From: a virus
Virus record (IMG/VR): IMGVR_UViG_3300027969_000039
Location: 62,001 to 126,000 of that record
Direction: 5' to 3' (one strand)
Length of the DNA stretch: 64,000 bases
Positions 1 to 64,000 of the stretch are shown piece by piece; position 1 is the first letter of the stretch; each line of letters begins with the position of its first letter. The position numbers were made by a program, and so were the translations under genes. The notes beneath the pieces were generated by a model. That model did not search any database. It worked only from the letters and a program-made list of their open reading frames with translations, and was not told the DNA's origin.

Positions 1-64
1 TGCTAGGCAGTTGATCCATAACTGCCTTAGTGATAGTGTATTTTAGTTTTTTTCTGTCACTCAT
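1..64 (-). CDS. Partial hypothetical protein, cut by window edge
   Basis: An ATG at 64-62 opens a reading frame that runs off the left edge with no stop (MSDRKKLKYTITKAVMDQLP...). Its ATG overlaps the stop of the gene upstream at 57-350, the tight coupling seen throughout this phage. Only about 21 residues are visible, basic at the N-terminus. No family recognised. Confidence 0.5.
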   Translation of the reverse strand, partial: MSDRKKLKYTITKAVMDQLPS

Positions 65-350
65 CCGGGTACACAGTAGTACCGTTGTTCATAAAAACGA
101 CAGTAAACTTATCTGTCTTGAATTGATTGTTTAGTTTACGACAGAGGTTTCGTGCATGACCAGGATTACTGAAACTTGTTTTCTTATACTTAGGTGTAGC
201 CTCATTGTCTAAGTAATGCTGAGATTTTAAGTTGATAGGTTGTCTATCATAGAATACAGCCCATATGCCACTTGCTTCTACAATTTGGTCGCACTTATAG
301 GTAGTTTTATCTACTAGTTCTAATAATACTTTTGGTTGTGTTCTACTCAT
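57..350 (-). CDS. Hypothetical protein, 97 aa
   Basis: Small basic protein with no signal peptide or membrane segment and no recognised domain. The N-terminus (residues 1-30) reads as a short beta-rich stretch, and the C-terminus ends in TTVYPDE. It belongs to a run of co-directional minus-strand small genes that overlap at start and stop codons, so it is probably co-transcribed with them as part of an early accessory operon. Function unknown. Confidence 0.7.
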   Translation of the reverse strand: MSRTQPKVLLELVDKTTYKCDQIVEASGIWAVFYDRQPINLKSQHYLDNEATPKYKKTSFSNPGHARNLCRKLNNQFKTDKFTVVFMNNGTTVYPDE

Positions 351-550
351 TAAAATTTACCTCCGATGACTTCTATTTCAATCACTTCGGAAGTGTTCTT
401 CTTTCCTTCAGTAACTTCATAGTGATCTATCAATAATTTAGCCAATTCATCACGCAAACTTCTAGCATCTGATAATGGAATTACCACATCTTTACCTTGT
501 CTACCTTCGATAACAGCTACTCTATCAATAAATCTTTTTATATGAAACAT
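350..550 (-). CDS. Hypothetical protein, 66 aa
   Basis: Short charged protein (MFHIKRFIDRVAVIEGRQG...) with no recognised domain. Its start overlaps the stop of the gene at 550-1008 and its end overlaps the start of the gene at 57-350, so it is translationally coupled on both sides. It may be a small alpha/beta fold. No function can be assigned. Confidence 0.65.
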   Translation of the reverse strand: MFHIKRFIDRVAVIEGRQGKDVVIPLSDARSLRDELAKLLIDHYEVTEGKKNTSEVIEIEVIGGKF

Positions 551-1008
551 CAGATATTTATCAACTTTTTAGCTTCGTCCTCAGTTTTGTACGGACCCTC
601 ATACTCATAACGCTGTATAAAGATGTATTTAGGGCAAAAAACTACTGTAGGTTCTTCACTTTGATACATAACATACCATCCTGCCGCATGATAACACTTG
701 CTTTTAGTTGTTTTAGTGAATAAATGTATTTTGCGCTTGATGTCCAACATAGAATTGTAGACCTTCTTTGTTGTTGGATATTCATTAAAAGGTATTTCTT
801 TTTTAATCTTTTCTGCTTTTGTTTGTTGAAACTCTATGCTAGTTTGTTTTTTAATAGCACTAGTGTTTTTAAAATGAGTTTTACTGCCGTTGAGTTTTAC
901 TTCAAAGCCTGAACCATCAGCAATAACATTTCCTACCTTTGATGTACCATCAGTAACAATCCAGAATTGATTCTTAACTACGGGTTTTGCGATTAGTGGT
1001 TTTGACAT
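550..1008 (-). CDS. Hypothetical protein, 152 aa
   Basis: Lysine-rich soluble protein. The N-terminal third (about residues 10-45) looks like a short beta-sheet unit (FWIVTDGTSKVGNVIADGSG). The C-terminal part ends in an aromatic/basic segment followed by a TEDEAKKLI helix of the kind used to match a displayed parameter. A GGAAGA sequence sits just upstream of the ATG as ribosome binding site. No recognised family. Confidence 0.7.
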   Translation of the reverse strand: MSKPLIAKPVVKNQFWIVTDGTSKVGNVIADGSGFEVKLNGSKTHFKNTSAIKKQTSIEFQQTKAEKIKKEIPFNEYPTTKKVYNSMLDIKRKIHLFTKTTKSKCYHAAGWYVMYQSEEPTVVFCPKYIFIQRYEYEGPYKTEDEAKKLINI

Positions 1009-1264
1009 TTTCTTCCATTTCTATTAATTTTGTAATCTTTTTAAAACTACTTTGTTTATCTACTATAACATTATAAGTAGAATTCTCATAACGAATTGGT
1101 AAATCTAAATGAATACTGTACTGTGGTCCAATTGTTTCATTGATTACAGTATCATTTCCAACTGTACCGACAAATGGAATATTATTCCAGTATCCAAATA
1201 TCCGTTGACCAAATTCATATTTAGCCACATGGCGATTCTTCTCAAAATATTCTGCTTGATTCAT
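974..1264 (-). CDS. Hypothetical protein, 96 aa
   Basis: Starts at the ATG at 1264 (MNQAEYFEKNRH), which forms an ATGA overlap with the stop of the upstream gene. A TTG 15 bases further upstream is possible but less likely. The middle contains a beta-rich segment with a GYWNN turn. The last 35 bases overlap the start of the next gene. No recognised domain. Confidence 0.65.
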   Translation of the reverse strand: MNQAEYFEKNRHVAKYEFGQRIFGYWNNIPFVGTVGNDTVINETIGPQYSIHLDLPIRYENSTYNVIVDKQSSFKKITKLIEMEENVKTTNRKTRS

Positions 1265-1539
1265 TTGTAACTTTCCCAAGTGTTTTGATCATAATTCCAA
1301 TGCCGGGTGTCGTAGAAGTCTAATTCAACTTCGTACCCAAACAATCCGAGCATTAATCTAGCACCTGCGTGGTCACTTTGGAATGTTAATTGAAACTCTA
1401 TATTGATGATATGTCCAGTACGATATCCGTTAAACTCCCATGCTTTGTTCTTTGTGATAGATCCATATTTACTCCACAGGATATTCCAAACTTTATTGGT
1501 TCTACGTGGGTTGACTATGTTAAAGTTTAGCTGTATCAT
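1261..1539 (-). CDS. Hypothetical protein, 92 aa
   Basis: The start is set by the AAAGGAAAAA ribosome binding site directly before ATG 1539 (MIQLNFNIVNPRRTNK). The protein is aromatic and beta-rich, with HINIEFQLTFQSDHAGARLM in the centre, and ends with a Tyr/Trp-rich tail. Small proteins of this look are common in T4-like phages. No function is known to me. Confidence 0.65.
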   Translation of the reverse strand: MIQLNFNIVNPRRTNKVWNILWSKYGSITKNKAWEFNGYRTGHIINIEFQLTFQSDHAGARLMLGLFGYEVELDFYDTRHWNYDQNTWESYK

Positions 1540-1759
1540 TTTTTCCTTTAGGGTTTTGTATCTTAGCATTGATACAAGTACCTTCTAATACTTCAACTTT
1601 ACCTTGATTAGATTTTTCCGCTATCTCAGTCAAATGAATTTTTTGTTTATCGACTGAATCTCTGCATCGTTCTTCAATTGTATAATAGGACTGTGCTTGC
1701 ATGAAATTACAATTGCCATTAAAGCACATAAACAATACAGGTATAAAAATCTCAATCAT
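1520..1759 (-). CDS. Small secreted or membrane-anchored hypothetical protein, 79 aa
   Basis: The first 22 residues are hydrophobic (MIEIFIPVLFMCFNGNCNF), like a signal peptide or short membrane anchor. They are followed by a charged domain with two cysteines (around residues 33 and 62). A small disulfide-bonded periplasmic protein is possible. Its end overlaps the gene at 1261-1539 by about 20 bases. Confidence 0.6.
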   Translation of the reverse strand: MIEIFIPVLFMCFNGNCNFMQAQSYYTIEERCRDSVDKQKIHLTEIAEKSNQGKVEVLEGTCINAKIQNPKGKNDTAKL

Positions 1760-1974
1760 TCTTCGACTCCGTATTCTTTTTTAAGGGCTTCTAATGCTTT
1801 GCGAACCTGTTCGGCTACGGGACGATACTTCACAGGGTCTATAGGGTGATATGTATATTCAAACCCTGACCAAGTTTTGTCACCATCCAACAACTTATCA
1901 ACCACCGCTAGCATTTGAAATCTAGGATCACACCACATCTTGATTAGACTGTCGGGCGCTATGGGCGTGTTCAT
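1756..1974 (-). CDS. Hypothetical protein, 72 aa, FGVEE-like tail
   Basis: Soluble small protein whose C-terminus (ALEALKKEYGVEE) resembles the I-x-x-HFGVEE tail of the neighbouring MNER family, although the N-terminus differs. It may be a diverged or recombined member. The ATG overlaps the stop of the MNER gene at 1971-2189. Function unknown. Confidence 0.65.
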   Translation of the reverse strand: MNTPIAPDSLIKMWCDPRFQMLAVVDKLLDGDKTWSGFEYTYHPIDPVKYRPVAEQVRKALEALKKEYGVEE

Positions 1975-2189
1975 TTTTCAACTCCAAAATGTTCTCTAAT
2001 GTCATCACCCATAGTTCCGCCACCATCCTTTTTCTCACGCAGGATATTATCTACCTTGCTGGCACATTCCTCTACAATCAACTCGGCGAACTTTTCTATA
2101 CCTTGTCGAGAATAGTCATCAAGTTCGTCCCAACATCCTTGTGCTGTGAGTCCTGCCTGGTATAAACAATGTTCAATTCGTTCGTTCAT
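1971..2189 (-). CDS. MNER-family small phage protein, 72 aa
   Basis: Member of a paralogous family in this window defined by three blocks: an N-terminal MNERI, a central EKFAELIVEEC, and a C-terminal I-R-E-HFGVEK. Other members are at 2377-2631, 2628-2858, 2941-3177 and 20493-20765. The central block is probably an amphipathic helix ending in a conserved cysteine. I have seen similar short proteins in other T4-like phages, but I know of no function. Start and stop overlap both neighbours. Confidence 0.75.
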   Translation of the reverse strand: MNERIEHCLYQAGLTAQGCWDELDDYSRQGIEKFAELIVEECASKVDNILREKKDGGGTMGDDIREHFGVEK

Positions 2190-2380
2190 TTAACTCCCCA
2201 GAAAGGTGTGTTGCGAACAAATGGTCGCATAGGCACTAACACCGGAATCATCAACACTAGAATCCAAACCATTTGAATATATTCTGATTCAGTAAAACGA
2301 TACACAAAGATATTGAACATACCTACAATAAAGTAGATAAGTCCTGTATAGAACATATATTGTCCTGGGCTAATCATCAT
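2186..2380 (-). CDS. Small two-span membrane protein, 64 aa
   Basis: Two hydrophobic segments, about residues 8-27 and 37-54, are separated by a short polar loop (YRFTESEYIQ). The topology is that of a tiny inner-membrane protein. It lies between two MNER paralogues with ATGA overlaps on both sides. No family recognised. Possible roles include modifying the host membrane or superinfection exclusion, but this is speculation. Confidence 0.65.
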   Translation of the reverse strand: MMISPGQYMFYTGLIYFIVGMFNIFVYRFTESEYIQMVWILVLMIPVLVPMRPFVRNTPFWGVK

Positions 2381-2631
2381 TCAACTCCGAAATGTTGTAA
2401 TAGACCATTCGCACAATCACCAACAGCATCATTATAAGTCAGTTCATTTGTATCGGCAACCTCTTTGTCAAGAATCTGCCCTTTACAATGTTCATAACAT
2501 TCCTTAACAATCAACTCGGCAAACTTTTCAGGACTAAAAGTCTTGGGCGGGGTAAACGCAAATTGTCCACTGCGTTCTACCGGTGGCTGAATATGTGCCT
2601 GTTCAAAAAGTAGTCGAATCTTCTCGTTCAT
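2377..2631 (-). CDS. MNER-family small phage protein, 84 aa
   Basis: Has the family blocks MNEKI, PEKFAELIVKEC and a C-terminal LLQHFGVE. The region between block 1 and block 2 is a proline-rich insert (IQPPVERSGQFAFTPPK) unlike the other copies, so the variable part is the N-terminal linker. Overlaps its neighbours by the usual ATGA. Confidence 0.75.
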   Translation of the reverse strand: MNEKIRLLFEQAHIQPPVERSGQFAFTPPKTFSPEKFAELIVKECYEHCKGQILDKEVADTNELTYNDAVGDCANGLLQHFGVE

Positions 2632-2858
2632 TCTTCAACTCCGAAATGTTGTTTAATCTCTAGTATAGGATGTAAGTATTCTTCACCGGGTCTGCTCATT
2701 CTAACAGTATATGGGGCAATGATATCAATACATTCCTGAACAATCAACTCGGCGAACTTTTCTATATCTTCTACTGATTCTATCCAGTAAAAACTAAAGT
2801 CTTTTTGACTCAAAGATAAACCAGCCTGAATTGCAAGTTGTCGAATTCGTTCGTTCAT
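2628..2858 (-). CDS. MNER-family small phage protein, 76 aa
   Basis: Contains MNERIRQLAIQAGL, IEKFAELIVQEC and a C-terminal IKQHFGVEE. The start at 2858 is preferred over an in-frame start at 2924 because MNERI is the family N-terminus and because this ATG overlaps the stop of the 29-codon gene at 2855-2944. One of four near-tandem copies. Confidence 0.75.
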   Translation of the reverse strand: MNERIRQLAIQAGLSLSQKDFSFYWIESVEDIEKFAELIVQECIDIIAPYTVRMSRPGEEYLHPILEIKQHFGVEE

Positions 2859-2944
2859 TTTAAATATCCCAATCCACCTAACACAAGATAACAGAACACA
2901 ATGCCAACAATAAAGTGCAGCCAATCACGAACGGTATCTGTCAT
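2855..2944 (-). CDS. 29-residue single-span membrane microprotein
   Basis: A very short frame, MTDTVRDWLHFIVGIVFCYL followed by a glycine-containing tail, exactly fills the gap between two MNER genes. Its ATG overlaps the upstream stop and its TGA overlaps the downstream ATG. About residues 9-27 form one transmembrane segment. The perfect two-sided coupling is the main reason to believe it is translated. Confidence 0.55.
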   Translation of the reverse strand: MTDTVRDWLHFIVGIVFCYLVLGGLGYLK

Positions 2945-3177
2945 TCTTCAACTCCGAAATGTTTTTTAATCTGGTATTCCACAGAATAGGGGTGTGCCAA
3001 ATGAAACTTTACCGCAACATCGGCACATTCCCTAACAATCAACTGGGCGAACTTTTCAATTTTCTCTAAATCTTCTTGTTCCGAGTCTGTCAGGGCATCA
3101 ATCTTACCCCAGTGATGTAGCAGTAGTGCTGGACCAAGTTTAGCCTCTAGGGCGAGTTGTTTAATTCGTTCGTTCAT
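2941..3177 (-). CDS. MNER-family small phage protein, 78 aa
   Basis: Family blocks are MNERIKQLALEAKLG, IEKFAQLIVRECADVA and a C-terminal IKKHFGVEE. The linker between the first two blocks is longer and acidic (TDSEQEDLEK). The C-terminal DNA word is nearly identical to that of the copies at 2377 and 2628, suggesting fairly recent duplication. Confidence 0.75.
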   Translation of the reverse strand: MNERIKQLALEAKLGPALLLHHWGKIDALTDSEQEDLEKIEKFAQLIVRECADVAVKFHLAHPYSVEYQIKKHFGVEE

Positions 3178-3293
3178 GCTACCTCCACCACACGATATTG
3201 ACTGAATGGATAATTCTCATTGAGCCATTCAATCATACCTTCTTCGTAAGGAAGAAACACGCTATTGAATTTGTTAGTGATATACTTACGCAC
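3174..3293 (-). CDS. 39-residue hypothetical protein, GTG start
   Basis: A short frame opens at GTG 3293 with AAAGGA a few bases upstream and stops at 3174, where its TGA overlaps the ATG of the MNER gene (GCATGA). The protein begins MRKYITNKFNSVFLPYEEG. The exact coupling and ribosome binding site support it, but the short length keeps confidence modest. Confidence 0.45.
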   Translation of the reverse strand: MRKYITNKFNSVFLPYEEGMIEWLNENYPFSQYRVVEVA

Positions 3294-3303
3294 AGTCAAT
3301 CCT

Positions 3304-4161
3304 TTACTTACTGATGTTCATCAAGGTCTTTGAATCACCGCCCAACACAGTAGTAGGCAGCTTACCGTCCCACTTTTCGATCCATTGCAGTTGCACATAG
3401 TTTGCACCACCGTTAGATTGAATAGCAGCCGCTTGAATCGCAATAGCTTTAGCTTCACCATCTGCCTGTGCGATACGACTGTTTGCTTCAACTTTGATAC
3501 GCTCCAGGTCTTGCTGTGCCTTAGCAGTTTTCTGTGCAGAAATAACTTTATCTTCAATTGCTTGTTGATATGCTTGACTAAATCCAAAGTTTACCAAGCT
3601 GATATTACTTACAGCAATATTGAACGGAGCCATCTTAGTAATCAAGTGTTGCAATATCTCTTGACTAACCAAATCACGCTTAGTAACCAATTCTTCACTT
3701 GTATAGTGACCTGTCACACTCTTAAAAGCCTCATTGATTCCAGGACCAAGAACTTTTTCATCTACATTGAGACCATACTCTTTGTAGATATGCGGTACTT
3801 TGAGCGGGTCAAGACGATAGTTCACTACGATATCAGTATGCACAACCTGCAAGTCTTTAGTACCTGCGTTAGCACCTTTTAGTTCTGCTTTCTGTAGACG
3901 AACATCTACATCCTTGATTGAACTGATTGGATTCACAAAGTGAACACCTTCAGTCAAGGGCAAGGGATTGACTTCACCCAATGTAACTTGTACACCAGTA
4001 TGCCCTGCACTAATTACAGTGAATGCCGAAATTCCAATTGATATAAGAATGATTGCTACACCTGTAAGTACGCCCAACGCAATCTTTTTAAATTCTGACA
4101 CAAAAATAATAGCACCTGCTACTAGCAAACCTACAAAAATACCCACGAGAATTATAAACAT
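3304..4161 (-). CDS. SPFH/Band 7 (prohibitin-like) membrane protein
   Basis: 285 residues, like bacterial prohibitin/stomatin homologues. Two hydrophobic segments (about 1-22 and 28-50) are followed by the SPFH domain (about 55-230). The signature is a beta-rich start (GHTGVQVTLGEVNPLPLTEG, then HFVNP), followed by YRLDP and the helical stretch with SAQKTAKAQQDLERIKVEA and A-x-A-x-A-I-A-I-Q repeats. Family members form ring scaffolds on membranes and often restrain FtsH-type proteases. In a phage this might shape the host membrane or protect phage proteins from turnover. A sigma70-like promoter at 4186-4214 lies just upstream. Confidence 0.85.
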   Translation of the reverse strand: MFIILVGIFVGLLVAGAIIFVSEFKKIALGVLTGVAIILISIGISAFTVISAGHTGVQVTLGEVNPLPLTEGVHFVNPISSIKDVDVRLQKAELKGANAGTKDLQVVHTDIVVNYRLDPLKVPHIYKEYGLNVDEKVLGPGINEAFKSVTGHYTSEELVTKRDLVSQEILQHLITKMAPFNIAVSNISLVNFGFSQAYQQAIEDKVISAQKTAKAQQDLERIKVEANSRIAQADGEAKAIAIQAAAIQSNGGANYVQLQWIEKWDGKLPTTVLGGDSKTLMNISK

Positions 4162-4185
4162 AAAAAGTCCTTTGTTAAAAAATAC

Positions 4186-4214
4186 AGTATAACAGAAAAT
4201 GCAATAGTTGTCTA
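4186..4214 (-). promoter_or_regulatory. Sigma70-type promoter for the SPFH gene
   Basis: On the minus strand TAGACA (4214-4209), a 17-base spacer and TATACT (4191-4186) match the -35/-10 consensus at 5/6 each. The -10 lies about 25 bases before the ATG at 4161, leaving a short leader with AAAGGA. Confidence 0.7.
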
Positions 4215-4226
4215 TTGTTTTGGCTA

Positions 4227-4673
4227 TTACTTAGTCAGTTCAGCAACTAGCAAGAAATGATCATAAGCCTTTTTTACAGCAGGGTTAGTCAATATCTTAG
4301 CTGCTTCACCTTCTAAAGCCTTGAGTCCTGCTTGAGCAATGTCGTATGATGAGGCACCACTTAGAGTAGCAAGTTCATCACCAAACTCTTTGGCCAGTTT
4401 CTTCCATGCCTTACGTTGACCTTCAGTGATAGGAGTTTGCTTTGGTTGCAATTCACTGGCCTTTTGCATGGCTTGCATCATAGCATCTTCGGCCACCCGA
4501 GCAGCAGCAATCAGTGCAGCATAATCAGGATCAATGTTGTATCTACGGCTCTGCCCACCTGGATAGCATATCACAAGATGACTACCTTTTGGAAAACTAT
4601 CTAGCAAGTCATTGTCGTATTCAGCAACAGGAACATATTTCCTGCCGATCTTTTCGTAGTAAATTTTTTTCAT
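4227..4673 (-). CDS. Hypothetical protein, 148 aa
   Basis: Soluble protein with an N-terminal beta-rich part (YYEKIGRKYVPVAEYDNDLL, ...HLVICYPGGQSRRY) and an alanine-rich helical C-terminal two thirds. It has the look of a conserved phage hypothetical protein. It sits just downstream of the 279-residue gene at 4675-5514, and the pair may be one transcription unit. No function assigned. Confidence 0.7.
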   Translation of the reverse strand: MKKIYYEKIGRKYVPVAEYDNDLLDSFPKGSHLVICYPGGQSRRYNIDPDYAALIAAARVAEDAMMQAMQKASELQPKQTPITEGQRKAWKKLAKEFGDELATLSGASSYDIAQAGLKALEGEAAKILTNPAVKKAYDHFLLVAELTK

Positions 4674-4674
4674 A

Positions 4675-5514
4675 TTATGTCCACAAACTGTCTCTAATCT
4701 TAATTAAACGAATCATCATTTCAGTATCTTCTTTATCGTAGGCTTTTTCAATCTTGTCTAACAACTTATGAGCCTTATCACGAGATTTTATTTCATCAGG
4801 TGCTTTTGCACTCATACCAAGCCAAGTATCACCGTGCTTGTTACGTAAACTTTCACAGTATTCACTCCAGCCACTTGCTTTATATGGGTCAGGACGATTG
4901 CGATATGTAACTGTCCACCATGTGTAAAGTTCCTTAATCTCTTTAGCATGTAGTGCTTGACTAGTAGGTTTACCATAGTCGGGATCACTTTTGTCAACCC
5001 AATCACTATTAGTAAGAGTCATTGCCCAGTCAAGATGATCGATACCTGCTTGACTGCAACGCCAAGTGCGCCAACGCCACCAACCACTAGCATAGAAAGG
5101 AGGATCATATTTAGCACGATCTTCCTTGCTTCCCCACGCAATGTGGCTCCAGGCTTGTTCGACCTCGACAAAATCAACCAACTCATTAAATAAGCATGGA
5201 AGGAACCTACTGCCAACATCACTCCAAGAACCAGGCTTAATATCACGATGATGTGCGGTAAGAGCATGAGTACGAGTAACATATCGGTTATTAATGTAAT
5301 ACTTGACATCATAAATCTTTCTAATAGGATAAGTTACAAAATCTTGAAGTTTACCAAGACCTTCCTCAGCTAACCAAAAACGAATAGGGTTATAACCTTT
5401 GGTGTTGTTAGCCCAATCATTCCATTCTTCACTAGTGCCTGACTTGAGTTTGGGAGTTCCACGAACCCAATCAGCGAAAGGGGTGCAACTCCAGTAATTA
5501 CTATGTTGTGCCAT
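4675..5514 (-). CDS. Conserved-type phage hypothetical protein, 279 aa
   Basis: Tryptophan-rich soluble protein. It begins MAQHSNYWSCTPFADWVRGT and has several W-x-W clusters (GWWRWRTWR about residues 144-152) and an HIAWG stretch. I recall similar proteins from other T4-like phages as unassigned genes. No catalytic motif is evident. It overlaps the metallopeptidase gene upstream by 14 bases. Confidence 0.7.
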   Translation of the reverse strand: MAQHSNYWSCTPFADWVRGTPKLKSGTSEEWNDWANNTKGYNPIRFWLAEEGLGKLQDFVTYPIRKIYDVKYYINNRYVTRTHALTAHHRDIKPGSWSDVGSRFLPCLFNELVDFVEVEQAWSHIAWGSKEDRAKYDPPFYASGWWRWRTWRCSQAGIDHLDWAMTLTNSDWVDKSDPDYGKPTSQALHAKEIKELYTWWTVTYRNRPDPYKASGWSEYCESLRNKHGDTWLGMSAKAPDEIKSRDKAHKLLDKIEKAYDKEDTEMMIRLIKIRDSLWT

Positions 5515-5782
5515 TACTAAATACCTCTGGATTATCTTCTACTAATGCAATCAATGCGTGAGTTTGAAACTTAACCTGTTCTTCTGTCATCTTTAGATTG
5601 TAGGCATGGTCCAGTATATGCAATACTTCATGCCACAATGCAATCTTTTTAGTTTGTTCAGTAAAGGTTTCGTTAATCCAAATCTCTTGACTATTGAATA
5701 ATGCAAGGCCAATATTACCTTGCATTTCCTCAGGTGTCTTGTACAGTACTTCGTATGTTATTCCACAAATTTTCAGTTTCAT
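5501..5782 (-). CDS. Small zinc-metallopeptidase-like protein (HExxH), 93 aa
   Basis: Contains LWHEVLHILDH at about residues 50-60, an H-E-x-x-H zinc-binding motif in a helix, preceded by a beta-hairpin (IGLALFNSQEIWINE). This matches the minimal ImmA/IrrE- or SprT-like layout, including a downstream helix with E (MTEEQVKFQTHALIALVEDN). Substrate unknown. Phage proteins of this type could cleave a regulator or simply be structural relatives. Confidence 0.65.
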   Translation of the reverse strand: MKLKICGITYEVLYKTPEEMQGNIGLALFNSQEIWINETFTEQTKKIALWHEVLHILDHAYNLKMTEEQVKFQTHALIALVEDNPEVFSNGTT

Positions 5783-5783
5783 T

Positions 5784-6029
5784 TTATTCTCCTAATTTTT
5801 CCCATATCCACTCTGACTCTTTCATATGTGCTACTGGTATCAACCATTTGTACTGTATGCATTCAAGTATAACACGCTTAAAATTGTCAGGGCATTCACG
5901 ACTGATTTCAAAGCCAGCCCTTGGGATAGTGCTGAAACCTCGTTCATCATACATAATGAAGCCTGGATCACCGAATCGTATTGATTTAATACGAAACTTT
6001 GGATCACTATTTTGGTAAGTTATTTTCAT
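5784..6029 (-). CDS. Hypothetical protein, 81 aa
   Basis: Start placed at ATG 6029 (MKITYQNSDPKFRIK). The in-frame codon at 6041 is TTG and has no better ribosome site. Small beta-rich protein with a GFEISRECPDNFKR stretch and an acidic Trp-containing tail (ESEWIWEKLGE). Not recognised. Confidence 0.6.
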   Translation of the reverse strand: MKITYQNSDPKFRIKSIRFGDPGFIMYDERGFSTIPRAGFEISRECPDNFKRVILECIQYKWLIPVAHMKESEWIWEKLGE

Positions 6030-6255
6030 CTTCAAAATCAAACATTTCTCTAATAGATTTTATATACTGTGTTGGTAATACGCTAAATGTAGAAGCCTGC
6101 ATAATTATAGCACAACAATCATTAATAATCAACTGTGCAAATTTATTATCTACTTTAGTTTGGTAACTTTTATAGGTAGGTTTTAGATTAGGGAAATTGT
6201 CCTTAACATATTGCTCGGCTGCTTTCTTATGCTCTTGTATTCTTTTCTCAATCAT
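6007..6255 (-). CDS. Possible divergent MNER-family protein, 82 aa
   Basis: Begins MIEKRIQEHKKAAEQYV, with a central NKFAQLIINDCCAIIMQAS and a C-terminal IREMFDFEDE. The order of blocks (helix, KFAxLIxxxC, I-R-x-x-F) is that of the MNER family, but identity is low and the FGVE ending is lost. It may be an old paralogue. Otherwise unknown. Confidence 0.6.
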   Translation of the reverse strand: MIEKRIQEHKKAAEQYVKDNFPNLKPTYKSYQTKVDNKFAQLIINDCCAIIMQASTFSVLPTQYIKSIREMFDFEDENNLPK

Positions 6256-6407
6256 TACTTCCCGGGTATAATTGCATCTGCAACTGCACCCACTGCCTTT
6301 GCTGTAACTTTCACTCCTGTCGCTACTACAGTAACACCTGCATCAGCAACTGCTACTACCGCACAACCATGCAATAGTAAGCAACATATAATTAAAATCT
6401 TATTCAC
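6255..6407 (-). CDS. Small predicted lipoprotein, 50 aa, GTG start
   Basis: The frame is best started at GTG 6407, which overlaps the stop of the RNase H gene (GTGA). This gives VNKILIICCLLLHGCAVVAV. LLHGC is a lipobox, so Cys15 should be lipidated after signal peptidase II cleavage. The remainder is a valine/alanine-rich tail (VTVVATGVKVTAKAVGAVA). It is probably inserted in the host envelope, perhaps for exclusion or lysis. Function unknown. Confidence 0.6.
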   Translation of the reverse strand: MNKILIICCLLLHGCAVVAVADAGVTVVATGVKVTAKAVGAVADAIIPGK

Positions 6408-7405
6408 GCTAGTACACCCACGTAAGGACTGTTCAACCATTTTGCGTATGTCTCTGCATTATCACTAATTTTATTCAACTCATACTTGCCACAGAATTTC
6501 ATCAAGTGTATTCCCACTTGTGGAATAGTAGTTCTGCGAACACCCTCACGAATGTTTGTATCTACTGATAGTTTAACATCATCGGGCTGTGCTGTCAAGT
6601 CAATTAGGGTGCGGTTGCGTTCATAATCGTCACGCACACGATGTTCAACCCCTTCGTGATCGGACCAGCGTTGCAACATCAGATTGTTCCACTGGTAGCC
6701 TTGTTTATTTCTATCAGCATATGCCTCAATCAATCCAACTTTGTTCTTACTACCTTTCTCACGCACACCGGGAAAGGCACTGAAAATATTGTCGGTTGCG
6801 TCACCGCGCATGGTCTTCTTGAATAGCAGATATTGTGGGTCCTCAAGTAGTTTAGGTTCTTTAGTTTTCTTATCTTTTACTGAACGACCCTTATCATCAA
6901 AGTATCCCTCAAGTGTAATTAGTTCACCACTTACGCCATTGTACTGTTTGACTTTGGGTGAAATCAATTGTACGAAATCCGTGTCCGAACTGATGATAAA
7001 AATTTCATCCTCAGGATGCAAGTGAATGAAACGTGCAATCAAGTCATCAGCCTCAGCCTTAGGATCACGCAATACACTACAGTTTGTGCGGTCTTTAAGG
7101 TAAGAGCAAAATGTATCATACGTTTGCCAAAACATGGTGTTTTCTTCAACCTCTGCCTCTGTTTGAGACATTGTATCTACTACGCGGTTCTTCTTATACG
7201 GAGCGTACAAGTCCTTACGAAAGCTGCGACCTTCTAAACAGAACACTACATGATCAATTCCAAAACGTTTAACGATTTGATTAGTGCTAGCCAATGTAAG
7301 ATGTAAGGCCATACCCACCTTCTCGTCAACTGTACTATTGCGTGATGCAATGTGCCGAGCGCGGAAGAACGTATTTGCGGTATCAATGAGTGCGTATTTG
7401 GTCAT
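6404..7405 (-). CDS. rnh: T4 RNase H-like 5'-3' exonuclease (FEN/PIN domain)
   Basis: 333 residues, near the 305 of T4 RNase H. This enzyme removes RNA primers and adjacent DNA from lagging-strand fragments. The N-terminus ALIDTANTFFRARH gives the first metal-binding Asp. AEADDLIARF and IISSDTDFVQLI carry the clustered acidic residues (about 115-145), and RGDATDNIFSAFPGVREKG is the helix-hairpin region with GD..DN. It belongs with gp43, gp44 and gp45 in this window. A perfect sigma70 promoter (7412-7440) ends six bases before the ATG, predicting a leaderless early mRNA. Confidence 0.88.
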   Translation of the reverse strand: MTKYALIDTANTFFRARHIASRNSTVDEKVGMALHLTLASTNQIVKRFGIDHVVFCLEGRSFRKDLYAPYKKNRVVDTMSQTEAEVEENTMFWQTYDTFCSYLKDRTNCSVLRDPKAEADDLIARFIHLHPEDEIFIISSDTDFVQLISPKVKQYNGVSGELITLEGYFDDKGRSVKDKKTKEPKLLEDPQYLLFKKTMRGDATDNIFSAFPGVREKGSKNKVGLIEAYADRNKQGYQWNNLMLQRWSDHEGVEHRVRDDYERNRTLIDLTAQPDDVKLSVDTNIREGVRRTTIPQVGIHLMKFCGKYELNKISDNAETYAKWLNSPYVGVLA

Positions 7406-7411
7406 GTGTGT

Positions 7412-7440
7412 ATTATAGTCTACTATTTAGTTTTTGTCAA
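7412..7440 (-). promoter_or_regulatory. Consensus sigma70 promoter, leaderless start of rnh
   Basis: TTGACA (7440-7435), 17-base spacer, TATAAT (7417-7412), an exact consensus. The ATG at 7405 follows the -10 by six bases, so transcription should start at or next to the A of the start codon. It lies inside the 3' end of the upstream gene and its stop region. Confidence 0.85.
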
Positions 7441-7881
7441 CTTGACTTCTTCCAAAAACATATCAGGATTGGAATTGATGTTAGAGAATAGTAGTGGGTT
7501 ATTAATAGTAAACGGGAGAAACTTTGACTTTACTTTTCTGATAGTATCATATGGGTAATTGACAATTCTATCAGCAACAAACTTTTCTAGGTCCTTGAGG
7601 TTAATTCCATGTACTGGATCTAACCATTCTAGTTTTTCATTGCTTAGTTCAAGCCTATATTCTGCCCATTCTTTTTTAACGTATCGTTCTAAATCTTTAA
7701 TCTGATGAATATCACCATAATATAGATTACAAAACTGTTGTGCAGCCGCAACGTGGTTAGAATATTCTAACAGTCTGTCAACGGGTAGATCCCTGAGTGT
7801 AATACCATATCCAAGCACAAGAGTTTGTGCTTGGATAATGTTATAGAACCACCCGTGATTAGAGAGTGTAGTTACCGACAT
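7423..7881 (-). CDS. Hypothetical protein, 152 aa
   Basis: Mostly helical, aromatic-rich soluble protein (MSVTTLSNHGWFYNIIQAQT...). No catalytic motif is evident. It overlaps the end of the ParB-like gene by about 23 bases, so it is probably co-transcribed from the promoter at 9228-9256. Its 3' end contains the rnh promoter. Confidence 0.7.
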   Translation of the reverse strand: MSVTTLSNHGWFYNIIQAQTLVLGYGITLRDLPVDRLLEYSNHVAAAQQFCNLYYGDIHQIKDLERYVKKEWAEYRLELSNEKLEWLDPVHGINLKDLEKFVADRIVNYPYDTIRKVKSKFLPFTINNPLLFSNINSNPDMFLEEVKLTKTK

Positions 7882-9172
7882 TCTGACGAATATTCAGCGG
7901 AAGAGAATCATAGATATCATGCGTGATTCCCGGCGCTGGTGTGTAAATGAAATCACTTACATCAGTAGTAACCAAGTGCTTGCCGTGCATTTTCTTGTAC
8001 ATTTTAAGTACCAATGCCAATGCACAGTTATAAGGTGGAGTCTTGGCATCTTTGCCTTGAATCTTCAACCATGCCTTGTGTGTTTCTGCGGTGATGCTAC
8101 GCAACTCAGGGAAACCAACAAAGAAAGTTTTAACGATAGCATGAATGTCCTTCATGAATTCATCAAACGCTTTGCCCTTCATTGGTACGTTGCCATTCAT
8201 CAGTCCTGCATACAAGTGACCATAGAAACCAAATGCTTGCGAGTCCACTTCTGAACCATGCCAGAATTTATTGTTCATTGAAATAATGAACTTAAACTTA
8301 TCCATGTCATCATCAGTAAAACTAGACAATGCCTTGATATGAGTCAGTGTACCAGCACGACCTGCATGAGCATGATTGGGTGCCATTGGAATTGTATCTT
8401 CACTTTCACAATGAGTTTGTTTCTCGGCAGCTAGTTTGTATTTGTCATTAGGACCATTGTCACCGTACAACCGAAAGCTACGAACATGAACACGATGGTA
8501 GTCAAATTCATCCCAAGGCTTAGAACCTTCACCATTGCGATAGAGACCAGCTAACAGAGAAAAACTTTCTTGGTCAGTATCTACTACCCAGCATGGATAT
8601 TCAAAATCAAGCCAATCTTCGGGGACGTTATCCCAGATACCTTCTTTTGCGAACGAACCAACTACAGTTAGTGTATGCATACTGTCGATAACCAATAGTT
8701 GATTAGTTCCTCGTAGTCGCACGATAAAGATAGGGCTTAGTAAGCGAGGATCAAACCCACTGCTAATTTTAGCACAATGAGGTTTATCCAGTAGACGTTG
8801 TACTTCCTCAGGGATAATTAAAGCACGGAGTTTGTGATTCTCAAATTTAGGAATGTCTATAATTTTAAATTGAATGTTGTTTGCCTGTAAGAAAGCAATA
8901 ACATTTTGAAACTTCTTGTAACCTGAAAGTTCATTAGTCAAATCAATTACATTCTTGTTTTTCAATTGAGATTTAGTCTTAGCCAAAACATTATCTAATT
9001 GACTAATATTTACCTTCTGACGATTTGGACGCCATACTAGTTTAGTCTTTGTAGAGGGGACCGTCGCAATTACCACAGCGGCAGATTGACCATTCAATGC
9101 TGTCACGGAAGTTTTATTAGCGGTTGTTTTTGCTGTTGCTGTTTTTACAGCGGTTGCTTTTACTGTTGCCAT
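7859..9172 (-). CDS. ParB/sulfiredoxin-like domain protein, 437 aa
   Basis: Start chosen at ATG 9172, preceded by AAGGAAAA. An upstream in-frame extension would cross the promoter. Residues 1-50 are an Ala/Thr/Lys-rich basic tail (TVKATAVKTATAKTTANKTS), suited to nucleic-acid contact. The core (about 90-260) resembles ParB-type N domains: a recessed site motif FDPRLLSPIFIVRLRGTNQL is followed by VIDSMHTLTVV. The phage role may be DNA-linked, for example nuclease or partition-like, but the assignment rests on the local motif only. Confidence 0.55.
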   Translation of the reverse strand: MATVKATAVKTATAKTTANKTSVTALNGQSAAVVIATVPSTKTKLVWRPNRQKVNISQLDNVLAKTKSQLKNKNVIDLTNELSGYKKFQNVIAFLQANNIQFKIIDIPKFENHKLRALIIPEEVQRLLDKPHCAKISSGFDPRLLSPIFIVRLRGTNQLLVIDSMHTLTVVGSFAKEGIWDNVPEDWLDFEYPCWVVDTDQESFSLLAGLYRNGEGSKPWDEFDYHRVHVRSFRLYGDNGPNDKYKLAAEKQTHCESEDTIPMAPNHAHAGRAGTLTHIKALSSFTDDDMDKFKFIISMNNKFWHGSEVDSQAFGFYGHLYAGLMNGNVPMKGKAFDEFMKDIHAIVKTFFVGFPELRSITAETHKAWLKIQGKDAKTPPYNCALALVLKMYKKMHGKHLVTTDVSDFIYTPAPGITHDIYDSLPLNIRQNVGNYTL

Positions 9173-9227
9173 TTTATTTTCCTTAAAAAAGTTTATATTG
9201 CTAAACACCATGTCTAGCAATAACTGC

Positions 9228-9256
9228 ATTATACACGATTTTTTCTTTATTGTCAA
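9228..9256 (-). promoter_or_regulatory. Consensus sigma70 promoter for the ParB-like gene
   Basis: TTGACA (9256-9251), 17-base spacer, TATAAT (9233-9228). Exact consensus. The transcript would have a leader of about 50 bases with AAGGAAAA before ATG 9172, in contrast to the leaderless promoters nearby. Confidence 0.85.
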
Positions 9257-9284
9257 TAACTTTTTGGTTTATTTAACCAAATTG

Positions 9285-9749
9285 TTAGCTGACTTCTGTC
9301 CTCCCATCTCCTAGGTCCTTAGCACGGACCACTCTCATTTCTGAGGCCATTGCTCTATTTTCCGGATCAGCCTGTTGCTGTTCATAGAGTTCAAGTGCTA
9401 CATTGCGACATACCGATTGAAACCAGCGTTCGGCAATGATAGTGTCTGTATCATCATCACGAATCTTATATCCTGCACGAATTAGATTCAGAATGAATTT
9501 ATCATTCCAATCAAGTTCAAACGCCCCAGTGTTAATATCATATGGATCAAGTTCCATCTTTAGTATATTAACATACGGCAAACCAAGTTCATCTGCTTTT
9601 GCTTTGTCAGATACAGTTGGTTGTTCCTTCTGTACCTTAGGTGCCTTAGGTTTGCGAGGTTTCTTTACCTTAGGCACTGCTGGGGGAGGAGCCAATAATT
9701 CCTCTAATGCTTTTTCTTTGCTACCAAAAAATCTATCAAATAGTCCCAT
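9285..9749 (-). CDS. Conserved-type phage hypothetical protein, 154 aa
   Basis: Start placed at ATG 9749 (MGLFDRFFGSKEKALEELL). Residues 20-50 are a Pro/Lys-rich linker (PPPAVPKVKKPRKPKAPK). The rest is an acidic domain with LDPYDINTGAFELDWNDKFI and an Arg-rich end. The amphipathic N-terminus plus linker suggests a tether to a membrane or partner. I recall similar genes from T4-like phages of aquatic bacteria. Function unknown. Confidence 0.65.
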   Translation of the reverse strand: MGLFDRFFGSKEKALEELLAPPPAVPKVKKPRKPKAPKVQKEQPTVSDKAKADELGLPYVNILKMELDPYDINTGAFELDWNDKFILNLIRAGYKIRDDDTDTIIAERWFQSVCRNVALELYEQQQADPENRAMASEMRVVRAKDLGDGRTEVS

Positions 9750-10761
9750 TTTTATATCTCTCAAATAATTTAAAGCTGGCAAGATTCTTTGCCTTTGATT
9801 CACACATTATATCAAAGTTATCACAGAATGTCAATGCCCAATCGTTCACAGCATCGTTCCAATAGTAGTCGCTATGTGCCCTAAGTTTCTGTTTGCTATG
9901 TCCATTTTCTAGCAAACGCTCCAACTCTGGGCGATCAGTAACGGAAAAGTCTCCGAGTACATCTTCGCGGCTAACACTGTAATGCATAGTAGGGCGAACA
10001 CCCCGCCAACTGTCAATAACCCTTTTAACCCTGTCATCAGATGGGTCAATGTATTCTCCTTCACGTATCCAATTATGGTGTATGTCCATGACCGTAGGCA
10101 CGAGGTCAGATAGTGATAAGCAGTCAAGTAGTCCATGTGTATATTCCTCATTCTCTAGTGTAAGTGTGTTTCGGGCTTCGGGTGACAAACGATTGTACAC
10201 ATCACGAATGCCCTGTGGACCTTTACGACCACTGATGTGTACATTAACTTTGAAGTCTTGAAATGTTTTGCCATAGCCCATCCAACGAACCATGTCACAA
10301 TGATATTCAAATTCTTCAATACTCTTATTTACTACTTCTTCACGGTCACTCGCTAAAACTACAAATTGGTCAGGGTGAAAACTAAGACGGACATCATTAG
10401 CCCGTGCAGTCTCGCCGATGGGACTGAACCATCGTGCTAGACTATCTTGCATTGTTTTATCTTGCCAAAAGTCTTGCCAACCATCCATTGTATAGAAGGG
10501 AAGCATGTCCGATGTAAGACGAACCATACGCAATGATGGTTCTAGTGATGACACTTTTTTAACTAGTGCATGAGTATTGAGAATGTTTTGCTTTGATACC
10601 TCAAGTATCTTTTCTTCTGCGGTGCTACGAGATTGTCTATTGATCCATGCACGGGTTGTACCGCCGGTGGTTAGTTCTCTGACAGAACAGACTTCACCTT
10701 TACTGTTTAGTTCACTAAATTTACAAGCAAAGCCTATGCGTTTGATAGATTGATTTGTCAA
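9736..10761 (-). CDS. uvsE: UV damage endonuclease UvsE/UVDE
   Basis: TIM-barrel DNA repair nuclease that nicks 5' of UV photoproducts. Family features: an early IKRIGFACKF strand, RLTSDMLPFY, RLSFHPDQFVVL with metal-binding His, KVNVHISGRKG, TLENEE, PTVMDIHHNW (metal ligands D, H, H), PTMHYSVSRED and a final AHSDYYW. About 340 residues, a usual length. I start at TTG 10761 because an ATG at 10791 lies only two bases after the -10 of the promoter at 10794-10822. The start is uncertain. Phage UVDE protects virion or host DNA from sunlight damage. Confidence 0.88.
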   Translation of the reverse strand: MTNQSIKRIGFACKFSELNSKGEVCSVRELTTGGTTRAWINRQSRSTAEEKILEVSKQNILNTHALVKKVSSLEPSLRMVRLTSDMLPFYTMDGWQDFWQDKTMQDSLARWFSPIGETARANDVRLSFHPDQFVVLASDREEVVNKSIEEFEYHCDMVRWMGYGKTFQDFKVNVHISGRKGPQGIRDVYNRLSPEARNTLTLENEEYTHGLLDCLSLSDLVPTVMDIHHNWIREGEYIDPSDDRVKRVIDSWRGVRPTMHYSVSREDVLGDFSVTDRPELERLLENGHSKQKLRAHSDYYWNDAVNDWALTFCDNFDIMCESKAKNLASFKLFERYKNGTI

Positions 10762-10777
10762 GATAAAAGTCCAAAGT

Positions 10778-10785
10778 GATAAATA
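10778..10785 (+). promoter_or_regulatory. T4-like late promoter for the 10841-14840 block
   Basis: GATAAATA matches the late octamer found before many virion-type genes here (T4 consensus TATAAATA). It lies 55 bases before ATG 10841, giving a leader of about 50 bases. It is on the opposite strand from the early uvsE promoter, so the gap serves both timing classes. Confidence 0.5.
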
Positions 10786-10793
10786 ATACATAT

Positions 10794-10822
10794 AGTGTAA
10801 CAGAATTACGCAATAAAGTCAA
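10794..10822 (-). promoter_or_regulatory. Sigma70-like promoter for uvsE
   Basis: TTGACT (10822-10817), 17-base spacer, TACACT (10799-10794). The -35 is 5/6 and the -10 weaker. It lies in the divergent gap between uvsE and the late plus-strand block. Confidence 0.6.
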
Positions 10823-10840
10823 CTATTTACGGACAACAAC

Positions 10841-12523
10841 ATGAGATTTACCGAATTTATATCTGAGAACGAAAAGCCAGGATTATGGGCAAACATCCAT
10901 GCCAAACGTGACCGAATCAAACATGGATCCGGTGAGCGTATGCGTAAGCCCGGAAGCAAGGGTGCTCCAACAGCAGATGCATTGAGAAAGTCAGCAACTG
11001 ATGAAGCAGCTAATCCAGCACAGCAAGCAGCTATCGCTATCAATATGAAGAAGCATCATCAGAAGCCAAAAGGTGTGGCGGAAAGCGAGTTGGATAAATT
11101 TAAAAAGTATACCAGACCAGTTGTAAAGACTGAACCAAAGATCGAAAGAACAACTAATCCTGCAGGAAGAACAACTGACCATGTTGAATGGAAAGTTACA
11201 AGTCCGACGGGCGAGATTCACAGATATAAATCTAAAAAACAAGCACAAGAGCATTTTGATTCTTTTGGTCAGCAAGGTGTGGCGGAAGGCGACATGTATG
11301 GCGATCAAGAAGTAAGTTGGGAAAAAGGTGGTCGTAGAGCCCCAACTGGTGCATTTAAAAATCCTCATACCAGCGCATTAGGTCGAGCATTATATCGTGA
11401 CCTCAGCAAGCAACCTAAATTAAGCCCGCAACAAGTCCAACGCAACAAAGAGCGTTGGGCACAGCGTCAAGCGGAGCGTGAGCAAGGTGTGGCGGAAGGC
11501 TCTGAAACACCACAACAGCAACAAGTTCGTGCTGCAATTACTAAAGGCATGGAAAAATGGGATAGTAATAATAAGGCTACATATCAGAGTCAACCAACTA
11601 AAACTAATTATATGCCACCCAGCGGTTACGCTAGCGATTCATTGACAGGAGTAGATTCCATTGATCCTGATGGTACCGTGGTCATATCTCTTGGAAATAC
11701 TGGTGCCGAAGCCACAATTAAAAAATTAGCAACATTAGGTGGTATGCCCGGCATTAAAACTAGACAACTGCAATCACCAACCGTTTCATCTAGAGGTGTG
11801 GCGGAAGGCAGAAAGCCATTTCGTGATTTAAAATCTTGGGCTGACCACGCAAAATCACAAGGATTGAAAGTAAGCCCATCTGATCACATTGATTGGACAC
11901 ACGATGCTACTGATAAAGAAGGTAAGGTGCGTGGTAGATTTGTGACTACTAGTGTCCCACAAAATAGTCGAGGATTCATCCACCAGCAAGGTGTGGCGGA
12001 GGGAGAGAGTACTATTCTTTCTCCTGGAACACAAGTTACAGTACCTCACAAGGGAAAAATGGTTTCAGGTAAAATCGTTAGATATGATTCAGGCAAAGGT
12101 ATAGAGTCCCCAGCATATATTGTTGATATCAGCGAATACGAATCACTCATCGTTCCAGTTTCTAGAGTGAAGCAAGACATGGATGAAGGCGAGAATTGGT
12201 CAAAGCACAATAACAAACGTGCAGGCGGGATGAGTAAAAAGAGTGTAGCCAGTTATCGCCGCAGTCATCCTGGAAGCAAGATTCAAACAGCAGTCACAAC
12301 TAAGCCTAGTAAATTAAAGAAGGGCAGTAAGGCAGCAAAACGCCGTGCTAGCTTCTGTGCTAGAATGCGTGGCATGAAGAAACATCGTACTGGTGCGAAA
12401 ACAGCACACGATCCAAACAGCAACATAAATAAAAGTTTGCGTAGATGGCATTGCGAAAGTATTGAAGAACTACACGAATTAGTAATGCTTGCCGAACAAT
12501 TTATTAGGAACAATAAGAAATGA
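10841..12523 (+). CDS. Modular late protein with GVAE repeats; candidate internal-head polyprotein
   Basis: 560 residues. It starts MRFTEFISE, a tag shared with several late proteins here and like the T4 capsid-targeting sequence, which is cut after (L/I)-x-E. GVAE occurs ending at Glu 81, 149, 219, 322 and 387, followed by Gly or Ser, plus MDEG near 450. These divide the chain into six or seven basic mini-domains of 65-100 residues. Module 1 has LWANIHAKRDRIKHGSGERM. The last module (about 485-535) has FCARMRGMKKHRTGAKTAHD, an Arg/Cys domain seen in phage proteins (DUF6321-like). The GVAE codons are nearly identical (GGTGTGGCGGAA). I infer a polyprotein processed by the prohead protease in the capsid. 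The alternative is one long protein with repeated linkers. Confidence 0.75.
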   Translation: MRFTEFISENEKPGLWANIHAKRDRIKHGSGERMRKPGSKGAPTADALRKSATDEAANPAQQAAIAINMKKHHQKPKGVAESELDKFKKYTRPVVKTEPKIERTTNPAGRTTDHVEWKVTSPTGEIHRYKSKKQAQEHFDSFGQQGVAEGDMYGDQEVSWEKGGRRAPTGAFKNPHTSALGRALYRDLSKQPKLSPQQVQRNKERWAQRQAEREQGVAEGSETPQQQQVRAAITKGMEKWDSNNKATYQSQPTKTNYMPPSGYASDSLTGVDSIDPDGTVVISLGNTGAEATIKKLATLGGMPGIKTRQLQSPTVSSRGVAEGRKPFRDLKSWADHAKSQGLKVSPSDHIDWTHDATDKEGKVRGRFVTTSVPQNSRGFIHQQGVAEGESTILSPGTQVTVPHKGKMVSGKIVRYDSGKGIESPAYIVDISEYESLIVPVSRVKQDMDEGENWSKHNNKRAGGMSKKSVASYRRSHPGSKIQTAVTTKPSKLKKGSKAAKRRASFCARMRGMKKHRTGAKTAHDPNSNINKSLRRWHCESIEELHELVMLAEQFIRNNKK

Positions 12524-13098
12524 AAAAACTACTAACGATACTTGCATTGACCTTCTTTGGTTCTGCATTTGCCGGAGAGATTACAGTATGTGATGGACAG
12601 TATGCATTATGTGCTGCTAGTACTTGCAAACCAACTAACAAAACAATTACTGGTAATAACGGCGTAGCATACCCAGAAGTAGAATGCCGTTGCCCAATAC
12701 TTAAAGGTCGTGCTATCGCTGATACATCAGCAGGTAACATGCAAGGTTCATGTGCTGCAACTGATGATAAACATGTTTGGAGTTTGTTTGCTCCTAAACT
12801 TTACTACCCACAAGAGGCTAGCAATTTTAGCAACAAACCAAAAGATAAAAAAGTAACTATACAAAAGTGTGATGCTAGTTTGAATCTAGGTGCAAAGTCT
12901 AGCAATTGCTTTAGTTGGAATTGTACGATAGGTAGTGATGGTATTGCACTATGCTCATGCCCAACTGGTCAAGTACCGGCAAATACTGCATTTTTAACAG
13001 AAGCAGGTCAAGGTAACCCAGAAGCATGTTCACAATACCCAGTAAGTTTACCAATCAAAGCGCAAGATAAGGCTGAAGCTAAGGAAGCAAAAAAATGA
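12520..13098 (+). CDS. Secreted cysteine-rich protein, 192 aa
   Basis: A clear Sec signal peptide, MKKLLTILALTFFGSAFA, is followed by GE. The mature part carries about 11 cysteines in C-x-C and C-x(4-6)-C patterns (ECRCPILKG, CSCPTGQVP), so it is probably a disulfide-stabilised periplasmic protein. The C-terminus is Ala/Lys-rich (KAQDKAEAKEAKK). It overlaps both neighbours by four bases in a late operon. The timing would suit an envelope role at lysis or on the virion. No family recognised. Confidence 0.7.
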   Translation: MKKLLTILALTFFGSAFAGEITVCDGQYALCAASTCKPTNKTITGNNGVAYPEVECRCPILKGRAIADTSAGNMQGSCAATDDKHVWSLFAPKLYYPQEASNFSNKPKDKKVTIQKCDASLNLGAKSSNCFSWNCTIGSDGIALCSCPTGQVPANTAFLTEAGQGNPEACSQYPVSLPIKAQDKAEAKEAKK

Positions 13099-14840
13099 AC
13101 TTTAAAGAATTACACGAAGGCGCAGAGCCAAATATGCCTGGTGCCCCTAGTGGCATCAAGATTATGACACCTCAGCAGTTCGTTGCTAGTGCAGGTGATT
13201 CAAAATCTGATGAAGAGGTATCAGAAGGCGGTAATGCATTCATGCCAGGCATACAAAATACGGCAGAATACAAAGCAGGTTTTGCAACAGGCAAGTTACC
13301 AGTTCCATATCCTGAAGGTACACAACAATATGCTAGCTATTACAAAGGAGTGATTGATAAGTCTACCCCTAATTTAAATAAAGGTACAGCAGGAAATTCG
13401 TTGACTGAATTTGCCCCTAGTGATGACGGTGATGATGGATTTAGTGAAGAAACACTAAAAGGTCTTGCAGCGCAATGGTGGAATGGTGATGAAGATCCTC
13501 GTGTAGAAAAATTATTGATGGCTGCAGGTTGGGAGATTGGTCAAGATGATGGGTATGACAACGGTGGTGTGTTTGTGGTGCGAGCCGGTGATGACAGTGG
13601 TCATAGTTATCTCAGTTGGCCAGCAGAAGAACTAAATCCTAATTTATCAGAAACACATTTAAATAGAATTCGTAGCTTATCTGGATTAGTTGAAGCAACT
13701 AAACTACCAGCACAAACTCGTGATTTGGATAGTCAAGAATTTCAAGACTATATGAAGCGTATCGTTGGTACACCTGATTTAGACAAAGAAGGTAATGTTA
13801 AAGTAGATAAAAAAGGTAACGAAAAGTATACTACTGGCAAGACCAAAGGTGACAAATACAAGATGCCTTACATCCATCGTAGTAGTGTAGTTACATACTT
13901 AAGCCCAGATGGTAAAACATATGATGAAGATGCAGTTAAACAAACATTAGCAATTCGTCCTAAATCATTATTAAAGCAAAATGAAAAGATGAAACATAGC
14001 AATGGTGAGTTTGAACAATTCTTCAATGTTGGATTTGCAGCATTAGTAGGAATTGCATTAGATGAACAAACTAATAAATTAATCATTGTTAATACTTGTC
14101 CAGGCGCTGGCTCTTGTAAAGTAGAGTGCTTTGCTATGAAAGGCGGCAAGATTCAATTCAAGGCTGCATGGCAAAGTGACGGAAGAATACTAACATATCT
14201 ATTAAATGATCCTGATGGTTTCTTCAATCAACTAAGTAGTGAAATATCTGCTGAGGCACAAGCAGCAGCAAAGGGTGATAAGAAATTCCCTAATGGTTGG
14301 CAAACAACAGTTCGCTGGCATGATGCTGGTGACTTCTTTAGTCCAGAATATTTAGACATGGCATTGAAGATGGCTGCTAAACATCCTGATGTTAAGTTCT
14401 ATGCTTATACTAAAATGGCTGGAGCAGCATTAGCGGATAAGCCAGACAACTTCATTATCAATTGGAGTGAAGGTGCTAACACTGCACAAGAGAAACAAAT
14501 CAAAGCACAAGATCCTAAGTTAGATAAAACAAAGAACAGTCGCATCGTTCCAGAGAAACTATTCTATGACTTATTGGCTAAGGACGAGAAGGGCAATTTA
14601 GCAAAGACTCCAGATGGTGCATGGCAACCTGCAGGGCCGCAAGAATTACAACAAATGAAACAGCGTATTGCAACAGAATACGGTATTAGTGCTAACTCTA
14701 TTTTGAGTTATACTGAGTACATGGCTAAGAGAAATTCAATCCCAGCTGGAATGAAGTACAATGTTATTGTTGCACCAGGTGAAGGTGATGTTAGTGCTAA
14801 CGACCCAGGCGTACTAAGTACCTTATTGCTAAGACATTAA
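13095..14840 (+). CDS. Late protein with Cys motif (Gp88-like), possible capsid tag
   Basis: 581 residues. The N-terminus MNFKELHEG loosely fits the capsid-tag pattern (L-H-E, then G). About 115-175 is an acidic mini-domain (FSEETLKGLAAQWWNGDEDP, ...GWEIGQDDGYDNGG). LSGLVEATKLP near 195 could be an internal cleavage site. The C-terminal half carries VNTCPGAGSCKVECFAMKGG, RWHDAGDFFSPEYLDMA and FYAYTKM. This resembles the Gp88 family of phage proteins, whose function is unknown. Convergent overlap with the epimerase gene at 14837. Confidence 0.65.
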   Translation: MNFKELHEGAEPNMPGAPSGIKIMTPQQFVASAGDSKSDEEVSEGGNAFMPGIQNTAEYKAGFATGKLPVPYPEGTQQYASYYKGVIDKSTPNLNKGTAGNSLTEFAPSDDGDDGFSEETLKGLAAQWWNGDEDPRVEKLLMAAGWEIGQDDGYDNGGVFVVRAGDDSGHSYLSWPAEELNPNLSETHLNRIRSLSGLVEATKLPAQTRDLDSQEFQDYMKRIVGTPDLDKEGNVKVDKKGNEKYTTGKTKGDKYKMPYIHRSSVVTYLSPDGKTYDEDAVKQTLAIRPKSLLKQNEKMKHSNGEFEQFFNVGFAALVGIALDEQTNKLIIVNTCPGAGSCKVECFAMKGGKIQFKAAWQSDGRILTYLLNDPDGFFNQLSSEISAEAQAAAKGDKKFPNGWQTTVRWHDAGDFFSPEYLDMALKMAAKHPDVKFYAYTKMAGAALADKPDNFIINWSEGANTAQEKQIKAQDPKLDKTKNSRIVPEKLFYDLLAKDEKGNLAKTPDGAWQPAGPQELQQMKQRIATEYGISANSILSYTEYMAKRNSIPAGMKYNVIVAPGEGDVSANDPGVLSTLLLRH

Positions 14841-15661
14841 ACTTTAAGTATTTCTTCCAAAGAGTATAACTCTTTCATATAGGGTGACACATTATCTAAT
14901 ACAGATATTGTTAAGTCACCCTTTCTTCTTGGGCCGTGTTTTACATCAAAGTCAGCATCATTGACCTTCTTGTATAGATCAACAATCTGTCTAACTGAAC
15001 GACCTATACCGTGACCTAATGATTCTATTTGATTGCTTGGTTTCTCAATTGCAGTATGTAATGCATCACATATCTCATTAACATGCACATAGTCACGAAT
15101 GCAAGTTCCATCAAATGTATTATAATCTGTACCAAAGATAGTAAACTCACCCTTGTCTTTTGCCTGCATTAAATTGTGCATCAATCCATCTGGATTGGTT
15201 GGCGCAAATCCATCGCTACCAATTACATTGTAGAATCTAAAGATAGTATATGGTGTAGGTCTATGCTGTGTACAATATTCACGCACAACATCTTCTGCGG
15301 CACGTTTACTTATACCATATGCACTAGCACAACCTTCTGCTGCACCAGTACTAGCAAATATAAAGTTCTTTGTTTTTATCTTGTTGATGACATTCATTGT
15401 GCCATTTAAGTTAGTGATGTAATATTGAATAGGAATTTGTTCACTTTCACCTACATTAACTAATGCAGCCAAATGAATTATTGCGTCAAATTCAATTGAT
15501 AAGTCAATTAGTTTGCGTATATCATGTTGATAGAATTCACGCAATCCGTCAGCTTGTGGAATATTGATATCTAGTCCATGCACTTCATACTTGTCAGCTA
15601 ACATCTTAATTAGATGACTACCAATATATCCTGAACAACCTGTTATTAATATTTTTTTCAT
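14837..15661 (-). CDS. NAD-dependent sugar epimerase/dehydratase (GalE-like)
   Basis: Short-chain dehydrogenase fold. ILITGCSGYIGSHLI is the Gly-rich NAD-binding loop, IIHLAALVNVGES follows, ASTGAAEG supplies the Ser/Thr, and YGISK gives the catalytic Tyr/Lys. FRFYNVIGSDG and CIRDYVHVNEICDAL are typical of UDP-glucose 4-epimerases. At 274 residues it is shorter than the usual 330, mostly through loops. It overlaps the glycosyltransferase gene by four bases, so the two probably act together on an activated sugar. Target (DNA base, virion or lipopolysaccharide) unknown. Confidence 0.85.
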   Translation of the reverse strand: MKKILITGCSGYIGSHLIKMLADKYEVHGLDINIPQADGLREFYQHDIRKLIDLSIEFDAIIHLAALVNVGESEQIPIQYYITNLNGTMNVINKIKTKNFIFASTGAAEGCASAYGISKRAAEDVVREYCTQHRPTPYTIFRFYNVIGSDGFAPTNPDGLMHNLMQAKDKGEFTIFGTDYNTFDGTCIRDYVHVNEICDALHTAIEKPSNQIESLGHGIGRSVRQIVDLYKKVNDADFDVKHGPRRKGDLTISVLDNVSPYMKELYSLEEILKV

Positions 15662-17016
15662 GTAAATGAAAACAGACTTTCGCCTGTCTCTTCCTCTGTT
15701 GGTTTGTATGTTGGGTCTTTACTTAGATAACTATTATCATCTGTGTATATATTAACAATAAATTTGTAACGGTTAGCCAACACACTTTCAAAATCTTCAC
15801 GGGCTAAATGACTACGATTCAATTCTTTGATATAGTCACGGTAGCATATTGTATCATAATTATTAATCTTTGCTGCATTTGTATTGCTGCGTTTTGCTAC
15901 AAAATCATCTAAGAACTTTATCCAACCTTGTGCAGTATCATCATCTAGTTTTTTGATATAGTCTAATGCACCAGTATTGTAATAGTTGTCAACAATATAT
16001 AACATACTAATTAGATTGCTAGCGTTTGCTAGTTTCTCTTTATAGAAATATTTTTCATCAAAGTTATCAGACCATTCTTGATTGTCTAATACAACGCATG
16101 GCATATGACCAAGACATTCACTAAACGCAAAAGGATAATTTTCACCTAATGCTGGCATAAAGAATACTTTACAACTCTTAATGAAGTCTACCTTTTCTTG
16201 TCCTACAATAGCTACTTTAATTTCATAGTCTGTAATACCTGCTTCACTAAATGCTTTCTCAAACTTCTTAGCACCAGTACTATTAGTCATTACTTTGCAA
16301 GGTAAACCTGTTTCTTTCATTACTTTAATATAAGCGGACGGGTTCTTGCGTTCTTCCCATCGTCCAATAAACAATACACCACTACGAGGTCCATTGTTAG
16401 GTTCAAGCAATTTTCTCTCACTTAATGGCATACGCAATAGTGATACATTCTTTGCACCATACTTAGTCATCTCATCAACATTCTTTTGACTTTGTGTTCC
16501 TACAAAACTATGTGATAGTTCCATATGCTTGTTAAAGAAGTTATGATATTCATCTAAGCATACATCACTAAAGTCTTGTTCATCACGGAACACCATGCTA
16601 TATGAATGAGTATAGAATACAACTGGAATATACTTACCTATTCCCATTGCATAAGCAGCACTCATTGCCTCTTGCGTGTTACACACTAGCATATCATAGA
16701 TATTAGACTCAAAAGCAAGCATGAGACTTTTTCTAAAGTTAACCATCTTTTCAAAATTGATACTATCACTAAATGCAAATGTACCTGTATGATCTGAATA
16801 GCGTATACCAGAATCTGTATATATGATATTTGCACCCAATGACTTAACCAATGTAGCTAAATCGTTTGTTGGTTCTTTATCTAATATGATATCAACTTTC
16901 CAGTTGATACGATCTCCTAGTTCAGTAAATCCCTTAGCAAATTGACCTATACCACCATGTGTTATAAAGTGCTGATCACTAATTAAAAATCCAATACGTT
17001 TATTATATATCCGCAT
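15658..17016 (-). CDS. Glycosyltransferase, GT-B fold, 452 aa
   Basis: Starts at ATG 17016, which has GAGGT five bases upstream. The N-terminal domain begins with a GGIGQFAKGFTEL loop, as in GT4-type enzymes. The C-terminal domain has GVLFIGRWEERKNPSAYIKV and a donor-site region FFMPALGENYPFAFSECLGH, which includes the E-x(7)-E-type pattern. It transfers a sugar from a nucleotide donor. It is coupled to the epimerase downstream. Acceptor unknown. Confidence 0.82.
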   Translation of the reverse strand: MRIYNKRIGFLISDQHFITHGGIGQFAKGFTELGDRINWKVDIILDKEPTNDLATLVKSLGANIIYTDSGIRYSDHTGTFAFSDSINFEKMVNFRKSLMLAFESNIYDMLVCNTQEAMSAAYAMGIGKYIPVVFYTHSYSMVFRDEQDFSDVCLDEYHNFFNKHMELSHSFVGTQSQKNVDEMTKYGAKNVSLLRMPLSERKLLEPNNGPRSGVLFIGRWEERKNPSAYIKVMKETGLPCKVMTNSTGAKKFEKAFSEAGITDYEIKVAIVGQEKVDFIKSCKVFFMPALGENYPFAFSECLGHMPCVVLDNQEWSDNFDEKYFYKEKLANASNLISMLYIVDNYYNTGALDYIKKLDDDTAQGWIKFLDDFVAKRSNTNAAKINNYDTICYRDYIKELNRSHLAREDFESVLANRYKFIVNIYTDDNSYLSKDPTYKPTEEETGESLFSFT

Positions 17017-17200
17017 TCCATACCTCATCTACAGCCGGGACAGTAATCCATTCAGTTAATTCTTTTCTAATTAGAAATGAACCTGTTCTTGGATTTGTTA
17101 TGCTGTAATCTGTTATTTCACGTTCATAACGATATTGCAATATCTTCTCTGGACCTTCTTCCCAATTGGGTGTAACAAGCCAACGCATCTCAAATTTCAT
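17003..17200 (-). CDS. Hypothetical protein, 65 aa
   Basis: Small charged protein (MKFEMRWLVTPNWEEGPEKI) with an E-K-I-L-Q-Y-R-Y segment and an Asp/Ile tail. Its start overlaps the stop of the gene at 17197-17442, and its end overlaps the glycosyltransferase start. Similar short beta-rich proteins occur in T4-like phages. No function. Confidence 0.6.
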   Translation of the reverse strand: MKFEMRWLVTPNWEEGPEKILQYRYEREITDYSITNPRTGSFLIRKELTEWITVPAVDEVWNADI

Positions 17201-17442
17201 ATTAAATCCTTTAATCTTGCTATTAAATATTCATCTTTATCGTACCAACGATGTTCATACAACCAATCTGTATCACCTGCTCTGTATCCTGCGGTAATAC
17301 AATATGCATTCTCTAACCACATTGTACGCTTTGTTATATGGCATTGTCTAGGCAATAGGGTAAACTTTAATTTTCTACCCATAATACATTTTTTAAAATG
17401 ATAATCACCGGCTGTTTGTGTAGTCCAATCACTTGAGGGCAT
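17197..17442 (-). CDS. Hypothetical protein, 81 aa
   Basis: Soluble basic protein with a central KLKFTLLPRQCHITKRTMWL stretch and a Tyr/Trp-rich C-terminus (WLYEHRWYDKDEYLIARLK). The W-Y-D-K-D-E-Y motif looks like a conserved phage hypothetical. It is coupled to its neighbours by overlapping codons within the queE operon. Confidence 0.65.
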   Translation of the reverse strand: MPSSDWTTQTAGDYHFKKCIMGRKLKFTLLPRQCHITKRTMWLENAYCITAGYRAGDTDWLYEHRWYDKDEYLIARLKDLI

Positions 17443-17537
17443 TATTCTCTATCCACTCTAGCATTTACATTAGCACGATGTGCCATATAGAATACCGCTA
17501 CTATGTATCCAAGTAAGAATCCCCAGAAGAATGTCAT
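17442..17537 (-). CDS. 31-residue single-span membrane microprotein
   Basis: A frame beginning MTFFWGFLLGYIVAVFYMAH starts immediately after the queE stop and ends with a TAATG overlap on the next gene. The first 18 residues are one membrane helix, and the tail is charged. It is the second such microprotein found exactly filling a gap (see 2855-2944). Confidence 0.5.
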   Translation of the reverse strand: MTFFWGFLLGYIVAVFYMAHRANVNARVDRE

Positions 17538-18380
17538 TTAAGTGCCCCATTCGTTTTTGAATAACGGCACTTGTAGTCTATCACTGTACCGCCATCCTTT
17601 TCGCATTGCCATTTCTGCAACCGCCCTATTATTAAGATTGTACACCCGCTCAACGCCACCACAAGGCATAAGATAGACATGACCACGAAAACCCCTCTTA
17701 CGATACGCATTTACTGCCTCCTCAGCTTCTTCCATATCCTCGTTAGTAGCTACTACAAATTTGAGATATGTATGCCCAACTTGGCTATATTCATAGATTA
17801 TGTCTGGGCAGATAGCATCATCCCACTTCTCACCACTGATGCTGAGTTTAGGACTGACGCTGAATGTGATAGAACCCATGCTACGACTTGTACACCATTT
17901 ATTCAAGAAGAATCGTAGATCCTGATGTAATGATTGTGTACCATTAGTCTCAAAAGTTAGTTCTTGTAAGCTACGCATCTTCTCGTTTGAAAGTAAATCA
18001 ACAAAACTACGCTGCCAACCTAGTAGTGGCTCACCACCAGTGATGACAAGATGCTCATCTAACCAACGCTTCTCTGGCAACATATCCATGATACTACTAA
18101 CAATACTATCAGTTTCAAGCATTGGACTTAAGTCTTTGAATCTGGGATCCCAACTCGCATAGCTATCACATCCTGTACTGACAAGTGGTAACATTTTGTA
18201 ATCAGTATACTTTGTCGGGTCGATATTATTTGCTTCCTCGCTTAGTTTACCTTTCGGCATACCAAAGCCTGCACATTTGAAGTTACATCCGAATGTTCGT
18301 AGAAATACTGAGGGGACACCCATGTATCTACCTTCACCTTGAATGCTATAGAATAGTTCTGCTATTTTTAATTTTGCCAT
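17538..18380 (-). CDS. queE: 7-carboxy-7-deazaguanine synthase QueE (radical SAM)
   Basis: Converts 6-carboxytetrahydropterin to 7-carboxy-7-deazaguanine. Residues 7-32 read IAELFYSIQGEGRYMGVPSV then FLRTFGC, the QueE start. Cys32 and Cys36 fit the C-x3-C part of the cluster motif, but the third cysteine is displaced. Cys71 in STGCDSYASW is the likely ligand, after an insertion of about 35 residues. LVITGGEPLL follows at 111-120, then TFETNGTQ. Part of a deazaguanine DNA-modification set with queD, folE and dpdA. Confidence 0.87.
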   Translation of the reverse strand: MAKLKIAELFYSIQGEGRYMGVPSVFLRTFGCNFKCAGFGMPKGKLSEEANNIDPTKYTDYKMLPLVSTGCDSYASWDPRFKDLSPMLETDSIVSSIMDMLPEKRWLDEHLVITGGEPLLGWQRSFVDLLSNEKMRSLQELTFETNGTQSLHQDLRFFLNKWCTSRSMGSITFSVSPKLSISGEKWDDAICPDIIYEYSQVGHTYLKFVVATNEDMEEAEEAVNAYRKRGFRGHVYLMPCGGVERVYNLNNRAVAEMAMRKGWRYSDRLQVPLFKNEWGT

Positions 18381-18383
18381 GTT

Positions 18384-19481
18384 TTATTGCCTGAATGAAT
18401 TTATGTCACCTAAATATACTTTTTTGTTTTTAAAAATATCATCTTTTAATATTTCTTTTAGTAAAATTTTATCTTCTGCGTTTAAATTTAATCTATCGTA
18501 CATAATGTTATCTAAATGTCCCCACTGCCGTATACTATTAAAATATATACCTGTCAAGTTTTCATATGATAATTGCCAATTAATATAGTCTTTAATTTCT
18601 TTATAATTACCTTTTTGGACAGTAAAAGAAGTACTCCAGCCAATAAAATTTTTAAAACTGTTACTTATAATCATTTCATTAAGAAATTTTAAATTTTCAT
18701 CTAATTTATCTTTAGATCCATTTATTCTTATCTTTGAATAAGTTTCATTTGAAAATGCATCGATACTTACTGTAATATGTGTGATATTATTCCATAATGG
18801 TTTTATTTGATTCCAGCGTGATTCTGTCATTAAAATACCGTTGGTCATTAGTTTTATTGTTAAATTTTCATTTAGATTTTTTGTTGACAATGTTTTTAAG
18901 TAATTCCAATAAGTAGGACTTGCAAAAGCATCTCCACTACCAGTAATGTTTATACTAACCTTTTCACCTTGTTCTAATAAATAATCAACAAGTTTTTCAA
19001 CTTTGTCATTGATATTATCTATTTGTTTATTTTCTCCCAATTTATGAAGTATTAAATTATTACGACAACTAGGACATTGCAAATTACATGATAAATCATA
19101 ACAAAAATGAATTATGATTGAATTAGAATTTTTATAAAAATCTAATAATTGCAAAGGTACAATTGTATTACCAGGCATTACTTTATCATTTAACATTTGA
19201 CTAATAAAAGGACAATAGTCATTGCAGTTTGTGAATTTACCCTCACTCATATCTGATATCATAGCTAGTCGTTCTGAATTATTAATGATATCTTCTATTG
19301 AATCTGTAATAATATTGCCGCAAAATTTTGGTAACCAAGAAAAACAACATATAGTAATATCACCATTGTGGTGAATTTCTAAATGTTTTGATATTTTATA
19401 ACAGCCGAAATTTTTTAAATATTCCTGTGTTCTTGCATACTCATTTTCTGATTTCATTAAAAAATTCATGTTATGATTCAA
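18384..19481 (-). CDS. Radical SAM protein with N-terminal SPASM-like Cys region
   Basis: 365 residues, more AT-rich than its neighbours. The radical SAM core has DLSCNLQCPSCRNNL (C-x3-C-x2-C) near residue 125, NITGSGDAF (the SAM-binding GGE-like strand) and MTNGILM. Before it, residues 25-95 contain FGCYKISKHLEIHHNGDITI followed by CCFSW, FCGN and NCNDYCPF. Such auxiliary-cluster cysteines usually lie C-terminal (SPASM). It overlaps queD by four bases and sits between queD and queE, so a role in the deazaguanine pathway or in peptide modification is possible. The substrate cannot be read from sequence. Confidence 0.8.
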   Translation of the reverse strand: MNHNMNFLMKSENEYARTQEYLKNFGCYKISKHLEIHHNGDITICCFSWLPKFCGNIITDSIEDIINNSERLAMISDMSEGKFTNCNDYCPFISQMLNDKVMPGNTIVPLQLLDFYKNSNSIIIHFCYDLSCNLQCPSCRNNLILHKLGENKQIDNINDKVEKLVDYLLEQGEKVSINITGSGDAFASPTYWNYLKTLSTKNLNENLTIKLMTNGILMTESRWNQIKPLWNNITHITVSIDAFSNETYSKIRINGSKDKLDENLKFLNEMIISNSFKNFIGWSTSFTVQKGNYKEIKDYINWQLSYENLTGIYFNSIRQWGHLDNIMYDRLNLNAEDKILLKEILKDDIFKNKKVYLGDINSFRQ

Positions 19482-19960
19482 TCTTTAAATTCATTATCTT
19501 CTCTGTGTCCTTGACGACCTGCCATGTTTGAATCAGTCTCACGTACTTCTACTTTACAGCACCAAACACGTTTGGCTTCTTCACTGCCGCAGTTGGGTAA
19601 GAAGATAGTGTTCACATATTCATATAAGAAATCACTGATACCTTCACATCCTGTCTTTTCAACCTCTGTAATTTTTGCTAGTTTAAGTTTACCTAGATTC
19701 AATAGATGTTCACGCATCGGGTCATCTTGTGCGACTAGTAATGTATGATCGAACCATTCTTCTAATTTTTCTTTGAGTGGTTTCAAGCCACCAAAGTCAG
19801 TCACCCAGTTTCGTGCATCTAATGTATCCGCTTCAAATTCAAAATGAAACGACATTGCGTAACCATGAATCATGTTACAATGACTATCTGCACGCCATTG
19901 ACGATAAGCTACTGGACCTATCTGTTTGTACGTTTTTGTACTGAAATATTTTTTTGCCAT
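19478..19960 (-). CDS. queD: 6-carboxytetrahydropterin synthase QueD
   Basis: T-fold enzyme that makes the pterin substrate of QueE from dihydroneopterin triphosphate. ADSHCNMIHGYAMSFHFEFE at 24-43 carries the catalytic Cys28 and zinc-binding His region. VTDFGGLK and FDHTLL follow, as in QueD, and VRETDSNMAG is the C-terminal site. 160 residues, a normal size. First gene after a strong early promoter (19978-20006), with AGGAGAAC before the ATG. Confidence 0.88.
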   Translation of the reverse strand: MAKKYFSTKTYKQIGPVAYRQWRADSHCNMIHGYAMSFHFEFEADTLDARNWVTDFGGLKPLKEKLEEWFDHTLLVAQDDPMREHLLNLGKLKLAKITEVEKTGCEGISDFLYEYVNTIFLPNCGSEEAKRVWCCKVEVRETDSNMAGRQGHREDNEFKD

Positions 19961-19977
19961 GTTGTTCTCCTATGTTA

Positions 19978-20006
19978 ATTATAGCATAGGCAGCAGAATT
20001 TGTAAA
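19978..20006 (-). promoter_or_regulatory. Sigma70 promoter for the queD operon
   Basis: TTTACA (20006-20001), 17-base spacer, TATAAT (19983-19978), with TG two bases before the -10 (extended -10). The leader is about 12 bases and includes AGGAGA. Expected to drive queD, the radical SAM gene and queE, so the modification genes would be early. Confidence 0.82.
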
Positions 20007-20034
20007 GCGGGATGATGACCGAAGACCGCTATCT

Positions 20035-20496
20035 TTATTTATCCTTTGATTCAGCTTGTACTACACGCTTACGCAAACTACTGCTACTGAAACTATGGTC
20101 ACGGCTATTGAATACTAATTCAATCTTACGCTTCTCGCAGATTGCTCTACCAGTAAAGTCTTTCTCCATGTACTCAACCCCTAGTATACGCACATCTACT
20201 GGCAATGTCAACAGTATGTCTTCCAAATCTTTTTCTGTATTGTAAACAACAATTTCATCTACAAAACGGACAGCACTTAAACTGATTTGGCGTTCAACAA
20301 TACTTTGAATGGGAGCATTCTTATCTGGTCTATCCCATTGTGCATTATTTTGTAACCCAGCAATGAGGTAATCGCAATGATTCTTAGCTTCACTAAGCAT
20401 TGCGATATGTCCTGCATGTAATATATCAAATTGCGAGAACACGATACCTATCTTTAGGCCTTGTAATTTTAGTTCTTTGATACGGTTGAATATCAT
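20035..20496 (-). CDS. Cytidylyltransferase-like nucleotidyltransferase, 153 aa
   Basis: The HxGH motif is in FSQFDILHAGHIAMLSEA (about residues 21-38), typical of glycerol-3-phosphate or heptose-1-phosphate nucleotidyltransferases (TagD, RfaE C-terminal). The end has SSSSLRKR, close to the family's S-S-T-x-I-R. It probably activates a small phosphorylated sugar or polyol with CTP or ATP. It is co-transcribed with folE and a MNER paralogue, and may supply the glycosyltransferases nearby. Confidence 0.82.
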   Translation of the reverse strand: MIFNRIKELKLQGLKIGIVFSQFDILHAGHIAMLSEAKNHCDYLIAGLQNNAQWDRPDKNAPIQSIVERQISLSAVRFVDEIVVYNTEKDLEDILLTLPVDVRILGVEYMEKDFTGRAICEKRKIELVFNSRDHSFSSSSLRKRVVQAESKDK

Positions 20497-20765
20497 TCTT
20501 CAACTCCAAAAAAGTGTTCTTTAATTGCTACATAACTGTCAACACCACATTGAACATAACCATCCCAATGTGTGTCCTTCATCATAAGTTCATCTTCCAG
20601 CACAGGCAGATATTGTTCTCTTACTTGATTCATACATTCAGCTATAATCAATTCAGCAAGATTTTCTAAGTTTTGTTTGTCATCATCATGCCCGTATAAG
20701 CTAGACCGTTTTAATGCCCAATCAAATCCAGCCTGTTCAGCAAGTTGTTGAATTCGTTCGTTCAT
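20493..20765 (-). CDS. MNER-family small phage protein, 90 aa (distant copy)
   Basis: Begins MNERIQQLAEQAGFDWALKR, has LENLAELIIAECMNQV in the middle and ends AIKEHFFGVEE. Same three blocks as the tandem copies at 2-3.2 kb, but 17 kb away and sandwiched between folE and the nucleotidyltransferase with four-base overlaps. This shows the family is dispersed as well as tandem. Confidence 0.75.
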   Translation of the reverse strand: MNERIQQLAEQAGFDWALKRSSLYGHDDDKQNLENLAELIIAECMNQVREQYLPVLEDELMMKDTHWDGYVQCGVDSYVAIKEHFFGVEE

Positions 20766-21445
20766 TTCCCACCCCGAGCCAATTGATAGAATTCTGCTCT
20801 TGCTGCTGGATCACTTTTGAATCCACCACCTAATTTACTTGTAACAGTACTAGAGCCAGTATCTTCTACACCTCTTGATTTAACACAATAATGTTGTGCA
20901 TCAATCATGACCGCAACATCTTCTGTCTCAAGGATATATTGCAATGCGTGAAAGATTTGTTCTGTCAATCGTTCTTGTATTTGTGGACGCTTGCTAAAGT
21001 ATTCTACGATACGATTGATTTTACTCAATCCAAGTACTTTCTGATTGGGAACGTATGCCACAGTTGCTAGTCCATCGATGACTACAAAGTGATGTTCGCA
21101 ATTGCTTTGTACATTGATATTGCGTTCGCATACCATTTCGTTGTACTTCATCTTGTTATCAACTGCTGTACATTTAGGAAATGCCTCATAATCTAATCCC
21201 CAAAAGATTTCATTGACATACATCTTTGCTACACGTTTTGGGGTGTCAATCAGACTATCATCTGTTAAGTCAAGACCTAATGCTGTCATAATATCAGCAA
21301 ATAATACTTCAATGACTTCAATCTTGCCTTTACGGTCGATGATTTGACCTGTCTCTTTGATAGGAGTTTCAACTCCCATCTTAACCAAATGTTCGTGTAC
21401 TTTTTGACCCAACTCTGGATCTGTTTTTGTTTTATTATAACTCAT
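20762..21445 (-). CDS. folE: GTP cyclohydrolase I FolE
   Basis: Opens GTP to dihydroneopterin triphosphate, the first step of folate and of 7-deazaguanine synthesis. SNCEHHFVVIDG carries the zinc Cys and His residues. YVPNQKVLGLSKINRIVEYF, RPQIQERLTEQI and YCVKSRGVED are family signatures. 227 residues, normal. AAGGAAGG precedes the ATG. With queD and queE it forms the base-synthesis route, and dpdA would insert the product into DNA. Confidence 0.92.
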   Translation of the reverse strand: MSYNKTKTDPELGQKVHEHLVKMGVETPIKETGQIIDRKGKIEVIEVLFADIMTALGLDLTDDSLIDTPKRVAKMYVNEIFWGLDYEAFPKCTAVDNKMKYNEMVCERNINVQSNCEHHFVVIDGLATVAYVPNQKVLGLSKINRIVEYFSKRPQIQERLTEQIFHALQYILETEDVAVMIDAQHYCVKSRGVEDTGSSTVTSKLGGGFKSDPAARAEFYQLARGGK

Positions 21446-21482
21446 AGATAACCTTCCTTTGTGATGGTTTTTGTTTTGAAAT

Positions 21483-21506
21483 GTAAGCTACCGTTGTGTA
21501 GCTTAC
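21483..21506 (-). terminator. Perfect 9-bp hairpin between two operons
   Basis: GTAAGCTAC, a six-base loop and GTAGCTTAC form a perfect stem just beyond the stop of the gene at 21525. No strong T-run follows on the minus strand, so it may be a weak terminator or an RNA-processing/stability element upstream of folE. A GATAAATA-like word lies at its upstream edge (about 21511-21518). Confidence 0.5.
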
Positions 21507-21524
21507 ATATTTATTTATCACAGA

Positions 21525-21713
21525 TTAAGCCTTAGCTTCTTTTCTTGCTGCTTTTTCAGCGGTGATTTCATTACGGCGAGCCTTGACTGCTTTAGCTAGT
21601 TCACCCAATGCTTTACGGGCACGAGTTCCTGCTGCTGCATTACCTTTTTCAAATTTTTCATGTTCGGCTTCGTATGCTGCCAATTGTGTTTTAATATCAT
21701 TATGTGCGTTCAT
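21525..21713 (-). CDS. Small helical basic protein, 62 aa
   Basis: Alanine/lysine/glutamate-rich, almost surely all-helical (GTRARKALGELAKAVKARRN). It resembles small histone-H1-like or coiled-coil phage proteins, and its net basic C-terminus (AEKAARKEAKA) could contact DNA. AAAGGAAAT precedes the ATG. Function not assigned. Confidence 0.65.
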   Translation of the reverse strand: MNAHNDIKTQLAAYEAEHEKFEKGNAAAGTRARKALGELAKAVKARRNEITAEKAARKEAKA

Positions 21714-21738
21714 TTTATTTCCTTTTTAAAATTTTTTT

Positions 21739-22122
21739 TTATTCGTCAAGTCTGGTGATTTCTAAATCACAATCAATAATCATTTCGCATTCGTCTTGAC
21801 TCCAGCCGTGTTCTTCTAAGTCAAGCCAAGAATTACCTTCTTCAAAGAATTCTTCTATCCAAGCTGTAGTTTCTTCATCACAGTCATCTGTGTCAACTTC
21901 TTCCCAGCAACCATCGCTAGTTTCAACTAGTTCAGCTTCATATCCGCAGTCGTACATATCTACTCCTGCTTCAATATCAGGGGGATTATCATCTTCTGTT
22001 TCTACAGTAAATTCTCCCCAACGCCATCCTGTTTCAACCATGACCTTATTACCATCTTTAGTAAGATAGTTACGTTCAATGATTGATTTCTTCCATGTTG
22101 GTTTTACACTCCATATTGCCAT
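21739..22122 (-). CDS. Very acidic hypothetical protein, 127 aa
   Basis: About one third Asp/Glu, concentrated in residues 40-127 (DDNPPDIEAGVDMYDCGYEA...). Four to five cysteines lie in the acidic part. The N-terminus is basic (WSVKPTWKKSIIERNYLTKDG). Such charge could mimic DNA, as in known phage anti-nuclease proteins, but that is inference. GAAAGGAAATAT precedes the ATG. Confidence 0.65.
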   Translation of the reverse strand: MAIWSVKPTWKKSIIERNYLTKDGNKVMVETGWRWGEFTVETEDDNPPDIEAGVDMYDCGYEAELVETSDGCWEEVDTDDCDEETTAWIEEFFEEGNSWLDLEEHGWSQDECEMIIDCDLEITRLDE

Positions 22123-22123
22123 T

Positions 22124-23299
22124 TTAATATTTCCTTTCTTTAGTGTGTTTTCTGTAATCAGTACTCATGCGTAGCATATCATCGCCCTTGCCCTCTAATA
22201 TATCACAGATTCTATCAATCGTGCTATCGTTACGGTCACTTATCTTTCCCATGTTCTTATGAGGCTCTTGTAGAAGCCTACGTAACTTACCAATAGCATT
22301 ATCAATGCTCCAAGGGATATACAAACGGTCAGGATCGTTAGCGAAAGTTTCAGGGAAGCTACGATAAGCAGGATAGAGAACATTGCATCCGAGTGCATCA
22401 GCCTCACTGACTGTGTTCGAAACCCAATCTTGTAACGCACAGTTAAATACAACCCGACTATCATTAACAATGTTGTAGTATTCATTCTTTTCTAAATCCT
22501 CATGTATTGTCAATAGTCCACGACTCACCAAGTCGCGGGTTCGTTGCATATAGCTGTCGCTATTAGATTTAAGTTTACCCCCGCTACACACGCAGAATTT
22601 AATATCAGTGTCTGGGTTTTCAGTGTACCATTGTTCAATGAGGTCCATATAGAAATCAGGTTGTTTCTCCTGATCCCAACGGGCACTGAATACTACACGA
22701 TTCTTTCGTTCATTAAATGGCTTGATACTAGCGACACGACCTTGTACTTCACTCTTGCCAAATGCTAATCCACTGATATTGTAGATTGGAGCACGCCAAC
22801 CTGCAATCTTCATATGCATTACCATTTCTTCATTAGTTGCTAGTACACCGTCTACGAACGAATCAACCATCTTTTCATAATGCCCCATAAATTCTGACAT
22901 ATTCCAAACATGTACAAAATCATCAGGATCAATAGACTGGGCAAGACAGCGAACAAAAATACGAGGACGGTGCTCACTACTGATTTGATTGAGTATATAA
23001 GGTAGGCTCTCAATACCGGGCTGAAACATGTCCTCAAAGTAGATAACATCTTCATTGTTCAGTTCTCCTGCTTTCATCATCTTGATTAGATTCATCAGTT
23101 GACTCATACCGTAGTATGTGCGACCATGTGCATCTAATACTTGACCCGTTACTATTGCTTGGTCATTACTAAGTGTTTCCCCGGGTACTACAACATAGTT
23201 GATACCTCTAAGATCAAACACCGTAGTATTCCACTCTTGCAATTGCAGAGTGTACCTTGCTTTGTAGGGCTCAAGCCCCATGTAATATAGCTTACGCAT
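22124..23299 (-). CDS. Glycosyltransferase, GT-B fold, 391 aa
   Basis: Start at ATG 23299, forming TAATG with the upstream stop. The C-terminal nucleotide-sugar domain has NRVVFSARWDQEKQPDFYMD, KFCVCSGG and a donor region VVFNCALQDWVSNTVSEADA followed by LGCN. This fits GT4-like enzymes with E as base. The N-terminal domain has VVPGETLSNDQAIVTGQVLD. It could glycosylate DNA or surface sugar. The acceptor is unknown. Confidence 0.78.
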   Translation of the reverse strand: MRKLYYMGLEPYKARYTLQLQEWNTTVFDLRGINYVVVPGETLSNDQAIVTGQVLDAHGRTYYGMSQLMNLIKMMKAGELNNEDVIYFEDMFQPGIESLPYILNQISSEHRPRIFVRCLAQSIDPDDFVHVWNMSEFMGHYEKMVDSFVDGVLATNEEMVMHMKIAGWRAPIYNISGLAFGKSEVQGRVASIKPFNERKNRVVFSARWDQEKQPDFYMDLIEQWYTENPDTDIKFCVCSGGKLKSNSDSYMQRTRDLVSRGLLTIHEDLEKNEYYNIVNDSRVVFNCALQDWVSNTVSEADALGCNVLYPAYRSFPETFANDPDRLYIPWSIDNAIGKLRRLLQEPHKNMGKISDRNDSTIDRICDILEGKGDDMLRMSTDYRKHTKERKY

Positions 23300-23505
23300 T
23301 ATGGACGAGCGTTTTCTTGCCACTGATCTCTCGCAACTTTTCCAGTTGCGAATTTTGTATACTGACGATAGACATAACTACGTTGGTCGTAGAGTTCTGC
23401 TTCGTTGTACTTATAACCAAAATCCACGCAGAATTCTAGATATTTCTCTAGGTCCTCAAAGATTTGTTGAACACGTGGGTTTGATTGAAAAGTTTGTTTT
23501 GCCAT
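23299..23505 (-). CDS. Hypothetical protein, 68 aa
   Basis: Short helical protein rich in Tyr, Gln and Phe (IFEDLEKYLEFCVDFGYKYN). AAAGGAAATAAA-like sequence precedes the ATG. Its stop is fused to the glycosyltransferase start, so both are probably translated together. Resembles conserved small proteins of T4-like phages. Function unknown. Confidence 0.65.
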   Translation of the reverse strand: MAKQTFQSNPRVQQIFEDLEKYLEFCVDFGYKYNEAELYDQRSYVYRQYTKFATGKVARDQWQENARP

Positions 23506-23514
23506 TTTATTTCC

Positions 23515-23967
23515 TTAGATAGCGAGGTTAGTTAAAGGTTTAGTTACATTATAAAAAATCGTAGCACCATTCTCATTGTCCTCTGAGACAGTGATAGTGA
23601 TATTACGATCTGGATACCGAGTTGCAATAACCTCATAAAGATCATCACTAATCATTTCACAACTTTTGTAATACAATGCAAGAATGCCTTGAGAATATTG
23701 ATTCTCTAACCATCGTTTGAATTGAATAAACTCAATATCACGGTCGTTGTGAAATACTTCAATCGTCACCTCAAAGTGAAAGATGTGACGATGTGGAGTT
23801 GCTAAAAAGCTAACATCATACTCATCACCTGTTGCCAAGTTAGGGTCTGTTGCTGCTGCGGGGTATTTATGAATACCTTCTTTTTGAAAACGTACAAAAA
23901 TTGTACGCATTGCTTTATCTTTAATTCGTTGACGTTTTTCAGCCAATACTTGCGTTTGTTGTTCCAT
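23515..23967 (-). CDS. Conserved-type phage protein, possibly T-fold related, 150 aa
   Basis: The centre has ATPHRHIFHFEVTIEVFHND, then IEFIQFKRWLENQYSQG, SCEMISDDLYEVI and YPDRNITITVSEDNENGA. The order (HxH strand, long helix, SCE, Y-P-x-R, V-x-E-D) looks like the pterin-synthase T-fold. I remember similar proteins from T4-like cyanophages and pelagiphages. A second QueD-like role is possible but unproven, and clear catalytic Cys is lacking. Coupled to its neighbours. Confidence 0.65.
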   Translation of the reverse strand: MEQQTQVLAEKRQRIKDKAMRTIFVRFQKEGIHKYPAAATDPNLATGDEYDVSFLATPHRHIFHFEVTIEVFHNDRDIEFIQFKRWLENQYSQGILALYYKSCEMISDDLYEVIATRYPDRNITITVSEDNENGATIFYNVTKPLTNLAI

Positions 23968-24176
23968 TATCTATCATCCTCAAAATTAACTCGTTCATGG
24001 TCTTCATCCCATTGAAGTCTTGTATATCTTCTTAACTCTAAGTATACATCAAGCCTATCTATTTTCATATCTTTAAGGGCATCTACAGTAAAGTCTTTAT
24101 CCTGTTCTGCTGCTAGTATTTTAGCATCAAGGTCCTTGAGTTGTTGTTCTAATCTTGCAATTCGTTGTCTATACAT
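23967..24176 (-). CDS. Small coiled-coil protein, 69 aa
   Basis: Heptad-like helix over the first 45 residues (YRQRIARLEQQLKDLDAKIL) followed by a charged tail (WDEDHERVNFEDDR). Located directly downstream of dpdA with four bases between the genes, so it could be a partner, but no family is recognised. Confidence 0.65.
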   Translation of the reverse strand: MYRQRIARLEQQLKDLDAKILAAEQDKDFTVDALKDMKIDRLDVYLELRRYTRLQWDEDHERVNFEDDR

Positions 24177-24180
24177 ATTA

Positions 24181-25776
24181 TTACTCCAAAACTAATGACA
24201 TAGCGTCATCGCTATCTTCTATTTCCTCAATTGGTTCTTCATCTACAGTAAACAATTCATTAAACATAGTCATAGCATTAACTGTTTTTTTACCACTAAT
24301 ACCTTGGCTACCTGATTGGAATTGTTTCCAATAACTACTATGATAGTCAATCAACTCCCATGCTTCATCTTTAGTTTTCTTTGAAAAGATTTCATCAACT
24401 AATGTAGTGAAGAATCTATCACCTTCAAACTTATGAACAATCATCTTAGGAATCACACCTTGTTCATATTGCCGATTAGCCTCTTGAACTGCATTCATAT
24501 GCATCCAAACATTGTGACTTTGAATCAATGTGTAACTCAATGTATCCCAACTTGTTTTAGTTTCTTTGCCATGTTGTCCTAAGAATCCTACCCCACGATA
24601 ACACATATCTTTGAGTGTAAGTAAATCAGTTACTGGACTATCCGTAAATGTTTTATGTATTCCTTCAGCTAACACCGCATCACGAAACTTGCGAGTATCA
24701 CTAGCATATGATTTCTTCTCGGCAGTCTTTTCCATTTGATAAGACCACTTCTTATTATGTTGAATAGTTGTATTAAAATATGCCAATCCTTTAGCTGCAC
24801 TATAAAATGGACTTGCACAGTCAAAAGTAATTTGAAGTTTAGGATTATGATATTTACGAATAGCTTTTTGAATATCAGTAAACAATACTGCATATTCTAA
24901 TATACTTGTACCCAAACAATGTACTAAATCATGCTTATCTTCACGCAATAACCCGTCGTGAATTATTTCAGTCAATCTACGCAATGTCAAATGAATGTCA
25001 ATTTTATTTTGTCCACCGAACGCCCATCCGTTAAAATGATTATCTGGATAGATATTTGGGTCACAGTATTTTTTCATTTCAGTATACCATGTATCGCTGG
25101 CTGTATGATTACGACCCTGCAACACATTTAAAAACTTGCATTTCCCTGAGCGATTTTTTATAAAATATTCATTATTGATATGAGTAGCTGTTATAGCTTC
25201 TTCAACATTTTTGATACCATGCAGACTTTTTCCAGTACCTGGAATAGTGTTACCATCACTATCTTTTTCTACTGTCTTAGGGTCTTTCATATGAAAAGTA
25301 AGTTCAGACTGACTTGGTATATCTAAACACATACCATAGTCCATGTATGTGTCCATCCATGTTAATACTGCTTTGCGTTTTTTCATAGCACGAGGACAGT
25401 TAGGATCCTTCCAGTCTGCGGGCCATTGACCTTTTAAAATTTGAAAGCCACCACTGTCACCCAACATGAATGTACCTTGCTCACGCTCACGTATGATACT
25501 CTCATTGTTATCGTTCACAGTGGTATCTAAGTTAGCATGACCGGCAGAGTATAGTCCCCACTTGTAATAGTAAAGACCTTCTTTGCTGTTTAAGAAGTTT
25601 AATTTCTCAACATCGCCCTTGAACCCTGCAGGGATGCGAGCCTGATCAAAGTATGGTTCACCCTTGCGTTGCTTACCCAAACCAGCAATATAGAAACTGC
25701 TGACTGCGGGTAAGAACAATGCCCATTCAGGGTCTTGTTTTAGTGATAGATTATCCTGGACCATATGGTAAATCAT
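24181..25776 (-). CDS. dpdA: DpdA-like DNA 7-deazaguanine transglycosylase
   Basis: 531 residues, related to tRNA-guanine transglycosylase but of the phage DpdA type, which swaps guanine in DNA for a 7-deazaguanine. Motifs: MLGDSGGFQI with the general Asp at 107, LDIP 151-154, FLNVLQGRN (217-223), GWAFGG (250-255), LVHCLGTS, and ITFDCASP with the probable nucleophile Asp319. FolE, QueD and QueE in this window make the base. No QueC was found here, so the inserted base may be 7-carboxy-7-deazaguanine unless host QueC is used. Modified DNA resists restriction. Confidence 0.83.
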   Translation of the reverse strand: MIYHMVQDNLSLKQDPEWALFLPAVSSFYIAGLGKQRKGEPYFDQARIPAGFKGDVEKLNFLNSKEGLYYYKWGLYSAGHANLDTTVNDNNESIIREREQGTFMLGDSGGFQILKGQWPADWKDPNCPRAMKKRKAVLTWMDTYMDYGMCLDIPSQSELTFHMKDPKTVEKDSDGNTIPGTGKSLHGIKNVEEAITATHINNEYFIKNRSGKCKFLNVLQGRNHTASDTWYTEMKKYCDPNIYPDNHFNGWAFGGQNKIDIHLTLRRLTEIIHDGLLREDKHDLVHCLGTSILEYAVLFTDIQKAIRKYHNPKLQITFDCASPFYSAAKGLAYFNTTIQHNKKWSYQMEKTAEKKSYASDTRKFRDAVLAEGIHKTFTDSPVTDLLTLKDMCYRGVGFLGQHGKETKTSWDTLSYTLIQSHNVWMHMNAVQEANRQYEQGVIPKMIVHKFEGDRFFTTLVDEIFSKKTKDEAWELIDYHSSYWKQFQSGSQGISGKKTVNAMTMFNELFTVDEEPIEEIEDSDDAMSLVLE

Positions 25777-26137
25777 TAACCTCTTCTTTTTTAATTAAAG
25801 TTCTGACAATACGTATCTGTTCTTCTTTTTGCTTGATAGTGTCTAGTAAATCTTTGATAGTGGGATTAGTTTCTGCTAATGCTGATAATTCCATTTCTTC
25901 ATCACGCTTTTTTCTAGCCCAATCAAGTAATGATTCTGCATCAGATGATAACCCAATACTTGCATAGCTAGTATTCATTGTCATCCAAGTACTTCCGTCA
26001 AACACTTGCGTATCAGTACCATTAATACGTATCATCCCTTGAATAGGATTGTTTATATTCTGATTGATATAGGGAACACTAGTGTTCCCTGCGGAAACAA
26101 CGGTGTACTTACCCATTGGAGCTATACCCTTGATCAT
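25751..26137 (-). CDS. Conserved-type phage protein next to clamp, 128 aa
   Basis: The first half is a beta-rich Gly/Asn segment with MIRINGTDTQVFDGSTWM, typical of a structural or adaptor motif. The second half is a coiled coil with E/K-rich helix (IKDLLDTIKQKEEQIRIVRT). It overlaps the clamp stop by four bases and dpdA by 26. Proteins with this DG-x-x-W pattern occur in T4-like phages. No role known. Confidence 0.65.
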   Translation of the reverse strand: MIKGIAPMGKYTVVSAGNTSVPYINQNINNPIQGMIRINGTDTQVFDGSTWMTMNTSYASIGLSSDAESLLDWARKKRDEEMELSALAETNPTIKDLLDTIKQKEEQIRIVRTLIKKEEVNDLPYGPG

Positions 26138-26865
26138 TTTTTGTTCGCTGGAAGCAAGTAAACATATGTTGCGATACCACTATCAACTGTAATCTCAGTC
26201 GCACCTTGTTCGCTAATCTTGACTTTCTTGTCACCAACTTGATCCATGATACTCAAGAATTCTTTAACGGGCCACTTATGTGTACCAGCTAGTGTACCAG
26301 TCACTGGGGTGTTGAACACAAAGTTACCACTGTGAGTTGATGCATCACCAAAGTATATCTTCAAATCACTGCCATCAGTTTTGAATACAAAATGTTCTTC
26401 TTCGCTATTAGCATTTGCTTGCTTTTTAAGACGTTGAATACCTGCAACTGTCGGCTCAAATTCAACATTCCATTTAGCACCTTTGAATGATACACTCTTA
26501 ACTTTTTCATCGACTACGCTTTTAAGCATAAGACGATAGTCATTAACAAAATCACCGTTCTTTGTTTCGAAATGAATAGTAGATGGAACATCTACACCAT
26601 CACGCTGAGTACGAACAACATTGATTTTAGCATCTTTGTCATATTCGTCAAACCCGATAATTGTCTTGAGTTTACTCAAGTTAGGCATACCAAACACACC
26701 GATAAAGTCAGCTAGTGGGTCTTTGAATGTACCACTTACGATAACATTTTTGTTTTCAGCTACTGCATTGATAGTAGTCTCTGTATCAGTACCAGTAACT
26801 TTAACAAGTTCAATTGTACCAAGACCATGCGTATGGTCAATTAAGTCTTTTAAATAATCTTTCAT
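26134..26865 (-). CDS. 45: DNA polymerase sliding clamp (gp45-like)
   Basis: 243 residues against 228 in T4. The clamp trimer encircles DNA, tethers gp43 and, in T4, activates late transcription. Family-like features: MKDYLKDLIDHTHGLGTIEL, PLADFIGVFGMPNLSKLKTI with a Gly-x-Pro turn, DYRLMLKSVVDEKVKSVSF, WPVKEFLSIMDQ and a final IATYVYLLPA. Sits beside gp43 as expected. Early promoter at 26908-26936, AAAGGAAAC before the ATG. Confidence 0.87.
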   Translation of the reverse strand: MKDYLKDLIDHTHGLGTIELVKVTGTDTETTINAVAENKNVIVSGTFKDPLADFIGVFGMPNLSKLKTIIGFDEYDKDAKINVVRTQRDGVDVPSTIHFETKNGDFVNDYRLMLKSVVDEKVKSVSFKGAKWNVEFEPTVAGIQRLKKQANANSEEEHFVFKTDGSDLKIYFGDASTHSGNFVFNTPVTGTLAGTHKWPVKEFLSIMDQVGDKKVKISEQGATEITVDSGIATYVYLLPANKK

Positions 26866-26907
26866 TTTGTTTCCTTTGTTTAAAATATTTAGGAGTTCCT
26901 ATCACGT

Positions 26908-26936
26908 ATTATAGTGGAATATATTGCAATAGTCAA
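26908..26936 (-). promoter_or_regulatory. Sigma70 promoter for the clamp gene
   Basis: TTGACT (26936-26931), 17-base spacer, TATAAT (26913-26908). It lies in the 78-base gap between the clamp and polymerase genes and gives a leader of about 36 bases. Confidence 0.82.
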
Positions 26937-26943
26937 CACCAGT

Positions 26944-29649
26944 TTAACCGAATGTGAATAAATCATCAAATGTTGAATTAACATCGGTGTTGCTTCTGAT
27001 ATCCCAATCTAATACACCAAGCAAGTTGTCTATCTTTTCATCAACCAATGTTGATTCCATTAGTAAATCATCAAATGGCAATTCTTTGAACCAACTTGGC
27101 AATCTCAATTCATCAACCGGATATGCGATACTAGTGAAACCTAATGCATTATCTTTGAGTTTACATACAACAATCTTCATACCATCTATAATCTTCTGGC
27201 TGTAGTTATCACCGTATACTCTGCGTAGATAGTTCCAGTTGATTGCTGCCCGTGCATGACCGACACCACACTTACCAGTCTTTTCAAACTCAATGGTATG
27301 CTTAGTCAAATTGTTAACACTCTTTGGACTACCCTTAGTCCAGCTGTCTTGTTCAGACAATTTGTTTTTGAATTCTTTGACCATTTCAATAACTTTATCC
27401 CTTTGAGCACCGGCAAGTACTTTTGTAAGTACATCCATTAAGAATTCTTGTATGTACTTTGGAGTATCAGCACGTTTCAAGTCAAGACCCATAGCTTTGA
27501 TATCACCATTCTTGCCGTTTGTGTCTTTACGCTTGCCTTCTTTATCAAAGATATTAATAGCATAACGCTTCTTAGTAATAAAGATAGCACGATCACCAAT
27601 CAATTCACGCCCAGCTTTAATGATTAAACCATTCTTTCTTGGAGCATGAAATGCTCGTTCCATGAATGCAGGGAATGATTCGTTTGCTTGTTCAGCAATA
27701 CTATCATATAGTCCGATACAAGTTTCTTTGTTCCACTCTAGTTCCCCGTTCGCTATTTGCGAATTGAGAATAGGATATGCAGTAAAGTAACATGAGTCAG
27801 TATCACCATACACAATAGCATTACCATCGTGTGCATATTCACCTGCAATTGTTTCGTTGATTGTACTCATCATATGTTTAACAATCTGACGACCACTTAA
27901 TGTAACTGATTGCCCGATACGCTTATCATAGAATCTGCAATGTTCATTCAATAGTGCGCCATACGCAGAGTTCAACAAAATCTTACGAACAAGTTGACGT
28001 TTATCATAATATTCATATTGGTCAGTGCCATAAGCTGCTTTTGCTTTAGCTTGCATTTCTTTACGTTCACTATACCAGCGAGACAATAGTCCTGGGACTA
28101 CGCCCTCTTTCTCATAAGTAAAGATTGTACCATTCGCAGATAGCATCCATGGGCGATTGCTATCAAATATAATCTTCCATATTTCAGCAGCACTATATTC
28201 TTCACTGCGACCATCTTCATAATCTAATGTAAGCATTACTCCACGGTCTTGATTCATAATAGCTGTATACTCTAATACACTAAACAAGTTTTCCCATAGA
28301 ATAGCACCAGTAACATCATCGTCACCTTCTTTGAATCGTTTCTTAAGGCTAGCAAGTTGCTTGCCCTTATCGTCCATATACTTGTCAGTTAATGTCTGAC
28401 GGACTTGACCAACGATGGTTTCTCCTGCCATGTTGAGGGCACGAATAACCGAGGGATAGAGCGAGTTAATGTCAACTGCTCCGACATATTCGTGCATGCC
28501 TTTTTTGGGCGTAGCAACGAAGGCACCTGCTGCTGGCGTTGTTTCTTCTGCATTTTCATTCTTTCGTTTTTTGTCTGGCACTACTAAACCGCGTTCATGC
28601 GCTTCATTGAAAATTGCCATTTCAATCATAGCTACAGAACCCATTACTGTTGGCAGTAATACTGTATTCTCATGTGCTAGCTGATTAGCTAGTTCTAAGA
28701 ATTGAAGTTTGTTGTGAATCTTCACTAACAACATGGTATCTTGACGATTATATTCAATAAACTTTTTAAAGTCTTTGTTATACAACTGGTCAAGAGTACC
28801 TTCATATTGAGTTTTGTTCTCTCCTACTTCCATCTCACCAATAGCATCTAACTTATATGAATGTCGTGATTCATAGTTATACTTTTTGTAGAGTTGTAAA
28901 TAGTCCAAATGAATACGACCTACTAAATCGTATGTAGTTTCACTTTTGCCAAATCTTTCGTATTCTCTTGCTTTAGGAAGTTGACCCATCAAGCAAAACT
29001 TGCGTGTATCATCCTTACTCATTACTCTTGTGACACGATTAACCATATAAGGTATATCATATCCTTCACTGTTCCAGCCAGTCATTACATCAGCATCTTC
29101 AATGAGTTGAAAGAAAACATCAAACATATCCTTCTCGTTAGTGAAAAGCATACAGTTCTCAAACTCATTACATATTTCTTGCGCTGTTTCTGGACTCATG
29201 TGCTTAGGAGCAATGACCAATGTAACTAATGTATCTTGCCAATCCAAATATAATGAGATAGCAGTCACTGGATTGAATGGGTCAGTCGTAGGACTAAAAC
29301 CTTTCTCAGGGTCAAAGTCTACCTCAATGTCAAAGAAGCAAGTATGTAGTTTAGGAACATCTGCCTTAAGATAGTTTTCACTAAGGCAACGAAAAATTAC
29401 TGGCACATCACTTTCAAATAATTTCTTACCTGAATGTATACGTTTTTCTTTTTCAAACTCTTGTCGTTTGCGTGTACTGAAACGATTTACAGGGTCACCA
29501 TATATACTGCGATACTTTCCCTTATGATCGGGATAGTAGAGTACATAGTTTGTGGGATATTCTTTGTATTGACGCTTTCCGTTCTGGTCTCGTTCCACCA
29601 CATAGATACGATCCTCATCCCTTGAGTGTATTGCATCCACATAGGACAT
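26944..29649 (-). CDS. 43: Family B DNA polymerase (gp43-like)
   Basis: 901 residues, matching T4 gp43 (898). Exonuclease motifs: FFDIEVDFD (Exo I, 106-113), MTGWNSEGYDIPYM (Exo II region) and YNRQDTMLL (Exo III). Polymerase motifs: DINSLYPSVI (motif A), KILLNSAYGAL (motif B) and YGDTDSCY (motif C). The C-terminus ends FDDLFTFG, like the clamp-binding tail of T4 polymerase. It overlaps the DsbA-like gene by one base, so transcription probably begins at the promoter at 29932-29960. The phage replicase. Confidence 0.97.
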   Translation of the reverse strand: MSYVDAIHSRDEDRIYVVERDQNGKRQYKEYPTNYVLYYPDHKGKYRSIYGDPVNRFSTRKRQEFEKEKRIHSGKKLFESDVPVIFRCLSENYLKADVPKLHTCFFDIEVDFDPEKGFSPTTDPFNPVTAISLYLDWQDTLVTLVIAPKHMSPETAQEICNEFENCMLFTNEKDMFDVFFQLIEDADVMTGWNSEGYDIPYMVNRVTRVMSKDDTRKFCLMGQLPKAREYERFGKSETTYDLVGRIHLDYLQLYKKYNYESRHSYKLDAIGEMEVGENKTQYEGTLDQLYNKDFKKFIEYNRQDTMLLVKIHNKLQFLELANQLAHENTVLLPTVMGSVAMIEMAIFNEAHERGLVVPDKKRKNENAEETTPAAGAFVATPKKGMHEYVGAVDINSLYPSVIRALNMAGETIVGQVRQTLTDKYMDDKGKQLASLKKRFKEGDDDVTGAILWENLFSVLEYTAIMNQDRGVMLTLDYEDGRSEEYSAAEIWKIIFDSNRPWMLSANGTIFTYEKEGVVPGLLSRWYSERKEMQAKAKAAYGTDQYEYYDKRQLVRKILLNSAYGALLNEHCRFYDKRIGQSVTLSGRQIVKHMMSTINETIAGEYAHDGNAIVYGDTDSCYFTAYPILNSQIANGELEWNKETCIGLYDSIAEQANESFPAFMERAFHAPRKNGLIIKAGRELIGDRAIFITKKRYAINIFDKEGKRKDTNGKNGDIKAMGLDLKRADTPKYIQEFLMDVLTKVLAGAQRDKVIEMVKEFKNKLSEQDSWTKGSPKSVNNLTKHTIEFEKTGKCGVGHARAAINWNYLRRVYGDNYSQKIIDGMKIVVCKLKDNALGFTSIAYPVDELRLPSWFKELPFDDLLMESTLVDEKIDNLLGVLDWDIRSNTDVNSTFDDLFTFG

Positions 29650-29909
29650 TACAGTGTTTTACCCACAGTTTCCAAGATAGTATTTAATTCCTCGTGGTCG
29701 GCATTTGTTTGACCAAGACTTGCTTTGTGTGCGACAGATATTGCCTTCTTAAGAATGCTAGGCTTTACTTCTAGTTCTTCTGCAATAGCCTTGACAGTAT
29801 CACTTAGACCCTCGCGTAGGGTATCGATCTCGTGTAATACTACCATGCCCTCGTTGATAAGTTGAGTCAACTTAATCTTTTGCTCTCCGGTAAACATTTT
29901 ATCACTCAT
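29649..29909 (-). CDS. dsbA: DsbA-like double-stranded DNA-binding/late transcription protein
   Basis: Starts at ATG 29909 with AAGGAGAAAC upstream. 86 residues, as T4 DsbA (89). Helical throughout: EQKIKLTQLINEGMVVLHEI, then GLSDTVKAIAEELEVKPSIL and KKAISVAHKASLG. This matches T4-like late-promoter DNA-binding proteins, which bind near late promoters. Directly upstream of gp43, as in related phages. Confidence 0.75.
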   Translation of the reverse strand: MSDKMFTGEQKIKLTQLINEGMVVLHEIDTLREGLSDTVKAIAEELEVKPSILKKAISVAHKASLGQTNADHEELNTILETVGKTL

Positions 29910-29931
29910 AGTTTCTCCTTGTAAAGTAATT

Positions 29932-29960
29932 AGTATACATGCCTTGTGTAGAAAAGTCAA
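29932..29960 (-). promoter_or_regulatory. Sigma70 promoter for dsbA-gp43
   Basis: TTGACT (29960-29955), 17-base spacer, TATACT (29937-29932). The leader is about 17 bases and contains AAGGAG. It overlaps the 3' end of the tilS gene. Confidence 0.8.
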
Positions 29961-30565
29961 ACATTTTGCTGTTTTTCTACAATCTTTTTAACCACAGTAT
30001 TCAGTCCTGGGTTAATATGTAATGCGTGTGGCATTAAATGTGTTCTTACATAGTTACGCATATACTTCGTGTCATCATTGCTATTATCGTGACACCAATC
30101 AATTGATTTCTGTTCGCACCATTTTGTGAATTCGATTTTGTTTGTAGTTAGAAATGGGCGAACAACATTGTTTCTTTTTGCTGGGATAACTTTGGCTTGT
30201 CCATGCATTGCTGACCAAAGATATGTTTCTACGCAATCATCTAAGTGATGACCAGTTATCACTGGACCCAATGAATTGCCAATACTATCCAAAAAATCAT
30301 AGCGTTCATTACGCCAATGTTCTTCCATGCTAAGTTCTTTGGGTTTACTCTTTTTAATCATCCCAATCATCAATGGAAGTTTTCGTTCTGTGCAGAAATT
30401 AGCAACAAATTGTAAGGCTCGTTCGCTATTCTCTGTTCCATGATGGAAGAAAGCGCAACCTACCTTATGCTTGTGTGAAAGGAAATCAGTGATGGCAACA
30501 GAGTCAACACCGCCACTAAGTGCGACAACAACTTCTTTTGGTAATGGAAAGAGTAGTTTTAGCAT
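29957..30565 (-). CDS. tilS: TilS-like tRNA(Ile)-lysidine synthase (PP-loop ATPase)
   Basis: VVVALSGGVDSVAITDFL is the PP-loop near the N-terminus. CAFFHHGTENSE, RNERYDFLDSI, VITGHHLDDCVETYLW and WCHDNSNDDTKYMRNYVRTH follow in TilS order. 202 residues, the catalytic domain without the C-terminal tRNA-contact domains of bacterial TilS (about 430). Known TilS puts lysidine at C34 of tRNA-Ile(CAU). A phage copy may alter decoding of AUA, frequent in AT-rich DNA. QueC also has a PP-loop, but the D-N-S-N and R-N-Y-x-R motifs favour TilS. Confidence 0.78.
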   Translation of the reverse strand: MLKLLFPLPKEVVVALSGGVDSVAITDFLSHKHKVGCAFFHHGTENSERALQFVANFCTERKLPLMIGMIKKSKPKELSMEEHWRNERYDFLDSIGNSLGPVITGHHLDDCVETYLWSAMHGQAKVIPAKRNNVVRPFLTTNKIEFTKWCEQKSIDWCHDNSNDDTKYMRNYVRTHLMPHALHINPGLNTVVKKIVEKQQNV

Positions 30566-30571
30566 CTACGC

Positions 30572-30600
30572 ATTATAGCATAGAAACGATTTTATTGAAA
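30572..30600 (-). promoter_or_regulatory. Sigma70-like promoter, leaderless start of tilS
   Basis: TTTCAA (30600-30595, weak), 17-base spacer, TATAAT (30577-30572). The ATG at 30565 follows the -10 by six bases, so the mRNA should begin at the start codon. Confidence 0.65.
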
Positions 30601-31176
30601 GATTTCTGGGTGACTTTTGCCAAATATTTTCATGGCTTTGCCCGCAGTCATATCTGCTAGCATTTCAATTGGGCTACCAGGATAACTATCGCCCGGTTCG
30701 ATCATATTCAATTCACCTTGACGTACATGGGTTAGTTCGTGATAAACGGTACGCATAATGTCAACCATGTTACGATTAGCAACATATACCCAAACACTGT
30801 TATCGTTTTCTGAATGACGACCGGTGTGATGTCCTTGTTGTGCTTCTTCGGTATTGTAACTGAATTCAAATTTAGGTGTAGATTGTAGATGTAATTCTTT
30901 ACTAGCCCACTGGATGAATTTTTGCATTATTGGATTGTCTTCCAAGAAGTTTGGTTCATCGCTTGCTTCATCTAATTTACCCTTGACCCATTCATCTGGT
31001 GATCTTTTGAATTTGTGAACGAACAAATCATGTAATGCTTTACCAGTGATACGATGTTTACTTGCAATATTTTGCATCAACTTGTCAATAGTATTATAGT
31101 CATATTTTTGCAATGACGGTAGTCTTTTTGATAATTCAATTGCAGCGGATTCAACAATGATGTGTTTTGTGAGCAT
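30592..31176 (-). CDS. Zinc-peptidase-like protein with capsid-type N-terminal tag
   Basis: Start placed at ATG 31176, four bases after a GATAAATA late promoter. A GTG at 31200 is possible. The N-terminus MLTKHIIVE|SA fits the (I/L)-x-E tag of T4 internal head proteins. TVYHELTHVRQGE near residue 155 is an HExxH zinc site, followed by an E-M-L-A-D-M segment that could give the third ligand. The front half is helical with an FVHKFKRSPDEWVKGKLDEA stretch. I infer a late, possibly packaged, peptidase. Substrate unknown. Confidence 0.72.
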   Translation of the reverse strand: MLTKHIIVESAAIELSKRLPSLQKYDYNTIDKLMQNIASKHRITGKALHDLFVHKFKRSPDEWVKGKLDEASDEPNFLEDNPIMQKFIQWASKELHLQSTPKFEFSYNTEEAQQGHHTGRHSENDNSVWVYVANRNMVDIMRTVYHELTHVRQGELNMIEPGDSYPGSPIEMLADMTAGKAMKIFGKSHPEIFQ

Positions 31177-31180
31177 TATG

Positions 31181-31188
31181 TATTTATC
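31181..31188 (-). promoter_or_regulatory. T4-like late promoter, leaderless
   Basis: GATAAATA on the minus strand, followed by CATA and then ATG 31176. In T4 late promoters transcription starts about five bases after the octamer, so the start codon should be at the 5' end. Confidence 0.65.
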
Positions 31189-31200
31189 AATGGTGCTCAC

Positions 31201-31272
31201 TTTAACGAACTAAATGGGTAGCGATTCCTATTCGTTGGCCAGCAGCCGGCCACACGGCCCTAAGGTGTGTTC
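31201..31272. other. GC-rich intergenic stretch
   Basis: A 72-base gap with an unusually GC-rich core (about 31237-31259, with three GGCC words) that can fold into alternative short hairpins. No tRNA fold or open frame was found. It may be a terminator or a processed RNA between the oxygenase gene and the late peptidase gene. Confidence 0.3.
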
Positions 31273-31956
31273 TTACCAAGAATTTTCTTTTAATTCTAAG
31301 GTGTATGTATCAAATCTTTTCAATCTAGCTAAAAACTCATTAGTTTGTTCAGTAACAATTCCAGTCATTTGAAATGTAACTCGTGGAACATGTCCTGCAT
31401 TTGCAGTAGAGTGCGGAACATTCTTCCAATCAAATGTACTGACATCGCCGGCTTTCCATCCAGTGTGATTATAATTACCATAACTCCAAAAATGTCCCAT
31501 CTGCCAATCTGTTAATTGAACAACGATTCTAGTAACTAAGTATGGTTGTTCTGGATTCCATTTTTCAAGTTTGTCTAAATGCAAGTTCCAAACTTCACCC
31601 GGCATCTGCACATGTACACGATTCATGCAATCTTTCAATCCAAACAAATCACTAATCTTTTGCAGATTGGGAGATATCTTCCATGATAGATGACTGATTA
31701 TATAATCTTTACCATACCCGGTTTGTTCTAAATCATAATCTTCTGCTGCTAGTTCTTCTTCAGGTCTAGATTTACCTGCTTGTCCTCGTGTACGCCATGT
31801 TGCAGGTTTGCTATTACTAACTGCGTTTTCAACATCACTAGAGTAGTCAGCAATAATTCTTCCTAACTTAACAACTGTGTCATAGTTTGGGTCCATTTTA
31901 GTTGTATCAAAGTGATACTTACTTCTTATTTTTGTATTTTCCCAATTTGAATTCAT
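31273..31956 (-). CDS. 2-oxoglutarate/Fe(II) oxygenase-like protein, 227 aa
   Basis: The C-terminal half has VHVQMPGEVWNLHLDKLEKW with an H-x-D pair, RIVVQLTDWQMGHFWSYG, then GDVSTFDWKNVPHSTANAG with the distal His and an Arg in VPRVTFQ. These are the metal and 2-oxoglutarate ligands in a cupin fold, like aspartyl/asparaginyl hydroxylases. The substrate could be protein, sugar or base. It overlaps the sulfotransferase-like gene by four bases, so the two may modify the same target. Confidence 0.72.
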   Translation of the reverse strand: MNSNWENTKIRSKYHFDTTKMDPNYDTVVKLGRIIADYSSDVENAVSNSKPATWRTRGQAGKSRPEEELAAEDYDLEQTGYGKDYIISHLSWKISPNLQKISDLFGLKDCMNRVHVQMPGEVWNLHLDKLEKWNPEQPYLVTRIVVQLTDWQMGHFWSYGNYNHTGWKAGDVSTFDWKNVPHSTANAGHVPRVTFQMTGIVTEQTNEFLARLKRFDTYTLELKENSW

Positions 31957-32585
31957 ATTACAGTTACCCTTACATCTGATTCCCCATAATTTTGTTGATA
32001 TTCAACTGGGGGTTGTTCTATATTTAACATATCACAGAGCATGGTATTATTTAATGGGGTTTTGCCTGGGTAGTTTAAGGTGCCGTTGACAATACCGATG
32101 TTCTGTGCTTCAATAATTTTAGACATTGCACGTAGATTTTTATAATGTTGATAGTTTGGATATGTAATATCAAAATGTCCGCATTTTACCCACCACCCTA
32201 AACAAGCGTCATCGGGTCTGTGTACCAATATCAGTGGACATTCTGGCCAGGTCTTTTTTATAAACTCAATATGTTGAGTATAGCTGAACCAATGACTTTT
32301 GATTATACGAATGCCTTCACCATTAAATGGGCGGTCAAATTCTAATTCGTGTCCTTGTTTGCTGCGTGTGCCAAGACCATCTCCATCTAAAAACCAATCG
32401 CCGAATTCCATGCCCGGATCAAAGTATGCACCCATATGCATGAGTTCTGTGCGACCAGTCGCATCATGAAAATAGGTGCGCTCAATACTGTGGTCACTGC
32501 GATCAATACTGGGACTGTGATAGATGTTCTTCGCTACACTGCTCCATTTACTGCCTGGGGCGCCGGCTACAAATATATATTTCAT
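31953..32585 (-). CDS. Sulfotransferase-like protein, 210 aa
   Basis: IFVAGAPGSKWSSVAKNIYH at the N-terminus is a P-loop-like PAPS-binding start. RIIKSHWFSYTQ and LILVHRPDDACLGWW match the second PAPS region (R-x-P-x-D) of sulfotransferases. The family moves sulfate from PAPS to sugars or small molecules. It is the middle gene of the oxygenase/sulfotransferase/TctC group with overlapping codons. Acceptor unknown. Confidence 0.68.
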   Translation of the reverse strand: MKYIFVAGAPGSKWSSVAKNIYHSPSIDRSDHSIERTYFHDATGRTELMHMGAYFDPGMEFGDWFLDGDGLGTRSKQGHELEFDRPFNGEGIRIIKSHWFSYTQHIEFIKKTWPECPLILVHRPDDACLGWWVKCGHFDITYPNYQHYKNLRAMSKIIEAQNIGIVNGTLNYPGKTPLNNTMLCDMLNIEQPPVEYQQNYGESDVRVTVI

Positions 32586-33538
32586 TCAGGTTTAAATCGT
32601 TGTGCTATTGGTTGCCATTCTTTGCGTAACTTAATCATGCTAGCATTTAGTCCTTGTGCTGTGTGTTCATTCGTACTTATGAACATCATGTTCTCCTCAA
32701 ACTTTTCTTTAGCTTCTTTGCTATTGATAGCAGGGATGAAATTTGTACGATACCAGTCTTGTATATCTTTTGATGTACCTTTGGGTAGTATAAGATTCCA
32801 GCAGCCATATAGATTTAACCCCGGCGCGTAGTCTTTCATTAATGGCACTTTTTCTAATCCATGAATAGGTACTTCACTTGCTAGACCAATTAACTTTAAC
32901 TTACCTGCTTGTACATAAGGATAACCAACTGCAACTGGTGTCACACTAAACTCAACATGCCCGCCCATAACATCTAATAATGCTTGCGCTGGCCCTTTGT
33001 ACATAATAGTTTCAACCTTATCACCTGCTACATTCAACTTACTAGTTAGATATTCTACTGCTAGTTTATGTCCGCCTCCACCAATAGCAAAATTGATAGG
33101 TCTTTGTTTAGATTTAATTTCATTTATCAATTCTTCTGGGGTGTTTACTTTACTACTAGGGTGTGCCCAGAATGCTAATGGGCTTTTAGCAATATTAGCG
33201 ATTGGTTCAAATTCAAAAATGTTATATTTAAGCATTTGCGGATACCATATTTCAGCAGTCACCCATTGACTATTACATGCTGGCATAGAGATGGTATATC
33301 CATCATTAGCTACAGTGTTGAAATAATTTGTAGCAAGATTGCCATCTGCGCCTGGTTTATATTCAGATATAAATTTTGTACCAGTGTTCTTTTCTACAAT
33401 GTCTGCTACGATTTTAAAACTTATCTCATTGCCAGCACCCGGACCGTTTGGATATATAACAGTAATTGGTTTAGTTGGTTGCCAAGCTATAGCAGACAAT
33501 GACACAAGTAAAGTTAGAATAAAGATTATTGATTTCAT
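32582..33538 (-). CDS. TctC/Bug-family periplasmic solute-binding protein
   Basis: Start at ATG 33538 gives a signal peptide MKSIIFILTLLVSLSAIA. The mature fold reads WQPTKPITVIYPNGPGAGNE, EYKPGADGNLATNYF, AIGGGGHKLAVEYL and PVAVGYPYVQAGKLKLIGLA, the Bug signature. 318 residues, the usual length. Bug proteins feed TTT transporters with carboxylates and are greatly expanded in Betaproteobacteria. A phage copy is unusual and may capture a nutrient for host metabolism or be displayed on the envelope. It suggests gene capture from a betaproteobacterial host. Transcribed from a symmetric divergent gap. Confidence 0.85.
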   Translation of the reverse strand: MKSIIFILTLLVSLSAIAWQPTKPITVIYPNGPGAGNEISFKIVADIVEKNTGTKFISEYKPGADGNLATNYFNTVANDGYTISMPACNSQWVTAEIWYPQMLKYNIFEFEPIANIAKSPLAFWAHPSSKVNTPEELINEIKSKQRPINFAIGGGGHKLAVEYLTSKLNVAGDKVETIMYKGPAQALLDVMGGHVEFSVTPVAVGYPYVQAGKLKLIGLASEVPIHGLEKVPLMKDYAPGLNLYGCWNLILPKGTSKDIQDWYRTNFIPAINSKEAKEKFEENMMFISTNEHTAQGLNASMIKLRKEWQPIAQRFKPE

Positions 33539-33546
33539 AAGAGTGA

Positions 33547-33562
33547 TTAAATATATATTTAA
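33547..33562. promoter_or_regulatory. Symmetric divergent promoter-like palindrome
   Basis: TTAAATATATATTTAA is a perfect 16-base palindrome placed exactly eight bases from each of the two divergent ATGs (33538 minus, 33571 plus). It could serve as a two-way late or AT-rich promoter, or as an operator for a dimeric regulator. Confidence 0.5.
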
Positions 33563-33570
33563 CAGCATTT

Positions 33571-34104
33571 ATGACAGTCAATCAAATTTTATTAAACCAA
33601 TACTTTGGTACCATTTGGCATCAAAATAGCGATCCTTCCAAGAAGGATACTAAATCAGGGAAACAATTAATAGACAAAATTAATCCCGGTGAATCAGTAC
33701 TAGATGTAGGGTGTGGAACTAATCCTTTTAAAGGAATCATTCCCAATCTAACTGGAATTGATCCGGCTTTTGACCAAGCAGATCACAAGATATCAATTGA
33801 TGATTTTGAAACTAGTGAGAAATATGATGTTGCACTATGTCTGGGTAGTATAAATTTTGGAGGTAGTAGTGACATTGAGAGACAAATTGCCAAAGTCATT
33901 TCATTAATGAAACCAAATGGGAGAATATATTGGCGTTGCAATCCAGGAAGACAAGATCACCCTAGTGATGAATGCAAAAATGTGCCTTTTTATGCATGGT
34001 CTATACAAGAGCATGAGAGACTAACTGCTATGTTTGAAGCACGACTGATTGAATGTTGTTGGGAAGATAATGGTCGTAGAATATACGCTGAATGGAATCT
34101 TTAA
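33571..34104 (+). CDS. Class I SAM-dependent methyltransferase, 177 aa
   Basis: SVLDVGCGTNPFKGI is the SAM-binding motif I, ISIDDFETSEKYDVALCLGS is the motif II region, and MKPNGRIYWRCNPG is a typical motif III strand. Small single-domain fold. No DPPY-type signature of adenine methyltransferases, so the substrate is more likely a small molecule, lipid or sugar. One plus-strand gene among minus genes, divergent from tctC and converging on the nuclease gene with overlapping stops. Confidence 0.8.
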   Translation: MTVNQILLNQYFGTIWHQNSDPSKKDTKSGKQLIDKINPGESVLDVGCGTNPFKGIIPNLTGIDPAFDQADHKISIDDFETSEKYDVALCLGSINFGGSSDIERQIAKVISLMKPNGRIYWRCNPGRQDHPSDECKNVPFYAWSIQEHERLTAMFEARLIECCWEDNGRRIYAEWNL

Positions 34105-34913
34105 TCGTCACTCTTACCACACTTAGCACGTTTAGCTTGTGTGAGTTTGCCGAAGTCAACTGGCCATTCTTGGCCTGGTTGTAATTCTTTAGCCCCTTGA
34201 GGGAATCCAAACTTTACACCTGAGGCTTGTTCAATCTGTGTTATAGGTAAACGAAACTTAGTTAAATCATTTCCTAAATTAGGATATGGAACAACATGTG
34301 GGAAACTCCATCCTGCTACTTCTTTAGTTTGATTGTTAATTACTATTTTATAGAAGCCATGTGGAACGATTACTCCATTGCCAATCTTCTTATCAGAAGT
34401 GGAATATAATGCTCCAACATATACGGTATATGATTGGTTCCGTTGAACTGACCATCCACGGACAGATGTTTCCAGTAATTTCCAGATTCCACGATTTAAT
34501 GAGCCAGCCTGGGGCGCCATGTTTGTCATTAAAAAACTCTCAAATTCTACTTGCGTATCCCAAGACAAATCTCCATCAGGAGCCATATGTCCTTTATCGT
34601 AATTAGTTCCAATATAATCATCAGGTCTAGCACCATTAGAAATATACTGATTAGCGGCAAAAGCATTAGTACGAGCCACACAACCCAGTGCATTTTGCGG
34701 AAGTAGTTCATAAGTTACAAACCTTGGTAGTTTTGCAGATGCATCATAACCAACTAGATATGCTTGTTGGCATAGTGGCTGAACACCTTGTGTTTGAGGG
34801 AATCCGTATGGTGCATGTACTTGGCATTGTTGAACTGAATTTGGGGGACGTTGTGTCCAAGCAGATACGGTGAATGAAGCAGTGACTAATAATAGTGATA
34901 TTATTTTTTTCAT
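34101..34913 (-). CDS. Secreted DNA/RNA non-specific endonuclease (NUC1 family)
   Basis: Signal peptide MKKIISLLLVTASFTVSA, so it acts in the periplasm or outside the cell. YDKGHMAPDGDLSW has the D-x-G-H-M catalytic motif, and MTNMAPQAGSLNRGIWKLLE provides the metal-binding Asn and the following helix, as in Serratia nuclease/EndA. 270 residues, normal. It could degrade host or competing DNA outside the membrane or supply nucleotides. It follows the Dps gene in a late operon. Confidence 0.87.
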   Translation of the reverse strand: MKKIISLLLVTASFTVSAWTQRPPNSVQQCQVHAPYGFPQTQGVQPLCQQAYLVGYDASAKLPRFVTYELLPQNALGCVARTNAFAANQYISNGARPDDYIGTNYDKGHMAPDGDLSWDTQVEFESFLMTNMAPQAGSLNRGIWKLLETSVRGWSVQRNQSYTVYVGALYSTSDKKIGNGVIVPHGFYKIVINNQTKEVAGWSFPHVVPYPNLGNDLTKFRLPITQIEQASGVKFGFPQGAKELQPGQEWPVDFGKLTQAKRAKCGKSDD

Positions 34914-34914
34914 A

Positions 34915-35355
34915 TTACGCTCGGGCTTTCTTTAGAGTACTACGAATCATCCATTGATGTTTTTCGTGAGCATCTAGCCTCTCAGCGATAAAGTTTGCTA
35001 TACCTTGTTTGTTTTCTTGTGTAGCTGAAGCAAAGCAATGGTTGAGTAAATCAATCATCTTACTGTTATCTTCGAATAATTCAGCAAACATTAATTCAGC
35101 ACGAGGAATTTTAAGTTGGTCTTGAATGATAGATAATTCAGCGTAGCGTGTTAAACTGCCGGGTGCATAACTATCCAATGTACGAATGTATTCAGCAACT
35201 TTATCTACTGCACTATATACTTCTTCATAGAAATTACCAAAGAATTCGTGATATTCAGGGAAGTCAGGTCCTTCAACATTCCAATGAAAGTTCTGTGCTT
35301 TGATGGATAGTGAATTAACGCTAGCCAATAATACTTTTAAATCTTCTGCTAACAT
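34915..35355 (-). CDS. dps: Dps-family ferritin-like DNA-protection protein
   Basis: 146 residues. QNFHWNVEGPDFPEYHEFFG supplies the ferroxidase His and carboxylates, and VDKVAEYIRTLDSYAPGS is the second ligand helix, as in Dps. The long N-terminal DNA-binding tail of E. coli Dps is missing. Known Dps stores iron and shields DNA from peroxide. Coupled by TAATG to the upstream tagged protein (35355-37367), so it is probably expressed late. With superoxide dismutase it suggests protection against oxidative stress. Confidence 0.85.
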   Translation of the reverse strand: MLAEDLKVLLASVNSLSIKAQNFHWNVEGPDFPEYHEFFGNFYEEVYSAVDKVAEYIRTLDSYAPGSLTRYAELSIIQDQLKIPRAELMFAELFEDNSKMIDLLNHCFASATQENKQGIANFIAERLDAHEKHQWMIRSTLKKARA

Positions 35356-37367
35356 TATTGCTGTCCTTGTTGTTGTAGTAACTGTTTTGCCTTTTCTACA
35401 CTAAGCATTGGGCGAGGATGTGATCCATCTATAATACTTTGTAGATATTCTGCACTATAACCACTTGGTGCTTTTGCTGCTGGTTGTTCATCTGATGGTG
35501 CTACTTGAGTAGCAACTGGTTTACCAGTTAAACGATTAATACCAGGATCTTGATCTGGTAGTACACGACCGTGTGCGGCACCGCCTAATGCCATAGCACC
35601 TGCTAATGCTGCACTACCTAATGCGCTTTTCCAGCCTTCATCTACTTGGTGTACACCTGAAAGTATTGCTGATTCTTTTATTGGTACACAGTTATTAACT
35701 CTAGTATCACCCTTCATCTTAGTGCCTTGTTTTTTATAACCAGTCCAGCATTTAGGATCCATACGTTGTTTTTCTTCATCCATAGTTTGATTACCACTAG
35801 CTTGATCAATTCTGCGTTGTAAGTTAGCTTGCTCATCCGGGGTTGGAGCACCTGGATTACCTCCTGACACTCTTAAGTTTGCAGGTTTTGGTTGTTTTGC
35901 ATTACTTGGTGCTGCTGCTTGTTGACTTTGTTGTGCTAATTTACTAAATTCTTTAGCACCATAACTTACTGCCGCAGTTCTATTTCTTCTCTTTAAACTA
36001 TTTAATCCATCTAGTACATCATCTATTGCATCTTTAGCATCATCGACCGTTCTAAAAGATGATGGTCCAGATGATGGTGCGGCTGCTTGCCCTGCACCAC
36101 CTGATGCTGCACCAGCTGATGGTGCGTATCCTCTACCGCCACTTGCTGCTGACATGCCTGAACCTATTCTACTAGCTGGTACATTACTAGTTGTAGCTGC
36201 ATTGCTTGTAGTTTGTGGTGCTGATGCTCTGGTTTCAGGATTGACTTCACCAGTGTGACCCACATGTTGCATAGCTTGATTGGCTCTTGATGCGTCATAA
36301 CCTGTCATTTTACCGCCACCGTATGCATCTTTCATTCCGGCATATGTTCCTTTTACACTACCAATTGCATCACCTACCCCACCCGCCATACGACCCAATA
36401 ATCCTTGTTTGGGTTGTGCCGGCTGAACCGGTAACGGCTTTGCAGCAGGAAGTTTAAAGTTAGTAAATAAATTATTCAATGTCTCCTGTGGTACACCTGC
36501 TTTAATCATAATATCTGCAATTTGATCACTATCGGTTGGCTTATTTGCTTTATTCCATGCTTGCAATAATTTGTCAGCAGTAATCTTTGTTGTTAAGTTT
36601 TGCCCTTTGGTTTTAGCCCAATCTAGTATACCTTCATCAACTTGTTTTTTATGCTCATTAACTATTCTACCAATTAATCTATAAATTTGTGATTCAGATA
36701 GTTCAAATGATTCATTTCTCATTTGTAGACCATTGACTTCACCCGGCTTAGCAGGAACTCTTTTTGGTGCTATCGCTGATAGTGCAGAAGTAGCCGTAGT
36801 TGGTGGTTTAGGTTGTACTCTAGGAAATTTACTAAAATCACCTGTATCTGTTCTTGTACCATCTGATGGACGACCAACAAGTTCTGTACCTTTGTTTAAT
36901 GCAGCAGTTGCAGCAGCTTGTCTTTGTTGTCTTGCTGCTTGTGCAGCTTGTCCTGCAGGAGTAGTTGGTTCTTCTGCTGCTGAAACTGATGGATCTGCAC
37001 TTGTTGATTGTTTTAATCCTGAAGCTGCAACTGGATTAGGAGTGCTAAACATATCTTTAACTTTGCCAATTGCTGTTCTATTGTTGCCGCCACCTACTAA
37101 GTTAGCAGCACCACCTGCTGATTGAATCTCTTGTGCGCTTTTGAAAATTTGTTGAATTTGTTGAGGGTCAACTGCAACTCCTTCTTTAATTTTTTTTGCA
37201 TCATTATCAAATTGTTTTTTAGTAGCAGTATTGATACCTTTAAAACGTTTGTCGCCTTTTTTGAAGTCACCTTCACTATCAGCTTTGCTAGCATTAGCCG
37301 CAGCAGCAGTTTTGTATTTTGCCAACTTGTCGTTAGATAGTTCTGCTAAAAATTCATTGGTTCTCAT
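35355..37367 (-). CDS. Large modular late protein with capsid-type tag, 670 aa
   Basis: The N-terminus MRTNEFLAE|LS matches the tag of T4 internal head proteins (cut after L-x-E). Mini-domains include SEGDFKKGDKRFKG (31-44), a helical unit before VDE246|G, an Ala/Gln/Gly-rich disordered middle (370-520), KCWTGYKKQGTKMKG (539-553), known to me from other phage virion proteins, and VDE577|G, then WKSALGSAALAGAMALGGAA (579-598), a glycine-zipper-like hydrophobic segment. The same hydrophobic module recurs in the protein at 37370-39475. Probably a virion/internal head protein processed at several Glu-Gly sites. Confidence 0.72.
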   Translation of the reverse strand: MRTNEFLAELSNDKLAKYKTAAAANASKADSEGDFKKGDKRFKGINTATKKQFDNDAKKIKEGVAVDPQQIQQIFKSAQEIQSAGGAANLVGGGNNRTAIGKVKDMFSTPNPVAASGLKQSTSADPSVSAAEEPTTPAGQAAQAARQQRQAAATAALNKGTELVGRPSDGTRTDTGDFSKFPRVQPKPPTTATSALSAIAPKRVPAKPGEVNGLQMRNESFELSESQIYRLIGRIVNEHKKQVDEGILDWAKTKGQNLTTKITADKLLQAWNKANKPTDSDQIADIMIKAGVPQETLNNLFTNFKLPAAKPLPVQPAQPKQGLLGRMAGGVGDAIGSVKGTYAGMKDAYGGGKMTGYDASRANQAMQHVGHTGEVNPETRASAPQTTSNAATTSNVPASRIGSGMSAASGGRGYAPSAGAASGGAGQAAAPSSGPSSFRTVDDAKDAIDDVLDGLNSLKRRNRTAAVSYGAKEFSKLAQQSQQAAAPSNAKQPKPANLRVSGGNPGAPTPDEQANLQRRIDQASGNQTMDEEKQRMDPKCWTGYKKQGTKMKGDTRVNNCVPIKESAILSGVHQVDEGWKSALGSAALAGAMALGGAAHGRVLPDQDPGINRLTGKPVATQVAPSDEQPAAKAPSGYSAEYLQSIIDGSHPRPMLSVEKAKQLLQQQGQQ

Positions 37368-37369
37368 AA

Positions 37370-39475
37370 TTATGCTTTCTTATTTTTGATAGATTTTTTG
37401 CTTTCGTATGCTATAGAAGCACCGGGTCTAGAAGAAGATGTATATCCTCTATCTTGTAATCTTGCTGGTTCATCACCAGTAGCTGAATATGGAGTGTTAC
37501 TTAGATTGTTTGAATCATGTTGTCTCTGATATTCTTGGTTAGATGCATCCATTTCATCTTTACTAACTAATGGAGGTTGAACATCTGCACGATGTAATTT
37601 GAAATTATAAAACTTGATACCTTTTGATTTCATAAAATCTTTAACTGCTTCTGAAGCCTGTCCCGGGGAGTTATATTCTGTTCCAAGATTGATATCTTTT
37701 GTAATTGATTTACCATCTACTTGAAAAGTAATTTGAGCAACAATAGGTTGTATTTCATGTGCATGTGCTCCTGCCCCGCCCAATGCAGCAGCACCTGCTA
37801 GTGCAGCACCTGCTAAATTACTTTTCCAACCTTCTTCTACTTTTTTCTTAGCAGCATCCCATGCAGCATCAGTCTTTACATTGTATTCTTTGCCACCAGC
37901 GCCAATGTCAGCAACTCTGCTACCAATATCTTTTTTAGTTTTTACAACAGCTTTATTGTGTTTGTTCACACTCTTTTGCATTAATTTACCGAAGTCTGGA
38001 TTGCGTTTAAGGGCCCGTTCATCTTCTGGACTTCTTGAACTTGCTGCTGCTGTTCTCAAATCACCTAAGTCAAATGCTTCCCTCATTCCTGCTACTTTGC
38101 TACCTTGAGTGTTAGCTGCGGTACCGGTACGGCTGGCTTTCATCTTATCTCCACCGCCACCAATGTGTCTACTACCATAATCGGTCTTGTCTGCCTTGCG
38201 TGGCTTTTTATATGGTAATTGTTGAACATTACCACCTTTACTTAAAAATGCTTGTAATGCAGAATCATCTTCCGCTACACCTTCAGCACTATCAGTAGCT
38301 AATACATCTGCAACTGTGCCAATATGATCGTTTGCTACTGTGATATAACTGTATTCCCATGCATCTAATTGATTACCTTGCTTCAACATCTGATGTATCT
38401 GCTTGCAATTCTTTGCAATATTACGCAACTCTCCCATAGCCATTTGTGGAATCTGTTCTCCACCATCACTATCTTCGTATGCAAGTCCACCGGCGATAAC
38501 ACCAGCACCTTCCGTTACCCCTTGCTCTGCTTGATCCATGTACCATTTAAGAATTTTTAGTAATTCAGTAAGTGATTCTTGCCCTTCAGGATTACAGTAG
38601 TTCTTAGCCATTCTAGCTAAGTCGTACATTGTTCGTAAGTTGCTGGTGCTTACATCACCTTCATTCATACCTATCTTACGCATCACCGCTGGAGAAGCGA
38701 TTTTTTTTATCGCTTCTTTTTTTCCTACTTGTGCTGCCCTATTGCTTATTTTTTGTGATACATCATCATAATGTTTTGCCAATGGATTCATATAGCCGCC
38801 ACCTAATGCATTATGCACCTCAGGCTTCATTGCTTGATTACTTTTGTTTTTAGCTAATTGTGCGGATCTTTGTAACAGATCAGAACTGAGTTCATTGATA
38901 GCATCACTATCAGGTTGCATCTCTTGACTGCTGATTAGATAATCCATCACATTAACCATCATACCTTTTGCTGCGCCAATCTTCTCTGATACCCACTCGG
39001 GGAATTCAGATTGAACGGATAATCTCTTATCTAAATCACTAGCAGCACGGGCGATAGTGTGTAGACTGTTCTTTAATGTGTGACCTTCGTGTTCACCATG
39101 GTCTAAGTCATGCTTAACAAATCCAGTTCTTCTTAGTCTACCTTGACCCGGGATAACGATTAAGTCTTGTTCTGCAATTTCCTCTTCGTTGACTTTTGTC
39201 ATGCTTGCTTTGATTTCAGCTTTTGTTTTTCCATATTTCTTTTGAAATTCAGCAGTAGTTAACTCTGTTAAATCTATTGATAGTTCTTTAACTTTGCTTT
39301 CTGTAATGCTATTAGCGTAAGGCCCTTTCTTTTTAGCCTTCCCTTTCATTACTTGTTGTACAGGTTTCAGTCCCGGAACATTAACATTTTCACGGGTTTG
39401 AGTCATCATAGGCTTTGCTACGGTTGCGACTGACCCTGCTGTGGTTGAATTTTCTACTATTTGCTTAAATCTCAT
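37370..39475 (-). CDS. Large modular late protein with capsid-type tag, 701 aa
   Basis: N-terminus MRFKQIVE|NS fits the tag pattern (I-V-E). A helical module at 155-190 has PEWVSEKIGAAKGMMVNVMD. GVTE322|G and GVAE402|D are the same kind of linker as in the protein at 10841. VEE548|G is followed by WKSNLAGAALAGAAALGGAG (550-569), a near copy of the module in the protein at 35355. The last part is a small beta-rich domain (ITFQVDGKSITKDINLGTEY). Late promoter GATAAATA at 39499-39506 heads this gene and probably the genes down to the nuclease. Confidence 0.72.
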   Translation of the reverse strand: MRFKQIVENSTTAGSVATVAKPMMTQTRENVNVPGLKPVQQVMKGKAKKKGPYANSITESKVKELSIDLTELTTAEFQKKYGKTKAEIKASMTKVNEEEIAEQDLIVIPGQGRLRRTGFVKHDLDHGEHEGHTLKNSLHTIARAASDLDKRLSVQSEFPEWVSEKIGAAKGMMVNVMDYLISSQEMQPDSDAINELSSDLLQRSAQLAKNKSNQAMKPEVHNALGGGYMNPLAKHYDDVSQKISNRAAQVGKKEAIKKIASPAVMRKIGMNEGDVSTSNLRTMYDLARMAKNYCNPEGQESLTELLKILKWYMDQAEQGVTEGAGVIAGGLAYEDSDGGEQIPQMAMGELRNIAKNCKQIHQMLKQGNQLDAWEYSYITVANDHIGTVADVLATDSAEGVAEDDSALQAFLSKGGNVQQLPYKKPRKADKTDYGSRHIGGGGDKMKASRTGTAANTQGSKVAGMREAFDLGDLRTAAASSRSPEDERALKRNPDFGKLMQKSVNKHNKAVVKTKKDIGSRVADIGAGGKEYNVKTDAAWDAAKKKVEEGWKSNLAGAALAGAAALGGAGAHAHEIQPIVAQITFQVDGKSITKDINLGTEYNSPGQASEAVKDFMKSKGIKFYNFKLHRADVQPPLVSKDEMDASNQEYQRQHDSNNLSNTPYSATGDEPARLQDRGYTSSSRPGASIAYESKKSIKNKKA

Positions 39476-39498
39476 GACGGTTTCCCAAAGTTATAGAG

Positions 39499-39506
39499 TA
39501 TTTATC
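39499..39506 (-). promoter_or_regulatory. T4-like late promoter for the 39475-34101 operon
   Basis: GATAAATA on the minus strand, 23 bases before ATG 39475. It should drive the two big tagged proteins, Dps and the secreted nuclease. GTATTT-TGAT-AAATAC around it is also a short inverted repeat. Confidence 0.65.
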
Positions 39507-39528
39507 AAAATACCATAATAAGGAAACT

Positions 39529-40935
39529 TTAGATTTTGCCGTTTGCTTTAGCTGTTGGGGGTATTCCAGCACGACTGGTGTTCCAGTAGAATGCTTTTGC
39601 GTTCTTTTTTATACTGTCAGGGTGTACATCTACAGTTAGTGCTGTCTTGAATCGCGGGTCATTCTTTTGTTTTTCGCTTGGAATATATCCACTTGCTTCA
39701 CTTATTCCACCACGATATTGATTATCTTTAACGCCAGCATAAGGACTTACTGGTGGAGTTTTTTCTGCTGCAAATTGCATGGTGTTGTATTCTTCCGCCA
39801 CACCTTTTACTTTTGGATCTAAATCTTTCAAGCTATTCACATCACCTTGCTTGCGCCACTTTGACCACATTTTTTGTCCAGCGGTAGTTTGTGTTTCAGA
39901 AGGCAATACATTGACACCTAACATGCGAATCAAAGCATACATATTTGCGGCTATACCTTGTCCTTGATATTTAGGATCGACTCTGGTCTTCATGCTTGTT
40001 ACACCTTGCACTTCACCTGTATATAGATTTCGTGCTTTGGCAAATTGTGCATCTCCAATTGGATTGAGATTTTTTTTATCATATGCTTTGATAGATAAGA
40101 AATCATTTTTCTTCCCTGCATTTGTAACATGATAAAGTATTCCGTTTATGTCTTGTTTGAAATCTAATCCTGGTTTCCATAACTCATTGTTGAATTGTTC
40201 TTCTTCATCTATGTTCTGATACATAGTCTCAAACGATAACTTCTCACTATGTAACTTGTCTCTTAAATCATATAATTTTGTAATATATCCTTGACTACGC
40301 AACATCTTATATGCTAAATTTTCAGGACCAAACTCACCACCTTTATCTAATCCTGCTTGTCTATATCGTTTGATCGTGTCTATTATATGTTTTACTTTAC
40401 TATATTTTCTTGACTGTAGTGCTATCTCTATCAAACCTAATAACTTTTCATACTTGCTTTTAGTAGAAGTTTGGTCAAAATCACTTCTACGCTTAGTGGG
40501 TATTCTTATCCACTGATCATTCATTACACTGTATTCACCTAAACTTACAACAGGTTGTCTACTGTCTTGTACATATAATTCTACTGGAATTTTATGAATT
40601 GTTATATCATGTGTATCATTGTATATTGTTTTCTTTGCTGTAAATAACTCTTTATATACTTCATTGGTAGGTAAATTACCCATGTCTACTAATATATGTA
40701 AATCTAAATCACTGTGCTTTGTGTAGCTAAATGCAGCATTACTACCTGAGATTGTTATGTCTTTTACATCTAAATCATGTACACCTAATTCTTCTAAAAA
40801 ATCTGCTGCTATCAGCATAAGCTGGTCTCTAACATCTGGTCGCAATTTAGTTTCATTCCATAACTTAGGATTAAGTTTATCGTGGAATGTTACCGCATCA
40901 CTTAGTTTAAAGCTATTAAGTTCTTTTTGATTCAT
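39529..40935 (-). CDS. Nucleotidyltransferase-GNAT fusion-like protein with GVAE linker, 468 aa
   Basis: The N-terminal domain (about 40-130) has ITISGSNAAFSYTKHSDLDL, then HILVDM, a pol-beta nucleotidyltransferase start (G-S...D-x-D). The middle (about 255-365) has GEVQGVTSMKTRVDPKYQGQ and GIAANMYALIRM, a GNAT acetyl-CoA-binding segment. VKGVAE|EY follows, encoded by the same GGTGTGGCGGAA word as in the gene at 10841. The C-terminal module (KTALTVDVHPDSIKKNAKAF) is typical of phage proteins. Coupled to the 21-residue gene at 40932-40997 with a late promoter, so probably a virion protein. Confidence 0.7.
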   Translation of the reverse strand: MNQKELNSFKLSDAVTFHDKLNPKLWNETKLRPDVRDQLMLIAADFLEELGVHDLDVKDITISGSNAAFSYTKHSDLDLHILVDMGNLPTNEVYKELFTAKKTIYNDTHDITIHKIPVELYVQDSRQPVVSLGEYSVMNDQWIRIPTKRRSDFDQTSTKSKYEKLLGLIEIALQSRKYSKVKHIIDTIKRYRQAGLDKGGEFGPENLAYKMLRSQGYITKLYDLRDKLHSEKLSFETMYQNIDEEEQFNNELWKPGLDFKQDINGILYHVTNAGKKNDFLSIKAYDKKNLNPIGDAQFAKARNLYTGEVQGVTSMKTRVDPKYQGQGIAANMYALIRMLGVNVLPSETQTTAGQKMWSKWRKQGDVNSLKDLDPKVKGVAEEYNTMQFAAEKTPPVSPYAGVKDNQYRGGISEASGYIPSEKQKNDPRFKTALTVDVHPDSIKKNAKAFYWNTSRAGIPPTAKANGKI

Positions 40936-40997
40936 TTTTTTGGGTCAGGTGGAACGGGAGGGAATTTCTTTGGAGTTTTATGTCTAAACCAACTCAT
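40932..40997 (-). CDS. 21-residue basic proline-rich microprotein
   Basis: MSWFRHKTPKKFPPVPPDPK-K starts five bases after a late promoter octamer, and its TGA overlaps the next ATG. Short W-x-(R/K)...P-P proteins of this kind start operons in other T4-like phages. It may be a leader or a translational-coupling peptide. Confidence 0.5.
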   Translation of the reverse strand: MSWFRHKTPKKFPPVPPDPKK

Positions 40998-41002
40998 ATA
41001 TG

Positions 41003-41010
41003 TATTTATT
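41003..41010 (-). promoter_or_regulatory. T4-like late promoter, leaderless
   Basis: AATAAATA on the minus strand, followed by CATAT and ATG 40997. Same five-base distance as the other leaderless late promoters. Confidence 0.55.
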
Positions 41011-41016
41011 ACTATA

Positions 41017-41553
41017 TTATAAATCTAGTATTTGACGAGGTAACCAAAGTTCATATATATTTTTATCGATCGGAGTATCTACGCATTTAGATAAAGATTC
41101 AACTGCTTTTCCGTCAATAATATCTTCTAAAGATATTAAATTTTTGACTTGTGTATTAACAAATTCAGAATATTTGATTATATTTTTTGCATATTCTTCT
41201 GTAGAATTGAAACCTATATCATTTTTATACCAATCTTTATGCTGGTTAAGTTTGCTAAATCTACCTGCTGCCCATAATGCAATTTTAAAATCAAAGGTTA
41301 TTATAGATATAATTTTATGTTTTTTTTCAATATGATATTCCATTTGATGACTTGGCAAACTTAGATATTTATTTTTCATGTTATTAATGTAAATATCTTT
41401 TTCTTGGTCTGTTTTAAATAATATAGGACATTTTAATTTGTCTCTTTCATCTTGAATTACTATATAATCATTTTCTAAAATAACGCCGGTTGGATCAATC
41501 ATCGCGGTAATTAAATCCCCGCAGCATCCACCCATAAAAGAAACAATATTCAT
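41017..41553 (-). CDS. Hypothetical protein, 178 aa
   Basis: AT-rich gene encoding a soluble protein that begins MNIVSFMGGCCGDLITAMID, a loop with two cysteines and glycine like an NTP-binding or sulfotransferase-like first strand. The rest is helical and lysine-rich, ending NIYELWLPRQILDL. I cannot assign it. Followed by no clear terminator. It is separated from the upstream gene by a strong hairpin terminator at 41562-41585. Confidence 0.6.
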   Translation of the reverse strand: MNIVSFMGGCCGDLITAMIDPTGVILENDYIVIQDERDKLKCPILFKTDQEKDIYINNMKNKYLSLPSHQMEYHIEKKHKIISIITFDFKIALWAAGRFSKLNQHKDWYKNDIGFNSTEEYAKNIIKYSEFVNTQVKNLISLEDIIDGKAVESLSKCVDTPIDKNIYELWLPRQILDL

Positions 41554-41561
41554 TGTATTAG

Positions 41562-41585
41562 AAAAGCCCCTTTCGGGGCTTTTTT
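41562..41585. terminator. Rho-independent terminator, bidirectional shape
   Basis: AAAAGCCCC-TTTC-GGGGCTTTTTT. A five-base G/C stem with flanking A/T runs lies directly after the stop of the gene at 41584-42513. The symmetric A and T runs allow termination on both strands. Confidence 0.9.
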
Positions 41586-42513
41586 ATGCTGCTTTTACTG
41601 ACTTGATTTCGTTGCCATCTTTGTCAGTTAATTTCATTCCCAGACTTTGTTGTTGTTCTAAGAACATTGGTCCCACTGTCTTAAGTAGATGTTCTTGATT
41701 TTCCATACAGAAAACATAACTACCGCTGTGACGCAATAGAACACGCTTGTCCATCCAGATACGACCACCTAAGTCACGCCAATTTTCGCAGAATGTCCAA
41801 TCTTCGCTGTAGTAGCGATTCTGACGAACTGCTGTGTCAAAATATGTTTTCAAGTATTGATCATACATTGGATCTAATCCAATGTCGTTCTTGTATTGCT
41901 TAACAGCAGGGTGAGTATTCAATTTCTCAAATACATGTTTCTTCATTAACAAGAAACCTGTACCTGCTTTAGATACTTCTTGCAATCCATCTGGTCCTTC
42001 TTCTGCACCTTCAAATCCGTTAACTACCCACTTGATAGGCATAGTTTTCATTGGGTACAATCCACCGATAACGTCTACGTCACGGTTCAATAGAACTAAT
42101 AGATGCCATGGCTCCCAACCAATGTCAGCGTCAACAAAGAACAAGTGTGTTGCATCTGGCATAGCTAAGAACTTAGCAGTTAGTGTGTTACGGGCACGAC
42201 TGATAAGACTTTCGTTGACCATTGTTTCCAATGTCCAGTCAATGTTCAATTGACGGGCTGTGTTAGCCCACTTGATGAAACTCATAAATGTTGATTCAGT
42301 CAACATACCACCATAGCAAGGCATAGCGATATGCACTTTGGTTGTACGCAAGAAATCTACATTTACTTGTACTTGGCCTGCTACTGGGGTTTGATCTGCT
42401 GGAGCATCTGCTTTTTGTGCTTGCTCTGCTGCCGCTTGTTCAGCGATTTCTTGTACCTTTTCTACTGGTACTGTTTTTTCTTCTTTAGTTGCTTTGGGTT
42501 TTCTTGTTGCCAT
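41584..42513 (-). CDS. GT-A-fold glycosyltransferase-like protein, 309 aa
   Basis: Residues 1-50 are a disordered Ala/Lys/Gln tail. The core starts KVHIAMPCYGGMLTESTFMS, then MVNESLISRARNTLTAKFLA and HLFFVDADIGWEPWHLLVLL with a D-x-D-like metal site, the family 2 layout. Later EDWTFCENWRDLGGRIWMDK suits the acceptor/catalytic region. Family members occur in T4-like phages, where the target is not established. AGAGGACC lies before the ATG, and a weak TGTAAATA late-like word at 42538-42545. Confidence 0.7.
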   Translation of the reverse strand: MATRKPKATKEEKTVPVEKVQEIAEQAAAEQAQKADAPADQTPVAGQVQVNVDFLRTTKVHIAMPCYGGMLTESTFMSFIKWANTARQLNIDWTLETMVNESLISRARNTLTAKFLAMPDATHLFFVDADIGWEPWHLLVLLNRDVDVIGGLYPMKTMPIKWVVNGFEGAEEGPDGLQEVSKAGTGFLLMKKHVFEKLNTHPAVKQYKNDIGLDPMYDQYLKTYFDTAVRQNRYYSEDWTFCENWRDLGGRIWMDKRVLLRHSGSYVFCMENQEHLLKTVGPMFLEQQQSLGMKLTDKDGNEIKSVKAA

Positions 42514-42570
42514 ATGGTCCTCTTGTTAAGATATAATTATTTACATCCTACAGAGGGGTACGAAATATTT

Positions 42571-44289
42571 TTATTTTTCGTCTAGGTAATCAAATTTAGG
42601 TTCAACAGGTAATCCGTCGCTACGCTCACGCTTTTTCATTTGTTCGCTGTCTCGTGCGGCTCTTAGTTTAGCGATAGGTGCCCCATCACCTGCTAAGTCT
42701 TTTGCCACATGAGCCATAACATCACTTTCTTTTTCCATTACAGTTGCTATACCAACACCAACGCCTAAGCTAGCTAGTGTATATTTGAGTGTGTCTACCC
42801 AATTCTTGCCGTTCATTCTTGCACCCACTGCAGGGACGATTGAGTTCAATATACCTTGCATCATTAGATTAGTTTGATAGGGTGTTAGTTGTATATTATT
42901 AGCAAGATTTATTGCGCCACCGCCTAGTAGTGCTGCTATAGCTGTAATGATTCCACCTTGTAAGTATGGATTGTGTTTACCTTCTTTAAATATATCAATC
43001 AACTTTTTGCGAACAACTGGGTCATCAGTCTTTTGTAATAAGTGTCGTGCTTTCTCTACATAGTTTTCTACTTCTTGTTCTTGTGCTTTTTGCATTACAG
43101 GTGTATAGAACTTCATAGTAGCATCAACTATTGGATCAGTTTCTTTATCTTCTTCAATAGGTTCAGTAGTAGCACCCATCTTCATTTTTTCTTGCACCGG
43201 CATTGCCTTCTTAACTTTTTTAGTATTGTACACTCCAAATTCTCCACCACCGTTGGTTTGGCTTGTCCAACCTGGTAATGACGGTAATACTCTTTTAATC
43301 ATTCTAGCATACAACGCTCTACGACCGGGTTCTGCGGCTTGGAAATATAACAATGAAGGTTTAAATTTTTTCACATACTGAACTATAGCATTGACTACAA
43401 TTCCAAACACTTCTGCGGCTGCCCCTGTACCTTCGATACCCTGTTTAACAACTGGAAATCCGCCTTTCATATCCTGTGTAATTTGTTCAAAACTAACAAA
43501 TTTGCTATTTTCATATACTTCGTCTGAATCAACATAATCATATGGACTCATGTTCTCTGGTCCAATATATGGTTCTAAGAAATCCAATTGATATTCTACT
43601 CCATTGCTAGCAGTGAAGTTAAATTTAATCATATCAGGATTACTAGTGTCCCATTGTGAAGTAGCTGTAGATGCTTTAGTATCAAAAACTTCTTGTAAAT
43701 TAACATCAACACCCATGCCAGCATCTAATAGCTTAACGACATTTGCTGCTAATGCGGGGTTACTTTGTGTAGCTGGATACAAACTCATTACCATTGCAGT
43801 CTTGCGTTTCTCGTTTAGTTTAGGCCACATTGCACGAATCTCACTTGCACTGGTAATGCCAGGACCAAACTCTACTGTTGGTAGATATTCAATGTAAGCA
43901 TGTTGTCCAAATGGTTTTAAATCTTTGCCTGTGTATGGTTGAAAGTATGCAGGACTTCCATCTTTCTTTGTGCCACCTGGTTTAGGTTGCTCATTCTTAT
44001 CTTTTTCACTACGCACAAATATTAATACATCACTGTCAGGATTATACTTGCTTGTTATTTCTTGTGGTCTGAATGGACTACGAACTTGTACAAATTGTCC
44101 TTTCTTTACACCTGCTACTTTAGCAAGTTTTTCTTTGATTGCAAAAGGAAAAGGTCTTTCACTAGTATCGTCTGATGCCGCAACATATACATCAGCACCC
44201 GGAAAGGTTTGTAATGCTGATTGATATAGTGAGGCATGACCCGCATGAAACGGGTGAAAGCCTCCGGGCATTACGACTATTGTACTCAT
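42571..44289 (-). CDS. Multidomain nucleotidyltransferase/virion-type membrane protein, 572 aa
   Basis: Domain 1 (1-190): VVMPGGFHPFHAGHASLYQS has the H-x-G-H-like motif, and TSASEIRAMWP the second site of cytidylyltransferases. Domain 2 (about 200-375): a segment with KPSLLYFQAAEPGRRALYAR related to the N-terminal domain of the kinase at 58507. Domain 3: hydrophobic helices near 440-460 and 505-525 (GGIITAIAALLGGGAINLAN). The C-terminus is Lys/Arg-rich and acidic (FDYLDEK). The combination suggests a virion or injected protein acting at the membrane. Coupled to the RyR-like gene. Confidence 0.7.
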   Translation of the reverse strand: MSTIVVMPGGFHPFHAGHASLYQSALQTFPGADVYVAASDDTSERPFPFAIKEKLAKVAGVKKGQFVQVRSPFRPQEITSKYNPDSDVLIFVRSEKDKNEQPKPGGTKKDGSPAYFQPYTGKDLKPFGQHAYIEYLPTVEFGPGITSASEIRAMWPKLNEKRKTAMVMSLYPATQSNPALAANVVKLLDAGMGVDVNLQEVFDTKASTATSQWDTSNPDMIKFNFTASNGVEYQLDFLEPYIGPENMSPYDYVDSDEVYENSKFVSFEQITQDMKGGFPVVKQGIEGTGAAAEVFGIVVNAIVQYVKKFKPSLLYFQAAEPGRRALYARMIKRVLPSLPGWTSQTNGGGEFGVYNTKKVKKAMPVQEKMKMGATTEPIEEDKETDPIVDATMKFYTPVMQKAQEQEVENYVEKARHLLQKTDDPVVRKKLIDIFKEGKHNPYLQGGIITAIAALLGGGAINLANNIQLTPYQTNLMMQGILNSIVPAVGARMNGKNWVDTLKYTLASLGVGVGIATVMEKESDVMAHVAKDLAGDGAPIAKLRAARDSEQMKKRERSDGLPVEPKFDYLDEK

Positions 44290-44729
44290 TGTTGATTGCC
44301 TGTTATTGCCTGTAATAAGGCTCTGGCTACTACACGGTCTTTTTCTTGTTCTTCATCTGATAGTTGAGCATATGGAATGTTCATCAACTTTTCGCGCTGC
44401 TGAAGTTTTGCTTCTAATTTACCGGCAGCTTTTAGTTTCTCTGTGTCATCAAATTGTTCTGGGTGTGCTACAAACGCTTTAGCAGTTACATTCCATCCTT
44501 GATGTATCGCATCACTAATCTTTTCAATATCTTTTTCACCTGCTGTAATTGCTTTCAAAGCAAATTCAGCCGACTTCATATTAGCTTTCCATCCAAATGT
44601 ATTGCCAGGACTACTGCGACCATAGTGGTATGCATCATCCAATGCTTTGTCACTTATTTGTGCTAGTTGACCAATGTCCATGCTTTCGTTTAGCATGTCA
44701 ATATATTTTCTAAAAAGTTCTGTACTCAT
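44286..44729 (-). CDS. RyR-domain-like late protein, 147 aa
   Basis: The N-terminus MSTELFRKYIDMLNE|SMD contains an L-x-E site at the position of the capsid tag in other late proteins. The C-terminal part has IHQGWNVTAKAFVAHPEQFD and IPYAQLSDEEQEKDRVVARA. This resembles the ryanodine-receptor (RyR) domain (H-x-x-W ... Y-x-x-L-x-x-x-E-K-x-x-D-R) found in many phage proteins. Domain function unknown. Overlaps neighbours on both sides. Confidence 0.65.
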   Translation of the reverse strand: MSTELFRKYIDMLNESMDIGQLAQISDKALDDAYHYGRSSPGNTFGWKANMKSAEFALKAITAGEKDIEKISDAIHQGWNVTAKAFVAHPEQFDDTEKLKAAGKLEAKLQQREKLMNIPYAQLSDEEQEKDRVVARALLQAITGNQQ

Positions 44730-44730
44730 T

Positions 44731-45090
44731 TTAATAACTCAACTTTACAAAATTAACTACACCTTGTTGGAAATCTACAATCTTTGCTCTCATGTACACA
44801 AAGTTACCGGTAACATTTGTATATTGACTTGCGTTTGGATTATCACTTCCATTGAATTCATACACATCAAACCATTGATTTTCAAGTGATGCTGGATTTG
44901 CTAGTGTAGCTTGGATAACGATGTTACCTACAATGTTTGACACACTAAGGTTAACTGTCTGTAAATCTCTATTACCTAAGTAATAAGCAGCAGCAGGTTG
45001 AGCATTACCTACAACCGTGTAGGGTGCTGCATTACCTGGATTTACATAGGCTGTCTGCGGTAGCAGAATAAGTGTAGTAGATTGGCTCAT
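44731..45090 (-). CDS. Probable virion structural protein, 119 aa
   Basis: Beta-rich, low-charge sequence (TTLILLPQTAYVNPGNAAPY, ...FVYMRAKIVDFQQGVVNFVK) typical of small T4-like virion or fibre-associated proteins. Coupled by TAATG to the 55-residue gene above, whose late promoter probably covers both. No named family recognised. Confidence 0.65.
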   Translation of the reverse strand: MSQSTTLILLPQTAYVNPGNAAPYTVVGNAQPAAAYYLGNRDLQTVNLSVSNIVGNIVIQATLANPASLENQWFDVYEFNGSDNPNASQYTNVTGNFVYMRAKIVDFQQGVVNFVKLSY

Positions 45091-45257
45091 TATGCTCGTA
45101 CCACTTCTACTACAATACTTTCACCGACTAATTCTTGTGCAACTTGTTCTAACGCAGCTTGAACATCTGCACCTACAAGTCCACCATTGTCGGTGTCTGA
45201 ATCTTTAACGATTTTACTAAATTTGATGACTACTACATCTTCTACAATCTTTGCCAT
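45090..45257 (-). CDS. 55-residue late hypothetical protein
   Basis: Begins MAKIVEDVVVIKFSKIVKDS and ends in QELVGESIVVEVVRA. A TGGAG ribosome site lies a few bases before the ATG, a GATAAATA late promoter at 45283-45290, and the stop is fused to the next start. Small beta/helix protein, probably virion-linked by its operon. Confidence 0.65.
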   Translation of the reverse strand: MAKIVEDVVVIKFSKIVKDSDTDNGGLVGADVQAALEQVAQELVGESIVVEVVRA

Positions 45258-45282
45258 GGTAAATACTCCATTATTAATAGAG

Positions 45283-45290
45283 TATTTATC
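45283..45290 (-). promoter_or_regulatory. T4-like late promoter
   Basis: GATAAATA on the minus strand, 25 bases before ATG 45257, with a normal ribosome site (TGGAG). Heads the 45257-42571 late group. Confidence 0.65.
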
Positions 45291-45293
45291 ATT

Positions 45294-46022
45294 TCAGACA
45301 GGTACGGGTCGCTTTTCTAATTTATAGCGTTTTCCAAGCATATGTCCATACATTAATATCAAATAGCTTAGTGTACTTTCATTGTCATAGTCAATAGAAT
45401 GATTTCCGCTAGTATAGCGATATTGCCAACTATTAATTGAAGCAATTGGGCGTCTAATATAGTCATTTAACCATATTTTCAATGCATTACTTGGAACCAA
45501 TTCTTTACTTTTCTTGATGGTATCGTGCAAATCTTTAATAAAATCTCTTTCTTCAATATACTTAGATTTTAAATAAATTCTATACTTGTGCTTTGGCTCA
45601 TTGACATAATACTTTGTACCAGCAAACTGCTCCAATTGCACTTCTGTGATTTTTACGGTAACTAGTCCAAGATCCTTCAATGTAAGCAACAAATCTAAAT
45701 TGTTGCTGTACACTGACATAGTATCCATCTCAAGTCTGAAAGTTACTAATCCGGGATTTTTGTTACTGTTACGCCAATCAATGAAGTTATTAAGTTCATT
45801 GATTTTCTCCATCGTTACTGCTTTTCTATCTGCTCGTACCTTGCGATATCCGGTCTCATTCAATCTCCTAATCAACTCACCCGGAGATTTAACATAATTA
45901 GTGAATGCTAATCCATCGATAGTAAATTTAGCCCGATATCTATAGTTGTTGTAATAATTAGTTTCCTTATATTCATAAAAATCAATATTAGGAATGTTTT
46001 CAACTGACCTCAATAATCCCAT
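45294..46022 (-). CDS. Hypothetical protein, 242 aa
   Basis: Soluble alpha/beta protein that starts inside the end of clpA (23-base overlap) and ends just before a late promoter. Positively charged patches (GYRKVRADRKAVTMEKINEL, YLKSKYIEERDFIKDLHD) might bind nucleic acid or ClpA. No family identified. Its position suggests it is translated with clpA and could be an adaptor for it, which is inference. Confidence 0.65.
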   Translation of the reverse strand: MGLLRSVENIPNIDFYEYKETNYYNNYRYRAKFTIDGLAFTNYVKSPGELIRRLNETGYRKVRADRKAVTMEKINELNNFIDWRNSNKNPGLVTFRLEMDTMSVYSNNLDLLLTLKDLGLVTVKITEVQLEQFAGTKYYVNEPKHKYRIYLKSKYIEERDFIKDLHDTIKKSKELVPSNALKIWLNDYIRRPIASINSWQYRYTSGNHSIDYDNESTLSYLILMYGHMLGKRYKLEKRPVPV

Positions 46023-48261
46023 CTTCGTTCACCTTGGCTGTTAGTTTATGTGTTACTGCAAAATCAATTGCACCTTCGTTCATCACTACATTGATTGTAG
46101 CAGATTTAATACGTTCAAACAAGACTTTTTTACTTAGAGGTACCCGAATCAATTCATCAATCTTGCGACTTAATGGTCGTGCGCCCATCTTCTTATCGTA
46201 TCCTTGCTCTGCCAAATACTCAACTACTGGTTCACTTAGATTCAATACAATATCATGCTTGTCAACCAAACTCTTTTTCAAGTCATCGGTAAACTTGATA
46301 ACAATCTTCTTAATCGCAAGTGTATCCAATTTGTTAAACTTGCAAATCAAGTCAACACGATTTCTAAACTCGGGCTTGAAGAATTCTTTCAATGCTTTGT
46401 CATCTTCACCGGTCTTCTCTTGTGTGCCGAAGCCGATGTTGTTGCGTTCGCTATCACTACTACCTAAATTACTGGTCATGATAATGATACTGTTCTTACA
46501 GTTAACTTGCTTACCATTACTTCCAGTGATATGACCTTCGTCCAACATCTGCAAGAAGATGTTAAAGATATCTGGATGTGCTTTCTCAACTTCATCAAAC
46601 AACATGATCGAATGTGGGTTCTTGCTCAAGTCATTGATCAATCGTCCACCTGACACTTGACTATCACCAAACCCAACATAACCCGGGGGAGGTCCAATCA
46701 AACTACTTACGCTATGTTTTTCTGAGTATTCGCTCATGTCATACTTAAGCAACGGCATGTCTAAATTCTTGCTTAGTAGTTTAGCAAGTTCAGTCTTACC
46801 GGTACCAGTTGGTCCCAAGAACAAGAAACTACCTGTTGGCTTAGTGTCATTACCAATACCAGCAAAGTTAACATAGACTCGCTCAAGTACCTGTTGTACA
46901 GTTTCATCTTGTCCGTATAGTTTGTCTTTGATGTTTGATTCTAAATTTTGAATCAATTCAAAGTTATCACCCTTCATTTTATCAGCAGGTACTCCAGTGA
47001 ATCGTTCAACTTGGTCAAACACAAGTTCTTTAGTAATGATTGCACCTTTGTTTTCTGCTACACGCTGTTTAGCACAAGCAGCATCAAGCAAATCAATAGA
47101 TTTATCTGGGTTCTTACGGTCATGAATATAGCGGTCAGCACTTTCAACTGCTGCTTTGATTGCCTCATCAGTAATTTCAACATTGTGAAAATCATTTAGT
47201 CTAAGACTCAATCCATTAAGAATGCGAATTGTTGTATCGTGGTTAGGTTCATCAACTGAGATACGATAGAACCTACGCATCAACGCACGGTCCTTCTCAA
47301 AGCTATCATAGTATTCTTCCCATGTTGTACTAGCAATAACTTTAAGAGTACCTTTAGTAATTGCAGGTTTAATCATGTTACTGAAATCAACCGACCCATT
47401 GTTAGCACCACCTGCGCCTTGCATAGTATGTGCCTCGTCAATAAAAAGAATAGTCTTTTTCTTTGTGTTCAATGCCTCAAGTACTTGCTTAACCTTTTCC
47501 TCAAAGTCACCGCGATACTTACTACCTGCAAGTAGTGACCCAATCTCTAAACTGTATAGTTGATGGTCTTGCAAGAATTCAGGCACTTCTTTATTAATCA
47601 TCATCTGTGCTAGACCTTCAGCAATTGCTGTTTTACCAACACCAGGATCACCGACCATCAATACATTACTCTTAAACCGTTTAGCAAGTACGTTAATGAT
47701 ATCATCAAGTTCTTTGCTACGACCAATCAATGGCTCAAGTTTACCTTGTGCTGCTAGTTGTGTCAGGTTGATTGTGTATTCTTCTAGTATCTCATCAGCT
47801 TGGTTCTCTGTTAGATTTCCAGTCTCACCATGCTTATAATGTTTTTGCCAATGTGATACAAATTCGTTTTTGTTAATTCCGTATTTCAACAAGAAATAAT
47901 GTGCATGGCTATTGCCTTCTGACGCAATGCTTAAGTATAAGTCAACAGTAGTAACCTGTCTACGACCACTAAACAATACTTGTGTGACGCAACGATTCAT
48001 AACACGCTCTAAACTATTTGTTTTGCGTGGAACTACATCGTCATCTTTGCTTACGATAGCATGTAAACTATCTAAGTATGCATTAATCTCTTGATCCATT
48101 GTTTCAACGTCTGCACCAAAACTATGCAAACATTTTTTGAATGAATTATGATTTATCAGTCCAAGTAGTAAATGTTCCACGGTTACATATTGATGTTTTC
48201 TTTCTTTAGCATAATGAATCGCTTGTTCAATAATACTATCTATTTCGGGTGAATGGTTCAT
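46000..48261 (-). CDS. clpA: ClpA-like AAA+ unfoldase with ClpP-docking loop
   Basis: 753 residues, as bacterial ClpA. N domain 1-145. D1 Walker A GDPGVGKT at 204-211, Walker [10 protein letters not shown]2 Walker A GPTGTGKT at 483-490, with [14 protein letters not shown]. The long coiled-coil insert of ClpB is absent. NNIGFG with Ile-Gly-Phe at 609-611 is at the place of the ClpP-binding IGL/IGF loop, so it may dock to host ClpP and redirect proteolysis. Overlaps dnaJ by four bases and is driven by the early promoter at 49068-49096. Confidence 0.92.
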
Positions 48262-49061
48262 TTTTGATTCCTTTGTTGTTTGTATGCTGCAATAGTATTT
48301 ACTAATTGTTCGTCTATGATATCAGGTATGAATGGCTTAAACAATATAATTTGGTCTCCGTAAACTGTTGAGTTAGGTATAGGCATCCCATGCCCTGCTA
48401 ATTTTAATTGCATATATGGTTGTGTTTTTGGTTTAACTGTAACCTCTAATGTCTTTCCAGACAATGTTGTGAATTCAAAAGTTGTTCCAACAATTAAATC
48501 TAATACTGATATCGGGTGATTACATGATAAATCATTACCTTGTCTATCATATTTAAGATGGTTCTCCACTCTGAAATCTACCATTAAACTAGCACCATCT
48601 ATGACATTATCAATACGCATCTGATTGCCGTTGTTAATTCCTTTAGGTACTTGGATAGTAATAGCATGAGTGTTAGTGGGTGTTTGTAATTTTAATATTT
48701 GCTCTCCACCATAATATGCTTGTTCAAGTGTGATTCCTACTGTGGTTCTAAATGTTTGTGGTTGTTTGCGCTGTTGGCTAAACGGGTCAAACGGGTTGCC
48801 TCCGCCAAACATCTGACTAAAGATATGTTCAAACCCTGGGGGAACACCAGCTTGCTGATGAAATCCTTGGGGAGCAGGATTGTCGTATTGTTGTCGTTTG
48901 TTTGTATCGCTTAGTGTATCATAAGCGGCTTGAATATCTTGGAATTTAGCCTTGTCTCCGCCCTTGTCAGGATGATGCTGACTGGCTAGTTTCCTATATG
49001 CTTTTTTAATTTCGTCAGGTGATGCGTTTTTAGCTACACCTAATGTAGTATAATGATCCAT
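48258..49061 (-). CDS. DnaJ/CbpA-type co-chaperone
   Basis: The J domain (1-65) has HHPDKGG, the HPD motif that stimulates DnaK. A Gly/Phe/Pro linker (85-115, [14 protein letters not shown]) is followed by two beta-rich C-terminal domains ([37 protein letters not shown]). No zinc-finger cysteines, so it is type II (CbpA-like). 267 residues, slightly short. First gene of the operon with clpA. The ATG lies six bases after a perfect -10. Confidence 0.9.
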
Positions 49062-49067
49062 TCAATT

Positions 49068-49096
49068 ATTATAGCACAACATTATGCTAATGTCAA
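49068..49096 (-). promoter_or_regulatory. Consensus sigma70 promoter, leaderless start of dnaJ-clpA
   Basis: TTGACA (49096-49091), 17-base spacer, TATAAT (49073-49068). Exact consensus. The ATG at 49061 follows by six bases, so the transcript should have no leader. Confidence 0.85.
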
Positions 49097-49101
49097 CACC
49101 T

Positions 49102-49701
49102 TTAGTTAGCGCCGGCAACCTTTTCTTTAGTACGACCGTATGCTGCAATACCCAAAACAGCACCCATAGCGATATGATATAGTCCTGCACCTTGTAGTGT
49201 CAATGGTTGCCATTGACTAGTTACTGCACCTTTACTGAGTGCTTGTAGTAGACTCCAAAGAATTGGGAACACAATGAAATCAGTAAGGCATGTAGCCATA
49301 TATAGCCATCCCATTGCGGGACGCCATTTTGAATTTATCCAATGTTCACTTTCTTTATCATTTGCAACTAATACATCAGCACCGCTTGCTGCATTAGTGG
49401 GTGCTGCACCAGTTAGTACTGGTTGTTGTCCACTTGATTGATTGATGTTTTGAGTACTTCCAAATCCTGTGTTTGGTTGTTGGTTGAAGCTAGGGGAGTT
49501 AAAACTGTTTTGATTGAATCCAGACGCTCCCGTTCCAAACGTTGAATTTCCACCAAAGCCTGTTGTAGTATTTGTTGTTCCATAAGTACTTCCTTGTGGA
49601 AATTGCGGAATTGTTGGATCCGCTGCTAACAAATCATGTTGATCATCACTCTTTGCTACTGCTAAATCTGTTGACGCTTTTTGTGCTAGAATAGTTGCCA
49701 T
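49102..49701 (-). CDS. Holin-like membrane protein, 199 aa
   Basis: Residues 1-110 are a disordered Gly/Asn/Gln/Thr-rich region. SKWRPAMGWLYMATCLTDFI starts the membrane part, with segments near 130-155 and 170-190, then GRTKEKVAG. The W-R-P...GW start and the R-x-x-E-K end match the three-span holin family of gene-transfer agents and T4-like phages. It would make lesions for lysis. The long polar N-terminal region is unusual. Confidence 0.7.
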   Translation of the reverse strand: MATILAQKASTDLAVAKSDDQHDLLAADPTIPQFPQGSTYGTTNTTTGFGGNSTFGTGASGFNQNSFNSPSFNQQPNTGFGSTQNINQSSGQQPVLTGAAPTNAASGADVLVANDKESEHWINSKWRPAMGWLYMATCLTDFIVFPILWSLLQALSKGAVTSQWQPLTLQGAGLYHIAMGAVLGIAAYGRTKEKVAGAN

Positions 49702-49702
49702 T

Positions 49703-50251
49703 TTATAATCCTGCCATTGCTATGTATGCTTGTATCTCACTATCTGGTTTACCATATAATTTTACAGTTTCTAGTCCGGCGCGTCTACGCATCTCATTTA
49801 AATCTTCTTGGTTTTCTTCTTCAACACGATATTCGTGTGGACTAATAGTAATTACTTGCTTCAATACTTCCGGGTCAGCATCGTATTCTTCTTCATCAAT
49901 AGAAATAGTCCAATCATTTATTGTTAACTCGGTAAGTGTTTCTAAATCATCAATCAATTCTACAATGCGTTCTGGAACTTTTGTTCTACGCTTCATCTCA
50001 ACAAATACTAGATACTTACCAGGACTTAATTCACCTTCGCTTAAGCTAGAATCTAGTATCCAATCATATCCACGCTCAAACCAGTCAACCAAATCATTTC
50101 CTGCTGCTTCGCTTTTAACAACAAATGCCAATGTAACAATGTCACTGTCTTTGCCCATCTTAGCAGCATACTCATCTACAGAAACGGTAGGTTCTATTTG
50201 ATCTACCATATCCAAATAATCTAAGCCTTCATTAATGATTCTTCTTGTCAT
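49703..50251 (-). CDS. Late-type protein with possible capsid tag, 182 aa
   Basis: The N-terminus MTRRIINE|GLDYLDM has an I-x-E site followed by Gly. The remainder is acidic with a beta-rich part (ELTINDWTISIDEEEYDADP) and ends DLNEMRRRAGLETVKLYGKP, a C-terminal motif typical of phage virion proteins. Adjacent to holin and virion-type genes. Function unknown. Confidence 0.62.
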   Translation of the reverse strand: MTRRIINEGLDYLDMVDQIEPTVSVDEYAAKMGKDSDIVTLAFVVKSEAAGNDLVDWFERGYDWILDSSLSEGELSPGKYLVFVEMKRRTKVPERIVELIDDLETLTELTINDWTISIDEEEYDADPEVLKQVITISPHEYRVEEENQEDLNEMRRRAGLETVKLYGKPDSEIQAYIAMAGL

Positions 50252-50259
50252 GTTATACC

Positions 50260-50874
50260 TTACATTGGGGCTGCGGTTCCGGCGGCGGGCGGAGCACCTG
50301 GTGGCATACCGCCCATTCCTGCATCGCCTGCCTCTTGTTCTTCTGTGTCTTGCCCATCGTCTTTATCTAAATCTTCATCGTATGAATTATCTAATTCTTC
50401 CAGATCAATTGTCTGTCCAGCTAAGTCAATAGAACCTTCTTTGATATCATCTAGTAATTCTTTAGGAATCTCAATGTAAACAAACCAAACCTTCTTTGGT
50501 TTCATCTTTGGATATCTACCACCAGGAACAAAATCTTCGTAATCTTTAACTTCTACTGGAACTTCTATCTCGCTTTTAGCAAACTTAACTTTACACCCAA
50601 TTGCTACTAATCGTCTAGCACCCTTTGGATTTGGCATTAAATCATATGGCCACATGAATATGCAGTTGACAGAATAGCGTTTTACCATTGGACCTTGGAC
50701 TAATTCACCTAGTTCCCAGTTTCTGTATGCATATAAATCAGATTCATCTAGTACTCTTTCAAAGTCTAGCAGGGTATTCATTGAACCATCGCTGGTAAAT
50801 ATGCCCTTTACGGTGTCAATAATGCTGACGTAATCAACATTGTCAAAGAAATTGTCGGCGGTTTCGTGCTTCAT
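50260..50874 (-). CDS. Probable virion-associated protein, 204 aa
   Basis: Soluble protein with beta-rich core (VKRYSVNCIFMWPYDLMPNP; KPKKVWFVYIEIPKELLDDI) and an acidic, then Gly/Met/Pro-rich tail. Begins five bases after a late promoter octamer, so expressed late and without leader. No named family recognised. Confidence 0.62.
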   Translation of the reverse strand: MKHETADNFFDNVDYVSIIDTVKGIFTSDGSMNTLLDFERVLDESDLYAYRNWELGELVQGPMVKRYSVNCIFMWPYDLMPNPKGARRLVAIGCKVKFAKSEIEVPVEVKDYEDFVPGGRYPKMKPKKVWFVYIEIPKELLDDIKEGSIDLAGQTIDLEELDNSYDEDLDKDDGQDTEEQEAGDAGMGGMPPGAPPAAGTAAPM

Positions 50875-50879
50875 TAATA

Positions 50880-50887
50880 TATTTATC
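50880..50887 (-). promoter_or_regulatory. T4-like late promoter, leaderless
   Basis: GATAAATA on the minus strand, then TATTA and ATG 50874. Confidence 0.65.
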
Positions 50888-51044
50888 TTTTATTGATTAT
50901 TAGCACTAATAAGAAATACTTGACCGTAGCCTTATATTTAGTCTACAGAATTGTGTTAAAAGTATGTTACTTTACATCATCAAAATTCATTTAAATAATA
51001 ATGAGTATTATGAGTACTCACGCTCTTATGAAGGAGAATTTACA

Positions 51045-51827
51045 TTGAGCAAACGGAAAACCAGTGCTTTACGCACTACCCAGCAAGATCCTCGCTTTAC
51101 AAGCAAAAAAACAAATCAAACTTTTTACATGAAAGAATCAAAAACAATAGACTTTTCACAGGCTCAGAAATCTGTACGTATCAATAAAAGACCCGTACAG
51201 TTAGTTCCCAAATCACTGAATCAAGAAAATTACATTATCGCACTATTAGATGAGAACACCGATATCGTTGTTGTCACTGGTCCTGCGGGCACAGGTAAAA
51301 CTTATTTGGCGATGCAAGCAGCTATTAAAGCAATGCGTGATGGTGAATGTGATAGAATCATATTATCCAGACCGGCAGTAGGGGTAGATGATGAAAAACA
51401 CGGGTTCTTGCCCGGTGATATCAATCAAAAGATGGAACCGTGGACAAGACCATTAATGGATGTATTACGTGAGTACTACACACAGTCAGAAATTACTCAT
51501 ATGTTAGAAGAACAAATCATAGAGATTGCCCCATTGGCATTCTGTCGTGGTCGTAACTTCAAACATAGTTGGGTAGTGTTAGATGAAGCGCAAAATGCAA
51601 CACCTGGTCAACTCAAAATGATTATGACTAGAATCGGCGTTGGCAGTAAGATTGTAATTACTGGCGATATTGAACAAGCCGATAGAAAATCAGCCGACAA
51701 TGGGCTACTAGACTTACAAAATCGATTGAGGAAGGGGGTGATACCAGGGTTGCAATTATGTACCTTTGACATTAAAGATGTTCAGAGGCACCGCATCATT
51801 GAACATGTACTAAACTTGTACAGTTAA
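51045..51827 (+). CDS. phoH: PhoH-like P-loop ATPase
   Basis: VVVTGPAGTGKTYLAMQAAI is Walker A, ILSRPAVGVDDEKHGFLPGD the PhoH signature, and SWVVLDEAQNATPGQLKMIM Walker B. VITGDIEQADR and DVQRHRIIEHVL complete it. I place the start at TTG 51045 because AAGGAG lies eight bases upstream. An ATG at 50964 lacks such a site. 260 residues. PhoH is frequent in marine and freshwater phages, and its role (RNA handling or phosphate stress) is unsettled. Confidence 0.92.
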   Translation: MSKRKTSALRTTQQDPRFTSKKTNQTFYMKESKTIDFSQAQKSVRINKRPVQLVPKSLNQENYIIALLDENTDIVVVTGPAGTGKTYLAMQAAIKAMRDGECDRIILSRPAVGVDDEKHGFLPGDINQKMEPWTRPLMDVLREYYTQSEITHMLEEQIIEIAPLAFCRGRNFKHSWVVLDEAQNATPGQLKMIMTRIGVGSKIVITGDIEQADRKSADNGLLDLQNRLRKGVIPGLQLCTFDIKDVQRHRIIEHVLNLYS

Positions 51828-51851
51828 AAAGAGGGGCATTGCCCCTCTTTT
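51827..51851. terminator. Bidirectional rho-independent terminator
   Basis: AAAAGAGGGGC-ATT-GCCCCTCTTTT lies between the convergent ends of phoH (+) and the gene at 51850 (-). Strong 7-bp G/C-rich stem extended by A/T pairs, with T-runs on both strands. Confidence 0.93.
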
Positions 51852-52119
51852 ACTTCTTCTGAACTTCACTTTCAGTATTGCTTTTTTCTAACTGGTCAAT
51901 CAATGTAGGATAGACTTTTTTGTAATATTCATTTAGTTTCTCCCAACCAGTATCTACTACGTTACCTTCAATTACACATTTCTGTACTTTCTGTTTACCA
52001 TAATCTAATATGACATTGCAGGTTTGAAGGTCAGATGTGCGTAGTCTTTTACTAATACTAACTTGTTCATCAATTTGTCCGTTTGGCTTACGAACAAATA
52101 TAATCAATAAATATCTCAC
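51850..52119 (-). CDS. Conserved-type phage hypothetical protein, 89 aa
   Basis: Beta-rich first half (MRYLLIIFVRKPNGQIDEQV; TCNVILDYGKQKVQKCVIEG) and helical C-terminus. I recall close relatives in T4-like phages near replication genes. T4 has gp62 at this place, but the sequence and length do not match it. Coupled to gp44 by a four-base overlap. Confidence 0.65.
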   Translation of the reverse strand: MRYLLIIFVRKPNGQIDEQVSISKRLRTSDLQTCNVILDYGKQKVQKCVIEGNVVDTGWEKLNEYYKKVYPTLIDQLEKSNTESEVQKK

Positions 52120-53042
52120 GATGTTAACTCCACTAAGGTTGCTGCTAGACTAATTTCAGGGATTCCTACTAACGGCAATTGTGCAAGACCATTGCGAATG
52201 AATATGATACTTGCATCACGCTTTTCTTGCTGTGTGCCCCACAAGTCTAAGTTATCGTACATCCATTTATATGTATCTTCGATACGTGTTGGATATAATG
52301 CAATGTATTGCATCAGTTGCTGACGACCTTCAATAATCTTTCCGGCTTTAAACAAAGTTGTTGCTTCTAACAATAACTCATGTTCGCTGTTACCCTGTGA
52401 TTGCGGGGGCAATAGTTTACCTGTGCTGCTATTGACTTGTAGTTGATTCAGACATTTACGTAAGTCTGGGTATGCCACACGCACATAGCTGTCCAATGTA
52501 TCTAAATCAAACTCTACTCCCTCAGTTACAAGAACCGTTGCGGCTCTTGCTGTATATTCTGTGCGATCGGGTTTAGCGATATGAAACTTGTGGCAACGAC
52601 TCTCACGCAATGCTGGAATGATTTTGTGTTCATAGTTACAAGTAAGAATGAACCTCACTGTATCAGCATATGCTTCCATATCGTTACGCAATGCTGCTTG
52701 AAACTCTGGGCTTGTATAGTCAGCCTCGTCAAGTAATATCACTTTGAACTTACCAAACGGCATTGTCTGTGCGAATCCATTGATCTTATCACGCACAATT
52801 GCAACACCATTCTCACGACTTGCATTGATTTCTAGTACATCATAATCTTCTACACCTAACTCATTTATCAATACTTTAGCTAATGTAGTCTTACCAGTAC
52901 CGGGGTCACCACTCAACAATAAATGAGGGATACTACCATTAGTGATCCAACCTTCTACTTGTTGTTTTTGTCGTTCGTCTACGAATACATAATCTGTTAC
53001 AGATTTTGGACGATACTTTTCTACCCAAAGTTGATTCTTCAT
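52116..53042 (-). CDS. 44: Clamp loader ATPase subunit (gp44-like)
   Basis: 308 residues against 319 in T4. LLLSGDPGTGKTTLAKVLIN is Walker A, VILLDEADYTSPEFQAALRN Walker B, and RFILTCNYEHKIIPALRESR the sensor 1/arginine-finger region with the SRC-like end. Opens the gp45 clamp on DNA. The small partner gp62 was not identified in this window. Confidence 0.93.
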   Translation of the reverse strand: MKNQLWVEKYRPKSVTDYVFVDERQKQQVEGWITNGSIPHLLLSGDPGTGKTTLAKVLINELGVEDYDVLEINASRENGVAIVRDKINGFAQTMPFGKFKVILLDEADYTSPEFQAALRNDMEAYADTVRFILTCNYEHKIIPALRESRCHKFHIAKPDRTEYTARAATVLVTEGVEFDLDTLDSYVRVAYPDLRKCLNQLQVNSSTGKLLPPQSQGNSEHELLLEATTLFKAGKIIEGRQQLMQYIALYPTRIEDTYKWMYDNLDLWGTQQEKRDASIIFIRNGLAQLPLVGIPEISLAATLVELTS

Positions 53043-53347
53043 TTTCTAAGCATTTCAAAAGTTATGATGTGTGCGATACTTTGACCTAAGTCTTGGTCAC
53101 TAGTGATGATATGCAATGCTGTACTGCGTTCATCTGTTCTAGGGTCATACGTACTATATTCCATTACATATCCACCGTTTGCTGAATAGATTGTGAAGTT
53201 CATACCATTATGATCTAATCTACGACCTTTACTAGAAGTAACAATGTGTCGGTCCATGGGAATCAACCCATTATCACCATCACTTCGAACTTTATCCCAA
53301 TCTTCTCTAACCCAGCTAATAACTTTTTTCTTAAACCAATTTATCAT
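53039..53347 (-). CDS. Hypothetical protein, 102 aa
   Basis: N-terminus MINWFKKKVISWVREDWDKV is an amphipathic, tryptophan-containing helix. The rest is beta-rich with FTIYSANGGYVMEYSTYDPR and a final helix (LGQSIAHIITFEML). Similar genes lie by the clamp loader or terminase in T4-like phages. No role known. Four-base overlap with gp44. Confidence 0.65.
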   Translation of the reverse strand: MINWFKKKVISWVREDWDKVRSDGDNGLIPMDRHIVTSSKGRRLDHNGMNFTIYSANGGYVMEYSTYDPRTDERSTALHIITSDQDLGQSIAHIITFEMLRK

Positions 53348-53757
53348 TAATACACCTTGTCGCTAAATGTTTCGTCATATACTTGTTCATCTGACGCTAA
53401 TAGTATATCACTAGGATCAACTCTACGCAATGTTTTCTTACCCGTTTCATCTTCAATATCGATTCCACGTGTCCAGCGACCATGACTTACCATGACCCAT
53501 AGTTCTTCATACAAATCAGGGTCTTTATTCTCTGCGCCAATCTTGTATATCTTTCCCCAGCGAGGTCTGATACCAGCACTTTTCATATCATCATTGGGTA
53601 GTAGTATACCGCTAGTGGTAATACGAACATCAAAACTCATATCATAAACAATGATATGTGCGCCGATTGGTTTGAATTGACTTTTCTTAAACTTATGCGG
53701 TTCAAACGCTAATTTCTTTTCGTCAGTGGTTTCAAAGTCTAGTGTAATTTCTTCCAT
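53347..53757 (-). CDS. GroES-like co-chaperonin (gp31-type)
   Basis: FKPIGAHIIVYDMSFDVRIT then TSGILLPNDD, GIRPRWGKIYKIGAEN, LWVMVSHGRWTRGIDI and DPSDILLASDE follow the GroES strand order: an N-terminal strand with a mobile loop between them, then the G-x-V-x-x-V-G and hydrophilic turn. 136 residues, longer than GroES (97) and like T4 gp31 (111). It would cap host GroEL to fold phage proteins. Supports the chaperone theme with dnaJ/clpA. Family match moderate. Confidence 0.62.
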   Translation of the reverse strand: MEEITLDFETTDEKKLAFEPHKFKKSQFKPIGAHIIVYDMSFDVRITTSGILLPNDDMKSAGIRPRWGKIYKIGAENKDPDLYEELWVMVSHGRWTRGIDIEDETGKKTLRRVDPSDILLASDEQVYDETFSDKVY

Positions 53758-53758
53758 A

Positions 53759-54139
53759 TTATTTCTTCTTGGTTGCTTTCTTTACTTCTTCTTCTTTTAT
53801 TTTTTCAACTTCAATATCATCTTCTAAAAATTCATCCAACTCACGCTCATGCTCTGTTAGTTCTGGAATTTCTACTGGTGATGCTACTTTAGCATCTGGT
53901 TGTATTTTTGATTGGGGCTTTGGTATATTTTTTGTTGCTTGTGCAGAACGATTACCTACTGTTTTCCCATATGCTTCATTAACTTTGGCAGTTACTGGTT
54001 TGATAATTCTTCCGTATGCATCAATCGTATCTCCACGTGCATTTACGCCCATGTTACCAACTGCTCTAGTTTTTTCATTCTTAGCTAGAATCGCAGACAT
54101 ATCAACTGTTTTGCCCATTGCTGTTCTATGTGTAGCCAT
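53759..54139 (-). CDS. Conserved-type phage hypothetical protein, 126 aa
   Basis: Begins MATHRTAMGKTVDMSAILAK, with a Gly-Asp-x-Ile-D motif (NARGDTIDAYGRIIKPVTAK) and a highly charged Glu/Lys C-terminus, probably disordered. I recall similar N-termini in T4-like phages. GGAGAT ribosome site before the ATG. No function. Confidence 0.65.
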   Translation of the reverse strand: MATHRTAMGKTVDMSAILAKNEKTRAVGNMGVNARGDTIDAYGRIIKPVTAKVNEAYGKTVGNRSAQATKNIPKPQSKIQPDAKVASPVEIPELTEHERELDEFLEDDIEVEKIKEEEVKKATKKK

Positions 54140-54149
54140 TTTAATCTCC

Positions 54150-54659
54150 TTATTTTAAAAATTCATCTACCGACAATTGGTAGTACAAGCTATTTATTCT
54201 GTGAATTCCTATCAAATACAATACATAGCTTGCCACACTACTACCACGACCCACTCCCCATACGATATTGTTTCTACGCATTGTGTCCACAAGGTACTTC
54301 AAGTACTGTAGTAGTGGGAACATACTCCTATCATGGAATTTTATCAGTTCATCACCTGCACGTTGTAGTTCTTCTTCGTTTTTACATTGATCCAATACCC
54401 ATTTAGCAATATCCATTTCATAGTATTCAATGGGCATGTGCCATTGTGATTGATTGTGATTATCAAATTGTTCCAATGATAACTTACTGTCAACATATTC
54501 TACTAGTATGGGTAGATTTTCGTTAGACAGAAAAATATCATCTAAGTTGATTTTCTTATCTACAAAACACCCTTTGATAGTTCGTATTGGATCACGCATA
54601 TATAAATCACAGAGATCATTTTCTGTGAGAATAATCTGCCCATACATATCTGTTTTCAT
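54150..54659 (-). CDS. DNA polymerase III alpha (DnaE)-like fragment protein, 169 aa
   Basis: Starts at ATG 54659. The only recognisable part is the C-terminus, NIVWGVGRGSSVASYVLYLI then GIHRINSL, which resembles the DnaE palm motif (VGPGRGSAAGSLVAYxLGI) including the Gly-Arg-Gly-Ser loop. The catalytic DxD region and the rest of DnaE are missing, so it cannot be a polymerase by itself. I recall such short DnaE-like genes in T4-like phages. It could act as a decoy or structural domain. Confidence 0.6.
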   Translation of the reverse strand: MKTDMYGQIILTENDLCDLYMRDPIRTIKGCFVDKKINLDDIFLSNENLPILVEYVDSKLSLEQFDNHNQSQWHMPIEYYEMDIAKWVLDQCKNEEELQRAGDELIKFHDRSMFPLLQYLKYLVDTMRRNNIVWGVGRGSSVASYVLYLIGIHRINSLYYQLSVDEFLK

Positions 54660-54697
54660 CCATGAATGATAACATAGACTGTTGAGCAAATCAACAG

Positions 54698-55291
54698 TTA
54701 TGGTTGTTTATCCTGAAAAATAATTTCAGTAGTTTTGTATTCTTTTTGTTCCCAATCTAAACCAACGCTTGCCCAATCGCAATGTTGTTTAATTAGTTTA
54801 ACTATTTTTTCTTTTTTATTAGTTTTAGCTACATCAGACATAACGGTGCTGCATTCTGACCACCACGATTTATTACCAAAAGGATGGTTGCTAGCAGTAT
54901 CTATATCATATATAAATTTAACATCATCACTTAATCCAGATCGTAGTGAGATAGTATTTACATGAAGTTTACCTTCAGTGATAGCATTAAGTTTTAATAA
55001 TAATAGAATGGTTATAATTTGATCGTATGGTTCTTCTGGAAGAGTGCATACTTTAATATCTGCTTGTAGATATTTTTCTATAGCCTTTTTGTCTGTGTGT
55101 TCTACGAATACACTATTTTCTAAACACTCAGTTAAGAAATAAGTTATTCTATCCATTGCTATATTTTGCTCTTTAATAGATGCTGTATCAACTTCCATTC
55201 CTAATGAAAGTTCATATACAGTCATTAAGAAGTATCCTTCAAAATGAACCGCTGCTTGGAATGCGAATTCACGTTCTATTTTTGTTGCCAC
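54698..55291 (-). CDS. Conserved-type phage hypothetical protein, 197 aa
   Basis: GTG start at 55291 behind GAGGGTGAAA, overlapping the end of the upstream gene. Helical core (IEREFAFQAAVHFEGYFLMT; QIITILLLLKLNAITEGKLH) with WWSECSTVM near residue 160. No motif is known to me. Its place among replication genes hints at a replication role, but nothing in it shows this. Confidence 0.65.
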   Translation of the reverse strand: MATKIEREFAFQAAVHFEGYFLMTVYELSLGMEVDTASIKEQNIAMDRITYFLTECLENSVFVEHTDKKAIEKYLQADIKVCTLPEEPYDQIITILLLLKLNAITEGKLHVNTISLRSGLSDDVKFIYDIDTASNHPFGNKSWWSECSTVMSDVAKTNKKEKIVKLIKQHCDWASVGLDWEQKEYKTTEIIFQDKQP

Positions 55292-55532
55292 TTTCACCCT
55301 CTTTTTGTATGTAGACTTGATTCTTGAGGTTTTGTTTTTCCATAACCTGATCAAGTTTCTCGCCAGCTTCTCTGCGATAGCTTTCGATTACCATAGTAAG
55401 CTGATTGATTAATGGACGATTACCCATTTTATAGGCAAAGTTTAGCTTATTCATTAAACCGGTGATATCGGTCTGAATTTCTTCAAGTGTCTTTTCAGAC
55501 AATTGTTTTCTGTCTAAGAATGGATGTTCCAT
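55269..55532 (-). CDS. Conserved-type phage helical protein, 87 aa
   Basis: Begins MEHPFLDRKQLSEKTLEEIQ and is mainly a coiled coil (NKLNFAYKMGNRPLINQLTM) with a charged C-terminus. Starts five bases after a late-like octamer ACTAAATA, so probably late and leaderless. Similar short helical genes lie near structural genes of T4-like phages. Function unknown. Confidence 0.65.
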   Translation of the reverse strand: MEHPFLDRKQLSEKTLEEIQTDITGLMNKLNFAYKMGNRPLINQLTMVIESYRREAGEKLDQVMEKQNLKNQVYIQKEGESGNKNRT

Positions 55533-55537
55533 TCAAA

Positions 55538-55545
55538 TATTTAGT
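55538..55545 (-). promoter_or_regulatory. Late-like promoter, leaderless
   Basis: ACTAAATA on the minus strand, then TTTGA and ATG 55532. Two bases from the local consensus GATAAATA. Confidence 0.45.
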
Positions 55546-55569
55546 TAGGTTTTAAGTACCCATTATATT

Positions 55570-58116
55570 TTAAGCGTTGGCGCCTCTAAGTATTGCAAAA
55601 TTAATTATTGGAGTATCACTTGGGATAGCAGATTGATTGTATATCTGTATGGTAAATGTATTAGCGCCAACCGATAAAATGCTAGGAATATAACTGGTAG
55701 CAGTAGCACCGGAACGGAAATTTATTATAACTATATCAGATACTGTACAAACTACATTAGATACAGCAAAGCTATTCCATGTATTAGCAGTAGATGTTGT
55801 AGTAAACAATGTAATTGATCCAGTAACACATGGTGCTGCCATTGCGACTGCTGTACTACGACTTGTTGCTTGAGTTCCTGCACTACCAGCACCTGATGCA
55901 TATCCAACACCTTGAGTTTTACTATTAGAAAGTATAAAACCAGTACCGGTTAAATTACCACTAGTTAAAGTTGTTAATGTACCAACACTAGTAATATTAC
56001 CTTGTGCTGCTGTTGTTACGGTTCCTGCTGTAGTTGCGCTTGTTGCTGCTCCGGACAAAGCACCAACAAACGTTGTTGCTGTAATAGATGCATTGCCCAA
56101 GTTAGCACTAATGCTTGTATTAATTACCGCAGATGAATTCCCATTTGATGATGATGTAGAGAACGTAGGGTATACCGTTGTTGATGTAGATGTATTTTGT
56201 AATAATGCCGACGCATTTGTTGCACTAGCTACAGTTCCAGTTACATTAGCACCTACCAATGAACTCAACCCATTTCCGTTACCAGTAAATACACCTGTGT
56301 TAGCAGTAAATGCTACTGCGGTTACTGTACCATTAACTCCCAATGATGTTAGTGTGCCAACACTAGTAATATTACCTTGTGCTGCTGTTGTTACAGTACC
56401 TGCTGTTGTAGCACTACCTGCTGTTGTAGCACTACCTGCTGTTGCTACACTTAAATTAGCTACCTGTGTTGTACTTGTAACTACAAAAGGTGCAGTACCG
56501 CCTGCAACATTAGATATAAATTGCGGACTGGTTACATTAGCACTTGCTAGTACTTGCGCTGTGCCTAAATTAAGTACATTAGCATTACCGGATACATTTG
56601 CTGTGCCTGTGATATTAGCACCAGTACTAGTTAATACTAATCTGTTAGCACCTGTTACTGCAATAGATACATTTGCATTAGCAGTAATAGAAATGTTACT
56701 ATTACCATTTTGTAATAGTCCACTATTGATAGTAGTGATGTTACCAGTTGTAATAACTGATGTAGTTGTAGTTGAATTGCCTGAAATTAAGTTACCAACA
56801 ACGTTAGCAGTACCTGCTATGTTAGCGCCGGTCGATGTAACAACAAATTGAGCAGTTACATTGCCCGCGATAAACGTAGAAACATTACCACCAGATGTAA
56901 GTGTGATATTGCTAGTACCACTATTGATTAATGGAATGTTAGCACTCGTACTAAATACACCTGTTGTACCACTTACATTACCCAACCAAGTTAATCCTCG
57001 TGCATTACCTAATGTATTATAAGTTACTACTTCGCTAGCAATAGTTACATTACTACCAAATGCAAATTCACTATTACCAGTATCCCATCCCATAAACGCA
57101 GTTACGGGCGCACTTGTATAATACTGTAATGCAGTTCCTCTATCTTTCCCATCATTACTTGTTAATGCATTGCCGTTTGGTCCGCCGCCCAATGAAATGA
57201 TTGGATCTTGAACATTAAATGAAGTTACATTGTAATAGATTGTATTTCCTGTAACTGTTAAGTTTCCCGTAACGGTTGTATTTCCAGTTACTGTTAAATT
57301 ATTACCAACAGTTAAATTACCCACTATAGAAGTGTTAGTAGGTAAATCTACTGTCATTGTACCAGTTGATGTTATAGGACTATTTGTTACATCTAATGAA
57401 GTACTAGATAGACCTACACTAGTGACACCTGCCGCCGCTGCTGAGGTAGAAACTGTAATGTTTCCATTACTACTACTAAGTGATATTCCAGAGCCAGCAT
57501 TTAATCTTGTTACACCAGTATTAATGATACTGATGTTTCCTGCGGTAGTAATAGGACTACCAGATATTTGTATACCTGCACCAGTTGTTGTCACACCTAC
57601 ACTAGTTACAGTACCAGTGGAAGCAGCATTTGCTATACTAGTAACACGACCATATTGGTCTACTGTAACGGTTGGATAAGTATACGTACCAGCAACAACA
57701 CCACTGGTAGCTAAATCCAATGTGATGATACCACTACTAATAATAGGTCCGCCCACTGAGGTGATCCTAGCTCCTGCTGCTGCGCCTACCACATCAATGT
57801 TTGATACACCACCGCCACCATTACCGCCTCCAGGCGCAGTAATTGTTATGTTCCCGTTACTTTGAGTTAAAACAATACTATCATCACCGGCAACTAAATT
57901 AGTTACACCGGTGTTTGTGATAGTCAAATATGTGTTGCTATTACTATATTCTACATATATTCCATTGCCAGAAACAAAAGTTGTAGTTGGACTAGCACAA
58001 GAAAATAGTGTAGTGAAATTGTTCTTAGATTTATTAAAGGCCGTATATAACGAATCACTGCCCGCAGCTTCGTTCTGTAACCCAATATTGATGTTTTCTA
58101 TGCCTGAAATTGCCAT
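55570..58116 (-). CDS. Repetitive fibre-like virion protein, 848 aa
   Basis: Low-complexity Gly/Thr/Asn/Ser/Val beta-repeats such as TVTGNLTVTGNT, STGANITGTANV and two copies of TTAGTVTTAAQGNITSVGTL. A residue-34-40 motif FTTLFSCASPTT and FNVQDPIISLGGGPNG near residue 300 are typical of tail-fibre or structural proteins of T4-like phages. Repeats should form a trimeric beta-helix or extended stalk. The C-terminus (about 780-848) is less repetitive and could be the receptor end. A late promoter and AAGGA precede it. Repeat recombination may change its length. Confidence 0.8.
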   Translation of the reverse strand: MAISGIENINIGLQNEAAGSDSLYTAFNKSKNNFTTLFSCASPTTTFVSGNGIYVEYSNSNTYLTITNTGVTNLVAGDDSIVLTQSNGNITITAPGGGNGGGGVSNIDVVGAAAGARITSVGGPIISSGIITLDLATSGVVAGTYTYPTVTVDQYGRVTSIANAASTGTVTSVGVTTTGAGIQISGSPITTAGNISIINTGVTRLNAGSGISLSSSNGNITVSTSAAAAGVTSVGLSSTSLDVTNSPITSTGTMTVDLPTNTSIVGNLTVGNNLTVTGNTTVTGNLTVTGNTIYYNVTSFNVQDPIISLGGGPNGNALTSNDGKDRGTALQYYTSAPVTAFMGWDTGNSEFAFGSNVTIASEVVTYNTLGNARGLTWLGNVSGTTGVFSTSANIPLINSGTSNITLTSGGNVSTFIAGNVTAQFVVTSTGANIAGTANVVGNLISGNSTTTTSVITTGNITTINSGLLQNGNSNISITANANVSIAVTGANRLVLTSTGANITGTANVSGNANVLNLGTAQVLASANVTSPQFISNVAGGTAPFVVTSTTQVANLSVATAGSATTAGSATTAGTVTTAAQGNITSVGTLTSLGVNGTVTAVAFTANTGVFTGNGNGLSSLVGANVTGTVASATNASALLQNTSTSTTVYPTFSTSSSNGNSSAVINTSISANLGNASITATTFVGALSGAATSATTAGTVTTAAQGNITSVGTLTTLTSGNLTGTGFILSNSKTQGVGYASGAGSAGTQATSRSTAVAMAAPCVTGSITLFTTTSTANTWNSFAVSNVVCTVSDIVIINFRSGATATSYIPSILSVGANTFTIQIYNQSAIPSDTPIINFAILRGANA

Positions 58117-58133
58117 GGTTAGTCCTTATTATG

Positions 58134-58141
58134 TATTTATC
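58134..58141 (-). promoter_or_regulatory. T4-like late promoter for the fibre gene
   Basis: GATAAATA on the minus strand, 17 bases before ATG 58116, with AAGGA as ribosome site. Confidence 0.72.
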
Positions 58142-58160
58142 AATAGGGATTAAATCAGTA

Positions 58161-58505
58161 TCACTCCATCATGTCATAGCTTGGCTGAAAACTGCTTCCA
58201 CAACCGCAAGTTGTCTGTGCATTTGGGTTACTAATAGTGAATTGACTACCGGATAAGTCATCTTTAAAATCAACTTCTGCTCCGGCAACATATTGCATAC
58301 TCATACTATCTACTAAAATCGTAGTAGATCCAGCTGGAATAGCCCAATCATCTTCGTTTTGTACTTCATCTAGTGTGAATCCATAACTCATTCCTGAGCA
58401 TCCTCCACCTTGTACATACATGCGTAATCTTAATGCAGGATTTCCCTCTTCTGCTATTACTTCTAATATCTTTGCTCTTGCGTTTTCTGTAACTGTTAAG
58501 TTCAT
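58161..58505 (-). CDS. erpA: A-type iron-sulfur carrier (ErpA/IscA-like)
   Basis: 114 residues from ATG 58505, with AAGGAAC upstream. [20 protein letters not shown] is the family start. [11 protein letters not shown] and TTCGCGSSF give the three cluster-binding cysteines. Delivers Fe-S clusters to apoproteins. Could serve the two radical SAM enzymes here (QueE and the one at 18384), although its operon with SOD and kinase is late. HesB/IscA genes are recurrent in aquatic phages. Confidence 0.88.
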
Positions 58506-58506
58506 A

Positions 58507-59604
58507 TTATGATGTTCCTTCGCTAAACCACGGATCAATGATAACCGGTTGTCCGTTACTTCGTTGCATGACATTTGCCGTATGCAAATCCCATCCAAAT
58601 TTATTGATATTTCCTGTACTATATAATAACTGCATCACAGTATATAGCTGTTTATACATACTGTAAGTTTTTTTACTTGCAGGATTTTCTAGTATACTTT
58701 GCCATGTTCTAGCAAAAGTACCAGAATAGTTTGGACTAAAAAAATACCACGGGTGTCCATTTGTTAATTCGCTTTCCACAGTTGACCATGGTTTATTTCC
58801 ACTAACATAATCACTTAATAACCAAACCATACCTTGTAAGAAACCACCTTTTTCTATAGGGGATAATCTCTCCATCTCAATCTGAGTGTAGTCTTTGCCA
58901 TTGATATCGATGGTGTTCACTTCATTGAATCTAGGAACGCATGGTAAATCTTGATGACTCATTGAAAACTCATAAAACTTACGAAATACTTGTTCAGCTT
59001 TGCTACCCGCATCCTCTGGCATCAATATCTTGATCACATGACTATCATCTTTGGCAAAAACAGTAGCATCAGCACCGCTGCCAACATGATGATATCCAGC
59101 CGCTCTTAGTTGTTTCCAAATCTCATTGCTATTCTTAGTAGCTACTTCAGCTTCATCCAAATTATCTTTGACAATCTTGAAGTAGTCATCATACTCACCT
59201 GAATCAATAGGTGCCGCATGGTAACCGGGTACTTTGATTCTATTCAACATACGCTGGTATAATTTAGTTCTATTGTCATCTGCTTTGTGTGAAGTGAATG
59301 TAAGTTGATCAGGATGATAGCTAGAAATCAAATCTTTGATTGACTCAATGACAAATGAGAATACTTGTAATTCATTACCAGAACCAGTCTTTCTAAAAGT
59401 TGTACCAGTTCCGTCCTTTTCATATTCAGTAAAGTCTATTTCCCATACTGATTTACCTTCATCATCGTCATACTGTGAAGCATTAAAAACAATAACACGA
59501 CCACCTATCGTAGCCTTAGTGGTGTATAAGTCTGGAGTTGCTCTAACTACTTCACTAGAGACATTGCTAGTAAATACTTCGGTTATAAATTCTGTGGCTC
59601 TCAT
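58507..59604 (-). CDS. Protein-kinase-fold late protein with capsid-type tag, 365 aa
   Basis: The N-terminus [11 protein letters not shown] is the clearest copy of the tag (I-x-E cut). Residues 25-130 are a domain with [20 protein letters not shown], related to the middle domain of the protein at 42571-44289. The kinase-like fold follows: [10 protein letters not shown] (174-183, Gly loop), VIKIL with Lys192, [10 protein letters not shown] (337-346, catalytic Asp339 and Asn344) and DPWF 357-360 in place of DFG. A late internal-head kinase, injected to phosphorylate host targets as T4 Alt modifies RNA polymerase, is my inference. Target unknown. Confidence 0.78.
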
Positions 59605-60155
59605 AGACTCTTACCCCAACGGGTATTAATCACATTCCAGTTTATGATTTTCCACTGTTCTTTGATGTACTTTTTCTTATCACTGCCGTAATCTAATATG
59701 AAAGCATGTTCCCACCAGTCAATCAATAACAATATGTCATTGCGTACTTGATGATTTACTATCGTTTTAATCTTGCCGTCTGTAGCTAAGTATATCCAAC
59801 CACTACCCTGTATCTTCATGGCCTCAATCTCAAACTCAGACTTCATGTTATCATAATCACCGTAATGTTTATTAACGAATCCCATCATAGGGCCGTTGGG
59901 CTTGTTATTGTTTCTCACTTCACGGAACTGCGGGAATAATGTATTATGCAGGAAAGCGCCTGCATAGTTGAAATCTCTATCACCCTCTTTATTATTGTAT
60001 CGTTCAGCATACCCGTGGGCTAGTTTCCCATAGTGCAAATCCAATGTGTCTTTGGATAGTACAGGACTGACTTCAGCCGGAGTGAAGTTTAAGGGTATGA
60101 TTTCTATGTCTTGAGGCTTACTCTTTTCCTCAAGCAATGTAATAATGTCACGCAT
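59601..60155 (-). CDS. sod: Superoxide dismutase (Fe/Mn family) with capsid-type tag
   Basis: 184 residues. LDLHYGKLAHGYAERYNN carries His41, AGAFLHNTLF His70, LLLIDWWEHAFILDYG Asp146 and His150: all four metal ligands. Tyr49 is the gate residue, but the second-shell His30 of E. coli FeSOD is Leu45. Gly66 and Gln136 resemble the Mn type. Ahead of the fold is MRDIITLLEE|KS, an extra N-terminus fitting the L-x-E tag. Starts six bases after a late octamer. Suggests SOD packaged in or attached to the virion. Confidence 0.85.
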   Translation of the reverse strand: MRDIITLLEEKSKPQDIEIIPLNFTPAEVSPVLSKDTLDLHYGKLAHGYAERYNNKEGDRDFNYAGAFLHNTLFPQFREVRNNNKPNGPMMGFVNKHYGDYDNMKSEFEIEAMKIQGSGWIYLATDGKIKTIVNHQVRNDILLLIDWWEHAFILDYGSDKKKYIKEQWKIINWNVINTRWGKSL

Positions 60156-60161
60156 AACATG

Positions 60162-60169
60162 TATTTATG
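60162..60169 (-). promoter_or_regulatory. T4-like late promoter, leaderless, for SOD
   Basis: CATAAATA on the minus strand, then CATGTT and ATG 60155. Probably drives SOD, kinase and ErpA, which overlap or abut. Confidence 0.6.
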
Positions 60170-60176
60170 CGTATTG

Positions 60177-60392
60177 TTACCTGCGCCGAGTAATGCGTCC
60201 TTTAGATAGGTCGTAGGGTGAGAATTCTACTTCCACCGTGTCTCCGAGCAATATTTTAATGTCGTTCTTACGCATACGACCACTGATGTAACCAGTAATC
60301 ACATTACTTGGATTCATCTGTACTTTGAACATAGCATTGGGTAATACATCGATCACCTTACCGTCCATCTTGATTCCCTCTTCTTTTGCCAT
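60177..60392 (-). CDS. infA: Translation initiation factor IF-1
   Basis: 71 residues, as E. coli IF-1 (72). GKVIDVLPNAMFKVQMNPSN, ISGRMRKNDIKILLGDTVEV and FSPYDLSKGRITRRR follow the OB-fold signature, including the RKN-x-I-x-I-L-x-G-D region. IF-1 binds the ribosomal A site and aids selection of the initiator tRNA. Phage copies are rare. Together with the leaderless promoters here it suggests that the phage adjusts initiation. AAAGGAG lies 15 bases before the ATG. Confidence 0.92.
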   Translation of the reverse strand: MAKEEGIKMDGKVIDVLPNAMFKVQMNPSNVITGYISGRMRKNDIKILLGDTVEVEFSPYDLSKGRITRRR

Positions 60393-60411
60393 TTTAGTTT
60401 ATTAAACTCCT

Positions 60412-60810
60412 TTAGTTGCGGCGCATTGTGCTGATATCTCTAGCTTCCTCATCGCTAAAGACAGGAACAGCATTACTCTTGTGCATAGTACCAATACCAA
60501 GAATCTTTGTTCCTGTGTATTTTGGTGCTGGCTTGCTAGACACGGGACCAGAATGTCCAGTATCCAAACTCTTGATGTGATGTGTGTTGGTACGACCGAT
60601 CGGTGTACTAAGTGAATAGACCAATGGTTCTGCTGCCATCGCTCGTTTTTGTCTCTTTGTTTCCTGTTCAACTCCCCACTTTTTCTGTAGGTCGTGCCAG
60701 TCAGATTCTAGTTCACGGTGCTTCCGTGCTTCCTCTGCATTGCGAAACTTAATTTTGCCCTTGCGTTTACCACCCATCGATAGGGAGGGATGTGCTAGAT
60801 GCATAGTCAT
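60412..60810 (-). CDS. Conserved-type phage hypothetical protein, 132 aa
   Basis: Basic N-terminal half (HPSLSMGGKRKGKIKFRNAE) with helix, and a C-terminal segment TGTKILGIGTMHKSNAVPVF then DEEARDISTMRRN, which I recall from other T4-like phages. ATG 60804 is an alternative start. Early promoter at 60840-60868. Function unknown, position beside infA. Confidence 0.7.
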   Translation of the reverse strand: MTMHLAHPSLSMGGKRKGKIKFRNAEEARKHRELESDWHDLQKKWGVEQETKRQKRAMAAEPLVYSLSTPIGRTNTHHIKSLDTGHSGPVSSKPAPKYTGTKILGIGTMHKSNAVPVFSDEEARDISTMRRN

Positions 60811-60839
60811 ACGGATATAAACATAGTTAATATGAGTAT

Positions 60840-60868
60840 ATTATAATACAAAAATCATTTATTGTCAA
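60840..60868 (-). promoter_or_regulatory. Consensus sigma70 promoter
   Basis: TTGACA (60868-60863), 17-base spacer, TATAAT (60845-60840). Exact consensus. Leader of about 25 bases to the gene at 60810, and probably infA. Confidence 0.85.
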
Positions 60869-60871
60869 CCG

Positions 60872-61267
60872 TCATCTTTTCAGTATTTCAACAATCTTTT
60901 CTTTTTCCAGAATGTCGGCTTCTAATTCCATATATTGCTTACGCAATTCTCGCAATTTTTTCCACTTTACCTCTAGTTTTTCGTTGGGATGTAGTATCGC
61001 TAACCGTTCTTCTATCTTAGTCAAGGTCTTATCTAGGCTTTTGCCCTTGACTTTAATATCACCCTCAAAAACAGCATCACCTTTAACTTGTAAAGTACCA
61101 GTAGGTTGATGACTAATAGTGTCAGTCCAGACTGGACTTGTGCCATTATTAACTAGAAATTGTCCGCCAGTTCCTGTAGTTATTGGATTTATTGGATTTA
61201 TATTTATACTAGTACCTGTGGTTGTATAAACTTGTTGTGTTGGTGGATAGATTGAACTATTATTCAT
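60872..61267 (-). CDS. Conserved-type phage protein with coiled coil, 131 aa
   Basis: The first 75 residues are a Thr/Gly/Pro-rich beta-repeat (TGTGGQFLVNNGTSPVWTDT; GTLQVKGDAVFEGDIKVKG), as in fibre or whisker-like proteins. The end is a coiled coil (IEERLAILHPNEKLEVKWKK). Probably a virion or assembly component. Overlaps the AbrB-like gene by four bases. Confidence 0.65.
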   Translation of the reverse strand: MNNSSIYPPTQQVYTTTGTSININPINPITTGTGGQFLVNNGTSPVWTDTISHQPTGTLQVKGDAVFEGDIKVKGKSLDKTLTKIEERLAILHPNEKLEVKWKKLRELRKQYMELEADILEKEKIVEILKR

Positions 61268-61452
61268 GTTTTCTTTAATATATAACGGCCTTCTTCATCT
61301 AATCCAACTTCAATATTATCTCCCTCTTTCCAGCCCATTTGGTCAAGCAATGCTTGTGGGATAGGTAATAATAAGTCATCGTCATTGTCAGGATTTGGTT
61401 GCGTTATTACTTCATAACGCATTCTTTCTTGTCCAGGATTAGGTCTAGCCAT
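61264..61452 (-). CDS. AbrB/MazE-like small DNA-binding protein, 62 aa
   Basis: Start at ATG 61452, six bases after a -10 (TATACT). LLLPIPQALLDQMGWKEGDN then IEVGLDEEGRYILKK is the AbrB swapped-hairpin signature with its L-x-I-P and W-x-x-G-D turn. Such proteins regulate transcription or act as antitoxins. No toxin partner is seen next to it. Leaderless mRNA predicted. Confidence 0.72.
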   Translation of the reverse strand: MARPNPGQERMRYEVITQPNPDNDDDLLLPIPQALLDQMGWKEGDNIEVGLDEEGRYILKKT

Positions 61453-61458
61453 GTGTCT

Positions 61459-61488
61459 AGTATAATGTATTTGTTGATTACTAATCAA
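61459..61488 (-). promoter_or_regulatory. Sigma70-like promoter, leaderless, for the AbrB-like gene
   Basis: TTGATT (61488-61483), 18-base spacer, TATACT (61464-61459), then six bases to ATG 61452. Matches the spacing of the other leaderless early promoters. Confidence 0.55.
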
Positions 61489-62057
61489 GTTTTATGGATG
61501 AATGGTCCGTAAATCTTTTCAAGTTCTTGGATAGTTTGAGCAACAGTACTATCTTCATGCTTTACTGCAATGCCACCTGCACTACTCCATGCATCTAAAT
61601 ATTTGCCATAATCATCTACTAGTACATTTGGGATGCCACCATTTAATGCATGTTTGTACTTTGCACCAGTGAATATTGCACTACCACTAGTTCCCGGGTT
61701 ATATTGGTCTAGCCAATCTTTTTTAGCTTCTATGCTAGCCTTCGCATACGGACCGCGCAACGGAGCAGACAATACGGTGAACGGGATTTTATTATCATTT
61801 AGCCACATTACAATACGCATACCACCTGTTAGTGGCTTTAAGTCTCTAAAAAACTGATAAACTTGTTCCGGGCTACTTGTTGCTAATGCTTGTATATCTT
61901 CTTCTCGTCTTGGAATCTCTTTGTAACTAGAAACCCCATGCTTTCCAGCCCAGGCGCCAAAGAAATCTGCTTGAACTCCATCCATATCTAGGTATAGATG
62001 TGGCATCTTTGCTTCTGGTTCAGACTCAATTTCTTCTAATAATTCTCGTATACGCAT
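61485..62057 (-). CDS. HAD-family 5'-nucleotidase-like phosphatase with capsid-type tag
   Basis: LYLDMDGVQADFFGAWAGKH has the catalytic D-x-D-G-V (Asp24, Asp26). The middle has the second HAD motif near VLSAPLRG and a final VLVDDYGKYLDAW with acidic pair. This matches the NT5C/deoxynucleotidase-type cap arrangement. The N-terminus MRIRELLEE|IES is the tag pattern. ATG 62057 (second of two) lies five bases after the late octamer. May alter nucleotide pools or remove phosphates inside the head or after injection. Confidence 0.8.
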   Translation of the reverse strand: MRIRELLEEIESEPEAKMPHLYLDMDGVQADFFGAWAGKHGVSSYKEIPRREEDIQALATSSPEQVYQFFRDLKPLTGGMRIVMWLNDNKIPFTVLSAPLRGPYAKASIEAKKDWLDQYNPGTSGSAIFTGAKYKHALNGGIPNVLVDDYGKYLDAWSSAGGIAVKHEDSTVAQTIQELEKIYGPFIHKT

Positions 62058-62062
62058 CATTA

Positions 62063-62070
62063 TATTTATC
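62063..62070 (-). promoter_or_regulatory. T4-like late promoter, leaderless, for HAD gene
   Basis: GATAAATA on the minus strand, then TAATG and ATG 62057. The first ATG (62060) is only two bases away, supporting the second as start. Confidence 0.6.
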
Positions 62071-62095
62071 TGTACAGTATAGGAACGATTTTATA

Positions 62096-62103
62096 GCTAA
62101 ATA
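62096..62103 (+). promoter_or_regulatory. Late-like promoter for the plus-strand membrane genes
   Basis: GCTAAATA on the plus strand, 39 bases before ATG 62143, with AAGGAG as ribosome site. Divergent from the HAD late promoter. Confidence 0.5.
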
Positions 62104-62142
62104 CATAGTACAACAATAATAACAATAATAAGGAGTACAAAA

Positions 62143-62310
62143 ATGGTAACAAAAAAAGTTACTACTAGGCGAAAAGTAGTCGAGCCGCCTCCCCCTCCAT
62201 CAGTAAAGAGTTTCCCGACCGCTGCCTTAGGTGTAGGTATGGTTATCCTAACTAATTACCAAGCAGAAGTAAAGCAAGCACTAGGATTAATAATGAAAGC
62301 ATTAACATGA
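62143..62310 (+). CDS. Small membrane protein with polyproline, 55 aa
   Basis: Begins MVTKKVTTRRKVVEPPPPPS and has a hydrophobic segment about residues 26-38 (AALGVGMVILTNY). AAGGAG stands before the ATG, and the stop overlaps the next start (ATGA). Basic tail plus one membrane span. The operon suggests a virion or envelope component. Confidence 0.62.
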   Translation: MVTKKVTTRRKVVEPPPPPSVKSFPTAALGVGMVILTNYQAEVKQALGLIMKALT

Positions 62311-63050
62311 AAATATTAGATAAAATTTTAGAATTTAAGAGAACTCCATATGTTATTGCAGGGGTTATATTTGTAAGCAGTTTGGCTGTTCTTAGTTGTT
62401 TCAAAAGTGCAGAAACGCAACTAACCACACTAAATCATGCTGCTTCTCTCACTCGCACTATGGCTAAATCGTCAGATGATTTGACTAATTATGCTAGATT
62501 TTTCGTGACGACCAAGAATGAACAATGGAGAACAGAATTCAATAATGTGCTTAAAATCCGAAACGGAGAAGTAGCGGATGATAAGGGTGTGACAAAATCA
62601 TTCAAAGACAGAGTAAAAGAAGTACCGTTTTTACAGACCGAATTAGATCAGTTATTAAAAGCAGAACAACTAAGCAACAATCTCGCTAAACTAGAAGTTG
62701 AAGCGTTCGCATGGATAGATAAGGGTAAGCCTGAATTGAATTTTGACATAATGATGCACCATTACACAGAAGCACAGATGTTGATGTTTGGAGATGATTA
62801 CAAAAAATACAAGAAAGAGATCGTTGTCACTACGGATGAATTCTATGTGATGGTGGTAAGCAGATTACAATCAGAATATATGTTCTATATGACAGCAGCA
62901 TGGACGATGATCATTGTCATAAATCTAAGTTTGATTTTATTAGTGATGGTTATCAAGCATAAAGAAGTAGTTGATAAAAAACCGGTTAGAAAAGTTATTA
63001 AAAAGATACCGGTAAAAAAGCCAGCAGTTAAAAAAATTATTAAGGAGTAA
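62307..63050 (+). CDS. Two-span membrane protein with chemoreceptor-like helical domain, 247 aa
   Basis: Membrane segments near 15-32 and 195-220. Between them is a helical periplasmic domain (LTTLNHAASLTRTMAKSSDD; LTNYARFFVTTKNEQWRTEF) with the A-R-x-(F/Y)-V-x-T-x-x-x-x-W pattern of four-helix-bundle chemoreceptor sensor domains. The cytoplasmic end is only a Lys/Pro-rich tail (IKKIPVKKPAVKKIIKE), with no signalling domain. Possibly a host-derived sensor reused in the envelope. Coupled to neighbours. Confidence 0.68.
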   Translation: MKILDKILEFKRTPYVIAGVIFVSSLAVLSCFKSAETQLTTLNHAASLTRTMAKSSDDLTNYARFFVTTKNEQWRTEFNNVLKIRNGEVADDKGVTKSFKDRVKEVPFLQTELDQLLKAEQLSNNLAKLEVEAFAWIDKGKPELNFDIMMHHYTEAQMLMFGDDYKKYKKEIVVTTDEFYVMVVSRLQSEYMFYMTAAWTMIIVINLSLILLVMVIKHKEVVDKKPVRKVIKKIPVKKPAVKKIIKE

Positions 63051-63053
63051 AAA

Positions 63054-63575
63054 ATGGCAGAATCACGCAGCGAGAGAGAGGCACACATCAAAGATAGAGC
63101 CGGATGGACTATCACAGTAATAGCAGCATTATTAGCAGTTAACACATATATTGCTAATGGAATCAGTGGTAGTGTATTGACTAACACTATCAAAGCTAAC
63201 GATACTTGGAACTTTTATCAAGCAAAAAGCATCAAACAGACTATAGCAGAAAATGCTAGAGATGATGCTATCGCCCGCAAAGATACTAAGAAAGTTGAAC
63301 AATTGACTGCTAAGATCGACCGTTATGAGAGCGATCCAGTCAAGAATGAAGGTAAGAAAGAACTCATGGAAAAAGCTAGAAAGTTAGAAGCTGAAAGAGA
63401 TGAGGCAAAACAACATAGTCCATGGTTAACATTTGCTGGATCAACATTACAACTTAGTATCGTATTATTATCTGCTAGTATTTTAGCAGTTAGTATGGGA
63501 ATGTTTTACTCTAGCATTGGTGTAGGATTGATTGGTGCAATATTGATGAGCCAAGGCATTTGGATGTGGATGTAA
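63054..63575 (+). CDS. Membrane protein, 173 aa
   Basis: Hydrophobic segments near 17-32 and 122-172 flank a helical, Glu/Lys-rich part (TKKVEQLTAKIDRYESDPVK). C-terminus GMFYSSIGVGLIGAILMSQG. Follows the previous gene after three bases. The topology is compatible with a virion-associated or envelope protein. No family recognised. Confidence 0.65.
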   Translation: MAESRSEREAHIKDRAGWTITVIAALLAVNTYIANGISGSVLTNTIKANDTWNFYQAKSIKQTIAENARDDAIARKDTKKVEQLTAKIDRYESDPVKNEGKKELMEKARKLEAERDEAKQHSPWLTFAGSTLQLSIVLLSASILAVSMGMFYSSIGVGLIGAILMSQGIWMWM

Positions 63576-63585
63576 GGCCATACTT

Positions 63586-63828
63586 ATGGCTAACATGGTA
63601 TGGTCTATCGCAATAATCAGTGCAGGGATTGTATCGCCGGTTATACAGCAGATTGGATATTTTCAAGATGAGGCTACTTGTCAAAGAAGCCTAACCGACC
63701 TTAAATCACAGATACCTGTACAACATAAAATGGTATGTGTACAATACCCAGAACCTCCGCCACCTCCACCGCCTCCTCCACCAACCCCTAAGTCACAATC
63801 ACTTAATTCTAAGGATGCACGAAAATGA
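63586..63828 (+). CDS. Small protein with signal-anchor and polyproline tail, 80 aa
   Basis: N-terminal hydrophobic stretch (MVWSIAIISAGIVSPVI) followed by two cysteines and a run of about ten prolines near residues 57-66. Polyproline could reach through the envelope or bind a partner. Ends overlapping the next gene. Function unknown. Confidence 0.6.
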   Translation: MANMVWSIAIISAGIVSPVIQQIGYFQDEATCQRSLTDLKSQIPVQHKMVCVQYPEPPPPPPPPPPTPKSQSLNSKDARK

Positions 63829-64000
63829 TCGATCCGTTCACCGCATTTGCGATAGCACAAGCAACAGTGGCCGGAATAAAGAAAGCAGTTGCATTGGGAA
63901 AAGATATAAACGGCCTCATAAACGAATTTAGCAAATTCTATAATTCTGCTGATGAGGTACATAATGCTAGTGTCAAATTAAAAGTACAAAGCATCAGGAT
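63825..64000 (+). CDS. Partial helical protein, cut by window edge
   Basis: Begins MIDPFTAFAIAQATVAGIKK, then LGKDINGLINEFSKFYNSAD, an all-helical sequence I remember from the N-termini of virion-region genes of T4-like aquatic phages. Runs past 64000 without stop. ATGA overlap with the gene before. Confidence 0.65.
   Translation, partial: MIDPFTAFAIAQATVAGIKKAVALGKDINGLINEFSKFYNSADEVHNASVKLKVQSIR

Follow-up and report, generated by a model that had tools for sequence, protein, structure and literature searches.

Why does one phage gene repeat the same short coding sequence five times, and what does that sequence do? The question is raised by the open reading frame at positions 10841–12523 of a 64,000-nucleotide stretch of viral DNA (the window; positions 62,001 to 126,000 of IMG/VR record IMGVR_UViG_3300027969_000039). 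A sequence-only reading had proposed that this gene encodes an internal-head polyprotein that is cut at GVAE sites. We examined the protein, the DNA of its repeats, the exchange of the segments between them and the head genes of the same phage.

Architecture of the candidate polyprotein gene

The open reading frame contains five GVAE motifs that divide its product into small modules with no relationship to one another.

10841–12523, + strand: polyprotein open reading frame, 560 aa
10841–10867, + strand: N-terminus MRFTEFISE, capsid-targeting-like and possibly cut after Glu9 (I-S-E), from pattern comparison with the 10-residue T4 capsid-targeting sequence (CTS) (PMC9026906)
10868–11083, + strand: module 1, aa 10–81, LWANIHAKR unit (phrog_16028)
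11072–11083, + strand: linker 1, GGTGTGGCGGAA, GVAE then Ser
11084–11287, + strand: module 2, aa 82–149, best-folded part of the structure model (pLDDT about 90)
11270–11289, + strand: linker 2, CAGCAAGGTGTGGCGGAAGG, QQGVAEG
11288–11497, + strand: module 3, aa 150–219
11480–11499, + strand: linker 3, GAGCAAGGTGTGGCGGAAGG, EQGVAEG
11498–11806, + strand: module 4, aa 220–322
11481–11808, + strand: cassette 99.1% identical to loci L133 and L120, with unrelated flanks and both breakpoints in linkers
11795–11808, + strand: linker 4, GGTGTGGCGGAAGG, GVAEG
11807–12001, + strand: module 5, aa 323–387
11984–12003, + strand: linker 5, CAGCAAGGTGTGGCGGAGGG, QQGVAEG
12002–12187, + strand: module 6a, aa 388–449, beta-rich in the model
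12176–12190, + strand: degenerate sixth boundary, DMDE then G, near which several homologous segments start
12188–12520, + strand: module 6b, aa 450–560, DUF6321

The GVAE motifs end at residues 81, 149, 219, 322 and 387 and are followed by S, G, G, G and G, so that cleavage behind them would create the N-termini SELDK, GDMYG, GSETP, GRKPF and GESTI. When the protein was shuffled 20,000 times, two GVAE motifs appeared in a single shuffle and more than two in none. At the DNA level, GGTGTGGCGGAAGG occurs within the gene as three exact copies and two copies with one mismatch, and allowing up to three mismatches gave 10 matches across the whole window, compared with 1.5 expected. The near-identity of the five motifs, the Gly or Ser behind each, the MRFTEFISE start and the five predicted N-termini are therefore as the sequence-only reading described them. 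Its "65–100-residue basic modules" fit the segments that precede the five sites (81, 68, 70, 103 and 65 aa, pI 8.2–10.2) but not the C-terminal part, which is 173 aa long and holds the further boundary-like site at residue 449.

The LWANIHAKR and FCARMRGM units, which that reading had named as separate phage units, are both real: residues 11–52 match phrog_16028 (50 aa), and residues 460–536 match DUF6321 (PF19846), which is the only domain recognised in the protein. In cultured Prochlorococcus phages, small proteins combine pieces of both of these ends. A domain search of the window protein matched no peptidase family, which indicates no embedded peptidase for domain release. The structure model has low overall confidence (mean pLDDT 61.9), and a fold search with it against PDB and BFVD returned no match at E≤0.001.

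The linker is an in-frame DNA repeat with frozen codons

The 20-mer CARCAAGGTGTGGCGGARGG is present in at least 120 IMG/VR stretches. A bacterial and archaeal genome collection of 257 billion bases gave three matches, which is about the estimated chance level, and among 50,697 cultured phage records the 20-mer was not found, with only short words matching. The linker also occurs in phages whose capsid protein has only 36% identity to that of the window phage (G009/G010); its absence from 13 of 20 records in one follow-up set is uninformative because those contigs are incomplete. All 133 exact copies of the 20-mer, a few of which are repeated views of one site, are read in the GVAE frame within long open reading frames, and unique copies of a 12-mer behave identically, with 250 of 250 inside long open reading frames in the GVAE frame and none intergenic.

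The codons of the linker are also fixed. In copies other than those matched by the search, GGT, GTG and GCG account for 97%, 86% and 93% of the respective linker codons, compared with 45%, 24% and 10% elsewhere in the same proteins. Between diverged homologous modules, the linker Gly, Val and Ala codons were identical in 45 of 48 cases versus 72 of 138 fourfold module codons, and a set found by module sequence, in which the motif was not used, gave 210 of 222 linker codons versus 552 of 876; both comparisons involve related sequences, whose counts are not independent. Overall, synonymous identity is about 94% for linker codons and 52–63% for the flanking modules. Linkers were counted by pattern search, modules were clustered with the linker removed from the sequences, and most loci were collected by motif, the motif-free set being small. 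Across the hundreds of copies that we compared, the synonymous positions of the linker are frozen.

Such freezing, together with cassettes that move at the linker, would be expected if the linker were primarily a DNA element, such as a site-specific recombinase target or a structured or regulatory site, that codes for protein only incidentally. We regard this explanation as very unlikely. A DNA element does not account for the single frame of 250 out of 250 copies, and variants at the protein level retain [VM]xE despite changes in their DNA. Furthermore, the 303-kb record, which is possibly incomplete, gave no match to PF00589 or PF00239, and hence no dedicated site-specific recombinase of the tyrosine or serine type was found in it. 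A G-quadruplex was also considered as the cause of the frozen codons and is not favoured: the natural codons, ranking 86 of 128, are not favourable for such a structure, and its G-runs include neither the conserved T of GGT nor the upstream CAA.

Cassettes change neighbours at the linkers

The clearest case of exchange in the window is module 4 with its two linkers (11481–11808, 328 bp), in which the 99.1% identity to L133 and L120 gives way to unrelated DNA at both ends within linkers. The capsid protein of the L133 phage is 73% identical to that of the window phage. In L019, the orthologous gene has kept the start and the last module while its middle modules have been replaced. For 26 shuffled pairs, identity is high up to linker position +12 and falls to background level beyond it. 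We compared 41 islands of near-identical DNA with unrelated DNA on either side: both ends lie in linkers for 16 (2.4% expected), at least one end does for 31, and the remaining 10 end outside strict linkers on both sides. One module that was found without using the motif, RVDQLPTRG..., occurs at 17 loci, where it has about 14 different neighbours on its left and 12 on its right. These comparisons identify the linkers as recombination joints at which cassettes have been swapped between distantly related phages. The sequence-only reading had recognised the repeated GVAE and had missed what we consider its strongest feature, namely the freezing of its DNA and the recombination of cassettes between phages.

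All of the recombinant junctions come from metagenome contigs, which leaves room for the idea that the cassette combinations are assembly chimeras formed at a repeated sequence. We assign this idea a negligible chance. Assembly k-mers are usually longer than 20 bp, and a 20-bp repeat falls below them; contigs from different IMG datasets carry the entire 560-aa architecture unchanged; and many of the shared modules have diverged since the exchange, unlike what would be expected of a chimera.

The simplest reading is that the linker stays uniform through recombination at its own homologous sequence: the phage has a RecA/UvsX-type protein, its record yielded neither an integrase nor a resolvase, and a quadruplex does not account for the conserved positions. 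A point against the explanation that we prefer is that 20 bp of homology is short for ordinary recombination.

Predicted cleavage at the linkers

This giant T4-like phage has genes for an S77 prohead protease (E=4e-29), a T4-type portal and a Gp23 capsid protein. Among 20 linker-bearing or relative records, gp23-type capsid and S77 genes co-occur in 12, and every contig with the capsid gene also has S77. The T4 protease gp21 cleaves after L/I-x-E (PMC9026906). Between the protease and capsid genes of the window phage lies a gene in the scaffold position, whose 366-aa product contains 15 [VILM]xE[GAS] sites, compared with 2.0 expected, with V, L, I and M at P3 and one site that reads VAEG; a control motif with polar P3 is absent. 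Comparison of 79 related capsid proteins shows an invariant L-x-E at the propeptide position, followed by S, N, T or A. When the linker is set beside the phage's own candidate protease sites, as the sequence-only reading had suggested, the scaffold-position protein offers the same motif, while the capsid propeptide differs in having L at P3.

The boundaries of modules away from GVAE point in the same direction. Homologous segments provided 604 ends; at the ends that lie away from GVAE, [VILM]xE[GASN] is enriched (0.257 versus 0.084), and control motifs in which D, K or Q replaces E show no enrichment at the same ends. The motif-free module has hydrophobic-x-Glu at 13 of its 14 distinct left boundaries (GVAEG, EVGEG, DMAEA, SVAEA, GVEEG, GMTEG and DVAEA among them); the exceptions are one left boundary that reads GVAKG and one right boundary without a linker. 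In addition, all five linkers of the window protein lie in segments with pLDDT <50, which are probably disordered.

In five polyproteins (L041, L090, L138, L036 and L063), a Tat signal (RRGFLKG) lies in the middle of the chain or follows the CTS, and its RR comes 2–7 residues after the Glu of a linker or linker-like site; four of these signals score above the TIGR01409 cut-off and one just below. Internal Tat signals would become N-terminal only after cleavage, which supports cleavage at these sites. Hydrophobic segments in general are weakly enriched behind [VILM]xE sites (0.30 versus 0.21), and only the Tat-type signals are prominent. Separately, modules that start with GWKD or GWKS right behind a linker or linker-like site continue with a hydrophobic, Ala/Gly-rich stretch that resembles a signal peptide and in some cases ends in AQAAD or AHA; these were seen in window genes 35355–37367 and 37370–39475 (both − strand) and in L030, L023, L089 and L144.

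Only about 10 N-terminal residues are required for capsid targeting in T4 (PMC9026906). A loose CTS pattern, which MRFTEFISE fits, was present in 46 of 90 linker proteins versus 172 of 818 other open reading frames, with start codons chosen mechanically. By this start and by the parallel with T4, we infer that the products of the polyprotein may be packaged and injected.

A different explanation is that these are uncut multidomain chains, similar to polyvalent proteins, in which the linker serves as a flexible hinge and is identical only because it is a recombination joint. We consider this improbable, while recognising that the structure model places the linkers in probably flexible segments, that long multidomain chains are known among phage polyvalent proteins (PMC5512222) and that the evidence for cleavage is all indirect. 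A hinge would not require a conserved Glu, yet the degenerate boundaries keep hydrophobic-x-Glu and not its D, K or Q counterparts. The phage's own scaffold-position protein has this motif in abundance, and the mid-chain Tat signals right behind linkers are sensible only after cleavage. Taken together, the sequences strongly suggest that the prohead protease cuts the polyprotein at its linkers. The idea of an internal-head polyprotein cut at GVAE is thus partly supported and agreed with every indirect test that bears on it (S77, scaffold sites, propeptide L-x-E, probable disorder, Tat signals and boundaries), with the qualification that the linker has Val at P3, where the capsid propeptide has L and T4 has L or I.

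Other linker-type genes and their predicted cargo

Four further genes of the window have related features.

13095–14840, + strand: neighbouring gene with CTS-like start MNFKELHEG, a GP88 domain and a V-S-E-G site
35355–37367, − strand: gene with CTS-like start MRTNEFLAE and [VILM]xE[GAS] sites
37370–39475, − strand: gene with CTS-like start MRFKQIVEN and GVAE and GVTEG linkers
39529–40935, − strand: gene whose product has a GVAE linker close to the C-terminus

By eye, the product of the last gene has a nucleotidyltransferase-like part and then a GNAT-like part before its GVAE; it has no Pfam match at E≤0.01.

Across linker proteins, the recognised domains are DUF6321, GP88, GNAT, HD, DnaJ, LysM, cytidine deaminase, M48 and an RNA-polymerase-binding domain of the SutA type. 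The SutA domain, which was matched by two linker proteins, is plausible cargo for host takeover, and the L041 polyprotein matches Peptidase_M48 and DUF6321 in addition to its Tat signal. As predicted from their domains, the cargo of the other linker proteins would fit early host takeover, and it proves nothing for the window protein. In the L148 phage, which has just 36% capsid-protein identity, the linker protein (1961–2989) sits in the head-gene neighbourhood between the portal-position and prohead protease genes, with one small open reading frame before the protease.

Proposed mechanism and its significance

We think it likely that the gene encodes a head-targeted effector polyprotein, cut by the prohead protease, whose cut-site DNA doubles as a joint for in-frame cassette exchange. 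The T4-type capsid-targeting N-terminus would carry the chain into the prohead, where the S77 (gp21-type) protease would cleave after GVAE and the degenerate [VILM]-x-E sites and so free several small, mostly basic proteins. These proteins would reach the next host with the DNA and could serve there as early effectors. About 20 bp of DNA (AGCAAGGTGTGGCGGAAGGC) that encode the predicted cut site also form the joint for swaps between genes and between distantly related phages, and any exchange through it would leave an open frame and a cuttable junction.

On balance, we also lean towards a broader picture of a combinatorial gene system, in which one 20-bp coding sequence is both recombination joint and cut site, distantly related giant phages share a circulating pool of effector cassettes and each deliver a different mixture, and some of the freed modules with Tat signals are exported by the new host's own machinery. 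If true, this would explain how large T4-like phages rapidly vary their injected early proteins without ever losing the open frame or the cut site. The linker could furthermore serve as a DNA tag for the bulk mining of effector modules from metagenomes.

Comparison with known systems

By capsid protein, PA5oct-like Pseudomonas phages and Vibrio phage 2.275.O come closest among cultured phages, and the head regions of PA5oct and 2.275.O, 41 kb in length, show no repeated-linker protein. A tblastn search of cultured phages with the L148 polyprotein gave no match. Synechococcus phage S-SSM7 encodes a 994-aa protein, SSSM7_236 (L247:1233–4217), that has a DUF6321-like unit among many basic segments and may be a cultured analogue that lacks the GVAE linker. 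Searches of the open PMC literature found no phage polyprotein cut by a prohead protease and a single, unrelated paper with the string "GVAEG". The earlier statement that no such polyprotein was known in T4-like phages holds for these papers, none of which was found to describe a phage polyprotein whose modules are exchanged at the site of cleavage.

The internal head proteins of T4 (IPI–III and Alt; PMC9026906) share with the window phage T4-type head genes, an S77 protease, a CTS-like N-terminus, a hydrophobic-x-Glu cut, which is predicted here, and small basic products. In T4, each protein has its own gene and loses one propeptide, whereas the chain described here has at least five modules, a repeated linker frozen at the DNA level and mostly Val at P3. 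The polyvalent proteins of phages and conjugative elements likewise hold many effector-like domains in one polypeptide, which presumably enters the host together with the DNA, and the authors who described them draw an analogy with polyproteins (PMC5512222). Release by embedded peptidases was suggested for some of those proteins, whereas we propose a separate prohead protease, and the modules here are mostly 50–120 aa and joined by a standard DNA linker. The giant phages phiKZ and SPN3US (PMC5694885) have a gp21-like protease that cuts after x-x-Glu and ejected proteins in giant heads; in the partial text of that source, the cuts remove propeptides, and it describes no repeated linker or cassette exchange.

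Temperate phages become mosaic when Rad52-like recombinases swap small gene fragments between diverged phages through short homologies (PMC3945230), which resembles the exchange at linkers, except that those homologies are ordinary conserved sequence and here one standard linker recurs at many joints. Integron-like site-specific cassette systems have a dedicated recombinase gene, unlike the window phage as far as its record extends. T4-type phages carry mobile regulatory cassettes (promoter stem-loops) between genes, and short repeats mark the exchangeable units, as they do here. Those cassettes are intergenic and consist of a promoter and a stem-loop, whereas the repeats described here lie within genes, in frame, and code for a predicted cut site.

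Follow-up and report, generated by a model that had tools for sequence, protein, structure and literature searches.

A shared N-terminal peptide on unrelated proteins of a giant T4-like phage as a candidate capsid-targeting propeptide

Tagged genes of the window and their genome

The window analysed here, a stretch of 64,000 bases, corresponds to bases 62001-126000 of a 303,057-base IMG/VR virus record (contig of ~303 kb), and it encodes proteins with unrelated domains that begin with a similar short peptide (tag). These shared N-termini, pointed out in a preliminary description, are real, as all ten that it quoted were found as stated; for minus-strand genes, the number by which a gene was named, and is named here, is its stop end. 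On the plus strand, a multi-module gene (10841..12523) opens with the tag MRFTEFISE (10841-10867), ends in a DUF6321 domain and carries five in-frame GVAE junctions, and a GP88-domain protein (13095..14840; GP88, E 8e-26) starts with the short tag MNFKELHE|G (13095-13118), the bar marking the predicted cut. On the minus strand lie a zinc-peptidase-like protein (30592..31176; HELTH noted by eye), whose tag MLTKHIIVE|S (31150-31176) is read from the ATG at 31176 (a GTG lies farther upstream), and two multi-module proteins, one (35355..37367) with the tag MRTNEFLAE (37341-37367) and one (37370..39475) with the tag MRFKQIVE (39452-39475) and a GVAE junction at 38270-38281. Their minus-strand neighbour (39529..40935) lacks a clear tag and has one GVAE junction (39793-39804). 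Further along the same strand are a kinase-domain protein (58507..59604; tag MRATEFITE, 59578-59604), with a PHROG kinase match to a family described as inhibiting host transcription and a weak match to Kinase-PolyVal; an Fe/Mn superoxide dismutase (SOD; 59601..60155; Sod_Fe_C, E 4e-22), whose Sod_Fe_C domain begins at residue 18, after an N-terminal extension MRDIITLLE|E (60129-60155); and an NT5C-type nucleotidase (61485..62060; NT5C match) with the tag (M)MRIRELLE (62034-62060), the protein actually starting MMRIRELLEE. As guesses, the SOD might act against oxidative stress, the nucleotidase on host nucleotides and the kinase in host takeover. An AlphaFold model of the SOD (pLDDT 60) is too weak to carry weight, and searches for isolate relatives of the zinc peptidase, the GP88 protein and 48323, a gene outside the window, returned none, or partial and remote ones. 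Gene 42571 of the window was considered as a cyanophage cytidylyltransferase and rejected, the homology not being significant.

The source is a giant (jumbo) T4-like phage from freshwater. Its DNA polymerase is nearest to those of the jumbo T4-like phages Phosso, Vibrio 2.275.O, Atu_ph07 and CBB (43-49% identity), and outside the window the same contig carries homologues of gp20, gp21 and gp23 together with adjoining core genes in T4 order. The contig encodes a gp21-type prohead protease, recognized by a domain match (Peptidase_S77, E 4e-29) and 36% identical to T4 gp21 across 156 residues. An S77 protease is likewise present in 16/16 examined contigs of at least 180 kb, all selected for tag or cargo (7 tag-bearing contigs of that size and 9 large ones reached via SOD, peptidase, GP88 or nucleotidase cargo), and in 5/8 contigs, outside these 16, that were picked by the junction motif alone. 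An hxE close to the N-terminus is also seen in head and core proteins of the same phage, for example the gp23-like protein (MSKVLLEG...) and 232035 (...PAVEG). The PA5oct counterpart of the latter begins MKINDIITEG.

The late motif of the source phage is GATAAATA/CATAAATA rather than TATAAATA: for 23 of the 35 genome copies of GATAAATA a called start is no more than 40 bases away, compared with ~2% expected, whereas TATAAATA has 15 exact genome copies, just 2 of them near gene starts, and was rejected. Copies of GATAAATA were located upstream of 10841 (10778..10785, plus strand), upstream of 37370 (39499..39506, minus strand) and directly before the start of 61485 (62063..62070, minus strand). 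The earlier statement that most of the tagged genes have a late promoter directly upstream stands in part. The motif or its one-mismatch form precedes 10841, 30592, 37370, 59601 and 61485 but not 35355 or 58507, each of which comes after a tagged gene in the same operon, and a late promoter-like motif is found upstream of half of the listed genes.

A strict regular expression, M-x(1-7)-[EQ][FLI][ILV]-x-E, matched the starts of 6/331 called genes compared with 0.5 expected from internal positions; a loose one (22 matches in this genome vs 10.5 expected) was discarded as too permissive. With a tag profile trained on other contigs, from which 2 contigs identical to the source were excluded and near relatives kept, six genes outscore all ~82,000 internal windows of the proteome: 10841, 35355, 58507 and 61485 in the window and, outside it, G000 47949 (MRASEFLTE) and 48323 (MRAKEFITE). 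Because near relatives stayed in training, the scores of the kinase and the nucleotidase are not fully independent. The score of T4 IPIII, a protein absent from training, is fully independent and is also above all internal windows; that of T4 IPI is not above them. By the same profile 37370 (E 0.4), 59601 (E 2) and 30592 (E 3.9) are weak, and the case for the latter two as putatively tagged rests on orthologue conservation, a support that 37370 does not carry.

Conservation of the tag in uncultured viruses

A search of related phages for the tag had been proposed as a check, and it bears the tag out: a degenerate DNA pattern for MRAKEFIxE was found in at least 120 IMG/VR stretches, nearly all of the matches listed being at open-frame starts, and the permuted control MRAEFKIxE gave 0 matches in the same IMG/VR scan. 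Across 137 loci there are 166 tagged genes in 30 cargo clusters, so that here too a short shared peptide sits at the very N-terminus of unrelated proteins, as expected of a capsid-targeting sequence (CTS). Tagged genes in these relatives occur in tandem (e.g., five consecutive ones in L028), one kinase domain is found behind differing N-terminal domains with the tag foremost, and Pfam domains of the tagged proteins include ADP-ribosyltransferase, amidoligase, transglycosylase and LRV/HEAT repeats.

In a set of 98 core tags, residue 8 varies freely, conservation ends after E9, and residue 10 is mostly Ala, Ser or Gly. Since residues 2-9 are partly set by the search pattern, the fair evidence consists of the freedom at residue 8, the loss of conservation past E9, synonymous variation and orthologues selected by cargo. 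The first two are what would be expected of a T4-type (L/I)-x-E cut, and cleavage after E9 is predicted on this basis. As for synonymous variation, 39 core tag peptides correspond to 85 DNA spellings, MRAKEFITE alone to 15, and because one peptide has so many synonymous spellings, the tags are conserved as protein and not as DNA.

For orthologues, IMG/VR was searched with each cargo minus its tag, and the N-termini were then inspected. All 45 distinct complete orthologues of the peptidase 30592 keep hxE|S with varying letters, and all 62 SOD orthologues keep the hxE extension, two of them as judged by eye (one begins with GTG; the extension of the other differs and ends in PLTE|A). In the GP88 protein, L-x-E|G/S is kept in 57/59 complete orthologues (54 by regular expression and 3 beginning MKINDILES, whose longer start the expression missed), the two exceptions being probably mis-anchored starts. 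By contrast, hxE is present in 36/65 nucleotidase orthologues and absent in 29, and the tag is therefore optional on this enzyme. Enzymes conserved in related phages without this N-terminus had been named beforehand as the outcome that would tell against a capsid tag; the peptidase, GP88 and SOD orthologues point the other way, whereas the nucleotidase is mixed. The same searches raise 13095 from a weaker case to a conserved one. The two other weaker cases fared differently: 49703 (49703..50251, minus strand; MTRRIINE) matches phrog_13138, a virion structural protein, and on this family match an ordinary head or virion protein is a likelier identity for it than tagged cargo, while 44286 (44286..44729, minus strand; MSTELFRKYIDMLNE|S), a weak case from inspection, is left undecided. 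Among isolates, a remote SOD homologue of the Pseudomonas phage PA5oct has an extension of its own, MNDSIKKYISIAE|A, and is labelled ESI-MS/MS in GenBank; the SOD of Vibrio 2.275.O, which was also inspected, has no N-terminal tag.

Internal GVAE junctions and their cassettes

The five junctions of 10841, found by motif scan on the plus strand, are copies of GGTGTGGCGGAA at 11072..11083, 11276..11287, 11486..11497 and 11795..11806, and a copy with one mismatch, GGTGTGGCGGAG, at 11990..12001; each encodes GVAE, mostly with Q before and G or S after it. A 16-base form of the junction motif occurs in at least 120 IMG/VR stretches, often in several copies each. The form AAGGTGTGGCGGAAGG was rejected as a motif of cellular genomes, as its at least 119 single matches in 257 Gb agree with a chance estimate of ~120. 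The junctions bound cassettes of 34-440 residues (median 75), and 28/28 recurrent cassette families occur with different neighbours. In relatives, cassettes and C-terminal modules match kinase, GNAT, ASCH, ParB_N, GH19, LysM, Tat signal and DUF families. Neither a precedent for the GVAEG junction nor a report of the tag in such phages was found in the literature searched, largely open-access journal papers.

Tagged proteins with QGVAE|G repeats look like cleavable, combinatorial cargo polyproteins, and we hypothesize that the junction serves twice, at the DNA level as a swap point and, once translated, as a putative protease site, the protease half being read from the peptide. In full, aquatic T4-like jumbo phages would encode tagged polyproteins of in-frame cassettes, in which GGTGTGGCGGAA is a swap point and QGVAE|G a prohead-protease site, with the modules freed in the head before injection, an interpretation that we hold to be evenly poised. 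It is also possible, though we lean against it, that QGVAE|G is a mere DNA recombination junction or relic that forms a flexible linker when translated and is uncut by the prohead protease. This would suit the fixation of the junction at the DNA level (GGT in 109/113, GTG in 103/113 and GCG in 107/113 copies) against a genome codon habit that is the opposite (GTG makes up 11% of Val and GCG 7% of Ala codons), and it would suit the homology breaks, of which 533/1709 (31%) are no more than 25 bases away from the motif, compared with 582/8545 (7%) for random positions, the pairs not being independent. A mere recombination junction is at odds, however, with the use of a single frame, since 117/118 copies are read as GVAE, followed by G in 89/115, which fits hxE|small. 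It is also at odds with the distribution of the motif in other contigs, where GVAE is about 8 times denser in tagged than in untagged proteins (8.3 vs 1.0 per 10,000 residues) and permuted motifs are near or below 1 per 10,000 residues in the same comparison. Two lesser observations lie on the same side: all five junctions of 10841 lie within or border on low-confidence stretches of an AlphaFold model that is itself too weak to carry weight (pLDDT 55, pTM 0.26), and VSE|G and MTE|G sites occur, with no copy of the DNA repeat, in a cyanophage DUF6321 protein that is labelled as a virion protein, although its 4 such sites against 1.9 in shuffles are not strong.

A proposed capsid address and its cargo

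In T4, the CTS peptide suffices for packaging, gp21 cuts after L/I-x-E, and the CTS-bearing internal proteins (IPs) and Alt are ejected (PMC9026906). IPII and IPIII start MKTYQEFIAE|A and IPI starts MKTFKEF...TITE|A, and the tag described here matches the IPIII propeptide at F7, I8 and E10. It resembles the CTS of IPI, IPII, IPIII and Alt in its position at Met-1, its length of about ten residues, its E-F-I-x-E core, the small residue after the cut, its presence on several unrelated cargoes and the S77 protease in the genome, and an ADP-ribosyltransferase among the cargo of relatives recalls Alt. Unlike the T4 CTS, the tag is one residue shorter (MRAxEFIxE vs MKTYQEFIAE), has Arg at position 2, is found on many more cargoes, mostly enzymes, and is sometimes joined directly to a GVAEG junction; further, the proteins of the source phage are known from genes, and their packaging is predicted.

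Isolated relatives provide some virion evidence. A cytidylyltransferase/NMNAT was found by mass spectrometry in purified virions of the cyanophages S-SM1 (PMC3037559) and S-SCSM1 (PMC9602691), according to passages of these papers that do not mention a tag, and the authors of the latter state there that such proteins could be carry-over in the virion suspension. The enzyme starts with a T4-form tag in both (MKKFSAFLNE|A in S-SM1, MKSFLQFLKE|A in S-SCSM1), and that of S-SRM01 starts MKNFHQFITE|A. In the S-SCSM1 virion list, the sole strict T4-form tag sits on a virion protein (n=1), and the DUF6321 protein of this phage, with the domain that ends 10841, is labelled a virion protein; its S-SM1 counterpart (T4-GC 119) is annotated as hypothetical and was set aside. 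The mass spectrometry labels of PA5oct in GenBank, which cover metabolic enzymes, show no enrichment for the tag (9/92 vs 16/276, p = 0.23).

Given the match to T4 IPII/IPIII, the S77 gene, the selection at the peptide level, the range of unrelated cargoes and the finding of a tagged enzyme in isolate virions, we consider it very likely that these N-termini act as a T4-type capsid-targeting propeptide on cargo that is later ejected into the host, as the preliminary description had proposed, although its extension to every listed protein probably fails at 49703. Late in infection, the tag (consensus MRAxEFIxE) would attach its carrier proteins to the scaffold core as the prohead assembles. The gp21-type S77 protease would then cut after the glutamate of (I/L)-x-E, releasing mature cargo within the head, to be ejected along with the DNA into the next host. 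The tag may be a reusable address, shared by the kinase, SOD, nucleotidase, zinc peptidase, GP88 and DUF6321 proteins and, in relatives, by an ADP-ribosyltransferase, an amidoligase and a transglycosylase, while in multi-module cargo such as 10841 the QGVAE|G junctions would fit the same protease and yield separate small proteins. Packaging, trimming, ejection and GVAE cutting are thus what we infer for the source phage, and such phages probably carry and inject a swappable enzyme toolkit. If so, a short readable address would allow packed proteins, delivered into the host as infection begins, to be predicted from sequence alone in phages that have never been grown. SOD, kinase, nucleotidase, peptidase, ADP-ribosyltransferase and many unknowns would then become candidate early-infection effectors open to testing. 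The way in which such cargo is shuffled is suggested by the cassette junctions, and the tag and the junction would offer a simple means of loading proteins into phage heads.

Alternatively, the tag might target the prohead core while the proteins are mainly head-assembly or core parts, retained or discarded after cleavage, with no injected toolkit. The hxE near the N-terminus of the gp23-like protein, of 232035 and of its PA5oct counterpart would agree with this, as would the T4 core proteins, which gp21 cleaves into pieces that for the most part exit the head (PMC9026906). However, SOD, nucleotidase and kinase exist elsewhere without the extension, and cargo is exchanged freely between phages, so a structural role is ill-suited to them; with the ejection of the CTS-bearing proteins of T4 also against it, we regard this explanation as unlikely. 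That the similar N-termini reflect a translation or mRNA signal of late genes, or arose by coincidence, is highly improbable, for even though several tagged genes lie very close behind a late motif and the loose regular expression yields many matches, MRAKEFITE alone has 15 DNA spellings, the tag is also on the within-operon genes without a promoter (35355 and 58507), the permuted control is empty, and the profile recognizes T4 IPIII.

The capsid-targeting propeptide proposed here has partial parallels in two other systems. To our knowledge, the ejection proteins of phiKZ-like and SPN3US-like phages share no common short N-terminal tag. These giant phages are of a different lineage from the source phage, and the likeness to them lies in many head-packed proteins cut after glutamate (S/A-x-E) and in a gp21-like protease (PMC9026906). 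Polyvalent proteins are similarly multi-domain, of mixed activities and predicted to be packed and injected, but they are large single chains, some with a peptidase of their own (PMC5512222), whereas the proteins described here combine a short CTS with a repeated fixed junction that is predicted to be cut by the head protease. In 10841, several modules and the DUF6321 domain occur in one chain, whose injection is predicted.

Junction repeat and cassette shuffling

The in-frame junction repeat GGTGTGGCGGAA, encoding QGVAE|G (the bar marks the supposed cleavage point), is fixed at the DNA level. In the window, it occurs in five copies at 11072-12001 and again at 38270-38281 and 39793-39804, and it is also present at loci L315-L394 and L482-L601 of the compared phages and contigs. 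Cassettes bounded by GGTGTGGCGGAA are shuffled among the capsid-tagged proteins of freshwater phages. At loci L234 and L573, the junction lies directly behind the N-terminal tag (MRANEFIVEGVAEG and MRATEFIIEGVAEG, respectively), as if new cassettes could be added right after it.

Possible variants in isolate phages

The DUF6321 protein of S-SCSM1 (L726:202-1755), annotated as a virion protein, has modules separated by VSE|G and MTE|G sites, which lack the DNA repeat known from the freshwater phages. The SOD of Vibrio phage 2.275.O (L034:8004-8573) has no N-terminal tag and carries a C-terminal extension ending ESVNIRHLINFISK, which could be a tag at the opposite end.

Tagged paralogues and neighboring genes

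Outside the window, the contig that holds it (G000) encodes two further strongly tagged paralogues, at 47949-48326 (MRASEFLTE) and 48323-48715 (MRAKEFITE). Both belong to one family of about 125 amino acids, the most frequent tagged family among the matches listed in the IMG/VR scan with a degenerate DNA pattern for MRAKEFIxE; a search among isolate phages found no counterpart.

Immediately 3' of the tagged gene 35355 lies window 34915-35355, whose product (starting MLAEDLKVLL) matches a PHROG "DNA binding protein." By eye it looks Dps/ferritin-like, and it could be part of the same packaged set as the tagged proteins, the packaging itself being predicted.

Late motif spacing and cysteine-rich runs

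GATAAATA precedes late starts at window 62063-62070, at about 31181-31188 and at further genes, in two distance classes, 2-7 or 17-27 bases upstream, the shorter of which suggests leaderless late mRNAs. Elsewhere on G000, outside the window, 174231-181610 and 288425-300808 hold runs of cysteine-rich, mutually similar-looking proteins with PCC motifs, which by eye look like candidate radical-SAM/SPASM proteins.
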